This document shows positions 1 through 64,000 of a DNA stretch of 64,000 nt, piece after piece (the stretch's first letter is position 1; each line of letters starts with the position of its first letter). The notes under the pieces are model-generated. The model was not told the DNA's origin, searched no databases, and saw only the letters and a list, made by a program, of their open reading frames with translations. The position numbers were made by a program, and so were the translations under genes. Source of the stretch: Cliona cf. orientalis (Eukaryota > Porifera > Demospongiae > Clionaida > Clionaidae); assembly GCA_963930775.1 (NCBI GenBank), contig OZ005707.1, positions 4,154,001 through 4,218,000 of the forward strand, read 5' to 3'.

Positions 1-102
1 AGGCTGAATGCCCAGTACCAGTAGCTAGCACAGATATAGCACTGCACAGCTAGTGCAGCACTAGCAACATATTGGGCAGGATCAGGTGAGTTTGGTGATA
101 CC

Positions 103-415
103 TTGTCTCACACGCCAGCCCCTCCTATACAAAAAGAGAGAGAGGATCTGGTCAAAAGGGTTGCACTAATGCGTCAGGCTGGAATGCAATAATTGGCAAT
201 TCTGGTGTGCGTAAAATCACTTACGTACCGTGTGCATAGACCAAGCGCATGCGAGTAAGTACGGACCTCGCATAATTACATCCCACTAATGTCATGTGAC
301 CATGGTTCTGAAATCTGATTGGGCCACAATATACATACCTCCAGGACAAGGAAGTGCAACCCTTTTTACCAGATCCTTTCTCACGCGTGCATGAAGGGGA
401 CTGGGCACGAGACTA
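103..415. mobile_element. Mutator-like foldback MITE with 9-bp target duplication
   Basis: The ends are inverted repeats: GTCTC...CCAGCCCCT on the left against AGGGGACTGGGCACGAGAC on the right, continuing inward through AGGATCTGGT(C/A)AAAAGGGTTGCACT. The direct repeat GGTGATACC flanks it at 94-102 and 416-424, a perfect 9-bp duplication. There is no room for a transposase. The termini resemble those at 20193-20256 and 36291-36654. A 9-10 bp duplication is typical of the Mutator superfamily; the superfamily assignment is inference. Confidence 0.8.
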
Positions 416-424
416 GGTGATACC

Positions 425-1490
425 ACTAGCACACAAGGTATGAGCTCTAATAAGTGTCTCCTCAATGCATGTGCATTAGCAGTCCACATAGCCTGGGTGC
501 AGCACTGTGCGAGGACAGTCCTGTGATTAACCCAGGCAGGTCTCAATGGGGTAGGTACCATACTCAGGAGGGACAGCAACCCTAGTGGGGTGGGTGGGTG
601 ACCTCATGACACCTTAATTAATTTTATACTTGGCCTTCATAATAATCAATGAAGGGGTCACATAAAGGTGACTCTATGAATGTACGTTACAATTCCCTAA
701 ACCCTCACCATTAAGGGGCTGTGAGGAGGAGTTATACTCGTCAGCTACCCGAGGCATATACACACGCTTCTTGACACGAGCACACTTAGATGAGTCGACC
801 AATGAATTCAACATGGCTCGAAAGTATTGAAGCGGATTACCGCGGTCGATCCTAGAGTGTTTTCAAGAACGTCTTTCAACTAGTTGAACCACTAATCAGT
901 GTCCAATCGGGGAGTTTTGCGCTCTGACTGTCCGTGTTGATCCAGCGTTGAACGAAAGTACAAAGTGCATCACCACACCCAAAGACTAGATTACGCAATG
1001 ACATTGCGTGGTGCACATTTGCGCATGCGCGATTATGATTCATTACCGCGGCAAGCTGCAATAAATAATGTTATTTTTAGCGGCGTCTTTACTTATTATG
1101 GTCCAACATCATTCGTGTCTAACATCATTATATTCAGTTGCAGTAATCAATATACAATGCTAAAATAAATAAAATGATAGAATTATGGTGGATAATAACT
1201 GCTGTATTGATGAATATACCGGAAAAAGAAACTGGGCCAGCCAGCAACTATGGTTATTAAACATGTATTGATGGGGAATGAGTTCAATGATATAATATTT
1301 TATGTCAGTGTAAAGTGATTTGACTATAAGAAAGAGAAAATAAAATAAAGTGACCTAATACACACAGGACACATAATATACCCACAAAATAAAATCATGA
1401 TAGGAATTATCTGAATACAATACATGTGCACCTCCTATCATGGTAAATAACCTACATCATGGGGAAGAGTATATGATATGATGATAATGA
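425..1490. other. Left-edge non-coding stretch
   Basis: No conserved coding exon was recognised here. It should contain the 3' UTR of the Wnt gene (minus strand) next to 1490. A possible short first exon of an unknown minus-strand gene lies at 709-814 (listed separately). The stretch 1080-1440 is AT-rich without a clear repeat. Small open frames in both directions show no family resemblance. Confidence 0.5.
709..814 (-). CDS. Possible first coding exon of an unrecognised gene
   Basis: On the minus strand an ATG at 814 opens a 35-codon frame starting MLNSLVDSSKCARVKKRVYM. It ends at a good donor, AATG|GTGAGG, after 709. The protein is basic and has no recognised domain. No matching downstream exon was found between 1 and 700, where a transposon sits, so any remainder would lie beyond the left edge. 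This is a weak call; chance open frame plus donor is a real alternative. Confidence 0.2.
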
Positions 1491-3997
1491 TCAAGCACAC
1501 TCATAGAATGTTCTCTGTTCCACGCAGGTGCTGCAACGGATTTCACAGCAGAAATAGAAAGAGCATCGACATTGAGTGCGCCTCTCTTCCTCGCGCTGTA
1601 CTGGAGTCTTGCCACATCTTCTGCAGATATTTTGACAGCTGCCAGTGCCAGTTGTGTTGGGATCACACCTTCTTCCCACTACACCTGGAGCTCCTATAGA
1701 GGCATCTGCCACACACCAATTGTATGTATTTCTATAGAGCAAATCTGAGTTGGTGTACTCTCGATTGCACTCTGAGATCCATGCATTGTCAGAGCGACCA
1801 TTTGACATTACTTCACAAGCATCATCATATCTTTTTCTAAGTTCTTCTCCTATGATCTCAAACTCTGGGAGCTCACTATGACATGTCTGAAAAGTGCACG
1901 ATCCTGATATGCCATGGCAGCTACAAGTGACTGGTGTTTCTGTGATAATTTTCTTTATAGCCTGCAAAATTAATAATATAATAATAAGTATGCAGCTAAG
2001 TGGTAATATTGAATGTTTACGACACTACTTAGTCTTACTTAGTCTTCCATTTGCTGTATATGGAGTATGCACCATCATGCACTGAAATCATTAAGTGAGC
2101 CTCTGCTTGCAAACTGTGCATTGAAGGTGAATACCTTCCCTGTCTTTATGGCTTCATAATGAGCTACTAATCCATCTCAGTTTACAATTGGCAGACACGT
2201 GCATGCTAAGCCAGTCGGTTCAGTGATGTGCTCATAAGCAGTAACACATCCTGGTGATTATCGTATTACTAGGCATAATGAGGCCTTCTATGATATCATT
2301 ATACACTAATGGGGTAGCTAATTACTATGCATAGGAGCCCATGTCCAGCACTCTTAAAGTGAGACAAATGTTTTCATACACTCTCCATTCTTGGGCTTTC
2401 TAATCATTTGTGAGGGCATTCCTAGTTGAAACCATTCTTCAACTAATTTCCCTCACTCTGATGGGCATATCTCTGTTCGGCTGGAAACTTGCACTTGCAA
2501 TGTAGTTATACACCTACCTCTTTAGCAGCACGAAAGTTGTGTTGAGCCAGTTCATGTTTTAGATCTCTTCCAGTGCTGGTGAATCTTTTGTTCAGAAAAG
2601 TTTGTGCAACGTGTAGGCCATAGTCCACGTTATCTGAACAGCCCTGCTCATATTCAACTCCATTGGATTCTGGCAGGTCCACAACATCATCATCACAACT
2701 GCAAGACTTGAGTAGATCTGCACCACAGGCCTTGGCAACGGTATGAGTAATGGCAGCAACAGAGAGAGCATCAACGTATGCTCCTTCCTTATATACTCTA
2801 GCTATAGGGAGTGAGAGAAAAATGAAGTGCAATTAAAATGAGGGTAATTATAGGAAACATAGGAGTAAAGGGAGAGGAAGGGCGAGATCTTGTGCAAGGA
2901 AATTCAGGAGGAAGAAAAACATAATTCCTATCTATTAGAACTGTAATCAATGATCATTCATCTAATTATTATACAGGACCATGGCAACAATTGGTGCTGT
3001 GTGTATATTTTAGTTCAGGAAACCTACAACATTCTGTTCAACAATTGACCGGCATCCAAACTATCTTGGTTATGAAATTCCACCGTAACTAACTCAATTG
3101 GTAGCTTCATATACACAATATTGAGAAGGTGATTAGCATTTCATAACTCTGAACATTCGTCTGTGCAGCATGCATGTCACATTCTCAGTAGAGAATGCCC
3201 ATGAGACCACGCAAATTTTTGGCTATATCAAATTATGCACAAGTACTGGAGCAGTCCACGGCTCATTAACTTGTACCAGATAAAAATTAATATATCCAGT
3301 AAGATCGCTCGTTTGTGCAAAAATAAACTGTTCCGGGCATAACCTTCAATTGCTAGCAAACGTTGCTACAATGTCATGCATATGCATCCTTCAGAAGAGG
3401 GTTTCACGATCACTTAGTGATATACATATGAGCCCAGGTGCAACATTGAGGCATGACAGAAATGTTCATCACATGTTTGTACGTTCCTTTACCAGGCCGA
3501 CAAAAAGGAGACTGAAGGTTTTCGATAACTTTAGCACCCCTTCTTAGCTACTCAAAGTGGACTATTTAACACTAAAATTCTAAGAGGAACAAGCATGCCA
3601 AGTCACCGTACATACCTCCATCATTAATCTTTGGTGTCTTCAACAGAGAAAATTCACTGCAATTCCATAACTCATTCTCAAACTGTTTCTCACACTCATC
3701 CTTGGCTATGCTCTCAGCATACTGAAGCAGAGGCACCATGTCGGGGTGATCACGGCAGATATAGAGCGCTTGGTCCAGTGTATCAAACATATCAATGCAT
3801 TTTCTGACATTGAGAACTGGTGGGCCCGCATTTGGATCTAAAAACACAGTTACTATTTCTGCTTCTGTGATTGCATGGGTGGTAGACGAGATAGAATCAG
3901 ATTCTACGAATACTGTGTCCTGTTGTGCTATAGAGGTTGCTGCTTGACTTAAAATTCCAATTGCCAGTACAAAGAGCCTGAAATCAAGATAAATCAA
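1491..3997 (-). CDS. Wnt family secreted signalling protein
   Basis: Three minus-strand exons (3997-3616, 2801-2518, 1961-1491) join in phase into a 378-residue protein, a normal Wnt length. Exon 1 gives a hydrophobic signal peptide and the Wnt-type block CEKQFENELWNCS. Exon 2 carries KEGAYVDALSVAAITH and the GCSDNVDYG motif. Exon 3 begins with CSCHGISGSC, whose serine (about residue 241) is the site palmitoleoylated by Porcupine in other Wnts. It ends with the cysteine-rich tail FCCEIRCSTC. I count about 26 cysteines. Wnts are secreted and bind Frizzled/LRP receptors. The ATG at 3997 is used, but a candidate acceptor lies just inside it (TCTTGATTTCAG), so an upstream exon could supply the true start. 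The subfamily cannot be assigned. GOSR2 lies upstream on the same strand. Confidence 0.95.
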
Positions 3998-5057
3998 TAA
4001 TTATTGTAGGTGCTGATAGATGTGGTTACACACAGAATAGGTGGTACTCCCGCTAATAGAACACACCCTTAATACTTTTGCCATAAACAAAGCAAAGTGC
4101 TATAAAAAATAATATAATAACATTCTACGTGAAGCAATTGTGTTGACACCTCCAGTACTCAGTAAAGGCACTACTCAGTATAACTGTCAGAATTAGCAGC
4201 ATCACTTCTAAGGCATATTAGATAACCATGACAAAACCTCAAGTATGTTAAATAGCTGCAGCTCAAACCACAGAGCTCCAGGACTATAACTGGAAGTTAT
4301 GTTATAGTGAAGCTGCATTCTTCTACCATGGATAATAAACTCGCAAGTCTAGCACTTTGAAATGACGACACAACAATACTTGTGCGCATCGAGGTCATAA
4401 CAAAATTAATATTAATACAGTCTGGTCGTGAAGCGATGTGCATGCAGTTGCAGTCTCACCATAATAATGTTCTCCCTAGAGGTGCTGGATGTGCAAGGGT
4501 GGAGCTGGTGGTGGTTCTATTGCAGCATCTTGAGCTGGTCCGGTGGTGCGCGATCGATCTATGCCGAGATGCGTCGCTGCAGACTACCTCTCGCTCGTTT
4601 CTACTGCTACAGCCCCGTAGTAATCTGTTGATGGCTTCCATAGTGTATTGTAGTTTCATCCACGAAAGAATATTATTCAGATTGGTTTGTAGTTGTTGCC
4701 AATTTTCTCTCTTTGGCAAAAACACTTTCGAAAAGTTAATACGCACAGGAATCGCACCCGGGCTATAAATACACCTATGCAAGCACATAGCAAAGGCTTC
4801 CATGTGTATAATTATTACGCAATATAAGATTATTAACGATTTCTCAATGCGTTGACACTTCCGGCACGAGCGTACATACTTTATTTGCATGCGCATTGAG
4901 AGCCCTCTTCTCACTGGTCTTCTTTTAGCACCACAAGCAGGAAAACAGTACATCAACTTCACAGCATAGTGCACCAAAGCTCACCCATCTTCAAAAATAA
5001 TGATATTATTAAGATGGCATTGTGCACGCTATAATTAAATTTTGAATAATCATGTTA
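3998..5057. promoter_or_regulatory. Gap between Wnt start and GOSR2 stop
   Basis: This interval holds the Wnt promoter/5' UTR and the GOSR2 3' UTR. A minus-strand polyadenylation signal AATAAA (TTTATT on plus at 4880-4885) sits about 170 bp past the GOSR2 stop and probably ends that transcript. Open frames of 128 and 173 codons overlap on opposite strands at 4382-4977; neither shows a recognisable domain. Confidence 0.45.
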
Positions 5058-8000
5058 TTAAGAAACAAAGTAATATATAACTAGGATGATGATGAGAGAT
5101 GAAATCACAACACCTGACCAAAATATCCACCAGTCCTGCATTGAAATAATATCATCCAACAGGTGGATCTCGACTAAAACAATAATTATCACATAAAATA
5201 AAAAAGGTATTATACATACATCATCCCCTTTCATTCTGATTTCATAGTTAATGTAGTGCATTCCAGACATGCCACAAAAACTCATGCATATCGTTTTTCA
5301 TGATGAAATCTCTATAAGAACAGCTGCCATTGATCCCAAGTCGAACGAGCAGGCAATAAAAGTATGCACTTTAAAACAAAGTCTCCTCAGTCCCTTCCCC
5401 AAGTAATATCAATTACCAAACCAGGTGGAGTTAAAGCTAACAAGAAATCTCAACACTTTTCTTTCACTATCGACTAGAAACTTGGTAGAAATCAGTTCAT
5501 TCTAAAACACTCCCACTACTAATGGATCATACCATATATGTACCCCCATGTACTCTGCTAAAGAAATCAAGCAGAAGGAAGAGAACACTGTTTTTAGTTG
5601 CTTACTTGAGTAGTCCTTTTCTCAATCAGTCTCATTACAGTGTTTGACAAGCCAAGAGTATTTGCCACATCAAGCATCTTACGCTGGACACCCTGCAGTA
5701 AACCATTTACATTATGAGTACAGGGAACATGGCAGTAATTTGTAAAATCACCATTCATAAGCCCCTAGGCTACCAAAACACCCCCACAGGCAGTCACACA
5801 ATAATTACTACCTCATCAGGTGTGGTATGTACTACAGGGAGCATAGCAGAGCAGAGCTGCAAGTGGGGCAGCTGTTTTCATGCATAGTTGTCAGGTAACT
5901 CCAGCAACAAGTACTCTACCTACATGTAGCTACGACCAATCACCACAGCACTAGAGAGAAAACACATCATAGGACAAGTGATGACAAACACACACACAGA
6001 CATCCAAACACTGATACCACTTGAATGGAATGAAATGTAACGGAAACAAGAAACAAGTTTCTTCTGTAACACAAACCTAGCTGCCTAGTGTATGGAGAGT
6101 CCTCGTAATCAGCTTGTATATTAATCGTCTCAACTAGCATCTAGAACCAAACTATTTCAAGCTCTACCTGATGAGCAAGACCATGGCAGGTTTATATAAT
6201 AATATAGTAGCTTCAAAAGATGACTGATTAGATTAGACCAGTGTAAGATGCCTCTCTCTCACACAAAATCCAGGGAGTCAGCTTAGGTGCTCTAAAAATA
6301 TATATCTGAAGCTATAGGAAGTAGAAGACATTATTAGAAGCAGTGATGAGAGATGACACAAACCAAAGCCACTGAAAAAGTATATACTTGAAGACATCTC
6401 AATAAGGCAATGCCAAAAGGCTGATAGGCAAACAGCATCTTAAGAGGTCATTTGATGGGCCAGGGATAAAAGCTAACCCAGGACATGCCTTACCACAAGC
6501 ACAGGGGACAAGCACTCCTAGGGTATCAACACACACCTCTTTAATGCACATTAAATTAATTTCAGCTGAAATTTACCATCATTTACTTGCACAGATTGCT
6601 GCTATTAATTTTTCATATTTGCAGGAAACCCTACAGGTTCCTATTAGAGCAATTACCAGTACTAATGACTAGTTTGTGGTGCAAACCTCAGCAGAACTTA
6701 ATTAGATTAGTGGCACCAATTTTCCCCACACTGGAGCCACTACAGCATTAAAAAGAAAATGCACCCAGGCCTATAGATAGGCAGTATGTAGGAGACAGAG
6801 AGGAAAAATTAAAAGTAATTTTCAAGATGCAGTCAAAAATGTGCTAGCAATGCCTGTCCATGGAGATTTCCCGGGGAAAAACAACTCAGTTGGAATAATA
6901 ATACATTTTCATAAACATAATACTACATGTACTACTATAACATGCATATGGGTGTCAATCTCTACATGTGCATGCATGTGTGAGCATTTGGTATAGCAAG
7001 TTCATTAATTTAATCTATCTCCACTTAAGCAGAGGGAGTGTCATTTTTTAAAGATGATAATTCCCACATGCAGAATCGATAGCAACCAACCACAGCCACA
7101 CACACACACTCATTAGGGGCACACCACACACAGAGCAGCTGTTGCTCAGTATATCTAACATTACAGGGAGGGGAAGGATGGAAGTGGGAGGGGAGAGGGA
7201 GGGGAGAGGGGGAGGGAGGAAAGAAGGAGAACTAGGGCACCATGTGATAAATAAATGCACATTCCGTACTACGAAAGTGCATGGAGCTTAACCTTTAATG
7301 TAAAGCGTTGAGCTTTCAGGTTTCCTAGTATGTCTGCCCCATGACTAAGGACGTTGTCTAGTCCTCGGTTGGCCTCTTCTAATCGCTGGTGATGATGCAG
7401 GCTCGGATCTATACTGATCTTGGTATCACTCTCTGATGCCTGCAATGAATATACAAGTTTAAGACCAGTGTGATAATAATATTGCATATGCATGTCTATG
7501 GTTATACATTTTAGTGTACATTATGTTCACAGAAATCACAACCTTTTCAACAGTGGTGGACAATAATAATAATAATATGATCAAAGTAGTTATTAAATCA
7601 TGTATGCCCACTTAAATAGTAATACTACACATCATTGGATCACATTAGTGAATAACAAAGTATTATCAGCAGCAATGAAAACATCCATTCAGAGAGTCAC
7701 CTCCTACAGCACATGCTGGTCCAACTCCACATATTCATACAAAGGAAGGGGTCCACACGTGCATTCATCCAGGTGGCCAAAGCGTACTATAGTGTCAGCA
7801 CATATTACAGGGGATTCCACAATCACATGAGTGTGTGTGTGCGTGTGAGTAGGGGAGGTGGGGGAATAGGGCAGGCAGCAGGGTAGCCGATAGGTCTGAG
7901 GGCTGGATAAATTATGCAGGGCCAGGGTGGAGGGTGAGCACGTGGCTCAATGTGATCCACCACACTCTCACACCACATGTGATGTGGTTGTCATAGAATG

Positions 8001-11000
8001 CAAACATGCATGGAAGAAATACACGTGAGCGTATCCACTGTTTGTTATAATAGTGAGGTTTCTTAAGCAGCACACCCACCCTTATTCCCTCCCTACCTGC
8101 CTACGTAACTACATACCTCAGCTCAGGTACCTGTGCTATAGCCAGCCAAGCAAGCAACACAGAGAAGCAAAGGAGATTGGAACTAAGTGGCCATCTCACA
8201 ATGCCCAAAGTGGGTTGAGTTAGCCCAGAGACTGGTAGGGAGACCGGTACCGTGTGGTTTTCTCCTCTTCCTCCCTTCCTGGCCAAACCCTGCCACCTGT
8301 CCTTTCAGGGCAAGCCACGCAGCTAGGCACCCACTCAAGTGAAGAACCTTGTATGCAGCACTAAACAGTCACCAGGAGAGGTCAACAATGGAGCCTCAAA
8401 GCCAAGTAATGACAGGGAAAAAAGGAAAGTCAATAGTAGCCTACAAAGGCAATGACAGTCAGAGTCCAAAGGAAGTTGGTTTGTTGATTTGTTGACGCTC
8501 TAAATTCAATTATCAAGTATTCAGGATAAGTGGCTGTGACGTTCCCATACTGTGAATCAAGTAACAAGCTAATGAGCATACCTCACTCACATTTGGTTGG
8601 TGCTGAGAGATAACATTCACTCATTTGGTGCTGGGATGTGAGAACACAGATACTAGAGGAGGAGCATGGACCACATAACACAATAAAATCTTTAATCCAG
8701 ACTACTCTGGTATAGGAATTTTAATACATCCGTGTGCATTGTTAGTGAGGGTGGTATGTTGGCACTTGAAGCAGAATTTATGATATATCACTGATGGCTT
8801 GAAAGGATTGTTTGGGTTTAAACTTGCAACTTTGAAACTCACTATAGCATGAAGACATCTCCCGGGTGAAAAAAAGGCAAAATAGTGGTCATTTTGAGAG
8901 CTACGTAGTTTAGTGCTGGTATGTACACACATTTAGTACTATATAGCTGAGATATGATTGATTTAATCTTAGAAATGCACTTGACAAAGTCTAGATATTT
9001 CGCCAGTACCATAGTATAGCAGGTAGCTTGAAATAAAACAGCCCTCTCTTGGTACTAGAAAAATCTTAATTTGGCAACCTTTGACTGTTAATAGTGCCAT
9101 AGATGCACATACATTAAGTTAAATTGACGAATTACCCTATTCACCAAACCATCAAATTAAACCTCAAGAAAGTTTCCTGCCATACGATACTTCGTACTAC
9201 AAATTGTGACAACAATTTGCGTAGTTTTTCTGAAAAATTTGGGCAAATGCCAAGGAGAGTATCAGGCAAGGGTTGAGAGGACCCCACCATGGTTGAGAGG
9301 CAACTATTCTGAGCAGAGAATAATTGATAGACACATCAGGCACCCATCCAGGTCAGAGAGCATACACATTAAGCAGAGAGGCACCCATCCAGGTCAATAG
9401 TGCTATTAGATACTAAGCTGAGGGGTACCAATCCAGATCAGAGTGCATAGACACTAAGTTGAGAGATACCCATTCAGTCCTGAGAGGTACTCAATTGGTG
9501 TTAAGAGGGTGTTTGTTCGTAGATGAAACTCTAATTGCAATTTAACAAGCAATTACCTGTTGTGATGCTGATTCTGGAGACAAGGAGTCGACGAATGCAC
9601 ACGCAATTACTCCGATAGCAACAGCCACACCCAAGCAGGCAACCGGGTGGCGCTGTACGGGTACAGCACAGTGACGAATCATACAGCTAGGCTATGACAG
9701 TGATACTGTTTCTATTCCAAACAGCTTATAGTATTCTATTTATATTATATGCCCAATTTCAAGGGTAACTTTGTGGCAGACTTGAGATAGTCTTAAGTGT
9801 ACTGAATCTTGAAAGTTATACAAACGTATATAAACTTAATTATCATAAGATGTCAGAAAAAAAAACCAAGGTTAGCATTCCATATTGATTGAATTAAATG
9901 CACAAGAGAGATGGGGTGACCTTAAGACAAAAAGTGGGAGGTGGAGTGCTTTAAAAAATCTAATAATCATGCACACCTTTCTCCCAAAACACCCGCCATG
10001 CACACATCAACGGCTTGGCAGTATCAAATTAATATCAAATCATTGAGTGATTACGTTAACCTATCAGACACAGTTCACACCAGAGTGTCAAGTAAATTAC
10101 CCTCGCCCACACACACAGTCTTATCATAGAGCAGCGAAGCAATGACCAAGTGGATGATCTGTATGTGTCTGGGTATGTGTGACCGTAGTGTGTGCATACA
10201 TGTGCGCACGCATAGCATGAACAAGGTAAGCATGTGCGACTTTCGTACCAGCCACACTAGAAGCCACTAGATCAGGACATAAATTATCACAGCTATGTAA
10301 TCGTCACAGCATATTAGAATTCAATGTGAATATGAGTAGCAACCGTAACCATGGCAACTAAGTATTATAGCTCTCAAGACAAAATTGCTAAAACGTGACT
10401 AGCAGTTGCTATTTAATTGAATTTCTGCTCCCACTTCCTCCTCCTACTAACTTTCAATTGACCTAATCAGCATGAAGGACCTGTTACCCTCCCACAGAGT
10501 AGGAGGGTGCAGTGTCTTCATGCATAACATGTGTTGCAAGGCAGAACTTTAGTATCTAACCAAGGCATACATAAGAACTGCTTACCAAAATAAAATTAAC
10601 AAATTGATATCCTCCCTCCCTACAACAGTGCTGGATATAACATTGGGCCAGCAGCTCTACTTGAGAAGCAGCCATATATTCCCTCGTATTTTCATTCCAC
10701 TCTCTCTTTCTACTTTAGTCTCTCTGCACTCTCGGGTAGGTGGCATGTACTATGACCTTCACAGAATGTAATGGTCTGGGCATGAGAAAATCTCATCTGC
10801 TAGCCTTCTCTTTCTTTCTCTACTCCTCCTTCCACTATCCCTCCTCTCTCGTCTCTCCTTTATCCCTTTTCTTTCCCTACTCTCCTTACCATAGTGTGAA
10901 GCAAGGGACCTACAAAATGCAGAAATGCCCTTACAACAATCACAGCAAAACAGCAACTAATGTGTGTGCCTACTGCGTGTCTGAGCAGGCACTGGGATGA

Positions 11001-14000
11001 CTCACCCCTGGGTTTGTGATCAGTTCTAGAAAATAGACCAAGTCCGTCTATATTTATCCCCCTTACTTATAACTACCTCAGCTGGAAAATTACACAGCAA
11101 GGCACAACACAATACTTAATCATGGACTTGCACAATGCAACTTACTGTGTTACTCAATAGCAGGGCTTGGACAGCAAACGCAAGAGCCACATCATCAAAG
11201 CACAATGACAGTGTGGAACCAAACAGAAAATATTCACCGATCGTCCCTCGAACGATAAAAATAATCCACTGCAACCAGTCAGCGTACACACTAACATATG
11301 TCCATAGTTGACATAACAACAAATGTCGAACGTAATGTTGAAAGTGGAGTGGAGCTTACGTGTTCGAGGGAGATGCACTTATGCATACCTCAGTCAGCAC
11401 TGCGTTGCTTATACCGATAACTACAAAGGCAAGGATATGCCCCATACAGCCATGCATACCATGCACTACCAATACACTCATAACAAATTGTTTCAAACAT
11501 GTACATGTATCAGGAACTGATTGTGTTTGGTATCTTGATGCTTCTGTGCTGGTACATGCATGATGAAATATGAAAACCCACGAGACCTTAGACAATACAC
11601 ACTCAACACAACTAGCTAGCTTCTATGAAAGAAACTATTTCAAGCATTCCATGGAAGTGCTCCAAATCAGGATTTAATCAAGTTGGACAGTATGTGAATG
11701 TCACAGGAGAGCCCATGGTGATAATGCCATTAGAACTATCACAGGTAACAGGGCCTACTATTGCTATCCACCAACTTTCCCACATTCATCGACACACAGT
11801 ATAAACATTTAGACCTCAGCATATAATACAATTCACACCCTTAATTAGCTGAGGCATGCAAAGTTAGTATATACCCCAGAAGAGCAGTGTATAATATTTA
11901 TTATGGTATCTGTCATAAATTTCATCAAGATCAATAATAATATACTGTATCATGTCGTTACGGCACACAGTTATCGATTCCTGTCTGCACGTGAATTGAG
12001 CCAGATATATGAACACACAATAACTATGGGAAGTAGCATATAGTATTATAGCTAGCTCTATCGAGCTGTGTTGAGCATCAGAGCACTGTAACAGCTAGCT
12101 ATATATATTCTTATACAATGTGTGGTCGGTATGACTGACTGTGCAAATAGCACCGTGCTGTGGTAGACAACATGATCATCAGAAAACTTTCCAGCTACAT
12201 ACAACTAAAAAGCTATCTTCTCAGAAAAGCAGCAGTAAGAGATTAACTAGTATGATAATTCTTATTAAACTGAACAAGAAGGAAGGGAAAGATAGCCAAA
12301 GATCAAAGAATGTGTTCCCAACAAACTTTATCAATAATTATGACCAACTGACTTTGGTTAAATCTGCCTGCCGCTTCCTATTTCTAGGTAGTGTAGAAAA
12401 GAAAGGTTTCAAGAGGTAGACAATATCTGGGCAAACAGAAATAGCAGGAAGTGCCCCCTCCAAGTGACCACCACAGAAAACTGTCTCAGCATTAATGGGA
12501 TTTTGTTGTCCATAAATATTGGCTAGCTTGGCACACTGGTTACACTGATAGGCCATGCCCTTAAAGATACTGCAGCATTCAGCAGTATTGCACATACTAA
12601 TTTTAAATTAACTCAATCAAGGAGAACATGAGGAGGGGAAAATAATTTCATTAGTTAATTAAGGAGGGAATTTAGCCATGACTGTATGAACAGCAGAGTC
12701 TACCATTCAGTGCAGCAAGAAATGAGGCTGGAGGGAAGGGGGATTCCCAGAGATATGATAATATCATATGCTTCAGATGATTTCTTTCCTCCAAATTTGA
12801 TGCTTAGTTTCTTGGGATTCAAAAACAGTTAGCTTCCTCCATCACAGTACAGCCTCCTCCAGGTTCCTGGACTTGGCAGAGTGGAGGAATGGAGTTCAAG
12901 TTTACATAGGAGCACAGGTCAACTATGGGGCAGAGGAGAGTGCAAAGTTCACACTCTGCCCCAACCATGGAAACATGGACACTGCTGGGATGGTATGTGA
13001 CTGTAAAACAAGAACTGAGTTCAGCAGTTATGTGGTAACTATTGTTGTACAGTGGCATTACTGAAGATCCTGTAACTTGGTAGCTAAGATACCCACAACC
13101 ACTAGTAGCCCTATGAACTCCTAACCCTCAGTTACCTTTTATGGCAATGTCTAGATTCTAAATGACTACAGGACAAATTGCAGTCAAGGCTGCTGTATAA
13201 CATAATAAGCTACTTAGTAGTTAGCATTGAGGAGTGCTCACTCAATCATAGTATGGTAATGTCTGGCCAGCCACCCAGCCATAACAGATCCTTCAGCAAT
13301 CTCCAAATTTGTAAAATCATAGGGTACGGGATATATACCCTAGTGCAGATAATGGGATGCTGAGCTCTTCTTCTCACCCTAAATCACTAAGCTGTGTGAT
13401 AGTGTCTGACCAATCATCTACAGCAGTCTCCAGCAAGTTAAGACAACAGGAATACTCCTACAGAGTGCATGCTGTATTCTTTCCCTCATATTGAAACATG
13501 GCTGAATAGCACCAAGACAGAGCTAGCACTGCTGCCATAATGGGATGGAAAGCAACCATCACCTCCCACCTTAAATCACACAGTGTTTCACAATGTCACC
13601 AAATTTGGAACAGTTGCATTATTTTCTTGTCCCTGGCTGTTTTTCTTAGTCACACCAACGTTTTTGTGTCACGATCTGCCCTTGGGGCACGATTGAGCCA
13701 GCTGTCCTCTGTGCCACAATCCCAGCCACTAGCTAAACTGTCATAATTGATCAGATCAATTTGTATCAGATTTGTATTGTTTCCATACATACATAGATGT
13801 ACTATAATACTATTATGTAAGGCTAGTCAGTACAGTGAAGTATGCTTAGCTCAATTGCTGCTTGTAATTTCCGTAATTTGTACACAGGAGGGTGAGCGTG
13901 TGGCATGCATGGATATAACATGAGAAAGTACACTAGAGCAATAGAATCCGTGTTACGTAAGTAACTAAGTAAGTAGTAGCTAAGGTAAGCTATCATGAGT

Positions 14001-17000
14001 AGCTAGGTGGAGACCACAACTACATAAATTGCCTTTTATTCAACTAGGTAATCTAATATATGATCTAGGAAAATAACTGCATCTTTCTTGGAAGTACTAA
14101 ATTTTTAGCAAACCAAGGGAGATCTTGTAAATACCAAGCTGGAGGATGGTTGCTGTGAAGGTAGGGAACAGAGAGAGGAAATAGGTTTGTATGCAAGCCA
14201 TTGGGTCAGCTCCAGATTGTGTCAGTGTAGGTGGCAGCAATTTCCTCCAGCAGTAAGATGGAATCCTGCACTAACCATGCAGCCATAAGACAGAAGACTT
14301 TCTCATTTACAATCATACATATCTGAGGAAATTTCTTGAGATCATAAGTTGCATACTGGATAAGGAATGCCTCCTGCAACGATGAAGCAAAACCAGATCC
14401 TAGAAGGTATTATGTACCACGCTTATACCAGTCCAATCCTGCGTATACAGCCTTCCTTCCAAAAAATAGGCCTATTCCAAGAACAAGCATGCAACAGGAG
14501 ACAGCCATGGCTATGTAAGTGCACATTAATTAATACCTTCAATTAAGCCTTGAATCTTCTAATATAACATGCTCCAACCATGGACAGATATGCTCCCACC
14601 TGAGAATTCTCAAGTACTATGTGTACCAAGTATCACAGTTATCTATGCAAGCCTACAATCCCAATTTGAGACCAGGAGTGTCTTTTAGGAATGCGCTGCT
14701 CTCCCCGCCCGTCCCTGGGGCCATGACCTTACGACAAGCCCATACTCTTTATTCAAGCTATAATTATTATATTATTATAGTATAACAGCAGCTAATTGGC
14801 CATAGTGACAAGTTGCTCCAGGAATGTCTCCACCCGGGCTGGGGGCAGCTGATCGGGTGGGTGGAGGACACAGCTATCATACATACACAATGTCTACATC
14901 TCTTTCCTTTTGAGCCTTTGGAGCTAGATGGTCCCACGCTCCACGACAATATTAACGACAAGGTGAGTAGTGATTACTCACATTAGTGGTGTACCGATGT
15001 GACAGTAGTTCCTCCCTCTGCTGTGCTTCCCGCTCCTGTAAGTCAGTGAGGAAACACGTACAATTACCAGTGAATAAACTGAGAAGATCACCAGCTAGGA
15101 ACATATTATACACACATCACTGACTACATATGCCATAATTTGAATACCCCCCCCCCCCCCCCCCCAAACTAAGGACCCTTTGATCCATTTGCACAACTCA
15201 TAAGTGCAGGCTTTCATATCAGGGAGGGGGGGTGTTATGATATTGCCTAATAAATACTGTCATCCCTAGGAGGTCTGGGAGCATAAAAATCTTGAAATTA
15301 AACCATTCTCAGACTGCATTATAAACCCAGTTTGACCAAAATCAGATAAGGAAGCCTTGCAGCTGGTGATTATACTTCAGTTAGCATTATTGCTACTTTC
15401 ATTTTTAGAAGTACAGCTGATAGACAAGAGTTGGGTGGAATCTAACAATATATCTTTTAAATGACTGTAACACTAAAAAGTATTTGGATGACTATAATTT
15501 AGAAGGGGCTACTGCACTACGGAGGCCTGGGGAGAACACTGGACTTCCTCTTCCATAAACCTAGGCAGATACAATACACTAACTCTCCTCCCACAGTAAC
15601 AGCATGCCTACCATTCCTTAACTTCCTCAATAATAGACTCCAACTTACTGCAGCTGCTTTTCTTTGTTCATAGTTTCTGTATGCATTCTGAACCACTCTG
15701 AGATCAGCCATCAACTGCTCCACATTGCTGAATGATGGGAGGTGTGTGTGTGTACGAGTACTGATATTAATGTCGGAGAAGAAACCAACTAATACATACT
15801 GCAGCTATTCAATCCCCCCATAGTCAATACACCAGCATAAAAATTAAACCACACCTGGTTTAAATATTTTTATCTAGTAAATTTCACTTTCTTTTTCCTG
15901 AGCTGAAGTTGCTGCGAATGCCACTCCAATAATTTTGCTAGTTAAGTCAGCTACTTTTTCCCTGAGCAACTCATATTATATTGTTATACAGTCCAAGGTT
16001 TATAATTTGTAAACAAAGAAAGAGGAAACAATCTGCATCAAACGTTTTCCACGGAAACTGAAAAAAGCTCATAATAATATTGCTACCATTAAAGCCTACA
16101 TGTAGGTTCACATCTTGGGGCGCCAGCTTATCTCAGTGATCAGGCCTAGCTCCTTGTTTCTCCTTTTTCTTAGATTTTGAGCGAGACCAGATTTCCTCCT
16201 ATTGCTCAACTGACTGACACTAGTACTGCTACAGTTAGCCAGTGTGAACATTTATAGCCACCCCATGCTCACCAGGGAAAGGAAGTGTGGTTGGTGCTCC
16301 AAACTGAAACTGAAAGGTTAGTTCACCAGAGGGGGAGGTAGCAGGCCAGACTCCCTTGTGGAATAGACAGACAAGAGAGCTTGGCCAGCAAGGCTAAGGG
16401 AGAGAGGTATTGGCTTACTAGGAGAGATTGAAGCAGAAACCATACCTGAAAATTGGCTGAATTCCAGAAAAATTTGCAGAGTGTAATACCTGGTAATACT
16501 AAAGATATTGCACCTCAGACAGGTATGCAGGGTAGCACAACAGAGATGCATTCTAGCTAATGCTCTGTGTGCAAAGTACCACTAATACTTGATACTTTCC
16601 ACATACACTCATAAATTGGCTAGGGGAAATTACATAGATACCAACTATAGGAGTTATGGTGATCATCACATAGCAACTATGTTTGGTTGTATGCCATTGT
16701 ACGATATTTCACATGGCTACGAGCACTACTGCGCTAATGAGATAACACACAAGAATTTACATCGTCAAAATGGCAGTAGTGTTGTACATAACACGCACGT
16801 GTCTACTCTCCACAAGACATGCAGTAGCAGCTGTGCAACCGATTGGAATGCACACGCTGTATAGAAAGTGCAAATGAGAGAACAGGACAGAGGATGTAGA
16901 ACCATACTAGGCCTTGACTGCACCATTAGATTAATAAATACATGATGTTGTATGATTTAACGCAAACATTTAGGATGGAGGATGTAACAAGGTTTTCTGT

Positions 17001-19915
17001 CTATGGAGCACTCTGGCAATGAATAAAAATCCAGCACAAAAGTTATGCTTGAGCTTTACCCTACTATTGGAGGCAAACATTCAACTTTAGAGCTGTGCAC
17101 ATTGTACAGCATGTGCTATATGTACATGTGACAACCTATGGAGACTATTTTCCATAATTCGGTAAAGGGTGTCAAATTATTGGAGGTCACAAGAAATTCG
17201 GTACTCCAATCATATCAAAGCTATGTTACCAAGTAACAATGCAAGTATTCATGAGGCCAGTTCTCACCACTGCACACCTCACAATCAATAGCATACCATC
17301 AAGTTGTGGTACCTCTAGTTATTACCCCACGCGCATGCGCAAGGGGGTAAAGTACCGTATAGCGGAAATTTTTGAGGGAGAAAACTTTCGCGGATCGGTA
17401 GGAAAGGAGCATTTCGCGGAGAAAACTTTCGCGGAATGTTAAAAACTGGTCGAATAATGGGTGTGGCATGCCTAGAATTTCGTGGAGAAAACTTTCGTGG
17501 ATGGCGGAAAAATAGCGAAATTCGTGAAAGTTTTCTCCCTCGAAAGTTTCCCGCTATACGGTAATCGGTCGTGTCGTTGTCGTCGTTGTCATTGTCGTTA
17601 GCACAAAAATCGCCATATCTTGAGATATAGGAGTCTAAGTGACTCGTAAGCACAACGAATCAATTGAATTCAGCGAAAAACTGGCTTCAGTGTGTGTCAA
17701 ATCGAGGGATACGGTCCATGAGCGTAACAATTAGTGCCTTTTTGTTGGCCACCGTAGCCACGCCTATCAACAGTGCCCATCAATGCATGATGCATGCCCA
17801 TTGTGCTTCTGCTCATGCGCACAACTAAGTGGTCAAGCGTATGACTGGTAAAGATTGTCGATGTTCTAAATAATGCTCGTGACGTCTAAGTGACTCTCAA
17901 GTTCACAAAATTATAGCCATGCACCGAAAGTAAATCTATAATTACACAATGTGCGCGCGGGGTATGTGCTCTACAGAGCTCTAGTTATGGTAGTCTTCAA
18001 TAGCCTAATAGTTTCTAAACTTAGAGCAAGGATCATCACATGAATAGAGGAGGTACAAAAGATCACATGCTCAAGTAAAATAGTCTGTCATCAAAGTGTC
18101 AAATTTTATTCTTCTAAAATTCAATATTGGCGTAGAATAATCATTCTGCTTGTTGCTAAGGCAGATACAAACAAGCGTATACTGAGGTAGCACCTTCCTC
18201 ATTTAGAATAACACTACATGTGTATAATTTTATTTCCAAGTTACACGCAAAAATGGTACAGGGTCAACAGACTATCTTTATTGTACTGTTGCCAAGTTTA
18301 TGAGAAGAGAGCATGGAACAACTAAATTTCTTGACCACGCCCACTTTTGGTTGACCACACCCACTTTTGTGCAACATGCCCACAAAATTTCACGATATTA
18401 TATATGCATGTATTATACAGACAGAAATTAGACAGTATACCGAGTTTCTGATGTGCCACACCCCCATTTACAGAGTGTGATCAACCTGGCTTCCAGGACA
18501 TTGCTACTAAATCAGGTAATTTGGGACTGTCTCAGCCATTCCGGGACAGTTGGACCATGGATTATTTTGCATCTTTGGATCAATCAGCTGGGTGTCTATA
18601 CAGTACACAAATACTTCTGGATTTGAGCCTAGCTTGCATCATCCTGATATTATTACATAGCCGCTTACCCGAGGCAAGGCCAAGGCCATGTCTAGCTCAA
18701 AAATCATCCAGATACTCGAAAACGACTTTATCAGCTAGTGATAGTGCCTAGGAGATTTGAATAATCTAAACAAGTATGTTTCATACCACAATCATGAGCT
18801 AATATGCATGAGTTATTGACAGTAAGCTCACATGCCCAGAGAAAATCTCAATAGTATTAAACATCATCTGCATTAGTACAGTGTGCATGCACAGATGAAA
18901 GTGGAATCTATTATTGCTTAGGCCACACCTCTCACTCCAGGCCAACAGCAGTTGCTTGAACTTCATCACTAAGAAGCATGCAATGGCAACGTTCTTGCTC
19001 TGCTCGAATGTCGAATCTACCATCGATGCCGTTCACTCGAGAATGTATCTCTATCATAGTATGGTCACCCTTGATTGTGCATACAGCACTGCAATTCTTC
19101 GAACCTTCTGGACTTGTAGCAGAGCGCATCTTTTGTGCCCTCCAGATAAGCATACGGACTATATAAGAAAATTGTCGCTCTGAAAAATATTTAGTTGTAT
19201 ATAGTATAACCAGTGCATATACTGATTTTTTTTGCCCTTCGAAAGGCTTACCGTGTTTTGTTGGTAAGGATTGACACATGTACATGTGATTGTTACCAGG
19301 CTAAGTTGGAAGGCTCCCTTTCCTTCCAAGAGAGCCTGAGCATAAGGCTAGATATGAGCACCAGTATAATAGAAGCGTGTGCATGACAAAGAAGGAAAGA
19401 CGAAGGCCTCACTCCTATCTCAACTCACTGCTGGGCTCCTCTTCTCCTGGAAGGTGGCTCCTTCCTCACCATAGTCTGAAGACGGAAAGTATCTTGCTCT
19501 AATTGTTCCAAGCCATCAGAGATCTTGGACTCAAGAGCTGTACAGGTGCATAATATTTACTGCTTGCAGGCACACCATGAAAGTGTGCATGCACACTGCA
19601 CTGCTGCAACACAGCTCAGCGGGAAAATGGTAATGATCGTCATAAACTAACGACACTTTACCACATTTCCTTAGCTAGCGTTTATATATCATTATGACAG
19701 CTGAAGCTCTTCAATATTTGCTCTCACCACATGATACACTTCGCCTACCTTGCTCATTCCCGATGCCCAACCCAGATACGAGTTCGTGTACCTGTTGCTG
19801 AACTCCAGCAAGTAGGCTAGAGGATATATAGATGATGGTGACTCCAGAAAAACGTTTCATGGTCTATTCATATTACCTCCCCTCACCTTATACACTGCTG
19901 ATAGAGATGATCCAT
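5058..19915 (-). CDS. GOSR2: Golgi SNARE membrin (GOSR2/GS27)
   Basis: Eight minus-strand exons join in perfect phase: 19915-19887, 19816-19749, 19537-19429, 15727-15649, 15035-14982, 7439-7293, 5692-5606 and 5135-5058. The product is 216 residues; human membrin has 212. It starts MDHLYQQC, continues with the Habc-like coiled coil ([43 protein letters not shown]), then the Qb-SNARE motif ([32 protein letters not shown]) and a tail anchor [20 protein letters not shown]. Membrin acts in ER-to-Golgi and intra-Golgi fusion with syntaxin-5, Bet1 and Sec22. Intron 5 is about 7.5 kb and intron 3 about 3.7 kb, long for this window, and both hold repeats or possible other exons. The assignment is secure; exon 2's acceptor was chosen by phase. 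Confidence 0.95.
5693..7292. other. GOSR2 intron 6
   Basis: This 1.6-kb intron shows no convincing exon. A purine-rich low-complexity run of GGGGA/GGAGG-type units occupies 7166-7230. The rest is AT-rich with no repeat I could pair elsewhere in the window. Confidence 0.6.
9269..9505. repeat. Degenerate 41-44 bp minisatellite
   Basis: About five imperfect tandem copies share the core GAGAGGCACCCATCCAGGTC followed by a variable part ending near CATTAAGC or CACTAAGTT. Two copies carry the core exactly; others are diverged (for example GAGGGGTACCAATCCAGATC). It lies in GOSR2 intron 5. No coding function is suggested. Confidence 0.65.
9555..9684 (-). CDS. Possible alternative first exon inside GOSR2 intron
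   Basis: An ATG at 9684 opens 42 codons ([20 protein letters not shown]..., then AIGVIACAF, a membrane-spanning-like segment). It stops at the donor CAACAG|GTAATT in phase 0. The next downstream GOSR2 exon (7439-7293) also starts in phase 0, so splicing would give a protein with a new hydrophobic N-terminus joined to the SNARE half of membrin. It may equally be an exon of an unrelated nested gene, or chance. Confidence 0.3.
11154..11520 (-). CDS. Possible multi-pass membrane protein exons in GOSR2 intron
   Basis: Two adjacent minus-strand open stretches look like membrane exons. The first (about 11520-11391) encodes [11 protein letters not shown] then [18 protein letters not shown] before a GTATGC donor. 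The second (about 11355-11154) encodes [20 protein letters not shown] and [14 protein letters not shown] before a GTAAGT donor. The gap between them would be an intron of only about 35 bp with a poor acceptor, and I found no flanking exons. I do not recognise a family. It could be a nested gene, a decayed gene or chance. Confidence 0.25.
15147..15165. repeat. Poly-C tract
   Basis: An uninterrupted run of 19 C residues lies in GOSR2 intron 4. On the transcribed (minus) strand it is poly-G, which could form a G-quadruplex in the pre-mRNA. Length may be an assembly artefact. Confidence 0.9.
17316..17987. mobile_element. [13 protein letters not shown] MITE, copy A, with nested insertion
   Basis: This is the inverted counterpart of the element at 32973-33607. 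It starts TTACCCCACGCGCATGCGC and ends with GTGCTCTACAGAGCTCTAG. A TTA/TAA motif flanks both copies, which fits PIF/Harbinger target sites, but short matches of 3 bp are weak evidence. The copies share long internal blocks, such as GCGAAAAACTGGCTTCAGT. Copy A is interrupted at 17353-17563 by a TACCGTATAGCGG-type MITE and lacks about 200 bp of the interior present in copy B. It lies in GOSR2 intron 3. Confidence 0.75.
17353..17563. mobile_element. TACCGTATAGCGG-family MITE inserted in copy A
   Basis: The termini are TACCGTATAGCGG...CCGCTATACGGTA, with inner arms GAGGGAGAAAACTTTCGCGG. It interrupts the [13 protein letters not shown] element exactly at a TA. The uninterrupted copy has the empty site (TA at 33575-33576, flanked by GGTAAAG and ATCGGTCGTG on the matching strand). 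This shows directly that the element duplicates TA, as Tc1/mariner-type elements do. Family members are at 29666-29875, 37422-37634 and 40218-40400. Confidence 0.9.
18932..19179 (-). CDS. Unrecognised open exon in GOSR2 intron 3
   Basis: Following a good acceptor (ATATTTTTCAG at 19180) an 81-codon frame runs to a TGA at 18934-18932. It includes [20 protein letters not shown] and [19 protein letters not shown]. The composition looks protein-like, with charged and hydrophobic residues mixed. It does not fit the GOSR2 phase usefully and matches no family I know. It could be the last exon of a nested minus-strand gene or a fragment of a decayed gene. Confidence 0.3.
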
Positions 19916-21616
19916 CGATCAGCATCCGAGTGAGATCTATGGTGAGATATACGTATTGGATATCTCTTATTGCATATGCGCATTCAGGCAAAGGGTTAAC
20001 ATTCATATTACGTGTAATTCGTGAGCGCATGCGCATATCTGTACTTAATTTTAGTCTCGTCCCCAGATCCCGCGCGGGGATTTGGGGCTGGGTACGATAC
20101 TAGAACACGACGGGGGGAGGGGGCCCGGGGGAGCTATAATTACCATGTGGCAAAGGGGACCAAAGTTTCTACTATGGACTATCCGGTGGACCTAGTCTCG
20201 TGCCCAGCCCCCTTCATGCACGCGCGCATGCATGAAGGGGGCTGGGCATGAGACTACCGGTGGACCATGGTGTCACCTGTGTAACTATGGGACATTTAGC
20301 TCTCGACCGTGATGTGCAAGGAACATAATAATATTATGGTATGCAATTCTGATAAAAAAGCTTTGCCATCAATTTTTTTAAAAAATACCGTGTCAATCCT
20401 GTGGTAGCAAGAATGCATCCTGGTGGTATATAGCCAGTCTACATCTCTGAGAGTTTATAGACACCATCCTGATATTAATGGTGAACAATCTGTGAAGAAA
20501 TTATTTAAGAATAAAGATCCTCTGTTGCTAACTCAAAACTAAACTTTCTTGTAGCACTTATACCACCTTCATTCCATACATTAAATTTTATATGACATTG
20601 CATTATTCTAACTATTTTTATTCCAGTACCATACACTAGTATACCACTGTTTATGATTATAGTATTTATGATTACAGAGAATGAATGTATGAACGTGCGA
20701 ATAATCATACTAGACTACCATCCGCGCGATTTTTGGACACACTGCGCATGCTCGAAGAAGCCATTGTTCAGTGCGCAGTAAAACAATACGGCTTTGTAGC
20801 ATTGTTGCATTTGAAGACTGGATGGTGCGACTGGTGAAGATCATTGCTGCAGTTTTAAGGTGCATCAGCAGGACAGCAACTATACTCGGTAGCGTACAGG
20901 AGTGCTGAAATCAGATCAAGCAACGAGTGTACGCGGTACTCCACTACTGACGAATTTGAGTAAGTGCATGAGGATTTTTGGCTTACCCTGCACTAATCTA
21001 GTGTGGGGCTAGTCCCAATAAATGTGGCTATCTCTGGATGGCTAGCAGTGAGATACCTCTATGAGCTGTTAGTGCCAGGTTGCAGCCATCTCATGAAGCT
21101 AATAGATCAACGATTAAGTTTGTGTCTTCTGGTTCTGAAACTCTCCAGTGCAGCAGCTGTGTACATGTATCTCACAGCTGTTTGCAACCATCCAAATTCA
21201 ATAAAGGGTGGGTGGATCCAGTCAGTAGCAGCTGAGCTCCTCTATAGAGCCATTGAGTGTGGTCTTTTTTTATAAACTTACCAATGACCACCAGCATCTG
21301 CTCTGCGGAGATGTATGTTTTGCATGTCATTATCAGTCAAGCTATCAATATGGCACCAAGGTAATATGTTTACTGGTCTGATCTATGGGCTTTGATCGCA
21401 TAATACCAAGAGTGCAGGATAGTATGTGATAATGCTGCCATATGGTGCAGCATGGTGATGGTTAACCATCAAAGCATACTTGTGTAGGGAGAAAAATGCA
21501 CCATACTCCATTGAAAATTTCCACAAGTTGCTGCACTTGGCCATGGAGTTAACCTCCAAAACCACTTGTTTTGATACTCTAGATGATATCGTCATCAACC
21601 ATTTACCACATGCAGA
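19916..21616. promoter_or_regulatory. Divergent promoter region of GOSR2 and SPATS2-like gene
   Basis: GOSR2 (minus) and the SPATS2-family gene (plus) diverge from this 1.7-kb gap. It contains the small foldback at 20193-20256 and a related decayed foldback at about 20054-20105. A GC-richer segment at 20720-20960 is a likely transcription start and 5' UTR for the plus-strand gene. The coding start at 21617 follows a plausible acceptor (TTACCACATGCAG), so the 5' UTR is probably spliced. Confidence 0.4.
20193..20256. mobile_element. 64-bp foldback MITE with 10-bp target duplication
   Basis: The element is almost a perfect palindrome: TAGTCTCGTGCCCAGCCCCC on the left pairs with GGGGGCTGGGCATGAGACTA on the right around a CGCGCGCATGCATG centre. 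It is flanked by the perfect direct repeat CCGGTGGACC at 20183-20192 and 20257-20266. The termini match those of the elements at 103-415 and 36291-36654, so it is a miniature of the same Mutator-like group. Confidence 0.85.
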
Positions 21617-24600
21617 ATGGACTACTACAGGCCTGCATTCTCGTTCAATCGGCCTCCTTTGTTCCAACCAAGAATGGAACATTTCAACTTCAACTATGGC
21701 CCAGGAGCATTTCATCCATCCCCACCTCCTTTCACAGTGACCACTCCTGCTGGGATCAGTTTATACCTGCAAAGACCACCTCCTCTGCCGATACCTCTGC
21801 CAATGCTTAGTGCAGGGATACCCTATATGCACAATCATAGCCAACAGCACCAGTCTAGAGACCCAAGGAGACAGCGACCATCTAGAAGGGTTCGTCAAAG
21901 AATGAAAAGGCAACCAGAGAGGCTTAGGAGTGAAGAAGAGTCCAGAGAAGAGAACACAGAGTCAGCTCCTGTAGCATCGGAGAGTGGGTACGACACAACA
22001 GGAGACTGCCACACACCAGCTACACCTCTGGATTCTCCATTGCTAGCTAGTGGAGGAGGAAATAGTCTAATGGAGCATGAAACTGATAGTGATAAACTAG
22101 CACCAGCAATGGAAGGTAATTGACTAACAGCTTAGTTACTACAGCATTACATACTTTATCTACAGGTGGAATTCATTCACGATCAGATTCAGCCAGCAGC
22201 ATGAATTTAAGTGAAACCTCCCTTAAGAAACTACTGAAGGACCTACACAGATGTGAAGTATCCCTGACCAAGTATCAAACCATGCTTGATAAGGTATAAT
22301 AATATGACAGTTGAAGTTATATTGTAATGTCATTCAATGCAGAATCATTAATTTTACTAGAATTGTGAGAATGGAATGAAGAATTTGCAGGAGATATTTA
22401 GCAGCCTTCACGATCACCTCAATGCCAGGGAGCAGAGCTTGATTCAGAAGCTGAGCTCTGTCAAGGATATGGGAGATTCTATTCTCCAGCGAAGAAAGAG
22501 CACTGCCTCATTTCTACGCCAAGCAGCAGAGAGCAGTCAAACCACACTGGAGGAGAGCCAGATACTGGAGCTGAAGCATCAAATCAAAGTCAGTAGTTAC
22601 TAACTAACTGCTAGGTTATGTATACAGGTGCAGTTAGAGCGGGTGGAAATCATCTAAGGTACTTGGTATTGTTAATATGGTATATCACTGCTCTACCATA
22701 CAGGCACTGTACACTAATTAACTATTGTGGGCTAGGGTAGCTCTGTTTTGTTAGTTTTTGAACATGACTTGACTATGCTCCTGGTAATATGCATATATAG
22801 TGCTGAATGTCACAGCCAAAATAAATGTTTGTGACTATGGTCTATGCATGTAGTTTGATGAAAGTGTTATTAATTTGTTTGCCAGTGCTTTGTGACTGAT
22901 CGTAAGGTGGATGAGGAGATTGGTACCACCAAATGCTTCCAAGCTGACCCTGATGACCTTCTACGACAAATTATGGGCTTTGGAAAAGGTCAGTTACATC
23001 TACAATTAAACATAATATTATAAACTTAACCAAAGGAATTTCTCGGTCTAGTGAGTGAAGCACGGCATGTATACACAGTGTGGGAGGAGAATCCTGCAGA
23101 AATGATCAACATCAGCAAGGAACAGGTGCTCTTTCCTCGAATCAGGGATAACAAAACTAGTAGTGCTACACAACCATCAAGGCCATTAAAACTAGAGACC
23201 AAACTGAATGATTCTGAACTTACAAGTGCTTCTAATTCCGTTAACACCGAAAATCATCAAGCAGATTGTAGTACAGAGACTAGCTCAGTATCTTGTGATA
23301 TTGCTGAAACCTCAGAAACTAGTGAACTGCTAGCACAGCCAAGGAGCCCCAAATCACCAGTATTACCACCACCTGATCCACCACCAATCCGGTCTCCAAT
23401 ACAGCTGTCACCTCAGCCCTCTCCAAAACCATCAATAGACCGACATACATACTCCTATCATGTTAGTTCCACATCCAGTATTAAGCATTCACCAAGATCT
23501 ATTTCAATGAAGTCTGGGCGGCCTTGGTATGCAGCCTCAAAAATGGTCACAAAACGAGCAACTTCCCTTCCCAAGCATAAGGATAATAATACACAATGTC
23601 AGGTTATAGCACATAAGGTCAGTGACATAGTGAAGAGTAATAAGAAACCAGCTGCAGAAAAAGAGGAGGTAGAGAAGCAGAAGGAGAGCAATGAGTCAGG
23701 CAGCTCACTTCCAGAGAAGAAAGAAGCAGCCAAAAAGGAGGACAAAAATGATCACAGACGCTCTAAATACTCCAGCTCTGAATTGCAGACCATTCAGTCA
23801 AGAATTAAAGACTCACTTCGACAGCAAGGAGTGGTAGGTTAACAAGTATCAGGGGCGTAGGAAGATGGTTTGGTAAAGGGGGACTCTATAGATCTATAGG
23901 CAAGGGCAGTATGATCAGTTTGAGTCTAGCTATGTAACTATCAGAAAACACAGGGGGGCACCAGCCCCCGGAGCCCCCATGGTTCTTACGCCTATGAGTA
24001 TCGTAAGGGAGCTAGGGATATTATAACATTAAATTTTATTGATGTGCTTGTTATCGTAGCATTTATCTGAATTTTATGTGTATGTATGCCTCCCTTCCTG
24101 TGCAGTACCTCTATGATCCTATAACGGGAGATAGACCCACTCCTACAGCAGCAGGGGGAGGTCAATTCTCAAGCTCGTCTGTAGAAGCTAGTGGAGAGAG
24201 AAGCAAGATAGGTGATCCCAACACAGTGCTACGCAAAAAGAAGACTCCAACCCAGCTACGAAGAGAGAGGAAAAAAAGACAGAAAGAGAGAGAAAGGAGA
24301 CAAAGAGAGCTGGAGAAGCAACAGCAGATGGAAGGCAAACTAATGAAAGACTCAGAAACTGCAGAAACAAAGAAAGATGAAAGGAAACAAAGCGATCGGA
24401 ATGAGCAAATAAATATTACTACTATTGCAGATGATAAGCACACACAACAGGATGTAATGTTAGAATTCTCTTCCTCTGACTCAGAGCACAACCCTGAGAG
24501 CAGCAGCAACAGTCCAACTCACTCCTCCTCCTCTCTAACAAAGAGTGTGGACAATGACGAGCCACTGGCAGACGATCCAGGCATACCAAATCAACGAGAA

Positions 24601-24912
24601 GACCTTAGCCGCTCTGGGCAATCAAATGAAGCAGAAGTAGCTGTTCAGAGGCCAAAGCCAGTCTCAAGCTTGCAGATTACAGAATCAGCCACAGAAGAAC
24701 AGCTTCAAGAGGTGAAACCAAGTATGGTCATGTTGACTGAGGAAGCTAGAGCAGAGGTCAAAATACTCCAGCAAGCCGGTTGCCAAGCAATGCTAACCAC
24801 AACACAGGAGACAGTTATCACAATGCAACGCATGAGCACCTGGGAAGGCAGCAAAGTAGATGCTGGCATGCAGGAAGGCGAACTAGAATTGGAACTGAAA
24901 CCAGAAGAATAG
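21617..24912 (+). CDS. SPATS2/SPATS2L-family protein (DUF1387)
   Basis: Six exons join in phase: 21617-22115, 22166-22293, 22361-22588, 22886-22988, 23052-23833 and 24106-24912. The product has 848 residues, longer than human SPATS2 (545). The middle matches the family's coiled-coil core: LKKLLKDLHRCEVSLTKYQ, NLQEIFSSLHDHLNAREQSL, CFVTDRKVDEEIGTTKCF, DDLLRQIMGFGK. The N-terminal part is proline/aromatic-rich then basic (RRQRPSRRVRQRMKR) in place of the UBA-like start of vertebrate SPATS2. The C-terminal half is serine-rich and ends in a highly charged segment (RRERKKRQKERERRQRELEK). SPATS2 proteins are poorly understood cytoplasmic RNA-associated factors. A hAT-like MITE lies in the last intron. 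The start is the first ATG after an acceptor; an upstream coding exon is possible. An AATAAA lies at 25028-25033. Confidence 0.85.
23852..23995. mobile_element. hAT-like MITE, copy 1
   Basis: This 144-bp element lies in the last intron of the SPATS2-family gene. It begins GGGGCGTAGGAAGATGGTTT and ends CTTACGCCTAT. It is closely similar along its whole length to 32376-32529. Flanks AAGTATCA and GAGTATCG are an imperfect 8-bp duplication (6 of 8 match). Confidence 0.85.
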
Positions 24913-25204
24913 GAATGGAACCACCAATCTTATCACAGGTACACACACCTATAAAGTGAATTTCCTTAGTCAGGTATTGATTTATTTTTAGTGATGATAA
25001 TAATATTATATAAAGTACTAGTCTTAAAATAAAATTATTATTGCATGATGTTGTGCTCAGAAAATTTTGTTGCTATGGTCTACCAACATTAAAAAATAAT
25101 CAGTAATCATCTATATTTTCCTTATGCATGTATTTGTGGCAGCTCTCGAGTGCTAGCTAGACACAGAAACTATATTATAATATTATATACGTGGTTGAAA
25201 TAGT
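24913..25204. terminator. Convergent 3' ends of SPATS2-like gene and CaMKII
   Basis: Two genes end tail-to-tail with only 292 bp between stops. The plus-strand polyadenylation signal AATAAA is at 25028-25033. The minus-strand signal (TTTATT on plus) is at 24981-24986. Each lies beyond the middle of the gap from its own stop, so the two 3' UTRs probably overlap in antisense. Confidence 0.6.
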
Positions 25205-28200
25205 TTAAGATGAGTGGACATGAACACACAACCATTTGCCGTCCCTCTTTTCAAACACTCTGGATTCCTTGACTTCAGTAGTTTCTTGAATTCCAGATCT
25301 GTGAATAGCATAAATAATATATTGATTTAGGTTGAAAATGGGAATGGGAATGTGAGTGAAAAAGATAGTCACTCCACTCACTTGATGATTTGGTTGATTT
25401 TCACATAGCATATACATGCTGCACTGGTGCCCAACATTTGCACTCGAGGCCGAACTAGAATGATATTTTCTGCTTGGTTCGCTGGTGCTGGGAAGAAAAG
25501 GAGTACAACTTTTTGTATAATAGTATAGTGATTACAGTCATAATCCATAAGCAAGAGAATGGATTACAGCTGTAATTGTACTCGGAAGTGTGATTAATTA
25601 TACTCAGATAATAGGACCATGTATAATCCAAGACTAAGGGTATAATCTCCCTAGAGAGCCCAAAAACGAAGTTAAGCTATAATATTGATGTATAGGGCAA
25701 TTTCTATGTCTAAGAAATTACTGGTAATGAAAATGACTTCATTTTGGACTAACAAAGGAAAAGAAATTTACCACTATTGTATGTGGTTCATACTGAGGAT
25801 TGACTTACTGTTATTAATAGAGAACTGATCAAAGTCGAGTCCTTCCAGCAGCTGTGTGCCACCCTCCTTGCAGAACGTCAGCATATTGGGATCACACAGT
25901 GCTCTGCAATTAATGAAAGGAAGACTCTGATTTATGATAAATCCACTGAACTTGGTGTAGCATGTTCCTAACTGCATTGGCTACAATGATGCACACTGGC
26001 ACTGGCTGGCTAACGTATTCAATACAAACACCTTGACATTGTCCTGCCCTAGAAAAGTATGATTCTAAGGATGTTCAAATGCTGCAATTGCAACAAGAGC
26101 TCACTTATATGCAGGAAAGTCTCTCATTCTGACAGTGTCAAGGATGGCTTTGGAAGCCTGGACAATCTCCAGCTGCTGGCTGCTTAGTTCAGTCGCTGGC
26201 TTATCTGAGTGTTCTGGTAGAGATGATAGCATTTCAGGGTTGGCTTGTGGGGTGGGCTCTACGGGGGTGGCTAGGTCCGTCTCAGATACCTGAACACAAA
26301 AGCACAGGAAAAACCCAATCATAATAATAAATATGTTTTTGATTATTTGAAAGTTGTAAGTATACACACATTACCAGTGCTTAACTAATGCTCCAAGAGC
26401 GATCACAACATATAGGTGTCAATTGCTACAGCCAGAGGGCAAAATTCGTAGGTGACTACAGAATAGCCAATCACATTGCAGTATTTGATACAGCTAATGA
26501 CCTAAATTATGATGTTGTAGGGCACAAAAAATGAAGAGACTATCTATTTCACCATCCACCACATTAACACTTCTCCAATCCTTTGCTCCCTCACAAAAGT
26601 AATATGATTGGCTACCACTTGTACAGGAATAATTTATGTGGATTTATCAGTGGTTTACACGTGTGCAATAATCCCCCAGGTGGTTCCTGCTGCTTGCACT
26701 CTTCACACAACTTCCTCTTGAATTCCCGAACCATTAAACCTCATATGCCATGTGCGTGTGCACCCAGCCCTGGCAAAGGTAGAACAATGATAGTCTTTGT
26801 GTCACCTTGCACCCAGGAACATGAACATATCTAATGAATACCCTTTGTTCTCTGATCTTGACTATAGCACATTAGCAATAGTTGTAAGACCTTAATTGGA
26901 ATATGCACCCCAATCAAGGTTCCACAATTATTGTTGGCCCATAAGCTTACCCTGTGATTTCCCTCCTCAGTAGCTGGCAAACTATAAACAAGCTTATAAT
27001 TATGATCACGTGCACCACAATCATGCAATATGTACACTCACACCGCATACACATATACACACATGCGTATGGTACCTATATACATAATAGTTATCTGACA
27101 GTAATTAGGGTGCATGAGATGCATGGTCTAATGCACCCCAATTACTGTCAGATAACTATTTTGTTGGTAGTTGACCTCTGTTCATCATTGGCCTACTTTA
27201 TGATGACCCAACCCCTTCCTATAGCCAGCAAATTGCCTATAAAAATTTTTGGTTGCTAAGCAACTACCAACAAATGTACGTACACAAAATCTCATACCAT
27301 CACGGTTATTCAAAATATCAGCATTCTGCTCCAAAACACACACCAACTAATATCAAAATGTACATCACTGCTGGGGCCCACAACCAAACTTCGGCACCCC
27401 CACACCCCAAGTCCATTAACCATATGTTCACTTGTACACACAACAATAATTCCTCTACACACACTACTCCACAGAGATTTCCTTTCTGTGTACCAGTGCA
27501 GGACTCAATAATACAATAAACTAAAACACAATGACCAAACAGCTGCTGCTCTTCCCACTCACCCTAGTTCTAAACAGGTTGAGGCTGGACCGTGTAGCCA
27601 GCATGGTGGTGAGAATAGCTCCTTTCAGCTTTCTTCTGGCATTGAATTTTTTTAAGCCAGCGATGGTTTCCTGACGGTGAACCTTAGGAGCTACACGTTG
27701 TCTTTGCTGCACAGTGGGAGGAAATTATGACAAGAATTTGTAAGCGTATTGAATGTATGTTAGTATCCACCTACACGTACAATGTCATGCAATCATACCC
27801 TCAGTACTAGGACAATACACCACCATTATAGGTACAAATTTGACACTAATGAGGTGTACTCAAATGCAACATATTATTATATCATACACTGCATCATTGT
27901 TGTACACTAAGGAATGCATCAACACATATACACTCGCAAACAGAGGGGAAATAGAGAGAGGGAGCAGAAGAAGAGAAAGGAGAGAGAGAGAGGGGGGGGG
28001 GGAGACTCACACTGATCCAGCTGTTACTAAGTGCTGCTTTTGCTGTTATTCTCGTTCTTGGATCTGGATTGAGCATTTCACGAATCAGTTTCTTTGCTTC
28101 TTGTGTAACTGTGTCCCATTCTGGCGATGGAAACTGAAGGCAAAACATGAAGTATCACAAGATAAGCAATTATAGCTTGGGAGTTAATTATTGGCCAACT

Positions 28201-31200
28201 AAATTATACCAGTCCCTCTCCTCAGTGTTTCATACAGAATCACTGAGTTTATGATAAGTAGATGGAGGACTTGATGTCATTGGGGTGGGAAACTAATATG
28301 GTTGAGTCAGAAAATTTGAGGGGGAAATCCTAGTTAGGGATGGGAAATCCCAGGGCACCCCACCCTCTGTATGAAACACTGCTCCTAGCATGCACTTCCT
28401 ACATCACCACTGGTTCAGTAGACCCACTTTTGCTCTTTACCTCATACTTGGCCATCTTGATCTGGCTATAGAGTCTCTTTTGGTCCTCATCCCAGAATGG
28501 AGGGTAGCCTACCAGCAGGATGTAGAGGATCACTCCACAGGCCCATATGTCCACTGGCTTGTGGTAGACCTCTCTCTTCAGGACCTCTGGAGAGAGGTAG
28601 CCAGGGGTGCCGGCAAACCCATACCACGCTGGCTCTGATCCATGCTCCAGTTCCACTGCCAGGCCAAAGTCTGCTAGCTTCACTGCTGCATCTTTTGCCT
28701 TGCTCGCCAAAAGGAGGTTTTCCGGCTGTACGTTGTGTAATAGCACATAGTTCTGGTTTGCACAAATTGGTGTAGACAATTGTATGTTACCTTCAGATCT
28801 CGATGGACAATGCCCTGTGAATGACAGTAGTCCACTGCCTCCAGAATCTGTTGCATACACTGACTACAGTAACCATGAACACATCAAACACATCACAGTC
28901 AGAAGTGGAAGAATAATATTACCGTACCCTCGCAAAAGAGGGCCCACTACGGAATATTGGCCCACCCCCCACTTTGGGCTCAATTTCCTGCTAAGGTCTA
29001 GTGTTTACTCGAATATGTGCCCATGGGTAGCTGCCCTTGAAAGCGCAGCTCAAATGCATGAAATGGCTGGACTGTATGTAAGATCAATAAGTAACGTGCT
29101 AAACAGCCATAAAACTAAGCCTAACTAACTTTATGCCACGTTTCAGTAAACTATCGTACATGGCTAGCGATCGTAGCCACGCCCACTGAATACGGCTGCA
29201 CTCAACGACACATGGTGAAGTATTGCGGCCGCCCTTGCTCTGGATTGGTAACCGTGGCTGAAATCAACAGTAGCCACTGCTACTATTCAAATTATGAAGC
29301 TAGCGTGGGTAACTTACCTGGGCGCTCTTTCAAGTATAAATGCGATACTGATTCCTCGAATATCAGCTCATCCCCCAATTTTGGCCCAAATGTAAGGTGC
29401 ACCGCCCATGGGTCTTCTTTCACGAGGGTACGGTATTAGTATTCTCCCCAATATTACAAGGTATGTCAGTGCAATAAATCAGTTACTGTATGATGTGGGA
29501 ATGACATGAATCCCTTGATGCAATTAAAAAAACACTACCAACTGATATGTATATACCGTACCTTCATGAAAGAGGGCCCATGGGCGGTGTACCTTACATT
29601 GGGCCTAGATTGGGGGATGGGCCAATATTCGAAGTATGTGTGAAAGAGCGAACAGGTAAATTACCTACCGTATAGCAGGAAACTTTCGAGGGAGAAAACT
29701 TTCGAGGATTGGTAGGAAGGGAGCATTTCGCGGAGAAAACTTTCACAGAATGTTAAACTGATCGCATAATGGGTGTGGCATGCCTAAAATTTCGTGGAAA
29801 AAACTTTTACGGGTTGCTATAAAATCGCGAAATTCATGAAGATTTTCTCCCTCAAAAGTTTCTCGCTATACGGTATGGGATCTTCATAATTTGAATAGCA
29901 GCCACAGCTACCATTGATTTCAGCCTTATTCAAACACGGTTACCAATCGAGAGCGAGGGTGGTCGGCTATTCAGTCGATACTTCATTGTGTACTGCTGAC
30001 AGCAGCCGTATTAAGTGGGCATGGTTACGATCGCTACCCATGCACGATCATTCTATTGTGCTGAAACGTGGCATAGGCTTACAGTGCTTTGCAGCTCACT
30101 TGGAACATTTCACAATGTGAAAAGTACAGACCACTACACCTATTAGCCTTGCACAATTGTTCTTTGTGCTGAAACCTAGCATAGGTTTCTGTAGTGGGCC
30201 CCTCTTTCACAAGGGTATGGTAATAAATATACTTATATGTGGAAACTTTTGCCAGGAGGAAAATCTCGCCAATTTCATCATTGGCGAAAATTTTATCACG
30301 CTAATTTTTGTCCTCCATTAATGATTGCATAGAGGAAATGGCAACCTTTACCATATCACCATATTTCTTCTAAAAATTCGGCATGAAAATAATAATATTG
30401 CTTTAGCTTCACCGAATTTTTAGAGGTTAATATTCAACATTCTGTCTGCGTGCGCATTCCATTCCCGTTTATAGCATATACGCATGATGACCTTTGCCGA
30501 AAAATTAGAGACTATATTAAATCATTCAGTAAAGGGTGCCGAATAATTAGAAGGGCCGAATTTTTAGAAGAAATACGGTACTACATTTTACTCTGCTTGT
30601 GTACACACCTTGCATCATGTTCACTGTAAAACTCCCTGGCAACAATCTCATCAAACAGCTCACCACCGGTTACCCTGTCAACAAAACAAAGAACAACACA
30701 CATTTCTACACAGACCTGAGACACACAGCCAGGTACTAGAGCAGCATGATAACACAACTATCATGCATCCCCACTACAGCTAATAGTGTCTGCATCCCAG
30801 AGCTAATTTCATGACTGCTTGGCAAGGCCCATGGTACAGCAGCCCGAGAAGCACAGCCATTGAGGATTACGGGGAACTAAAGTTTATAGAGCACTTGGCA
30901 TGGACTACCTGGCATACAAATAGCTACAAAGCACTTGTCTTGAGAATGGGACCGATAGATCCCATTTCTCTGTTCCTATCTATTACCCAGAGGAAGAGAG
31001 AGAATAAACAAAAGGCAAGCATAAAGAGAGCACTCACAGATCAAAGACAAGGAAATGCTGGTTCTCCTCTGCCACACTGCAGTGCAATTGGACTGGAGAG
31101 GAAAAATACAAATGAGGGAGATGAAGGGTGGAAACCAGCAGTAACCACACAACGTACACTCTGTACCACAACATAGGAACACTCAATTAGCCTGTGGCTA

Positions 31201-34151
31201 CTAACCAGCAGGTTGTTATTGGTGGCAATTATGAAGGGGTAGCTGAGATGTAACTATGGGATATTACACAGCAGGTAATGTAAGTTTAACTTTAAATTAA
31301 ATTTAGTGAAAAATTCGCCAGAGCACTGAATCAAGAATCGCTCTAAGTGCTGTCATAGCCAGGCCAATAGCACGCACATTCATAGATGCACAAGTACATG
31401 CTTATACTAACTCCGAGTACTACTTTGGAAATAGTAATGGATGTACACTACTTGGAATAGTAAAAGCTATAGTGCAGTTAATGCTTTATCTTGTACCTGC
31501 GGCTATTGTGTACAGACACTTCACTATACATCAGATGAGACAATAGTGTGAGCCCAATTACCTATTATGAGTCTTACCAATGTTGTTGTGTTTAAGTCGA
31601 CGACATATTCTCTCTTCCTTTTCGAGTTTTGTCATATCTGGTGGAGAGATTAATAATAGTGAAATAAACAGTCTAGACAATCAAGGTCCTGTTATAATAT
31701 TCCCCATCCACCGACTATGAAAACACAAAACTGCACACATTCTCTGTCTTTCATAATGAAGGCAGTCATACAAACAACTGTCAGCGATCAACAGGCAGCT
31801 GCTAACTACTCATCAGCTAGATAGCACCAAGAGTATTCTTGATAGCACCTACTACTCAAGGGCCATTGCCATCTCTCTGAGTCAAGGTGTGCATACGCTA
31901 TGCACTACATATCTTGATCTTGTATATAACTCGTACTGGTGCCAGTCGACATCCTCGTGGTACAGATGGACTGTGTATACGCACACAAGGCACTGATATT
32001 ATTGAGTTTCTCTGAGTGACAGTAAGTTCAATGTTGTCTCTTCAAGCACAAACAAACAATACAGCTTTATCACTGGATCCAGCACAGAGACAGAGATGGT
32101 GGATGTACATGCTCAAGATCAACAGGCAGAATACACAGCAACAATTACACACATAGGTGAGAGGTGGCACATCAGTGGCGATAATAAATAAAGTAACTGT
32201 TTACAGCACCCACCAGCACCTCGTCAAAACAAACTAGCCTGTTGAGAGCACTGACCCATGACGATAAATGGAGAACGGCTGATTAAATCTGTCCATTCAG
32301 GCATCTAGCCATGGCAGAGGGTACGGTGGATATCATCAGTACACGTATCAACATAATCATATTTCTAGCTGTACAGAGGCGTAGGAAGATGGTTTGGTAA
32401 GGGGGGCTCTATAGATCTATAGGCAAGGGCAGTATGTATAAAATTGAGCCTAGCTACATGTGTATATGAAACTATTAGAAAAGATAGGGGGGCACTAGCC
32501 CCCGGAGCCCCCATGGTTCCTACGCCTATGCTGTACATATTTTGTAAGCTTACTAGTCTACTGAGCTAGACCCTTCCTCATTGTGCTAGCTCATGTTATG
32601 ATGATACTGTGTGTTCAAGAAAACGCAACACTAGTAAGGAAGAAGCAGTGGACCCACCACAACCATGCAATACTCGATACCACCAACAATAGGATAGTCT
32701 AGTACCACTGAAATCCTATATAATATTATAGTCCTTTGTTGCCTGTCAGGGAGTACATCATGGCTACCCCTATTGGATGCATGGTGTGTAAGAAGATGAC
32801 TAGCTCATAGAGCCCCCTGTCAAACATGTAGTAGGTGCTTCCCACACATACATTGTGCCACACAGTAACATTATACTTCATGGCCGGCTGGCCAAACACA
32901 TGGGAACATCACACATTGATCATTACTGTCATAATTGCTACATTCTACGCATACTGGACAATCACGAATCACTAACTAGAGCTCTGTAGAGCACATACCC
33001 CGCGCGCACATTGCGCAATCTATAGAATTGCTTTGTGTGCATGGCTATAATTAATTTTTATGAACTTCTGCAGAAAATTAGTGGAAATGCTTCAATGTCA
33101 TAGCTACCGGAGGTCCCGGTGACAAAAGCACTCTCTCTGCATTAGATCTAGACTACTAGGAGATATGAACTGATACGTCCAATAGTCTTTTGTAATAGTA
33201 TAGCCATTTTACATTACATTTTGGTTCCATAGGGCTGCAGATTTCAGCTCGAGTATAGATTTCAAGGACATTATTAATTTCGACGATCTTTACCGGTCAT
33301 AATGTTACTCTAGTTGTGCGCATGAGCAGACAATGCAATAGGCATGCATTATGCATTGAGTAGGCACTGTCGATAGGCGTGGCTACGTAAAAAAGCACTA
33401 TTTGTGACGTCTATGGACCGTATCCATCGATTTGACGAATACTGAAGCCAGTTTTTCGCCGAATTCGATTGATTCGTAGTACTTACGAGTCGCTTAGACG
33501 TATATATCTCGAGATATGGCGATTTTTGTGCTCACGACGACAACGACAACAACGACGACAACGACACGACCGATTACTTTACCCCTTGCGCATGCGCGCG
33601 GGGTAACTAAGGTGGAGTAACATGACACCCCTGATAGAGCACAATTATGCGCACATTTCTCAGAAATGCTACTGAGATTCTGACAAAACCACCGCATTTG
33701 TTCAGCAACATAAGTAAGTAATGCAAGCTGCAGACATGCCCACAACTCCACGATTGACCCAATGGTGAGGTCTGGTTTGCAAGCCATGCATAATGCATAC
33801 GCAACCGTTTCTGGACTAACCTCTTGCTGTCAGTCTCTTCTTGTTGATAATCTTGACAGCATACTGCTGACCACTTGTCACAGACACACATCTCTTCACA
33901 ACACTGAATGCACCCCTTGAGGGAAAGAGATGTGCATGAGATAAAGGGGAAATGGAAGAAAGATATCAAACGCTAGACGGTGATCATGTAGGTATATCAC
34001 TGCATATTTCATTATGAACTAAACGATTTGTATAGTGAGCGAGAGATAAATCTAACTGCACCACACACGTACATATTATTATAATTATATACTTTCCCAA
34101 GTCTTCTCTCAGTTCATAGAGATCTTTAAAAAGCGTATGTTCGCGTTCCAT
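25205..34151 (-). CDS. CAMK2: Calcium/calmodulin-dependent protein kinase II
   Basis: Thirteen exons join in phase: 34151-34093, 33915-33821, 31637-31578, 31092-31038, 30674-30609, 28863-28791, 28725-28441, 28133-28011, 27706-27563, 26289-26105, 25903-25809, 25487-25382 and 25298-25205. The 479-residue product matches CaMKII-alpha's 478. It has the [11 protein letters not shown] loop, AVKII lysine, catalytic HRDLK, DFG (155-157) and APE-like SPEV. The regulatory segment [20 protein letters not shown] puts the autonomy threonine at residue 286, with TT at 305-306. The hub domain ends [15 protein letters not shown]. The linker is short and acidic/Pro-rich. CaMKII decodes calcium through a multimeric holoenzyme. 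An in-frame ATG at 34190 would add 13 residues; 34151 suits the family better. Confidence 0.97.
27086..27160. repeat. 75-bp inverted repeat
   Basis: AATAGTTATCTGACAGTAAT is repeated in inverse as ATTACTGTCAGATAACTATT, enclosing a short GCATGAGATGC centre. It lies in CaMKII intron 9. A second inverted repeat (27160-27274) abuts it directly. No target duplication was seen. Confidence 0.75.
27160..27274. repeat. 115-bp element with inverted ends
   Basis: The ends are TTTGTTGGTAGTTG and CAACTACCAACAAA, a perfect 14-bp inverted repeat around an unrelated interior. It is a candidate small MITE in CaMKII intron 9. No clear target duplication separates it from the neighbouring inverted repeat. Confidence 0.6.
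28920..29435. mobile_element. TACCGTACCC-family MITE, copy 1
   Basis: Ends are TACCGTACCCTCGCAAAAGAGGG and, inverted, a TTTCACGAGGGTACGGTA end. TA occurs at both edges. It lies in CaMKII intron 5. Its right end is the reverse complement of the left end of the element at 29554-30222, so two copies sit in opposite orientation about 120 bp apart. Confidence 0.8.
29554..30222. mobile_element. TACCGTACCC-family MITE, copy 2, interrupted
   Basis: Ends are TACCGTACCTTCATGAAAGAG and CTCTTTCACAAGGGTATGGTA. It is an inverted, diverged copy of 28920-29435 that carries a nested TACCGTATAGC-family element (29666-29875). Without the insertion the length is about 460 bp. It lies in CaMKII intron 5. Confidence 0.8.
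29666..29875. mobile_element. TACCGTATAGC-family MITE nested in copy 2
   Basis: Termini TACCGTATAGCAGGAAAC and CTCGCTATACGGTA flank internal blocks shared with 17353-17563 (for example GGGAGAAAACTTTCG and AATGGGTGTGGCATGCC). TA lies at each edge. Because it interrupts a transposon, it is the younger of the two insertions. Confidence 0.85.
30357..30580. mobile_element. TACCGTATTTCTTC-family MITE
   Basis: The right end is AATTTTTAGAAGAAATACGGTA; the left end has its inverse, ATATTTCTTCTAAAAATTCGG, with a diverged first few bases. It lies in CaMKII intron 5 beside two other MITEs. A related fragment containing ATTCGGTAAAGGGTGTCAAA occurs at about 17157-17204. Confidence 0.65.
32376..32529. mobile_element. 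hAT-like MITE, copy 2, with perfect 8-bp duplication
   Basis: This 154-bp element is flanked by the perfect 8-bp direct repeat GCTGTACA at 32368-32375 and 32530-32537. It starts GAGGCGTAGGAAGATGGTTT and ends GGTTCCTACGCCTAT. It is the sister of 23852-23995. An 8-bp duplication is typical of hAT elements. It lies in CaMKII intron 2. Confidence 0.9.
32973..33607. mobile_element. [13 protein letters not shown] MITE, copy B (uninterrupted)
   Basis: It starts CTAGAGCTCTGTAGAGCAC and ends CGCATGCGCGCGGGGTAA, the inverse of 17316-17987. It contains a short run of GACAAC/GACGAC repeats (33536-33568). It keeps the empty TA site (33575-33576) where copy A carries a nested MITE. TAA flanks both sides. 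It lies in CaMKII intron 2. Confidence 0.8.
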
Positions 34152-34607
34152 GGCGGTACGCCAGCTCCTGCCGCCCTCCTCTGCACACAATAGAGACTGT
34201 ACCCCTTCCTTGGACCTCGAGGCTTATCAATTCCAACACCACAACCGACGATACTATCTCATTCCGCTAACGAGTGCAAAGGTCATCCAACCAGCACTCG
34301 CATCATATGCATCCTGTGACCACAAAACCCCAGCCCCCTCCCTTCGCCTTCCTACAGCCGCGTCCCCAGGCCACTCCCACGTTACACGCAGGAACGTGTA
34401 CCGAATGATCGCCTGGTAAGCAATGCTGCGAAATTTCATTCTTTAGATGGGAATATGCACAAAATACACAATGCAAAAACTGCAGTAAACACAATTTGAA
34501 CACTTGTCGTACAGTGTGAAGATTCACAGTGGTATGAACAGAAACTTCTCATTCAATAAAAGTTTTTCAATTACAGGAGTAGTTTAAGATGTTGATGGCT
34601 GGTCCAT
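34152..34607. promoter_or_regulatory. CaMKII upstream region and RPL41 3' flank
   Basis: This 456-bp interval separates the CaMKII start from the RPL41 stop (both minus strand). It must hold the CaMKII promoter/5' UTR and the RPL41 3' UTR. No TATA box or clear polyadenylation signal was identified. Confidence 0.4.
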
Positions 34608-37600
34608 CTACTTGGCCCTGGCTCTCATCTTTCTGCGCTTTCGTTTCAGCCTAATGAAAGAAAAATCAATTTTAATACTATTATCATTTTCAATACTGCT
34701 GTGGTGCAAGACACTGAGGCAGTCTCTCCAGCAGGAATTTCAACTTGGAACCCCATGCAACTAGAATATTGCGCTGGGAGATTTCTTGTGTGTCCAATCT
34801 GATTAATTCAGGATTCTAAAATGCCAATTCAGAAAAATCAAAAATAGCTCAAAGCATACCAGATCCTTTTCCCTGCTCGAGGGCGGAGCCTGGAAACAAC
34901 ACTAATGTGGACACTGACAATGCGTACCCTCTCCACATGATGGTAAAAAGGTCGATTTCAGCACTTTATTGCGCTTCCGGAAAGGCCACCAGCATACCAC
35001 TAGGGCCATATATGGCCTCTCAGAATCATCTAGAGATATAACCTTGTATCAACCTAATGTTTACTGCATGTGCTGAGATTAAAACACTGATAAAGTAACT
35101 ATTTAACATGGAGAAGAAATATTATGGCATGATATTGGCAAGATGGAGATCACGACTGCCTCCTCATCACGGTAATGCTTGTGGCTTCCTGTTTGAGAAG
35201 AGGGTGGAGAGAAACGTGAAGACCCTATCAAGTGCAATAGCTGAAAAGTAATACTTGTTGATAATCTACTCCATCACAGTCAAACTATTGTTGATGGAAT
35301 ATAACCAGTGTCATGATTATTGGTCAAACATTCAAAGTATGACGACCAACAGTTGTTTTACAAGCTTAACTCCAATTATGTGATCACTTTTAGAGGTGTG
35401 CACAACTTGTACCAAGGTTGGGATGCTTAAGTATCTGATTAGGCATACTCATGACGCAAGGTGAAACAATTCAGCATGACCTCCCATAGAAATATGTAAA
35501 TGAGCATTGGGTGGGCCGAAACATGTCCCAGGTACGCGTACTTTTCTTAGCTCCTCACTGATTACACGCCAGTGTGGGTCTTTGTACTTTCTGCAATGAG
35601 GCCATCATTCCTAAAATTGTGACCGGATCTGAGAACCGCCATAGTTGTCAATCCATGAAAATTTAGTTAGCTGTATATTTGGATAGCTGTATCATAGGGC
35701 TAACCTACCTCCAAGTCTGAGACACATCGCGCACTTGGCTATGGAGCTAGAGTGCATTGTTTGCGATCGCGCCACACCCTCAATAATCGAGAAATTACGG
35801 TCTAAAGACGTTGCTATGTACGCGTAGAGCGTATCCGTATGCTACACGTCACCCGGAAATCAATTAAATGGCCGTGGGCGGAGCCGTTCGAAATTAACAT
35901 AAAGATGGAACAAGGGTCGGATTTCGTCATTGGCAACAGGCGCCAATTGTTCTTCGATGCCCAAGAAGCTAAAAAGGTGAGCGAACGTACAGTAGTTTGA
36001 TGAAACTAGCTGTATCTAGATAGGGAATTCTAATTAGCGCCCATAGCAACAGGCTCCGTGCACGGCAGCTATGCAGACTAGGTAGGTCAAAATGAAGGCT
36101 TATTTCGCCTCGTTACCCTCCATAGGCGATGGCAACAGTTAGTAGAAAGGTTCTTTGACATAAATATGACAAAAACTGGACTTTCATACTTTTTGACTGG
36201 AGATACTAAAAATGCGTATTGCGCCATATGCGTGTTTGACAAAATTATATGCCAGGTTTTCTCAGATCCGGTCACAACTAATGGTAAATTTAGCCTCGTC
36301 CCCAGGCCCCTCCCAACGCAGGGAGAAGGGCCTGGTACACACCGACTGCACATGCGCCATTTTATCCGTAGATTTTCTGTAAAATTGTCCGTATACTATA
36401 GCTTACCGCGTGGCAATTCGATCGCTTGCTTAAACAAGTGCCAGGGTAAGTCTTTTTGCTTTCGCTGGCCAGCCAACTGCTCGAACAAACTGTTTGCATT
36501 CCTTGGCCATACGCGAGCAGAAAGAAAGGATGACGTAATCTTAAATAATTAGTTTACTGAATATTTTACAGGAATATATATGTACAAATTGGCGCATGCG
36601 CAGTCGGTGTGTACCAGGCCTCCCTGCGTCGGGAGGGGCCTGGGGACGAGGCTATGGTAAATTCTGATGCGATATGCTTGAAAGCTAATTCGGGGCTCAC
36701 TCAGGCTCACCCCAAATACACGAGAAACCGGAAGCGGTGTATATATATATATTTGTGCGTGATCTTGCATGGCAACGACTCAATGCGCATGCTCAGACAC
36801 CATGTAGTAGACCTTACCGTAATAGGTAAAGGTCGTCCGCGGAATCATGGCAGTGCAGTGTGGCTTGAGCTCAAGGGATACAAATCTGCGTCGTGGAGCG
36901 TGCTATTGGGTAATTTTCGACCTTATTCATCTCGAGTTGTAGCCACTGCAGTGACAGTCATTCATGGTTGGCACTGTTTTCAGTTGTACTGTAGCTACAG
37001 GTAGAGCTGTACATTTCTCCACCGTACTCAAGGATGTCAAGAATGATGGCCAAACTGAGAGCCTGGCTGCTCCAATTCGTTCATTTGGTTGTGCTTTATA
37101 GCTTGCTCAGTTAGCGACTCAAAACCAAGGTATTTTATTAACACTCTATACAAATAAAAACCCTGGAGTACAGCTAATGCCACGAGTGAAGGCTCGCCCC
37201 GCCTGATATCATCTTCCTAGTAAATGGTGGTTGTGGTATGCTCGACATTACAAACAGGTGTGGCCAGTCTACAAAATTGAAGTGAATGCTTGCACACTGT
37301 AGTTGTTAGTGAGCCTACTTTTTCAACATTTATGAGCTGTTGAAATGGCTAAAAATTAATGTGCAAGGAAATTGCCATTTGTGAGGTTAGTAGTCATTTG
37401 TAGTACTTAAATATGGGTAGAACCGTATAGCGGGAAACCTTTGAGGGAGAAAATTTTCATAAATTTCAGTTTAAGAGCCACCCATGAAAGTTTTTTTCCA
37501 TGAAATTTGGCATGCCCACCCACCCACCTATATGACAAACATGAATGATTTAGCATTCCGCAATAGTTTTCTCTGCAAAATTCTTACTCCTTACTGATCT

Positions 37601-38108
37601 AGTTTTTTCCCTCGAATGTTTCCCACTATACGGTAGCACATAGATTAAGCTACATATATAGGTGAATTCGAGGCATAAAGGAAATTAGACGGATAGTAAC
37701 CTTGCTCATACATATACATGCTTGAAACTTGGGTAGACATATGAGACAGATCTATTTCACCTCTCGTTTTATAGCTAGGCCCAAAGACGTATATACTTTT
37801 ATCACTTAAAATGGTTAAACACAGTGGACAGTATACACACTGGACTAGTTATTAATGTGTGTGAAATACTTGGCTGTTTGCTATAGAAATGTGGGTCCAT
37901 GCTCAATAAAAGGCACCACAGGTGTGACATTACATATGTAAGCACATCTTTTGCACCACTGAGAATGGGTTCAATGAGATACCACAGTACCAGTAGCAAT
38001 ATCTTATTCCTCACCTTCGCACTCGCTTCTTTTTCCACTATATTAATGAAAATAGAAGAACAATAAAATATACACGAAAGTACAAGACAGTCTTACCTTC
38101 GCCCTCAT
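34608..38108 (-). CDS. RPL41: Ribosomal protein eL41 (RPL41)
   Basis: Three tiny exons (38108-38097, 38037-38015, 34650-34608) join in phase into a 25-residue, almost wholly basic peptide (MRAKWKKKRVRRLKRKRRKM then RARAK). This is the length and sequence pattern of the eukaryotic large-subunit protein eL41, the shortest ribosomal protein. Exon 1 encodes only MRAK before its donor AAG|GTAAGA. Intron 2 is about 3.4 kb, very large for such a gene, and holds a Mutator-like MITE, a TACCGTATAGC-family MITE and a possible plus-strand exon. The gene is too short for ordinary ORF searches. It diverges from Rab5 across a 1.2-kb gap. Confidence 0.93.
35905..35976 (+). CDS. Possible first exon of an unknown nested gene
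   Basis: A GC-richer patch leads to AAGATGG, a good initiation context, opening 24 codons (MEQGSDFVIGNRRQLFFDAQ, then EAKK). It ends at the donor AAAAAG|GTGAGC in phase 0. It lies inside RPL41 intron 2 on the opposite strand. I could not find a convincing next exon before Rab5. It might be the first exon of a nested plus-strand gene; I do not recognise it. Confidence 0.35.
36291..36654. mobile_element. Mutator-like MITE with 9-bp target duplication
   Basis: Ends are TAGCCTCGTCCCCAGGCCCC and its near-inverse GGGGCCTGGGGACGAGGCTA; next to the right end the interior reads GCGCATGCGCAGTCGGTGTG. The perfect 9-bp direct repeat TGGTAAATT flanks it at 36282-36290 and 36655-36663. A small related palindrome without target duplication occurs at 43769-43830. 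It lies in RPL41 intron 2. Confidence 0.9.
37422..37634. mobile_element. TACCGTATAGCGGG-family MITE
   Basis: The left end is ACCGTATAGCGGGAAACC; the right end is TTTCCCACTATACGGTA. It is more diverged than the copies at 17353 and 29666 and lacks the TA on its left edge. It lies in RPL41 intron 2. Confidence 0.8.
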
Positions 38109-39347
38109 GTCAAGAAAAATCGCCTCAGGTATCTATTTTAAGGAGCAGAAAGAAAGAAAAGAGACTCTTAAAAGTAGTCATCGAATAAAAATGCATATCG
38201 GACACCGATTGCGCCACTTCTTCAATAGATAACTAACAGAACACCTTACCTCCAATGTGTTACTCTTGAGGTCAACAAACAGAAAGAACGCTCACGTGTT
38301 ATATTATGGCATAATACTTAATATATATGCGCATGCGCCTATGTATACGTACGTGTACAAGTACAGTAAGTTAAGTACATACGTGCTAGTGGGCGTTGCC
38401 TTTCCCGTCTCGAGATCTCATGATCCGCTCCATCATAATGACATCACGATGTTTTAATTTTTCGCTCTCTGAAGATCGTCTACGTTGAACGAGCTGAAGA
38501 AAGGCTGTTGTTTGTGTATTGTTCGGCGGCCTTCCATTCGTCTAAACCACTCCGGTTTGAACGCCATCCAAGAAGCTTCTGACTGGTTGCTCCGATAATC
38601 ACTAGAACGCGGCAGCGAACATTATAACTGTCGTATTTTTATCCCTGTTTGCTTGCCCGAGGGCCAGCCATACTCTACTACATAAGTGAGTATAAAAAGC
38701 CCTACATGCATATATGACTATTGGTTCGTACAGAATTGAGCTATTTTATCAAGGAGAATGATAAAAGTGTCAGATTCAGTATTCTGGTAAAATTTGATGG
38801 GGATTTGTCTGTAGAGTTTTATAGGGTGTTTAGAAATAGAACTATTTATGTATGTTTGTGAATCTGTTTTGGGAAGGGGGAGGGGTGAATGATCCTAGCA
38901 CATATAATCGATGTTTGAAAAGTGCTGTAAGCTTCTATGTGTGGGGGTGAGAAATTTTAGCGTGAAGTATTAAGTTTAGCCTCATCCCTAGGTATTTTAC
39001 ATGCTTAGATGGCCTAGGGTAAGGCAATCCTTGTGTGCATACGGATGAAAATTAGTCTATAAGTGAGAGGGCAGCATATTTAATACTGTTACAGATCAAG
39101 TGTCTGGGCTGGAAGGCCTCCATTTGTGGGTTATGGTCATCACCATGCCTGTGCCGTCAAAGCTTGGCATTGCCCATTATGCTCAAGTTAGACCACACCT
39201 TGAGTTTTTGTATTATTATATATATGTATCCTTGTATGTATGCACTTGGCTGTCTGTGTCTCTATACACTGTACAGCTGCCATGTTTCACCACACTGCTT
39301 ACACACACGCACACCAGCACACAGTTGTTCTGCAATACACTTTAATA
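38109..39347. promoter_or_regulatory. Divergent RPL41/Rab5 promoter region
   Basis: The ribosomal-protein gene (minus) and Rab5 (plus) point away from each other across this 1.2-kb gap. A GC-richer segment at about 38390-38680 is the likely core for one or both promoters. A GT donor-like site follows the segment at about 38690, suggesting a non-coding first exon for Rab5. No transposon was recognised here. Confidence 0.4.
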
Positions 39348-42134
39348 ATGGCAGCCAGACCAGGCACTAACCAGAGAACAAATGGAATCCCGAGAGAAAA
39401 GATTTGTCAGTTCAAGCTAGTATTGCTTGGTGAGCCATATTATGCTATAATAATATTTCTATGCGTTGCTTATATGGACATGGAACATTGGTCGAAATTT
39501 AAGCATTCAATAGACATAACACCTTCTGTGGTGAGAAATTCCAACTTTTAGTTTCATTTATTAGTTCTTTATGCTGTCCCTGGATTAGTTATTCATTAGC
39601 ATGTGTGGTCAACTAGTCCAGTTCCTGGTTTGTTGCTGGTTAAGCCCACCAGTAAAGATACATGTAGAGACCAGTAGAGCTAATGTCTTCTAATTAATGC
39701 ACACCCACCACTACAGGTGAATCAGCAGTTGGCAAGTCCAGTTTGGTATTAAGATTTGTCAAAGGGCAGTTTCATGAGTACCAGGAGAGTACTATTGGTG
39801 GTAAGTCATGCTGCATTGCTTGAGCACTCACTGCCTCAGATTGTAATTGTATGTAGTGTGATTAATAATAATTATCTCCTGGATATTCACATGTAGTTCA
39901 CTGGTTGGTAGTCTGTTATCCTAGACCTAGTTCTAAGTCTTGAGGTCATTAAGAACACTGATGCCCTAGATCAGTTGGCTTATTGGAAGTTTATTTCTGT
40001 GCTGATTGGGTCTCTACTCATGTACACACACACAGCTGCGTTTCTGACACAGACAGTTAATCTTGATGATACAACGGTCAAGTTTGAGATCTGGGATACA
40101 GCTGGACAAGAGCGATATCACAGTCTTGCACCTATGTACTACAGGGGAGCTCAAGCAGCCATTGTAGTATATGATATTACTAACATGGTAGGTACACGTA
40201 CTTGCCATATTGCCAAGTACTGTACCGGGAAACTTTCACGGATCGGTAGGAAGCTAGGGAGCATTTCGCAGAGAAAACTTGCTGAATGTTAAATCAATCG
40301 CATAGATGCCTAAAATTTTGTGGAGAAAACTTTGTGGGTGGCTATAAAATCACGAAATTCGTGAAGATTTTCTCCCTCAAAAGTTTCCTGCTATATGGTA
40401 TGCGCTATACCGTAAATCGCGAATATTTCATGTCTAAAATATTTTATGTGATAAATTTTCATGTTAAATAATTTTCGGACAAACGACCCTGTACCGCATT
40501 ATCGTTAATATTGCGTATGTATTTTCGTGCGTTTAATTTTCGCACAAGCCAGGCTGTCCGAAAATATTTTAACAACGAAATATTCGCGATTTACGGTAGT
40601 TACAACACAATATCGTACAGCCGAAATTTATCTGGACAAATTTTGCCAAACCCAGAGCTATTACCTTTGTGTTATAAAAGTACCGTATTTCCTCGAAATC
40701 TCGCCGCACCTCGAAATCCCGCCGCCCTCAAAATCTCGCCGCACCTGGAAGGAGGTTGGTTCCAATAAACGCCGCCCTCGAAATCTCGCTGCATGGAAAA
40801 GGGTCTTCGGATTCAAAGTACACGGAATGCAGGCACTCGCGCGCGATTCGCACTATCGAAATGGACGAGTGCGCAGGCGCGAGGCGGGTGAGTGGACTAG
40901 TCGCCGCCCTCGAAATTTCGCCGCAGGGTGCAGCGACTTGAAATTAAATCTCGCCGCGGCGAAATTTCGAGGAAATACGGTATTCGTAATTTCACCAATG
41001 TGATAAAGATGGCCATATCTTCTGTGTATAATCATTAGCACAGGACAAAAAATTCACAGGATACAAATTAATTTCGCCAGTGAGGGCAAGTGGCAAAATT
41101 GTAATAAATTTTCTCCTGGTACAATATTCTGGGTATACAGTATTGTGTATTAATTAGGTGTGCATTATTTAGAATAACATGCTTGATGGCTGCTCTTTCT
41201 TTAGGACACTTTTGTTAGAGCAAAGTCATGGGTGAAAGAACTACAGCGGCAAGCCAGTCCTAATATTGTTATTGCATTATCCGGCAATAAAGCTGATCTG
41301 GCTAGCAAGAGAATGGTCGACTTTGAGGTTGGTTTCATTATAATTGTAGCGTACCTGCATGTGTATCACTCGGATATTTAGAGGGTGGGGGAGCGTAGGG
41401 ATTTCCCACCCTTAAAGTCCCTCAACTTTACGTAGAGAATGGTACTAAAATACCAGAATAGATTTCATCTCCCCCTCCTGAAGAACCAACTTCCGTATCA
41501 ATCCTGAGAAAATATTAATTTAGGGTTGGCTATGAAGAATATACACTAGAGACCATATTATTCAGAAATAATATATGGAAGCTACATATAGTTGATAATG
41601 TGTGGTGCCTGGTGATAATTAGCATGAAGATCATGGCAGTCTTTCCTTCCTGCTGTAGGGTATGTCTTGGCATGCACTGGTCATGCTTTGGAGCCTACCA
41701 AGTTAGGACTAATACCTGGGCAACCATTCATTTTGTACTAAAATCACTATTATGGTTATAATAATAGTGCATAATATGCTTTCTGTTTTGTGTTTGGTGG
41801 CTACAGGAAGCCCAAGTGTACGCGGAGGAGAACAGTTTATTGTTTATGGAGACATCAGCTAAAACTGCCATGAATGTCAACGATATTTTCATGGCAATAG
41901 CAAAGAAGTTGCCCAAGAGCACACCAGCACAGCAACGCAACACAGGAGGCCGAGAGCCTTTAGTCAGGGACTCTGAACAAAGACCACAAGGGGTAAGTAT
42001 GCATGTTTCTTTGTGTGCGTAATCACTAATCCCCATTTTCTTCATTATGCTTAATATTCATGGTTAATGTATCATAGTACATAATGGGCTTTCTGAATAA
42101 TCGGGTATAGTGCATGTAAATGTATGCAAGTAGC

Positions 42135-42173
<39 letters not shown>

Positions 42174-42682
42174 CATGTACGCGAGTGAGCGAGTAGGGAG
42201 CAGCTTGGTGCAGTGGATAAGGTCTTGGGCTCCGTTTGTGAGTTCAATTTCCACCTGCTTCAGCATACCTCCATGTAGGTGTAGAATAGGGATTTGGCTT
42301 CAGCTTAGGGGCAAAACATCTGTCCCATCGACAGTGGGATTTTGGGTGCCAACTTCTCAACACCACCAATTGCTAATAGATTGGGAAAAGGATAGCCGAG
42401 GTCGTCATACACAAATCTTTCAGCATCTCAATACCATACCAGTGGGTCCGGATTAGTGGACTTTGGATATCAATGTGAGATTTTTGGCCTGGTGTTCTAG
42501 TCCTTGCAGGGTTTTTTTTTGGTGGTGGTGTATGATGGCAGTCCTGTTTACCTTTGTGTGTGTGCATGATTGCATATGTTTGTGGTAGTGTATATCACAG
42601 AGTTGATGTCAGAACCATAGGGAAAATAACCATTGGTCATTTTCTTCTATTGCAGGGTGGTGGTGGGTGCTGTAAGAATTAG
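39348..42682 (+). CDS. RAB5: Small GTPase Rab5
   Basis: Six exons join in phase: 39348-39429, 39717-39800, 40036-40187, 41205-41327, 41807-41992 and 42656-42682. The protein has 217 residues (human Rab5 isoforms about 215). G motifs are GESAVGKSS (28-36), the effector-region threonine in ESTIGAAF, DTAGQE (76-81), NKAD and ETSAK. The Rab5 signature [20 protein letters not shown] is intact. The C-terminus CCKN is a double-cysteine geranylgeranylation site. Rab5 controls early endosome fusion, and DNAJC13 further right in this window also works on endosomes. Intron 3 contains three MITEs in a row; intron 5 contains a GT repeat and a tRNA-derived SINE. Confidence 0.97.
40218..40400. mobile_element. 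TACCGTATAGC-family MITE in Rab5 intron 3
   Basis: It starts TACTGTACCGGGAAACTTTC and ends TTTCCTGCTATATGGTA. Internal blocks such as GAGCATTTCGCAGAGAAAAC match the other copies. It begins about 30 bp after the exon 3 donor. Confidence 0.8.
40408..40598. mobile_element. TACCGTAAATCGCG-family MITE in Rab5 intron 3
   Basis: Perfect terminal inverted repeats TACCGTAAATCGCGAATATT and AATATTCGCGATTTACGGTA enclose an AT-rich interior. It begins only 8 bp after the previous element ends. Confidence 0.9.
40681..40982. mobile_element. TACCGTATTTCCTCG-family MITE in Rab5 intron 3
   Basis: Ends are TACCGTATTTCCTCGAAATC and ATTTCGAGGAAATACGGTA, followed inward on both sides by repeated CTCGAAATCTCGCCGC modules. 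Long open frames across it (40511-41003) are a by-product of this repeat, not genes. Confidence 0.9.
42137..42169. repeat. GT dinucleotide microsatellite
   Basis: A (GT)n run of about 16 units lies in Rab5 intron 5, just before the tRNA-like SINE head. Confidence 0.95.
42197..42518 (+). mobile_element. Probable tRNA-derived SINE
   Basis: The 65-nt head (42197-42261) looks like a decayed tRNA. Acceptor arms GGAGCAG and CTGCTTC pair fully (one G-U). A polymerase III A box TGGTGCAGTGG lies at 42206-42216 and a B box like GAGTTCAATTTCC follows at about 42240-42252, with a partial T stem abutting the acceptor arm. It lacks full D and anticodon arms. A unique body follows, ending near a T9 run at 42510-42518 that could stop polymerase III. 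No target duplication was seen and there is no second copy in the window. Confidence 0.5.
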
Positions 42683-43007
42683 TTATTGTACTCTAGCCAG
42701 CAACTGTAACGTTTGAAAAGCATATTATGAAAAAGGCCTTTTGACTTGTTTTCTAACTGTCACATACATATCAACTAATAACGTGAAGAAGATTGTTTTT
42801 GCGATGTATGTATGTATCTTTATGTGTTGTATTTTATTATGTATATACTTATAGATACATTCTATGTTACCAGCATCGTCTATTTTGTTGTGTTCTGTGG
42901 TTTTATTTCGTTGTGACAATTCTTGTCCTTGATGATAATAATTATTTTCAGTACATGCCGTAACACCAACTGGTGTTTATGATTGGACAACCTGCTTCTC
43001 CCAATGC
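42683..43007. terminator. Convergent 3' ends of Rab5 and WDR86-like gene
   Basis: These 325 bp separate the stops of two tail-to-tail genes. It is AT-rich with no feature beyond presumed 3' UTRs. Confidence 0.5.
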
Positions 43008-44773
43008 TCACACTGCCAGACTGCTGATGTCCCAAACATGAACTGTTTTGTCGTATGATCCAGAGTAGACCTGATTTTCCAGTACCTGTGTTGGTGCAGA
43101 TATAGTATTTGGGGTAGCCCTCATAACTATTAAATTTGTGGTTTTTGTTTTACCGTCATACAGTTGATGGGATAATCATGTCCTTTGAAAACCTTCTTAC
43201 ATGCTCCAGTTGCTACCTCCCAGACTCTCACTTGACCATCATTGCCAGCTGTGAGCACTGCAGCGTGCATGACAGACATAATTTATAGTGTTCTATCAAT
43301 AATACCAAGAGTGTACACTCTTGATAATACCTTTAGGAAACACCTAAACGATTTTGAAAATGTCTGCTTTATAGAGGTACCCTTGCAGTGCACACCCTAG
43401 ATGCAAGTTACTTGGCTCGTTACTTACAAAATTGTCCTTGGAGAGCTAGAGAGGTGACAGTGTTTTTGTGGCCCCTATACACGCGTATGCAGTCACCAGA
43501 TAAGCAGTGCCACCATCGTCCTGTGTTGTCAGCACTCCCAGTGAAGAGATAGTTTCCTCTTACCTAAATAATTTATAATTTTATGCTTTATTGGTGGTTT
43601 ATGTAATTGGGTGGTACTGAACTTGGAGGGGGGTGTGATAAGAAATGCTGTGCAAGCTACATGTAGGTATTTGGCCAATGATAAACTGTCCATATTTCCT
43701 AATCAACTTGTTCAGCTCAATTAACCCAATGACTGCCGGCCTAGATGTGATGTCTGGGACTGGTCTATACCTAGCCTCGTACCCAGGCCCTTTGAGGAGG
43801 AGGAGAAAGGGCCTGGGTATGAGGCTAGGTGTCCAAGGAAATGCAAGCACAATCAGATACATTATTATATATCACTTCGGGCCCTATCCCCTCGAATACT
43901 GTAATTGTAATATAACTTATGAATTTACTTTGTCCCACCTATCGTACGTACCTGTAGACACAACACAGCTCCTTGGTGTCCATCAAATATCATAAGAGAT
44001 TGACCAGTCTCAACATCCCATGATCTAACTGTACCATCGGATGATCCTGTAAATAGCTCTCTTTCTCCCTCCTTCATGGCTAGACAGAGCACCCCAGATC
44101 CGTGCCCTGTATACTCGACTACAGACACAGGGCTTATCAAAGACCAAGCCTTAGCTGTGTTATCAGACGATCCTGTAATGAGCAGTGTCCTGTGACATGA
44201 ATCCTGCTTCATGCCGATATTTCCAGACCATGACACAGACAGCCTCCTGTGCATATCCACCCGAGATCTCCTCCTCAATGTTCTCTGGTCTGGAAGATTC
44301 AGGTTCACAATGAGCAGTGGGCCCAGTCCTCTAGTATGTCCTTTATACACTTGCAAGCATGCACCAGACTCCAAGTCCCACTGCCTAGCTGTTTTATCAT
44401 AGCTTGTGGAGAAGAGTACATGCTTGTACAACTCCACACTAGCTACAATGGAGCTGTGGCCCTCATAGGTCATGTGGTGGTTTCCAGTGTGTAGATCCCA
44501 CCTTATAAGTGTCTTGTCTGCAGATCCTGTGATGACGGACTTATCGTTCATCGTAATGCAGGTCACGTACTGCGAGTGGCCTTTCATTTTCGCTTCCAGT
44601 TTGTTCTTTTGCGTGTCCCAGACTGCGCATGTGCCGTCCTCAGAAGCTGTTGCGAGATAGCGGGTTCGATCTTTGTCAAATAAGCAGATGGCATTTATGC
44701 TACCGTCGTGAGCTCGATATACCCTGAAAGGCTTTGAGCCAGTCGAGAAGAATGTGCTTACTCCTGATCCCAT
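43008..44773 (-). CDS. WDR86: WD40-repeat protein, WDR86-like
   Basis: Four exons (44773-43952, 43563-43428, 43257-43154, 43085-43008) join in phase into 379 residues; human WDR86 has about 376. Repeats follow one another with the usual GH...WD spacing: EDGTCAVWD, ADKTLIRWDLHTG, YDKTARQWDLESG, SDNTAKAW, SDGTVRSWDVETG, ADNTGRWWHCLSG, NDGQVRVWEVATG and a final YDKTVHVWD. This is consistent with one seven- or eight-bladed propeller and no other domain. An insertion rich in Arg/Ser/Leu (about residues 149-180) separates the blades near the middle. The function of WDR86 is unknown. Other small WD40 proteins cannot be excluded. It shares a 364-bp divergent promoter with CDC6. Confidence 0.8.
43769..43830. 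repeat. 62-bp palindrome related to the Mutator-like MITEs
   Basis: ACCTAGCCTCGTACCCAGGC pairs with GCCTGGGTATGAGGCTAGGT around a GAGGAGGAGGAG centre. The termini resemble 36291-36654. There is no target duplication, so it is a relic or a deletion derivative. It lies in WDR86-like intron 1. Confidence 0.7.
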
Positions 44774-45137
44774 TCTATAGGTGAAGCAAGACGTTAGTCG
44801 GTATAGTACTCCGCCCCATCAGTCGAGCCATCTAACCAGTTTAAGTGTATATAATGAAATTAATCACAAAACACTCTCGGTAATTGCACAGATAAAGCAG
44901 GACTTAACGTGGACGTGATCATGATGATGTACCTTGAGTTAGCTGAGCACGAGCTCATGCACGATTGCGCATGCGTACATAAACTTATGTCACCTAGGTA
45001 CCTAGTACCTGTACCTGTACCTGCTGTACACATGTACTACTGTACCCACGCCCACCTATTTTTGGCGGGATTTTGGAGGGAACTCTCAAAGGCGCTAAAT
45101 TACTCAGTTGTGTGTGCTTACCAGTCTGGTTGCCAAT
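44774..45137. promoter_or_regulatory. Bidirectional WDR86-like/CDC6 promoter with E2F-like sites
   Basis: Only 364 bp separate the two divergent start codons. Near the CDC6 side are TTTTTGGCGGGA (45059-45070), a close match to the canonical E2F site, and GGCGCTAAA (45091-45099), the reverse of a second E2F-like site. They are about 70 and 40 bp before the CDC6 ATG. CDC6 is a classic E2F target in other animals. Regulation is inferred from motif and position. Confidence 0.6.
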
Positions 45138-47446
45138 ATGAACAAACTAAGAAGCAGCAACGCTTATAGGCCAGTATCAATTGACGAGAACAGTTCTTCT
45201 ACTGATCTCAAACAAAGCACCATCCAGTTTCGCAAACGAAGACACCCGCCATCTTCAGAGACTGACTCAAAATTCGTATCCGACCTTTTCTCACCTACAA
45301 AGCGATCCAAACCAGTTGGTAAGTCGCTTATATGACTAACACTTCATCCCATATATTTATGGTAAGCTTATATCCTCTGAAATTATGATTTGCTATAAAT
45401 ACTGCCCTCCCTGTGTATATACTAGCTCATAGTGTTTGTGTTTATTGTCTTGTAGCCATGTCCAGTGCTCTGACTAGAAGTCAAGCTAGATCTAAGGCTA
45501 AAAGACTGTCTACAAAGTATTCCGATGCTGTGGAAAGCCCCCTACCTATCAGCAGCCAACTGAGGTCTCCTCTGAAGGAGGTCAACGCTATGGCAACCAC
45601 TGATGAGGTGATATGCTCACCAGCGAGCAAGGCCAAGGGAGCAGAGGTGGATTATTCCACCCCCACACAGAAAACACATTCAAACCCTAGCACACCAGCA
45701 AGACGTGAGTGAGACTATTTAATACACACTAGGATGTACAGCAGACATATATTTCCCCCTCACATATTATAATCAAATTCATGGATTGTGTATTCATTCA
45801 AGTACGGTACACCCCCATTGTCTCATGTTATTGAAGAATTACTGCTATTGCTAATTCTACTTTTTTTGTGCAGGTGTGAGGAAAAAGTTGGATTTTGATG
45901 GGACAGCTGCTGTGAAGAAATCCCTTCATGGCAGCCTTCCCTCCACCATGCTCTGTAGAGAAGAGCAGCTGGCTACCCTCACTGACTACATAACCTTCCA
46001 CCTCTCCAATAAGAAGTCTGGGTCACTATACATCTCCGGAGCTCCTGGTACTGGCAAGACCGCTTGCCTCTCGCACATTCTAAATAACTCCACCGAGCTT
46101 CTCAAGTCAACCAGTGTTGTCATGGTCAACTGTATGAGTGTGAAGCAGCCTCAGGCTATCTTCACTAGGATAGCAAGTGAGCTGTTGGGGCAGAAGGCAA
46201 TGAAACATAAGACAATCTCATCGCTGCGAGATGCTCTGGAGAAGTACATTGCGACAACAAAGAAGATGGTGTAAGCATAATTGTGTGCATGTGCATAATT
46301 ACCTAACCATATCACCCTGCGTCTAGAATTTGATCCAAATATCAGGAGATTACACAATTAGTAGAGTGTGGGCCACTTTGTCTTTGCGTGTATTTAAACC
46401 GGAAGATAAAAAGTTCCTTTCATCATACAGACTGATTATTTTGGATGAGGTGGACCAGTTGGACTGCCGTGGTCAGGAGGTTCTCTACACCCTCTTTGAG
46501 TGGCCAGCTCTTTCCAAGTCAAAGTTGCTACTCATTGGTAAGCCACTAGCACTGTCCCAAGCCAACTACATGTAATTGACCCATTTATCAATATCCCAAG
46601 GACATTGGGTGATAATCATAATGTTATTATCTACTCGATTCAGGTATTGCCAATGCTCTTGATCTGACGGACCGTATTCTGCCTCGGCTGCAGTCCCACG
46701 TCAAATGCCACCCTCACCTGGTCCACTTTCCTCCCTACACCAAGGATCAAATTGTAACCATCCTAGAGAACCGACTTGGCTGTGAGAGCTCCACCGGTGA
46801 AGGTCCAGCAGCTGTCATTGACCCCATGGCCATACAGTTCTGTGCCCGCAAGGTATCAGCTGTCCATGGTGACTTGAGAAAGGCTTTGGACATCTGCAGG
46901 CGAGCTGTAGAACTGGCTGAGACTCGCCAGAAGTCTTCTGACAAACCAGCTACTCAGTCATCTCAAAAAGCAAAAGTTCGAGTCACTCTCCCTCTTATTG
47001 CTGGTGTAATATCGGAGGTGTACACATCCAATGTGACCTCACTGACCGTACAACAGAACTTCCCACTTCAACAGAAACTTGCTGTATGTACACTATTGTG
47101 CATGGTAAGGGGTCGTCACAACAAGGAGGTTACTCTTGGAAAGCTTCATGAGGCTTACGTGAGAGTTTGCAGGCAAAGGCAGCTGCGCCATGAGGGAGAG
47201 AGTGAGTTTGTAGGTGTATGTAACATGCTTGAGGCAAGAGGAGTTATCAGCTTGAAGACTTCGAAAGCCAAGGAAACTCGACTCATCAAGGTAAGCACAT
47301 GACACATGTACTGGTGGTATAAACGATGCCTCTGTCATCAAACAATGCAGGTCACCCTGAGACTTGAAGAAGCAGATATAGAACACGCACTTCAAGATAA
47401 GGTCCTTCTTTCTTCCATGCTAGAACAAGGCATACCCTCTCACTAA
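45138..47446 (+). CDS. CDC6: DNA replication licensing ATPase CDC6
   Basis: Six exons join in phase: 45138-45318, 45456-45704, 45874-46270, 46431-46537, 46644-47290 and 47351-47446. The product is 558 residues (human 560). The N-terminal 145 residues are disordered and rich in S/T-P sites and basic patches (LFSPTKRSK, SPLKEV), typical of the CDK-regulated tail. The AAA+ core has Walker A GAPGTGKT (199-206), Walker B LIILDEVDQLD (about 277-287) and sensor region IANALDLTDRILPRL, followed by the lid HGDLRKALDICRRAVE. The C-terminus is a winged helix. CDC6 loads MCM helicase with ORC and Cdt1 at origins. The CDC6 match is preferred over ORC1 because of its length and lack of a BAH domain. Two E2F-like sites precede it. 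Confidence 0.95.
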
Positions 47447-47688
47447 CGATACCTACATTAATTTTAGTCATTTTATGCCGTGCAATACCAGATCAATGTA
47501 CATAATATAATAGTTATAATAATATTATTATAATATTATTGAAGTTATATTATGTATTATACCAATGCAAAATAGACTCAAAAAGAGGTCAAAAATGACA
47601 ATAGCTTTACATAGAATATTTGTTGTACATTTCAATGAGGCACTTTGATAACTTTTCTCCTATGTGAGTATAAGTATATACAAGTTCG
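47447..47688. terminator. Convergent 3' ends of CDC6 and GORASP
   Basis: Only 242 bp lie between the two stops. The middle is an AT-only stretch (TAATAATATTATTATAATAT) that could pair with itself. No canonical AATAAA was found for CDC6. Confidence 0.5.
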
Positions 47689-49699
47689 TCACTGTGCAGA
47701 GCTTGCTGTGGACATGAGGTTTGGAGCAGGTCCAAGGCTGATTGTTGGGGCAACTGATGGGAAGCTAATTGTCGGTGGAATAGTAGGGAGCCCTGACAAT
47801 GTAGCCTGTGACGTAGACAAAGGGTGAATCCCTGACATCTGGGGAGCACTATAAGACGGTGTGGCCTGAATAGTGGGTGTGGATTGAGAGTAACCTTGGC
47901 CACCAGCAACAGGTACTCCATGAGAGATTGTTGTTGAGGCTCCAGGAAGTGTAGCTGACTGTGTGGCAGTGGGAGGTGTCATGCTGTACACAGGTCCCAA
48001 CTGGGACTGGGGCACACTGGCAGCTGGATGGACAGCAGGAGTACTTAAACTCAGTGGCACTTGGTGTGGCGGCTGAAACTGGGGCACGGCTGCCATATTG
48101 ACGTCTAAGCCTTGTGGAGGAACAGCTTGTTGTGAGAGGCCCTCAATAGGAGGTGAGGGCACATCATTCAGCACTGGCTGCTTCTGCGGTGTTGATCGCA
48201 CCACCATGGATGGTGCAGGTGTTAAGGAATCCGGCAAGGTTGATACTTGAGGTGTGTCTTCAAGTGAGAGAGCCTCCACTCCATTTTCAATGGGCACACT
48301 AGTAGGAGGAGGCTGTTCTGGAGGACCCTTTGGTGAGCCGGGCTGGCTGGGCACTGATAGGGGGACCTGGAGAGAAAGGGGGAGTGGAGACTCAAGTTTA
48401 ATTCTTTATCAAACATCTATTCATACATCAGCGTATCCCTCAGCAGGTCCGTCAGTGCTGTCTCTTGCCTGCCCTCCCATCTCTGGGTCCTGTGGTTGTT
48501 CCGTCTTCTCCTTGACGGGAATCCGATGAAGGTATCCAAACCCAATCCCACAGCCTAAGCTTCCTTCTCCTCCCCAACCAGAGTTAGGAGTCAACAGTAC
48601 CTGGTCAAAACATCAACACTCACGTCACATCTATCACTACAACTATCGTCTAGGTCCACTCACTTCTCTTAATGTCTCTGTATCTGAGTTGTACACATAA
48701 AAGCGGACTTGCTTGTTGTTATTGCTTTCAACAAAGGTGAAGAGGTCATCATCAGCAGACATGGCATCAGAGCCAAGGATGTAGTCTGAGTGAGGATTGA
48801 GTCCAGCCTGAGCCGCTGGGGAGTTGGGGTGAACTTCCTGTGTTGAATAAACATAAGATTGCTACTTGTTTACATACCATACAATGATACTGAATACTGT
48901 GGAGAGGGTTAACCAAAATAGCAAACATGGAGGACATAGCAAACGTCAATGTAACAATACAGGAATTCATAGGAAGACAAGAAATGAGTGAATGAATGAG
49001 AGAGAGACTCACTTACAAGCACATGCCAGACATTCTCTGCTGCTCCCTCAAATGAACAAAATCGTATGGAGACACCCAACAATCCTTGTCCTCCCCACGT
49101 GTTACTAGGCACCAGCATCACCTCTATAATAACAGAGACTTCAGTGACACACATAGCCATGGAGGGAGGCCTTGGTTAGAACCAACCTCTGACACTCTTT
49201 GATTTGGAATTGAATACAACTACTTTGACTTGCTGGTCAACATACTTCTGGAGTATTTGCTTCAGCATGTCATTCTCCTGATTCTATTAAAGTTAGATAA
49301 ATGAACATCATGGGATAAAGAGCATTCAATGTGATAACCCAAATATGCAAAATACTGGTAATTGTCTTAGTGCAAGGTGCCACAGCTCAACTGAGTGCAC
49401 GCACATGATAGCTATTGGTTGATTGTTAGATACATCACCCGCCCCCCTTCTCACATCATAATAATTATACACACTCACCAATCGAATTCCATCAATGGAA
49501 ACAATGAAATCAAAGTACGCTTCGAGTCCAGCACGATGGGCCGGGGAATTTTCCAGCACCTGCATGCAGCAAAGTGGCGGGTATAATGATAATAATTTAA
49601 GAACTTCAAAGCTGATGGATGGTGTCATCATCATACCTTGAGGACGTGGTAGCCCTCAGATCCTCCTCCAGGAACCTCTGTGGACTGTCCTCCCCCCAT
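47689..49699 (-). CDS. GORASP: Golgi reassembly-stacking protein (GRASP55/65)
   Basis: Seven exons join in phase: 49699-49637, 49559-49479, 49283-49187, 49123-49017, 48837-48664, 48600-48427 and 48366-47689. The product is 457 residues, like human GORASP2 (452). MGGGQS at the start is an N-myristoylation signal. Two PDZ-like GRASP domains follow: [20 protein letters not shown] ... [14 protein letters not shown], then [20 protein letters not shown] ... [20 protein letters not shown]. The last exon encodes a long Pro/Ser/Gln-rich regulatory tail. GRASPs tether Golgi cisternae by trans-dimerisation and are phosphorylated in mitosis. A single animal gene outside vertebrates represents both GRASP55 and GRASP65. 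It diverges from the coiled-coil gene at 49921 across 221 bp. Confidence 0.96.
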
Positions 49700-49920
49700 C
49701 TAGCTTCTCCTGCTCCGCACAAAAGCTAAGACTCTTATTGAATTGACGGACAATTGACACGTAGGGCATCCACGTTGGTCAAATTTTAGTCTTATGATCA
49801 ACCACGTGCAGAGTCACCGAAACACGTGAAATGCGCGTGCAACATAGTTACCCTGCCCACGCCACACTATACAACTTACGAGCCCCTCCCCCCGAGGCAC
49901 TGAAGAAGTTAGCTGCAAAT
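49700..49920. promoter_or_regulatory. Divergent promoter of GORASP and coiled-coil gene
   Basis: A 221-bp gap joins two start codons. It contains a CACGTG-like pair (CCACGTGC near 49803 and ACACGTGA near 49821), which are E-box type motifs. No TATA box was seen. Confidence 0.45.
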
Positions 49921-50705
49921 ATGTCCAGCCCACAAGTGCTGCAGAATCCGTCTATTCAAGATCCAATCAACCTACCAGGTTAGATAATAATTTCATAGTG
50001 CCACCCCGCTAATAATATGATAATTATTCAGAACTGAATCCAATCAGAGAGGAAGAGAGCAAACAAATTCCAGATGGAGTCCAGACTCAGTCTGGTGACA
50101 ACAAAAAATTACAGCAATCATCTACATATACAACAAAAGGTAAATTTACTGAAACCTAGCATGAATGTAATAACCTCATAATATTATGCCTTTATCCAAT
50201 TCATGAAGCTGAAAATCTGATGAAATTGGTGAGTATAAATTTGTCAGGTAATTGACTCATGTCTAAACTTTGTACTGCACTATAATGTTGTAGCTTCGCC
50301 TAGCAACTGGTAGTGATGAGGTTCCGACAGGTGCTTTGCTGAGAACAGTGAAGATGGAAATAGTGGCTGCTTTGGAAGAGCTTCGAGTCATCACCACCCA
50401 TGATGACAACTTAGAGAAGCAGTACAAAGAAAGTAAGTTCTTGAATGATTGCCTTGACATGTTAAAGCCTCCCACTCTTATGTAGCTGTGGCAGAGAATA
50501 CCAGATTGCAGCTGGATCTAGATAAAGCCAGGAGAGAAATAAGGGTACACACAGCTTGGAATTTGTATAAATTATTGCTACAGTGTAAATGATATTAATT
50601 TTATAGCATCTCAAGGGACAGCTGTCATTACTACAGATGACACCAGCTGATATCCGTGAGGAAAGAGCCAGAACTCAACAGAGGGAAAAGAGAAAAGCAG
50701 AATAG
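49921..50705 (+). CDS. Small coiled-coil protein, family not recognised
   Basis: Six short exons join in phase: 49921-49978, 50032-50139, 50209-50228, 50294-50432, 50486-50544 and 50607-50705. The product is 160 residues. The first 55 are polar and probably disordered. The rest is predicted helical with heptad-like spacing (VKMEIVAALEELRVITTHDD, RLQLDLDKARREIRHLKGQL) and a basic end (REERARTQQREKRKAE). Exon 3 is only 20 bp. No family could be named; the shape resembles a subunit of a centrosomal or kinetochore complex, but that is only a comparison of shape. The CAP-Gly gene follows 260 bp downstream on the same strand. Confidence 0.75.
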
Positions 50706-50967
50706 TTGAGTTAAATAGTTGTAAGGTTGATGCACATTGGTTTATGTAGCAATGGGTGAAAATTAGATATTAAATCAACGCTAATACTGTATTACACCAT
50801 AATAATGGATAGTGCATGACTACATTACCATTGGTGTGCGTATGTGCATAAAGGAATAATGTATCATGGCTATGCACATAGCAACACGGCTGTGCAGAGG
50901 CGGACGAAGATCCATGGATCAAAATGTCCCTATTTTTAACATAAATTCTCTGCTACACGCATAGCCA

Positions 50968-52726
50968 TTGCTAAAATTATCTATAATGCAATCAACATTC
51001 ATATTACTTTTTGATAGTGAAAGGAAGATCAAGCAGCAGAGGAAGCTGCACCCAGATGACTCGGTCACTATTCTTACAGCGGATGAACGGGCCCGTACGG
51101 TCAATGCAAAGGGAGAGTACATTGATCACCATAAATCTAAACATAGCCGCAGGTCTACATATCCTAGCAGTCTACCTCCAGAGGCCATTGCTTCAACTTC
51201 ACATGGCAAAAGAAAGAAGTTGGATCCCCTTCCTCCCACAATAATCGATTGCACATGCTCAGTATGCAACTCAAAACAAAGCTTTGGTGCACTTACACTA
51301 GGAAAAGGGGAAGGCTGCTCCCATACAACCAGCCAAATGACAAGGTAAGATACTGGCAAGCATAATTATTATAGGATGGTTTATATGTTTATACATAGTG
51401 TAGTACCAGTACACTAATATCCGAAAAGGACATGTTTATTATTAAATTCGATTCTGCAGAAGTGGACAGCAAATACTGATTGGAGATCGAGTGGTGATAA
51501 AAGCAGAGAGGCTAGGCAGTGTTTGCTATATTGGCAAGCTTGACTTTGACCCTTCTGACACAATATATGTTGGAATTCATTTAGATCTGCCAAGTAAGCT
51601 AGCAGCAATTACTGCGAAGGAATAGATGGTGACCCTTACAATATTATTATTATGGATTTTACTACAGTTGGTAACTGTGATGGGCTGTTAAAAGGTCGTC
51701 GTTATTTTCACTGTCCTGCCAACCATGGTGTGTTTGTTCGTTCTTCTGATGTAATTTGTGTCACTGGCAGGAAGGTGCGTGAGTTTTCATCACCTGTATC
51801 AGCGTACAAGAGTAAATTTGTCTTCCTCCTCTCCAGCCTCTTAGTGGAGGAACAGCTATACCAAGAATCAGGGAGCGACTTCCTTCAGGACTGGAAATCA
51901 GCCGATCCACAAAAAGGGCAAGCAAGGTATGCAGGTTCTATCGGGCTCTTTACTCATGCAATTTTACTATGCTTTACTGGTGAAGACTCCTAGTAAGTTG
52001 GCAACACCAGCAGGCAACACTTCAACAGCTACCTCAAGTATCACTATGTCTCAAGTCAGAACCACTGTTGAGTCTGAAATGGAAATGTTGAAAGAGAGGT
52101 ATGTATGTTGATCAGTCTGAAAAATGCAGCTAAATATTTTGATTTCCTTACATTGCAGAGAACCCGAGGATCTGACTGACCCTAGCACAGCAGAAATGAG
52201 TCGCAGGTTTGTGATTCTGGAATCAATGCTAATACTCCGACTGATGTTCATTTTGATGTTAGGATGAAAGAGCTAGCTGAAAAGCAACAAAGGGCAGCAC
52301 GTGAGGCAGAGGACAAGCCTTCTGAGCCCAGAACTCCTCCTAGCTCCCCACTGCAGGATCAGCCATCATTTTCCACTCCTCTGCCTGGTTTGCCTCCTCC
52401 AGCAGCTAGGCCTGAAACTCCACTAGAGAGGACACTCTTAGAGCTGTTAAATGACAAGGATCTGGGTGCCACTGGATTTGTTACTGCCAGTGAGCTTGCT
52501 GCTGTCCTAGTATCTCTTCCTGATGGAAAAGCGGTATAATAATTATTATTATAATTATAGCTATCATATATATAAATTTTTATGCATGACATGTTTTTTC
52601 ATCACACAGCTAAGCGAGGATCAAATTCAGAAGTTGTTTATCAACTTAGGAATTAATACAGATGAAGGGTTGGGTTTGGCTTACCATGCACTGGTCCCCT
52701 ACATCATGCAAGCCCTGGAACACTAG
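50968..52726 (+). CDS. CAP-Gly protein with C-terminal EF-hand-like region
   Basis: Eight exons join in phase: 50968-51344, 51460-51593, 51668-51774, 51837-51926, 51986-52098, 52159-52206, 52263-52533 and 52610-52726, for about 418 residues. Residues about 130-205 form a CAP-Gly domain: IGDRVVIKAERLGSVCYIGK, VGIHLDLPIGNCDGLLKGRR, YFHCPANHGVFVRSSDV; the usual GKNDG is GNCDG. A basic Ser/Arg linker, a short helix with many Glu/Lys and a Pro-rich stretch follow. The last 75 residues (LLNDKDLGATGFVTASELAA, LSEDQIQKLFINLGINTDEG) resemble a degenerate EF-hand pair. CAP-Gly domains bind the EEY/F tails of microtubules or partners. The intron 51775-51836 is needed to keep frame. The start is uncertain: in-frame ATGs at 50968 and 50986, or an unseen upstream exon. 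No named orthologue was recognised. Confidence 0.75.
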
Positions 52727-53151
52727 ACCACAATAGGTATTATTTTAGTAGAGGATAACATGACATTAATATTGTCATACCGGTTCATGCATCAAAATTA
52801 ATTTTGACTAGAAGTACAAGACATTGTATTATTATTACAAATACATCTTACCTTCACAATGAGTAGAAAACTCTTAATTATTATCATTATTAATATAATA
52901 ATTATTATGGCTCATATAGCTCATTATTACGGAGCACTATACCAACAGTCACCCACATAAGAGACCAACACAACATACTTATACTTAAATTACAAGATAT
53001 TATGCAACAACATAATTATTCTGGTATAATAAATTTAATTCTGGTTCCAAAATAGATAACATAATACATACAGACAAAGGTACCAGGCCCTACCCTGTTA
53101 TAATAATAATATAGTAACAACACAACACAAGAATATACAAAGCTCATATTA
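52727..53151. terminator. Convergent 3' ends of CAP-Gly gene and DNAJC13
   Basis: A 425-bp AT-rich gap lies between the two stops. A plus-strand AATAAA at 53028-53033 probably ends the CAP-Gly transcript. Confidence 0.5.
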
Positions 53152-56100
53152 TCATTGGTCCCCATCGTCCTGTTCTGCGTGGGGGTCATCAGGGGGTTCA
53201 ACTTTCAAGGGGGGAGGGGTGTTCATGGAGGTTCCCCCCACGGACGAACCAGCCGTGAGATAACCTGCTACGCCAGTTGGTCCAGTCAGATAACCAGAAA
53301 TACCAGTGTTACTGAGGAAGAGATCATGTTTTTGGTCCTTGTATGCTGACCATACAGAGGACTTTTCAAGCTTTTCTGTGATCTAAAAATTAATAAAGAT
53401 CGTATCATAAACGATGATACAAGATGTCATACAATGGCGAACCAAGGGAAAAGATTAGTGTTTTCTGTGCTATTTAACAACTCTGATCATAAAATTAATG
53501 GTCATTAAACCTCTAGGAAGCGAATTTCTTACATTACATCTAGCATTGGGCGGTATTGGAAATAGTAGCTGACGGTGTGTTGTACAGAAAATATTGTGGT
53601 ATCAGGGTATCCACGGTATGTGGGATACATATTATGGTAATGTATACGCTAAAATTTGATAATCAAGCATTAATGGCTACGACATCGGTACTTTTGAATC
53701 TGATTATACAAATTTATAGGGCGATTTGTATCCAGGAACTCGCCAGCATACCTTAGGGCTACGATTACTTGCGGGTACAAATCTTGGATATAGATTATAC
53801 TCTCATTTATTATGAATGGAAGAAAATTATGATGGTAAATACGGTATCACGGTATTTGTATGGTTTAACGGTTAATAGTCAATACCTCGGTATCACGGTA
53901 TGGACGGTATATTGCCCATTACTAATTACATCATTGTATTCGATTAACTACAGTATGTAAGGAGTATGCCATAGCACACATACCGCGTCTCCATTGGCCA
54001 AATCCTTAGCCATGGCCTTGAGACTCTCAGCTATCAAAGCTTTGGTAGCTGACGGTTTGTCACACTCTGTAAGAGGACTCTCCAGTAACTCAATTAGAAA
54101 CTCAACAAGTTCTCCATTGACAGCCTAGGAATGGTGGGGGAGAGTGCAAGAGACAGAAGAGAGTGAACGAGGGAGATACTACGAATGTTGTAAGGTGTGC
54201 ATACACATAATTATTATAATATGTACGTACCTGAACAACCAGCTCAGGTATCATCATATCAAACATCTTCTTGATGGTGTCTGCAGCTGTGTGGATGACA
54301 TCCCTTCGCTTCTTCATTGCATAGATTAGAGGCACTATAGTGTCACACTTGGACATTGTACGCACACAGACCTATGTACAAGGGCAATAAATTTTCTCAG
54401 CATGCAATCATGGGTTGAGAAATATGCCTACCTCACTGTCAGCCAAGATGTGGATGACCTCCACACAGGCTTTAGGTATTGCGTCACTGGAGGAAGCCTT
54501 CATGCGGGCTAGGATCCTGGGAATGTGACCAAGAGGTGGAACCTGGAATCAAATATTCATTGTGAAATCAGAAAGACAACAATACCGTTTACTGTACCTG
54601 ATCAGCAAGAGAAGGTTGTGCAGTGAACAGGCACACACAGGCCGTTGTCACAGTCTCCAGCTCTTCACCCTGGGTGTGTGTGTGTGTGTGTGTGTAAATG
54701 GAAAATTCTCAACAAGAGGGAGTCATATCTTACATCAGGGGAAGATGACTGAGTGAGTTGGCCAAACTTCTCTAGAAGAGCTATCAAGAATTCTTTTGGT
54801 TTACGAAGTACCTGTGAATTAAAAAACATTGACAAATTAATTGAGGATATAAAGATACTCAGAGTACAGTGCAGCATACTCACCCAAGTGGGCTGTGCAA
54901 TGAAGAGCCTAAGGAACACTCCACCAACCACTATCTCTCCTTGTACTTGAGAGTAAACCACTGCAAAGTCTTCAGGCAGCTGCAGGCGGAGAGAGAATGT
55001 ATGTACAGACATGTAATATCACCATTAAATTTACAGTCAATCTCTACAGACATGTAATATCAACATTAAATTTACAATCAATCTCAATCCTAGGCTGAAA
55101 CTACCCCAGTGTTAGGCCACCTAGTACATGTACTACACACTGGTGCATGTCAGCTTGGTAAATTAGGGGCAGTCCAAATATACAAGATGTTTCATACACT
55201 CGATCAATGATTTACCTTCCACATAACTTCTGGATCTTCCTTCTGCTTCAAGAAGAAACTAAGAGAAGAGATTTTGCTTAAAAAAAGACAATGGATGCAA
55301 ATTTCGAGGAGCTTACTCTTTTGTCATCTTTGCTACTACTCCAGAAACCTTTTCCCTGGCTTCGTCATTCCATATCAACTCGGGGTTCTCCTGTGTGTCT
55401 GGACGTACATACACAACAACATCGTAATACTTTATTATGGCACTGTATACGAGATAACATAATGAAAGAGTCTTACTCTCGAACATATGGACACTGGCCT
55501 CCGGACTGTCCCTCATGGCATCCATGAAGATGAGTGGCAAGAACTTGGAGAGGACAATCCTCACTTTAGGACCAACCAGCTTGTCAGTGATCATCTTAGC
55601 AAACAGAGAAGCTGTCTGCTCTCGGACTGACGGGTTTTGAGAGTTGCAGAACAAGTTGAGCAGGTAGATCAGGGCACCTACATACATGCACATATTATTC
55701 ATATAGTCAAAGGAATAAGCAATATGTACACATGCATGTACCTACATATTTATTGCATATCCACATGGACACATAATGTTAAGATTTTACAAATGTAATT
55801 TTATAATTACTGCTTCTATACCTTTTTGGATGCTCTCCTTAACAATTTGTGTGTTTGAAGTGAGGGCCTGGAACACCTCCAACACTAGTTCATGAGCTGA
55901 GGAGAGAACAATAATTAATCCATAGTGACTAGGTTCACCATCACTACTCACAAGTGGGCAGCATGTAGAGAACAAGGAGCACAAACTGCAGCACATTGGA
56001 GTCAGCAATGTTGGAGACACACTGCTTGCTGCCAGTCACACTGGATATGACCTAAAGCATACAACATTAACATAACTAGCTTCACTCAGCCAAATGTCCT

Positions 56101-59100
56101 GGTGAGCCAAATGAGAGATAATAGGTGCACATTCACTGACAAAAGTACTTGAAATCCATGCACAAGATTCAATACTATAAGATTGTCTGTTATTACCTTC
56201 AGTCCGAGTATCTGTAGCTTGGTGGCTCCCTGAATCTTGAGCAGAGAGAAGAGAAGCTTGAAGTGTCCAATACACTGGACCTCGACCCCTGCATTGTTGT
56301 GGATGACATTGAAGAGAGCCTCCAGTGACATCTCAACGTGGCGCAGCCTCTCTGCGTGCTGGCTCTGCTTGCTGGTGTCCACATCACTGGCCGTCATCTG
56401 CATCAGGGAGTAGAGGTACTGGGCATTAGACCCAATGAAGTCCAGTAGGTGGTTCACAAAACCTTTGCCATCCTGTAGAAGTAATGCATTAACATAACTT
56501 AAGTGTATTGCCATGGAAATTATAACACGGATAGAGAGCAGAAGGGGAATGGTGAACTATCAAGGCAACTTTAAATTTCCAATCTCGACTCAAAATTATA
56601 CCAAGCTCAGCTGAGTTCCGAAATTTTGACTACCGCTGAAAATTACATAATACAACAAGTTATGTGCACATACCTCGAGTACAAATGTGGGTTGTTCATT
56701 GAACACTCTGACATAGATCTCTCCAACAACAAGCTCATCTTTAAGAGCATCGTACTTAAAACTTTCACCATATGTGCTGTCTTCAGTCTCACCCTGTGCA
56801 GGAGATAGAAGATATAATCACTGTGAACAATACTCGTTTAGTAGTCTTGATGGTGGAAACTTCAGTAGAATATATACCACATCAGCATCAGCTACCTATA
56901 GTCTACACAGAACACTGTGGTGCTAACCGTTCTGACGATGGCTTGCTGCTGGTCCTCCAGGTACTTGTTGAGCTCAGCACGAGTCCTGTTGTCCCAGATC
57001 AGGTAAGGGTTCTCTGTGTTGCTGTTCAAGATCTTCAACAGCTGCAAGTGATTGTATGACTAGTCATGTGACAGTAACATGACATAGTAATGGTGCTCAC
57101 CTCATTGGTGGGGACCCTGGTAATGAGCTTGGTGAGGTATGGCGTGAATAGAGCTTGGATGATGTTCTGAATGGTCCTGTTCTCCGGAGTGGTCTTCTCT
57201 TCACTGGGCACTGAAGGAGAGAGTTATTATTGAGCCACCTATTTCTTAGACAGAGTACTTTGCACTACACATTAGTGGTATCGTGTCTAGGGATGCCAAA
57301 CTAATCACTTTGATTATCCTTGAAAAAGTCAAGGGTTCTCTAAACAAGGCAGCCTATTTCCAGCCATTAATTTACTGTTACATGTGGTGCACACTCAGAA
57401 TGAGTCAATTAACTGAGACAGTGCCTTACTCTTCAATCCAGCCAGTCTCCCAACACTGACAATGGTGAGGCGTGCCAGGTTGTTGGCAACTTCCTGCAGG
57501 TTGGTCTCATCACTGGTCTCGACTCCGCCCTCATCCAGGGTGTAGTCATAGTTGAAGACAAAGAGAAGCAGGTGGAACAGCACACCAGCATGCAGCAAGT
57601 GATTCTGAAGATACTCGTCCACTGCAAATGCTGACACTGTCTGGGCAGCTACACAGTTCAGGCGAGACAGGTTCTGCAAGAGTGAATAAACAAATAGAAG
57701 AGTAAAAAGAACAGAAATTCAAGATCTCTCTCCCCACTTTCTCTCTTGCCTTCCCCTCTTATTCCTCCCTGTCTCTCTCCCCTTCACTCCTCTCTTCCCT
57801 GCTTCAAGAATGAAGTATCTGTTCCCCCTTCTCCAAGCTATATATCTTCCTACCTTGTAGTACAGGACTCTGCACACATCCCTGACCAGTCCTTTTTGTT
57901 CCACAATGCTCTCCCTGCATGCCTCAAACTGGGCAGAGACCCTGTAGCAGCGACAGATGTGAGTGCAGACCTGCACCTCCATGTCATCTGGCTTGCTGGA
58001 TCCTGATAGAACACTCACACACCGAGCAAATGCAGCTTGGAGAGCCTAAGTATGCGTGTATGTACATAATTATTGCTGTATTTCAGTGGCATACTGGCCC
58101 CAAATGAATGGATATACATGTATATACACTAGAGAATTGCAGCTATCTTGCACCACAGACGAGCATAATATTATGTTCCTTATATTATGGAACATGGAAT
58201 TAGAATTCTTGCATGTGTGCATAAGTGCAATTACATGCAGTATTGATGACGCAACCGGGAAGAGCACTTGGTATAGTAAATCCAGAAGCATGCAAGAAAT
58301 GGCATGTTGTAGCGGCATCTACCTCTGTCTCAGTTTGTTCATGTAAATGCTGCTAGATTCGCATAGACAGATCCCTAGTTTGCCAATTGACACTTCCAGA
58401 ATGAGGAATTGATTTTGGTAAGCCTGGCAGTATATACCAGTGTCACTGGAAGGATGCGGTTTCAGAGAAATGATACCAGTATAGTCGAAAAATAATACAT
58501 GAACTAGCATTTCATCTAAGCAAAAAGGTTCATCTACATACATATGCAATATTGTAAGATATCTGCAAACCTCTGTACTCACACACTCAAAAATACTCTC
58601 ATGCACACACCACAATATCCCCACATGCACAAATTCCTCACAGAAATGCCTTCCTCTCTTCTGAGTTCTTCGGCGTTGAGGGAGCTGGTGTTCATGGTAT
58701 GGAAGGCCACCTCACTGGCAGCTGTCAGGATGGGAGCAGACTTGGAGAAGAGATCATCATCTGTTGTCTCACGCTGAATGGTAGTTATCAGCATGGGGTA
58801 ACCAGCATACTTGTAAGGCTTTAGCTCTACAGGGGAGGGAAGAGGGGAGAGAGAGCAAATGAGCTAGATAATATTATTATGATGACTACAATACTCTATG
58901 ACTTGTTACTACCTTGGCCATATCTCTTGAAGAGGATAGACTGGGTCTTAAGCAGAAGGACAATGTTATTTGGGTCTGGGCCTTCTGTCTTCTTGGCTGA
59001 CCGTGAGCAAAGGAACTCGTATGCTTTATTCACATTCTCAAAGATTTCCTATAAGTATCACCAGGATCACACGTACAGTATACATTATGTGGTAGACATG

Positions 59101-62100
59101 ATCACTTCTCACCCTTCCATCAGGGTTCTTGTCAGGATGGTATTTCTGAGCCAATTTGAAGTACGCTTTTCGAACCTTTGACTCTTCATGACTGGAGAGG
59201 TGTACACAGAAGATAGTCAATACTCTATCCATTTCTTTCTCCCTCCATCTCAGCACACAATATATCTACATGCATTTTAACCCACCCTCCAACTCCAGTC
59301 TCAAGGCCGAGTGCATCGTAGGCTTGGTCCACAGACATCTCTGGAGGCTTCTTCTCCACCTCTCTCTTCCAAGCTTCCAGCACATCCTTCAGAAGCTTAA
59401 CCTATAATGCAGAACAATCAAAATCAAAGTCCACATACTCTATAGGTACAGCCTTGTATGTAAGTGTGTGACATTAAAAATTTAAGAAAGGGCCACATAT
59501 ACATGTACATGCATAAAATAAATTTGGGGATTGTTCCCTAGGTCTAGATGTATGCTTCCCTCCCCAGAGCAATATCCCAGCCAGCTATACTTGTAGATAT
59601 GTATGCATGTTTAAGTGAACTTACTGGCTCCTTGATGGGCCAGTCAGGGAACTTCTGTGTGTCACAGAGATGTCGAAGGTAGAAGACATTACAGAAGAGC
59701 TCATTCTCCAGCTGAGGATACTGAATCACTGGCATTGCACAGTACTACATGGGGAACATGTGATACATGTCTAAATGCATCTCATTGACAAACATGGACA
59801 CTGACTGGTATGCACGAAAAATCCTGGTGGTAAATATTACCTCAACTAGGTACATGCACACAGGAGCACACACAAAGTAATTCCATCAGCTAGTGGAGTA
59901 TGCTCACCTGGTAAGTTGCTCTTGTGTTGCTGAGCAGCCTCGGAGAGAAGTCGGCAATGTGGGCAGCTATCTTCTGGATCATCATCTGTCTCATCTCACT
60001 GCTCCAGATGGCCTCAGGAGTGTCAAACTCACCAAGGAATATCTCACTGAACTTGTCTGGACCTGCATGCGATAGCAATAGTATCATATGCTGCTATCAC
60101 TGTGGATTGAGAAGTAGCGACTTAAATTTTTTTTACTTATTTAGTCCACTACAGTGAGCAAACTGGTGTTACTTCTGGCCATAGTATTTGGGCACAGCTA
60201 ACAACAGGAGCTTATGATCACGCCGCTACGCGGCACTCATAAGCTCCTGCTAACAACTTTCCACACTCACCATGGTTCTCCAGGAAGTGGACCATAGCTT
60301 CAGGCATCAGCTGACCAAGAATACTCCTCATCATCATATCTGATGTCTGTTGCTATAACACCAAAGTCACGCAGTTAAGCCATGTAACCACAATATCATA
60401 CAGACATGCATTACCTCATCCGGTCTGAACGACTGCTTCATATGAGTATACTTGAGGAAGCGAGCAATAGGCAGGATGTTGGCTCCAGTGTACATCATGA
60501 CAAAGAAGAACACACCCGTTGAGAACATTCTCGGCAGTTGAGGGTTGTCCTCCACTATCATGTTCAGTAGCGTCACTACCTTCTCCACCAGGCGGGGGTC
60601 AAAGGTCAGCAGGAGCTGGACTAGGTGAGGGAGAGCATTTGGCTCGGAGAGGACTCGCTTGGCCCTCGGCAAGGGGCGGATGACGGCATTGTCAGGGTCT
60701 CGACTCGGGTAGAAATCACAAATACGAACAAACATGTCCATGATGAGAGAGGCAAGGTCCGACTCATTGAGCAGGGCCACCCCAGTGGATACCAGCGTCC
60801 ACTTGAGTTGAGATATCTGGTCAAGAGGCTTCCAGCCCTCCATGCCCTGAGACCAGCAACGAGTCTTTTGGTGGATCGAACCTTCATGGAACATCTCTCG
60901 CATCTATATGTACATGTACATAATCAAAAGGAAGCTGAATATATGAACATACGCAGGACATTGTACAATGACTGCATTGACTACAATAATATTATGACCT
61001 GAATACAGGCACATGTAGAATATACACACCATAGGTCAGCGGCTACAATCAGCAGCATGTACTATGTACTCAAGGTATACTTTGTCTCAGGTAAACCAAA
61101 GCCTACTTAGAACTGGCACTAACCATAAAATTATATGCGTACCTCTCTGAAGCTGTATGGTCCCTCCCTCTGTTTCTCCTTGTTGCTGAAGTACCACTCC
61201 TTCTCTGAGTCTGTGTGCTGGTCGGGGGAAGCCTCTATGGCGGTGGTCTGGGTGGGGACGTAGGCCCTGGACGTGTGCAGGTGGGCCAGGGTCACCAGGT
61301 CAACCAGCACCCTCATACCATTGGCATCAAGAAAGATCTTGACGTTCTGTTTGTGATGGAGCAGCTTGTCAATGAACATCAGCAGACGGTCACGCTCTGT
61401 TCGATCCTCACACTGAAAACAATAAGTTGCTAAATCATATAAGTGTGTATCTTGAAAGATGGTACTTTTTGTAGAATCAGCAGTATAGTAGGCATCATTG
61501 AAAGGAAGTGGGCAGAGTCAAGATAACTTAATTAGCTTGATCAAAATCTACTACTCCGTAGATTGGTACGTACCAATGCCAATTTCCTAACAATGAACTC
61601 TGTGTCATTGAAGGGTCCAATCTCCTCATAGCACTGGCCGTAGACAATGGCCATGGCCTGCAGACACATTGCCTTCATGTTGGGCTTTGGGGATAGCAAA
61701 AAGCGGTGATAGAGGTCATTGAAAAACTCAGCGCTGGAGAGAAAGAGGAGTGATAAAAAGAATGGGAGGAAATATAAAATGTGTGCTATTTGTAATGTAC
61801 GTAGGTGGCGTACGCTTTGACAATCTTTGTGGATCCTCCTTCGTCCAGCAGTAGGCGGAGATAGTAGTCACCTGAAATGATTCCAAACTTAATTACATCA
61901 TTTACTGCTACTGATTGTATACAAACTACCAATTTTGATCTCTTCTGAAAGGCACTCATAGCGTACTTCAAACTCAACATGGTTCCATGAAATCTCCACA
62001 CTGCCACTTAGATCCTAATAATGACAATGAAATCATTGTAATATCCACTCGTAAGTACATATTATACTAGGGAAATGCACAGCATTGTGGAGCGAGCCTG

Positions 62101-64000
62101 AGCGAGCGACATTTATTTATATTACCCCACACCCTGCAGGATGCACACTTATGCGCTCGTAACCTGGCCTCTCTCACTTCTGCTGACTCTGTGGCTAATC
62201 TCTCATGTGACGCACGCTCATTTCTAGTAGCCTAGCCTCTCTCTTTGTACTGACTCAGCGATGAGTCCATCACCCCTTCATTGTGCAAGGATAGCTGCCT
62301 CTGTTCAATGCTCTGAGCAGCATGTTTAATTCTGTCTCATATTCTTTGCCTTCTTAGCTGCTCCTGGCACTATTGAGCTGAGGCTCCGATTGATGATGAG
62401 CTCTGTCTTGCTCTCGCCTCCTCTGGAGCCTCAGTTCTCGCTGGTTTATGCGTTGTTCAGCGTTCATGGCAATAGCCTTGCACATGTACTAGATACGAGT
62501 GTAGATTTGCAAGTCACTGAATTAGAGCAGCAAATCTACGGAACGATGGACGTTGGGCGGGATGTAACTAAACAAGGACCAACGTACCATACATTATATT
62601 ATACATAATATTATTGCAATAGGTCTGGCACAGCAGGATGTTGTACAATATATGCGGTACAGCAGATGTATGCCTAGCATTACCTTGTCCACAGTGAAGG
62701 ACCTGATCTCGTTCTCAAGAGCTTCCCGTAGCTCTTCCCGTGTTTTGTAGTTCCAGATGAGTGCTGATGTGGCATGGTCCTGCATAAACCTGACAAAAAA
62801 TAAACAAAATTAACGATGCAAAACATCCTGATAGTAATTCAAATTGTTAGGATGTCCACTCCAGCTACACATGGGCTTTTTCCTTTGTATTACTATGCAA
62901 ATACACATCATACTTGTAGTAGAAGAGTTTCCAGTTTGCTTCACTCTTGACGTTTTGCCTTCGCTTCCTGAGTGGGAGGGGCTTCTGGTCCTTCACTGGC
63001 TGTTGCTTTGCCCTCAGCCTTGACCTCCAGTGAAGCAGTGCATGCTCCAGCATGTTCACCTTACGCTTGGACAGCGTCTACATGTGTAAACACAGAATAT
63101 CAGAACAATCATAATTCAGCTGCTGATATTATAGAATTGGATTGCAACCACTCTCACTTCTGGCCAATGAGAATCATTGTACTATAGATAAGGAGGCATT
63201 GTCATATATTACTCACAGTGACAGCCTTGAGATTGTCACGGACATGCATTCTGTCCACCTCATTCTCAGGAACCTGATAGAAGGCGAATGAAATATGCAT
63301 GAAGTTGTAGTGGTACAAATGGTACTGTTGTTTTGTATACCTACCTGTTCATCCGATTCTAGAAACTGCATCAGTCCAAGTGGCTGCAATCACAAAGTAA
63401 GAACAGTATATTCCACATACTTGACATTTTTAGCTGTTATCTCTAAGCTCTTGCAGCATAGTGAACCTCCATGCATTTAATTAAATTTTGATACAGTAAC
63501 CAAAGTGATTGATCTGGTCACAAATTCTGCCCAAACCATCCCAATCCACTATGCTTTTAAATAGAACCCTGAAAGACAAAATCTGGCCAATTCATACATA
63601 TGTGTATATCAATGTACCAATGTGGTTTAAAAAATCCCCAGTAGCATACCAGTATCCTGTGCAGCAGTGCAGTGGCAGTTGGGTTTCCAGTGATCCAGAG
63701 AGCGATGAGGTGTCTGCTCAGCTGTCTGTGAGTGAGCAGTCTGTTGTCGACACTGGCCGTGAAGAGTGCCGTGTGGAGGTGTCTGGGCAGTGCTCCCTCA
63801 CGGAGGGCCAGCTCCTGCATCTTGGTGGCCGTGTCCTGGTCCCCCTCCTCAATGATGGACTTCATGATGAGGCCGGCTGCCTTAACGATGGCCAGAGAGG
63901 GATGCTGGAACAGCTTGAACAGAGTGCGTCCCAGCCCTGCCACAAGCTCCAGCACCATGTCAAACTTTTCAGCATCAGTAGTCTCACTGTTCAGAGGCAG
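53152..64000 (-). CDS. DNAJC13: DNAJC13/RME-8 endosomal J-domain protein (5' end missing)
   Basis: Thirty-five minus-strand exons give 1692 residues in one frame, about three quarters of the usual 2240; the N-terminus lies beyond 64000. Exon starts (5' to 3') are 64000, 63383, 63273, 63077, 62789, 62014, 61871, 61733, 61412, 60903, 60352, 60062, 59744, 59401, 59191, 59048, 58826, 58045, 57673, 57210, 57041, 56793, 56472, 56051, 55896, 55677, 55398, 55258, 54979, 54811, 54669, 54542, 54371, 54124 and 53382. A GYF-like segment ([19 protein letters not shown]) precedes the J domain, whose HPD sits in [12 protein letters not shown] (exon 59191-59113). IWN repeats are [32 protein letters not shown] and [12 protein letters not shown]. 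The C-terminus keeps [18 protein letters not shown]-8 recruits Hsc70 to early endosomes with SNX1/retromer and WASH. Confidence 0.97.
53545..53932. repeat. CGGTAT-rich decayed repeat in the last DNAJC13 intron
   Basis: The motif GGTATCACGGTAT or close variants recurs several times, with TTGGGCGGTAT near the left and the inverse-like ACGGTATATTGCCCA at the right. This looks like a decayed inverted-repeat transposon, but the arms are weak. It lies between the last two DNAJC13 exons. Confidence 0.35.
54674..54695. repeat. TG microsatellite abutting a 3' splice site
   Basis: About eleven TG units lie on the plus strand. In the DNAJC13 transcript this is a (CA)n run directly before the CCCAG acceptor of exon 54669-54598, taking the place of a pyrimidine tract. 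Confidence 0.9.
55005..55086. repeat. 41-bp tandem duplication
   Basis: Two adjacent 41-bp units start ACAGACATGTAATATCA and differ at only a few positions. They lie in a DNAJC13 intron, close to the exon starting at 54979. Confidence 0.9.
60206..60248. mobile_element. 43-bp palindromic insertion with 9-bp duplication
   Basis: Arms AGGAGCTTATGA and TCATAAGCTCCT enclose a hairpin centre of CGCCGCTACGCGGC type. The 9-bp direct repeat GCTAACAAC flanks it exactly (60197-60205 and 60249-60257). It lies in a DNAJC13 intron. The terminal sequence differs from the TAGCCTCG group, so it is a separate family using a similar duplication length. Confidence 0.85.

Follow-up and report, generated by a model that had tools for sequence, protein, structure and literature searches.

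The window, a 64-kb stretch of DNA, is part of chromosome 19 (C19) of the demosponge Cliona cf. orientalis. It is gene-dense, and its content is that of an ordinary run of housekeeping and signalling genes (Table 1). We identified these with Pfam profiles run on the window's open reading frames (ORFs) and with tblastn, for which human proteins were the queries. The genes that a preliminary description had named here (Wnt, GOSR2, SPATS2, CAMK2, RPL41-like, RAB5, WDR86-like, CDC6, GORASP and DNAJC13-like) are all present by Pfam, tblastn or, for the RPL41-like exon, a motif scan, with evidence of varying strength.

Table 1. Genes and exons of the window, with the evidence for each
Feature	Position	Strand	Evidence
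Wnt gene	1491..4000; exons 1491-2024, 2506-2832, 3572-4000	-	Pfam wnt E 3.7e-34, 6.4e-17, 1.2e-6
GOSR2 C-terminal exons	5606..7457	-	tblastn with human GOSR2, E 7.6e-10 and 6.8e-7
SPATS2 family gene	22192..22987	+	PF07139, three collinear exons
CAMK2, kinase and association domains	25208..28734	-	Pkinase E 7.8e-25; CaMKII_AD E 2.7e-9
RPL41-like C-terminal exon (RLKRKRRKMRARAK)	34611..34739	-	motif scan of short ORFs
RAB5, five exons	39348..42010	+	tblastn with human RAB5C, five pieces, 55-97% identity; Pfam Ras E 7.5e-19
WD-repeat gene, WDR86-like	43032..44740	-	tblastn with human WDR86, 34%, E 1.9e-43; WD40 E 1.9e-31
CDC6	45389..47437 (45924-47437 by match)	+	Cdc6_C E 2.3e-16; tblastn with human CDC6 E 2e-71
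GORASP (GRASP55/65)	47607..49699 (48511-49699 by match)	-	tblastn with human GORASP2 E 8.9e-33
CAP-Gly domain gene, named by domain only	50965..52723, outer limits by eye	+	CAP_GLY E 4.3e-9 at 51598-51990
DNAJC13-like gene	54105..64000, limits by eye	-	GYF_2 E 3.3e-9 at 60367-60903

The best GOSR2 piece is 61% identical over 44 aa, and Pfam adds a V-SNARE_C match (E 1.3e-6) at 7272-7520. An ORF at 15520-15804 on the minus strand, which has no Pfam match, may by eye be an upstream exon of this gene. The three SPATS2 exons match PF07139 with E values of 1.6e-4, 2.4e-7 and 8.8e-6 in profile order (160-183, 192-260, 262-294), two of the three passing the curated cut-off. With the human query, SPATS2 was absent from the tblastn search of the window at E 1e-3, and appeared in a permissive rerun at E 3.8e-5 and 0.026. 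Three ORFs on the same strand (21587-22123, 23030-23842 and 24043-24912), none with a Pfam match, may be further parts of the gene. CAMK2 is 72% identical to human CAMK2B over 106 aa. The first ORF of CDC6 (45389-45712) and the proline-rich C-terminal ORF of GORASP were both assigned by eye; the Pfam match of GORASP to GRASP55_65 is weak (E 7.6e-4, under the cut-off). The name RPL41 is tentative and rests on a single short motif. So too is the name DNAJC13, which we take from the GYF domain together with a J-domain-like HPD motif, seen by eye in the ORF at 59041-59265 on the same strand; by eye, the gene apparently runs on beyond the right edge of the window. The Wnt gene has no subfamily assignment and is therefore uninformative for human linkage.

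Resemblance to the human Hox chromosomes

What had drawn attention to this stretch was the claim that its genes match those of the human Hox chromosomes. For the human positions of the counterparts, and for the gene shares against which to judge them, we used assumed values, the shares being 22% on chromosomes 2, 7, 12 and 17 and 7% in the Hox-bearing segments. Nine window families made up the set, with Wnt, the CAP-Gly gene and a flanking DIP2-like gene excluded. Eight of the nine fall on Hox-bearing chromosomes, where 3.0 are expected (P 6e-4), and seven fall in Hox-bearing segments, where 1.1 are expected (P 5e-6), on these assumed positions and shares and for genes picked by the preliminary description. 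The window set is thus enriched for Hox-bearing human chromosomes as far as the assumed positions allow, an indication and no more.

Could the match simply reflect a choice among paralogues, with no meaningful linkage behind it? Wnt, CAMK2 and RAB5 are multi-copy in human, and the preliminary description quoted copies that fit. Set against this, the single-copy families by themselves (again on assumed inputs) still give four of five on the chromosomes (P 0.010) and three of five in the segments (P 0.003), and SPATS2 is confirmed in the window, both of its human copies lying on Hox chromosomes. We also searched the whole genome for further Hox-chromosome families that lie away from Hox (KAT2, TOP2, STAT and GLS), chosen after the Hox-flank results described below were in hand. 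STAT had no match here or in any control genome and was not counted. TOP2, which we take to be the neighbour of CDC6 at 17q21 in human, is on C19, the same chromosome as CDC6, and so adds to the resemblance; KAT2 (C11) and GLS (C12) are elsewhere, as a choice among paralogues would lead one to expect, and the tally on C19 is one of three. The resemblance is suggested by the enrichment and by TOP2, and does not extend to KAT2 and GLS. Mere choice among paralogues we regard as an improbable account of it.

Hox-flanking genes on chromosome 13

A ghost Hox locus, in the definition quoted in PMC6486804, is a Hox-free locus with genes whose bilaterian orthologues are found near Hox clusters. The window is devoid of Hox as far as homeodomain matches show. 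A genome-wide profile search gave at least 29 homeodomain matches and none within the 64 kb, so the remark that no Hox gene was seen here holds. Thirteen of the 29, all distinct, were read and eight of these scored; Hox/ParaHox was the best-scoring class for none of the eight.

The neighbours tell a different story. Seven Hox-flank families, picked by us for their human or fish position, were searched across the genome, and five were informative: LNPK, CDK5RAP3, CBX/HP1, metaxin and NCKAP1. Metaxin, COPZ and ATP5MC were added once the results for LNPK, CDK5RAP3, the chromo shadow domain and NCKAP1 were known. COPZ and ATP5MC were dropped. For COPZ, PF01217 gave eight matches at four places that we assigned, against reference sequences, to AP2S (C4), AP1S (C18), AP3S (C19) and AP4S (C16), none of them COPZ. 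Among 13 ATP5MC matches, those on C2, C10 and C17 resemble V-ATPase c subunits by eye, while C111 and C149 carry three frames of 78 aa that we took by eye for mitochondrial atp9. NCKAP1 is counted here as a Hox-flank gene, and is absent from the passages of PMC2080641 on flank genes. Those passages name LNP, MTX2, CBX and CDK5RAP3 as Hox neighbours; they also name, some under older names, NFE2, HNRNPA1, SNX11, SKAP1, TTLL6 and CALCOCO, which our count left out.

LNPK has one match, on chromosome 13 (C13), as does the chromo shadow domain of CBX/HP1, and all seven CDK5RAP3 matches are there too. Metaxin has two matches. The one on C13 scores higher with MTX2 than with MTX1 in all three exons (43/32, 55/39, 94/60) and that on C3 gives mixed MTX2/MTX1 scores (49/61, 93/77), in both cases against an MTX1 reference that lacks its start. 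All 17 NCKAP1 matches are on C8. Four of the five informative families are therefore on C13, three of them within 60 kb, and none is on C19. With C13 taken as given the chance of four in five is 1.4e-5, or 0.0043 summed over 19 chromosomes. The empty count on C19 is in itself unremarkable (chance P 0.84), so the case rests on the four that are drawn to C13.

The preliminary description had proposed the window as a candidate ghost Hox neighbourhood; on that reading C19 would be homologous to the Hox-bearing chromosome, and Hox would have been lost from it. The missing homeodomain, the human partners on Hox chromosomes and the presence of TOP2 on C19 all suit that reading, which we nevertheless think unlikely: four of the five flank families are on C13 and none on C19, and the Hox neighbours named in the PMC2080641 passages include none of the identified window genes. 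Since the Hox-flank genes lie mostly on another sponge chromosome, the window is probably not the site of a former Hox gene.

The better candidate for a ghost locus is on C13. At about 7.85-7.91 Mb, a span of 12.7 kb holds three genes: one MTX2-like, CBX/HP1 and one PCBP-like. CDK5RAP3 follows some 34 kb beyond them, and LNPK is about 1 Mb off. We take PCBP2 to be a Hox-flanking gene in vertebrates; PCBP and PECR, encountered on C13, were kept out of the Hox-flank count. MTX2, CBX, CDK5RAP3 and LNPK flank HoxB, HoxC or HoxD in vertebrates. To the left of the block are one gene of the Snf7 family and one of the TAP42 family, which by eye resemble CHMP5 and IGBP1 respectively. Kinase genes and a galactosyltransferase gene, recognized by their Pfam domains, are also in the neighbourhood, and next to LNPK is a gene that looks by eye like CLASP (one ORF tested, with no Pfam match). 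We know of no Hox link for any of these additional genes. We tentatively propose this block as the sponge's positional homologue of the Hox locus, a proposal that we would put just short of an even call; Hox lost and Hox never present both fit it. If true, a compact piece of the Hox-flanking neighbourhood would predate either the Hox genes or the loss of those genes in sponges, and there would be a precise spot at which to ask whether sponges lost Hox or branched off before it arose.

Ancestral units and known systems

Why, then, do window genes share human chromosomes with Hox? C19 would descend from an ancestral unit which, on the way to vertebrates, was joined to the one bearing Hox, and whole-genome duplications would then have scattered the fused mixture across the four Hox chromosomes. 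We consider this account, taken as a whole, probable. Most likely C19 is one of the two other units, B1 or B3, which we equate with amphioxus chromosomes 10 and 18. Its footing in the literature is that the human Hox-chromosome group (CLGB) arose in the vertebrate lineage when three once separate ancestral units fused, that the fusion of BFL10/16/18 predates vertebrates (both PMC7269912), and that Hox is on unit B2, amphioxus BFL16 (PMC11175523). Speaking against it, only TOP2 of the three non-flank families is on C19, the markers were our own choice, and the human positions are assumed.

B2 could also be divided between the two sponge chromosomes, so that C13 would carry its Hox-flank part and C19 a part that lay farther from Hox. 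Genes of C19 and C13 do share the same human chromosomes, and nothing in this analysis places C19 in B1 or B3. Yet passages in PMC10719294 and PMC7385117 describe chromosome-scale conservation between a sponge and other animals, which makes an extra split an added assumption, and we give a divided B2 little credence. The fusion of a non-Hox unit with the Hox unit remains our preferred explanation. Human positions mix three ancestral chromosomes, so claims of Hox linkage outside vertebrates need an amphioxus or cnidarian reference; our result corrects where to look for the sponge homologue of the Hox locus.

Ghost Hox and ParaHox loci are familiar from Amphimedon and Trichoplax (Ramos, Barker and Ferrier 2012, on the account given in PMC3694477 and PMC6486804). 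The window, too, is Hox-free sponge DNA assessed through genes with near-Hox bilaterian orthologues; unlike those loci, it has no near-Hox gene from the five families tested, four of which are on C13. Like CLGB (Simakov 2020, PMC7269912), the window has genes on the human chromosomes that carry that group. It differs from CLGB as a whole in that Hox is confined to BFL16 (B2), the window probably belonging to one of the other two parts. Finally, no new principle separates the window from the sponge-eumetazoan synteny outlined in Kenny 2020 (PMC7385117) and PMC10719294: ancient groupings are kept and gene order is scrambled, here in another demosponge species.

Genes that flank Hox clusters

In fish, cbx1, nfe2l1 and cdk5rap3 directly adjoin HoxBb, cbx5, hnrpa1 and nfe2 are neighbors of HoxCa, and lnp and mtx2 are neighbors of HoxD (PMC2080641). 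We searched the sponge genome for seven such Hox-flank families, LNPK, CDK5RAP3, CBX1/3/5 and metaxin being taken from that work and NCKAP1, COPZ and ATP5MC being added to them; NFE2, HNRNPA1, SNX11, SKAP1, TTLL6 and CALCOCO, which PMC2080641 also names as flank genes (in part by older names), stood outside the set. COPZ and ATP5MC were uninformative as markers, and five families were kept. The preliminary description had proposed a ghost Hox neighborhood in the window, which lies on chromosome 19 (C19) of this demosponge, at C19:4,154,001-4,218,000. The search speaks against it: none of the five informative families is on C19, whereas four (LNPK, CDK5RAP3, CBX and an MTX2-like metaxin) are on chromosome 13 (C13). 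NCKAP1 maps to C8. For C13, with 4.1% of the genome, P is 1.4e-5; summed over 19 chromosomes it is 0.0043, a sum dominated by the 37.5-Mb chromosome 1, and both figures leave out the near adjacency of three of the C13 markers.

Genes on chromosome 13 (C13)
Gene	Position	Strand	Basis
LNPK	8.875 Mb		genome search
CDK5RAP3	7.900-7.913 Mb		genome search
metaxin, MTX2-like exons	~7,853.4-7,854.7 kb	-	genome search and reading of C13:7,845,001-7,895,000
CBX/HP1	7,855.9-7,858.2 kb	+	best PDB matches CBX1, CBX5
KH gene, PCBP-like	7,859.8-7,866.1 kb	-	best PDB match PCBP2, E 5e-23
short-chain dehydrogenase	7,875.8-7,878.3 kb	+	best PDB match peroxisomal trans-2-enoyl-CoA reductase

The MTX2-like, CBX/HP1 and PCBP-like genes adjoin one another (C13:7,853,400-7,866,100). 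In humans, PCBP2 flanks HOXC and PECR is at 2q35. Together with CDK5RAP3, the three adjoining genes make this stretch of C13 the better candidate for a ghost locus in this genome. Interspersed in the block are Pfam-supported genes of the Snf7 and TAP42 families and kinase and galactosyltransferase genes, which have no known link to Hox. Directly adjoining the Hox-flank genes, at least four units related to one another are arranged in tandem (C13:7,878,600-7,895,000); by eye they look like kinase, coiled-coil and kelch-like repeats, one kinase ORF being backed by Pfam. A recurring ORF family (...FSPRN), by eye an interspersed repeat, is found at window positions 17315-17659 and on C13.

The window and the human Hox chromosomes

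The gene list itself held up, more firmly for some genes than for others. Wnt, GOSR2, SPATS2, CAMK2, RAB5, WDR86-like, CDC6 and GORASP are backed by Pfam and by tblastn with human proteins, although for SPATS2, where PF07139 matches three collinear exons, tblastn matched only in a permissive rerun. RPL41 has one exon motif as its basis, and a GYF domain together with a J-domain-like motif points to DNAJC13. Pfam adds a CAP-Gly gene at 51-52.7 kb, absent from the earlier list, and, to the right of the window genes, a gene with an AMP-binding domain that by eye looks like DIP2.

What of the likeness to the human Hox chromosomes? Of nine window families, a set without Wnt, the CAP-Gly gene and the DIP2-like gene at the flank, eight are represented on human chromosome 2, 7, 12 or 17 against about three expected, an indicative excess; single-copy families alone give P of 0.010 for these chromosomes and 0.003 for their Hox-bearing segments. 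TOP2, a neighbor of CDC6 at human 17q21, maps to C19, as does the window's CDC6. But KAT2 and GLS, also on human Hox chromosomes, map to C11 and C12, and STAT gave no match in the sponge genome or in control genomes. The proposed match survives in part, with moderate support for common descent of the window and some portion of the Hox-bearing group of vertebrates, and no more than that.

Homeobox genes and the sequence searched

At least 29 homeodomain matches were found genome-wide and none in the window, where the preliminary description had likewise seen no Hox gene. Thirteen distinct homeodomains were read (16 matches unread) and eight scored against reference sequences; among these we saw no Hox or ParaHox gene. 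Seven of the eight were closest to NK, Msx, Tlx or Bar types. A C19 homeodomain at 6.61 Mb scored low against all references, and its WFCNKRQK motif suggests the POU class. Five matches fall within 162 kb of chromosome 12 (C12:7,759,917-7,921,574) and form an NK cluster; for the four of them that were scored, the top references were Tlx, Nkx6, NK4 and Msx.

The searches covered 149 contigs (216.79 Mb) of a 216.8-Mb genome (C2 14.80, C9 9.89, C13 8.93, C17 7.82, C18 7.76 and C19 7.22 Mb). The odCliOrie1.1 assembly of Cliona cf. orientalis has 307 scaffolds and 217.17 Mb (PMC12639293), some small ones probably outside our search. Three ATP-synt_C genes with identical scores, V-ATPase c-like by eye, lie within ~270 kb on chromosome 2 (C2:3,358,162-3,627,130). 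Contigs C111 and C149 carry three 78-aa ATP synthase c frames, also with identical scores; these probably represent mitochondrial atp9, the contigs being extra ones or duplicates.

Ancestral linkage

Hox clusters are located on CLGB, the Hox-bearing linkage group of vertebrates (PMC7269912), and the ancestral bilaterian cluster on its unit B2, amphioxus chromosome BFL16 (PMC11175523). Since CLGB joins three once separate units, matching amphioxus BFL10, 16 and 18, that fused in the line leading to vertebrates (PMC7269912), genes that share a human chromosome with Hox may never have been linked to it in earlier animals; the human map is a misleading guide to ancient Hox linkage. On the simplest reading, C13 descends from B2, and C19 would be one of the other units. 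Hox-flank genes found together in a sponge mean that their linkage is old, and are compatible both with Hox having been lost there and with Hox having arisen later, toward other animals, between which such linkage cannot tell. In a related calcareous-sponge case the data were too few for a statistical test (PMC6486804); in Amphimedon, ghost Hox and ParaHox loci have been reported (as described in PMC3694477).
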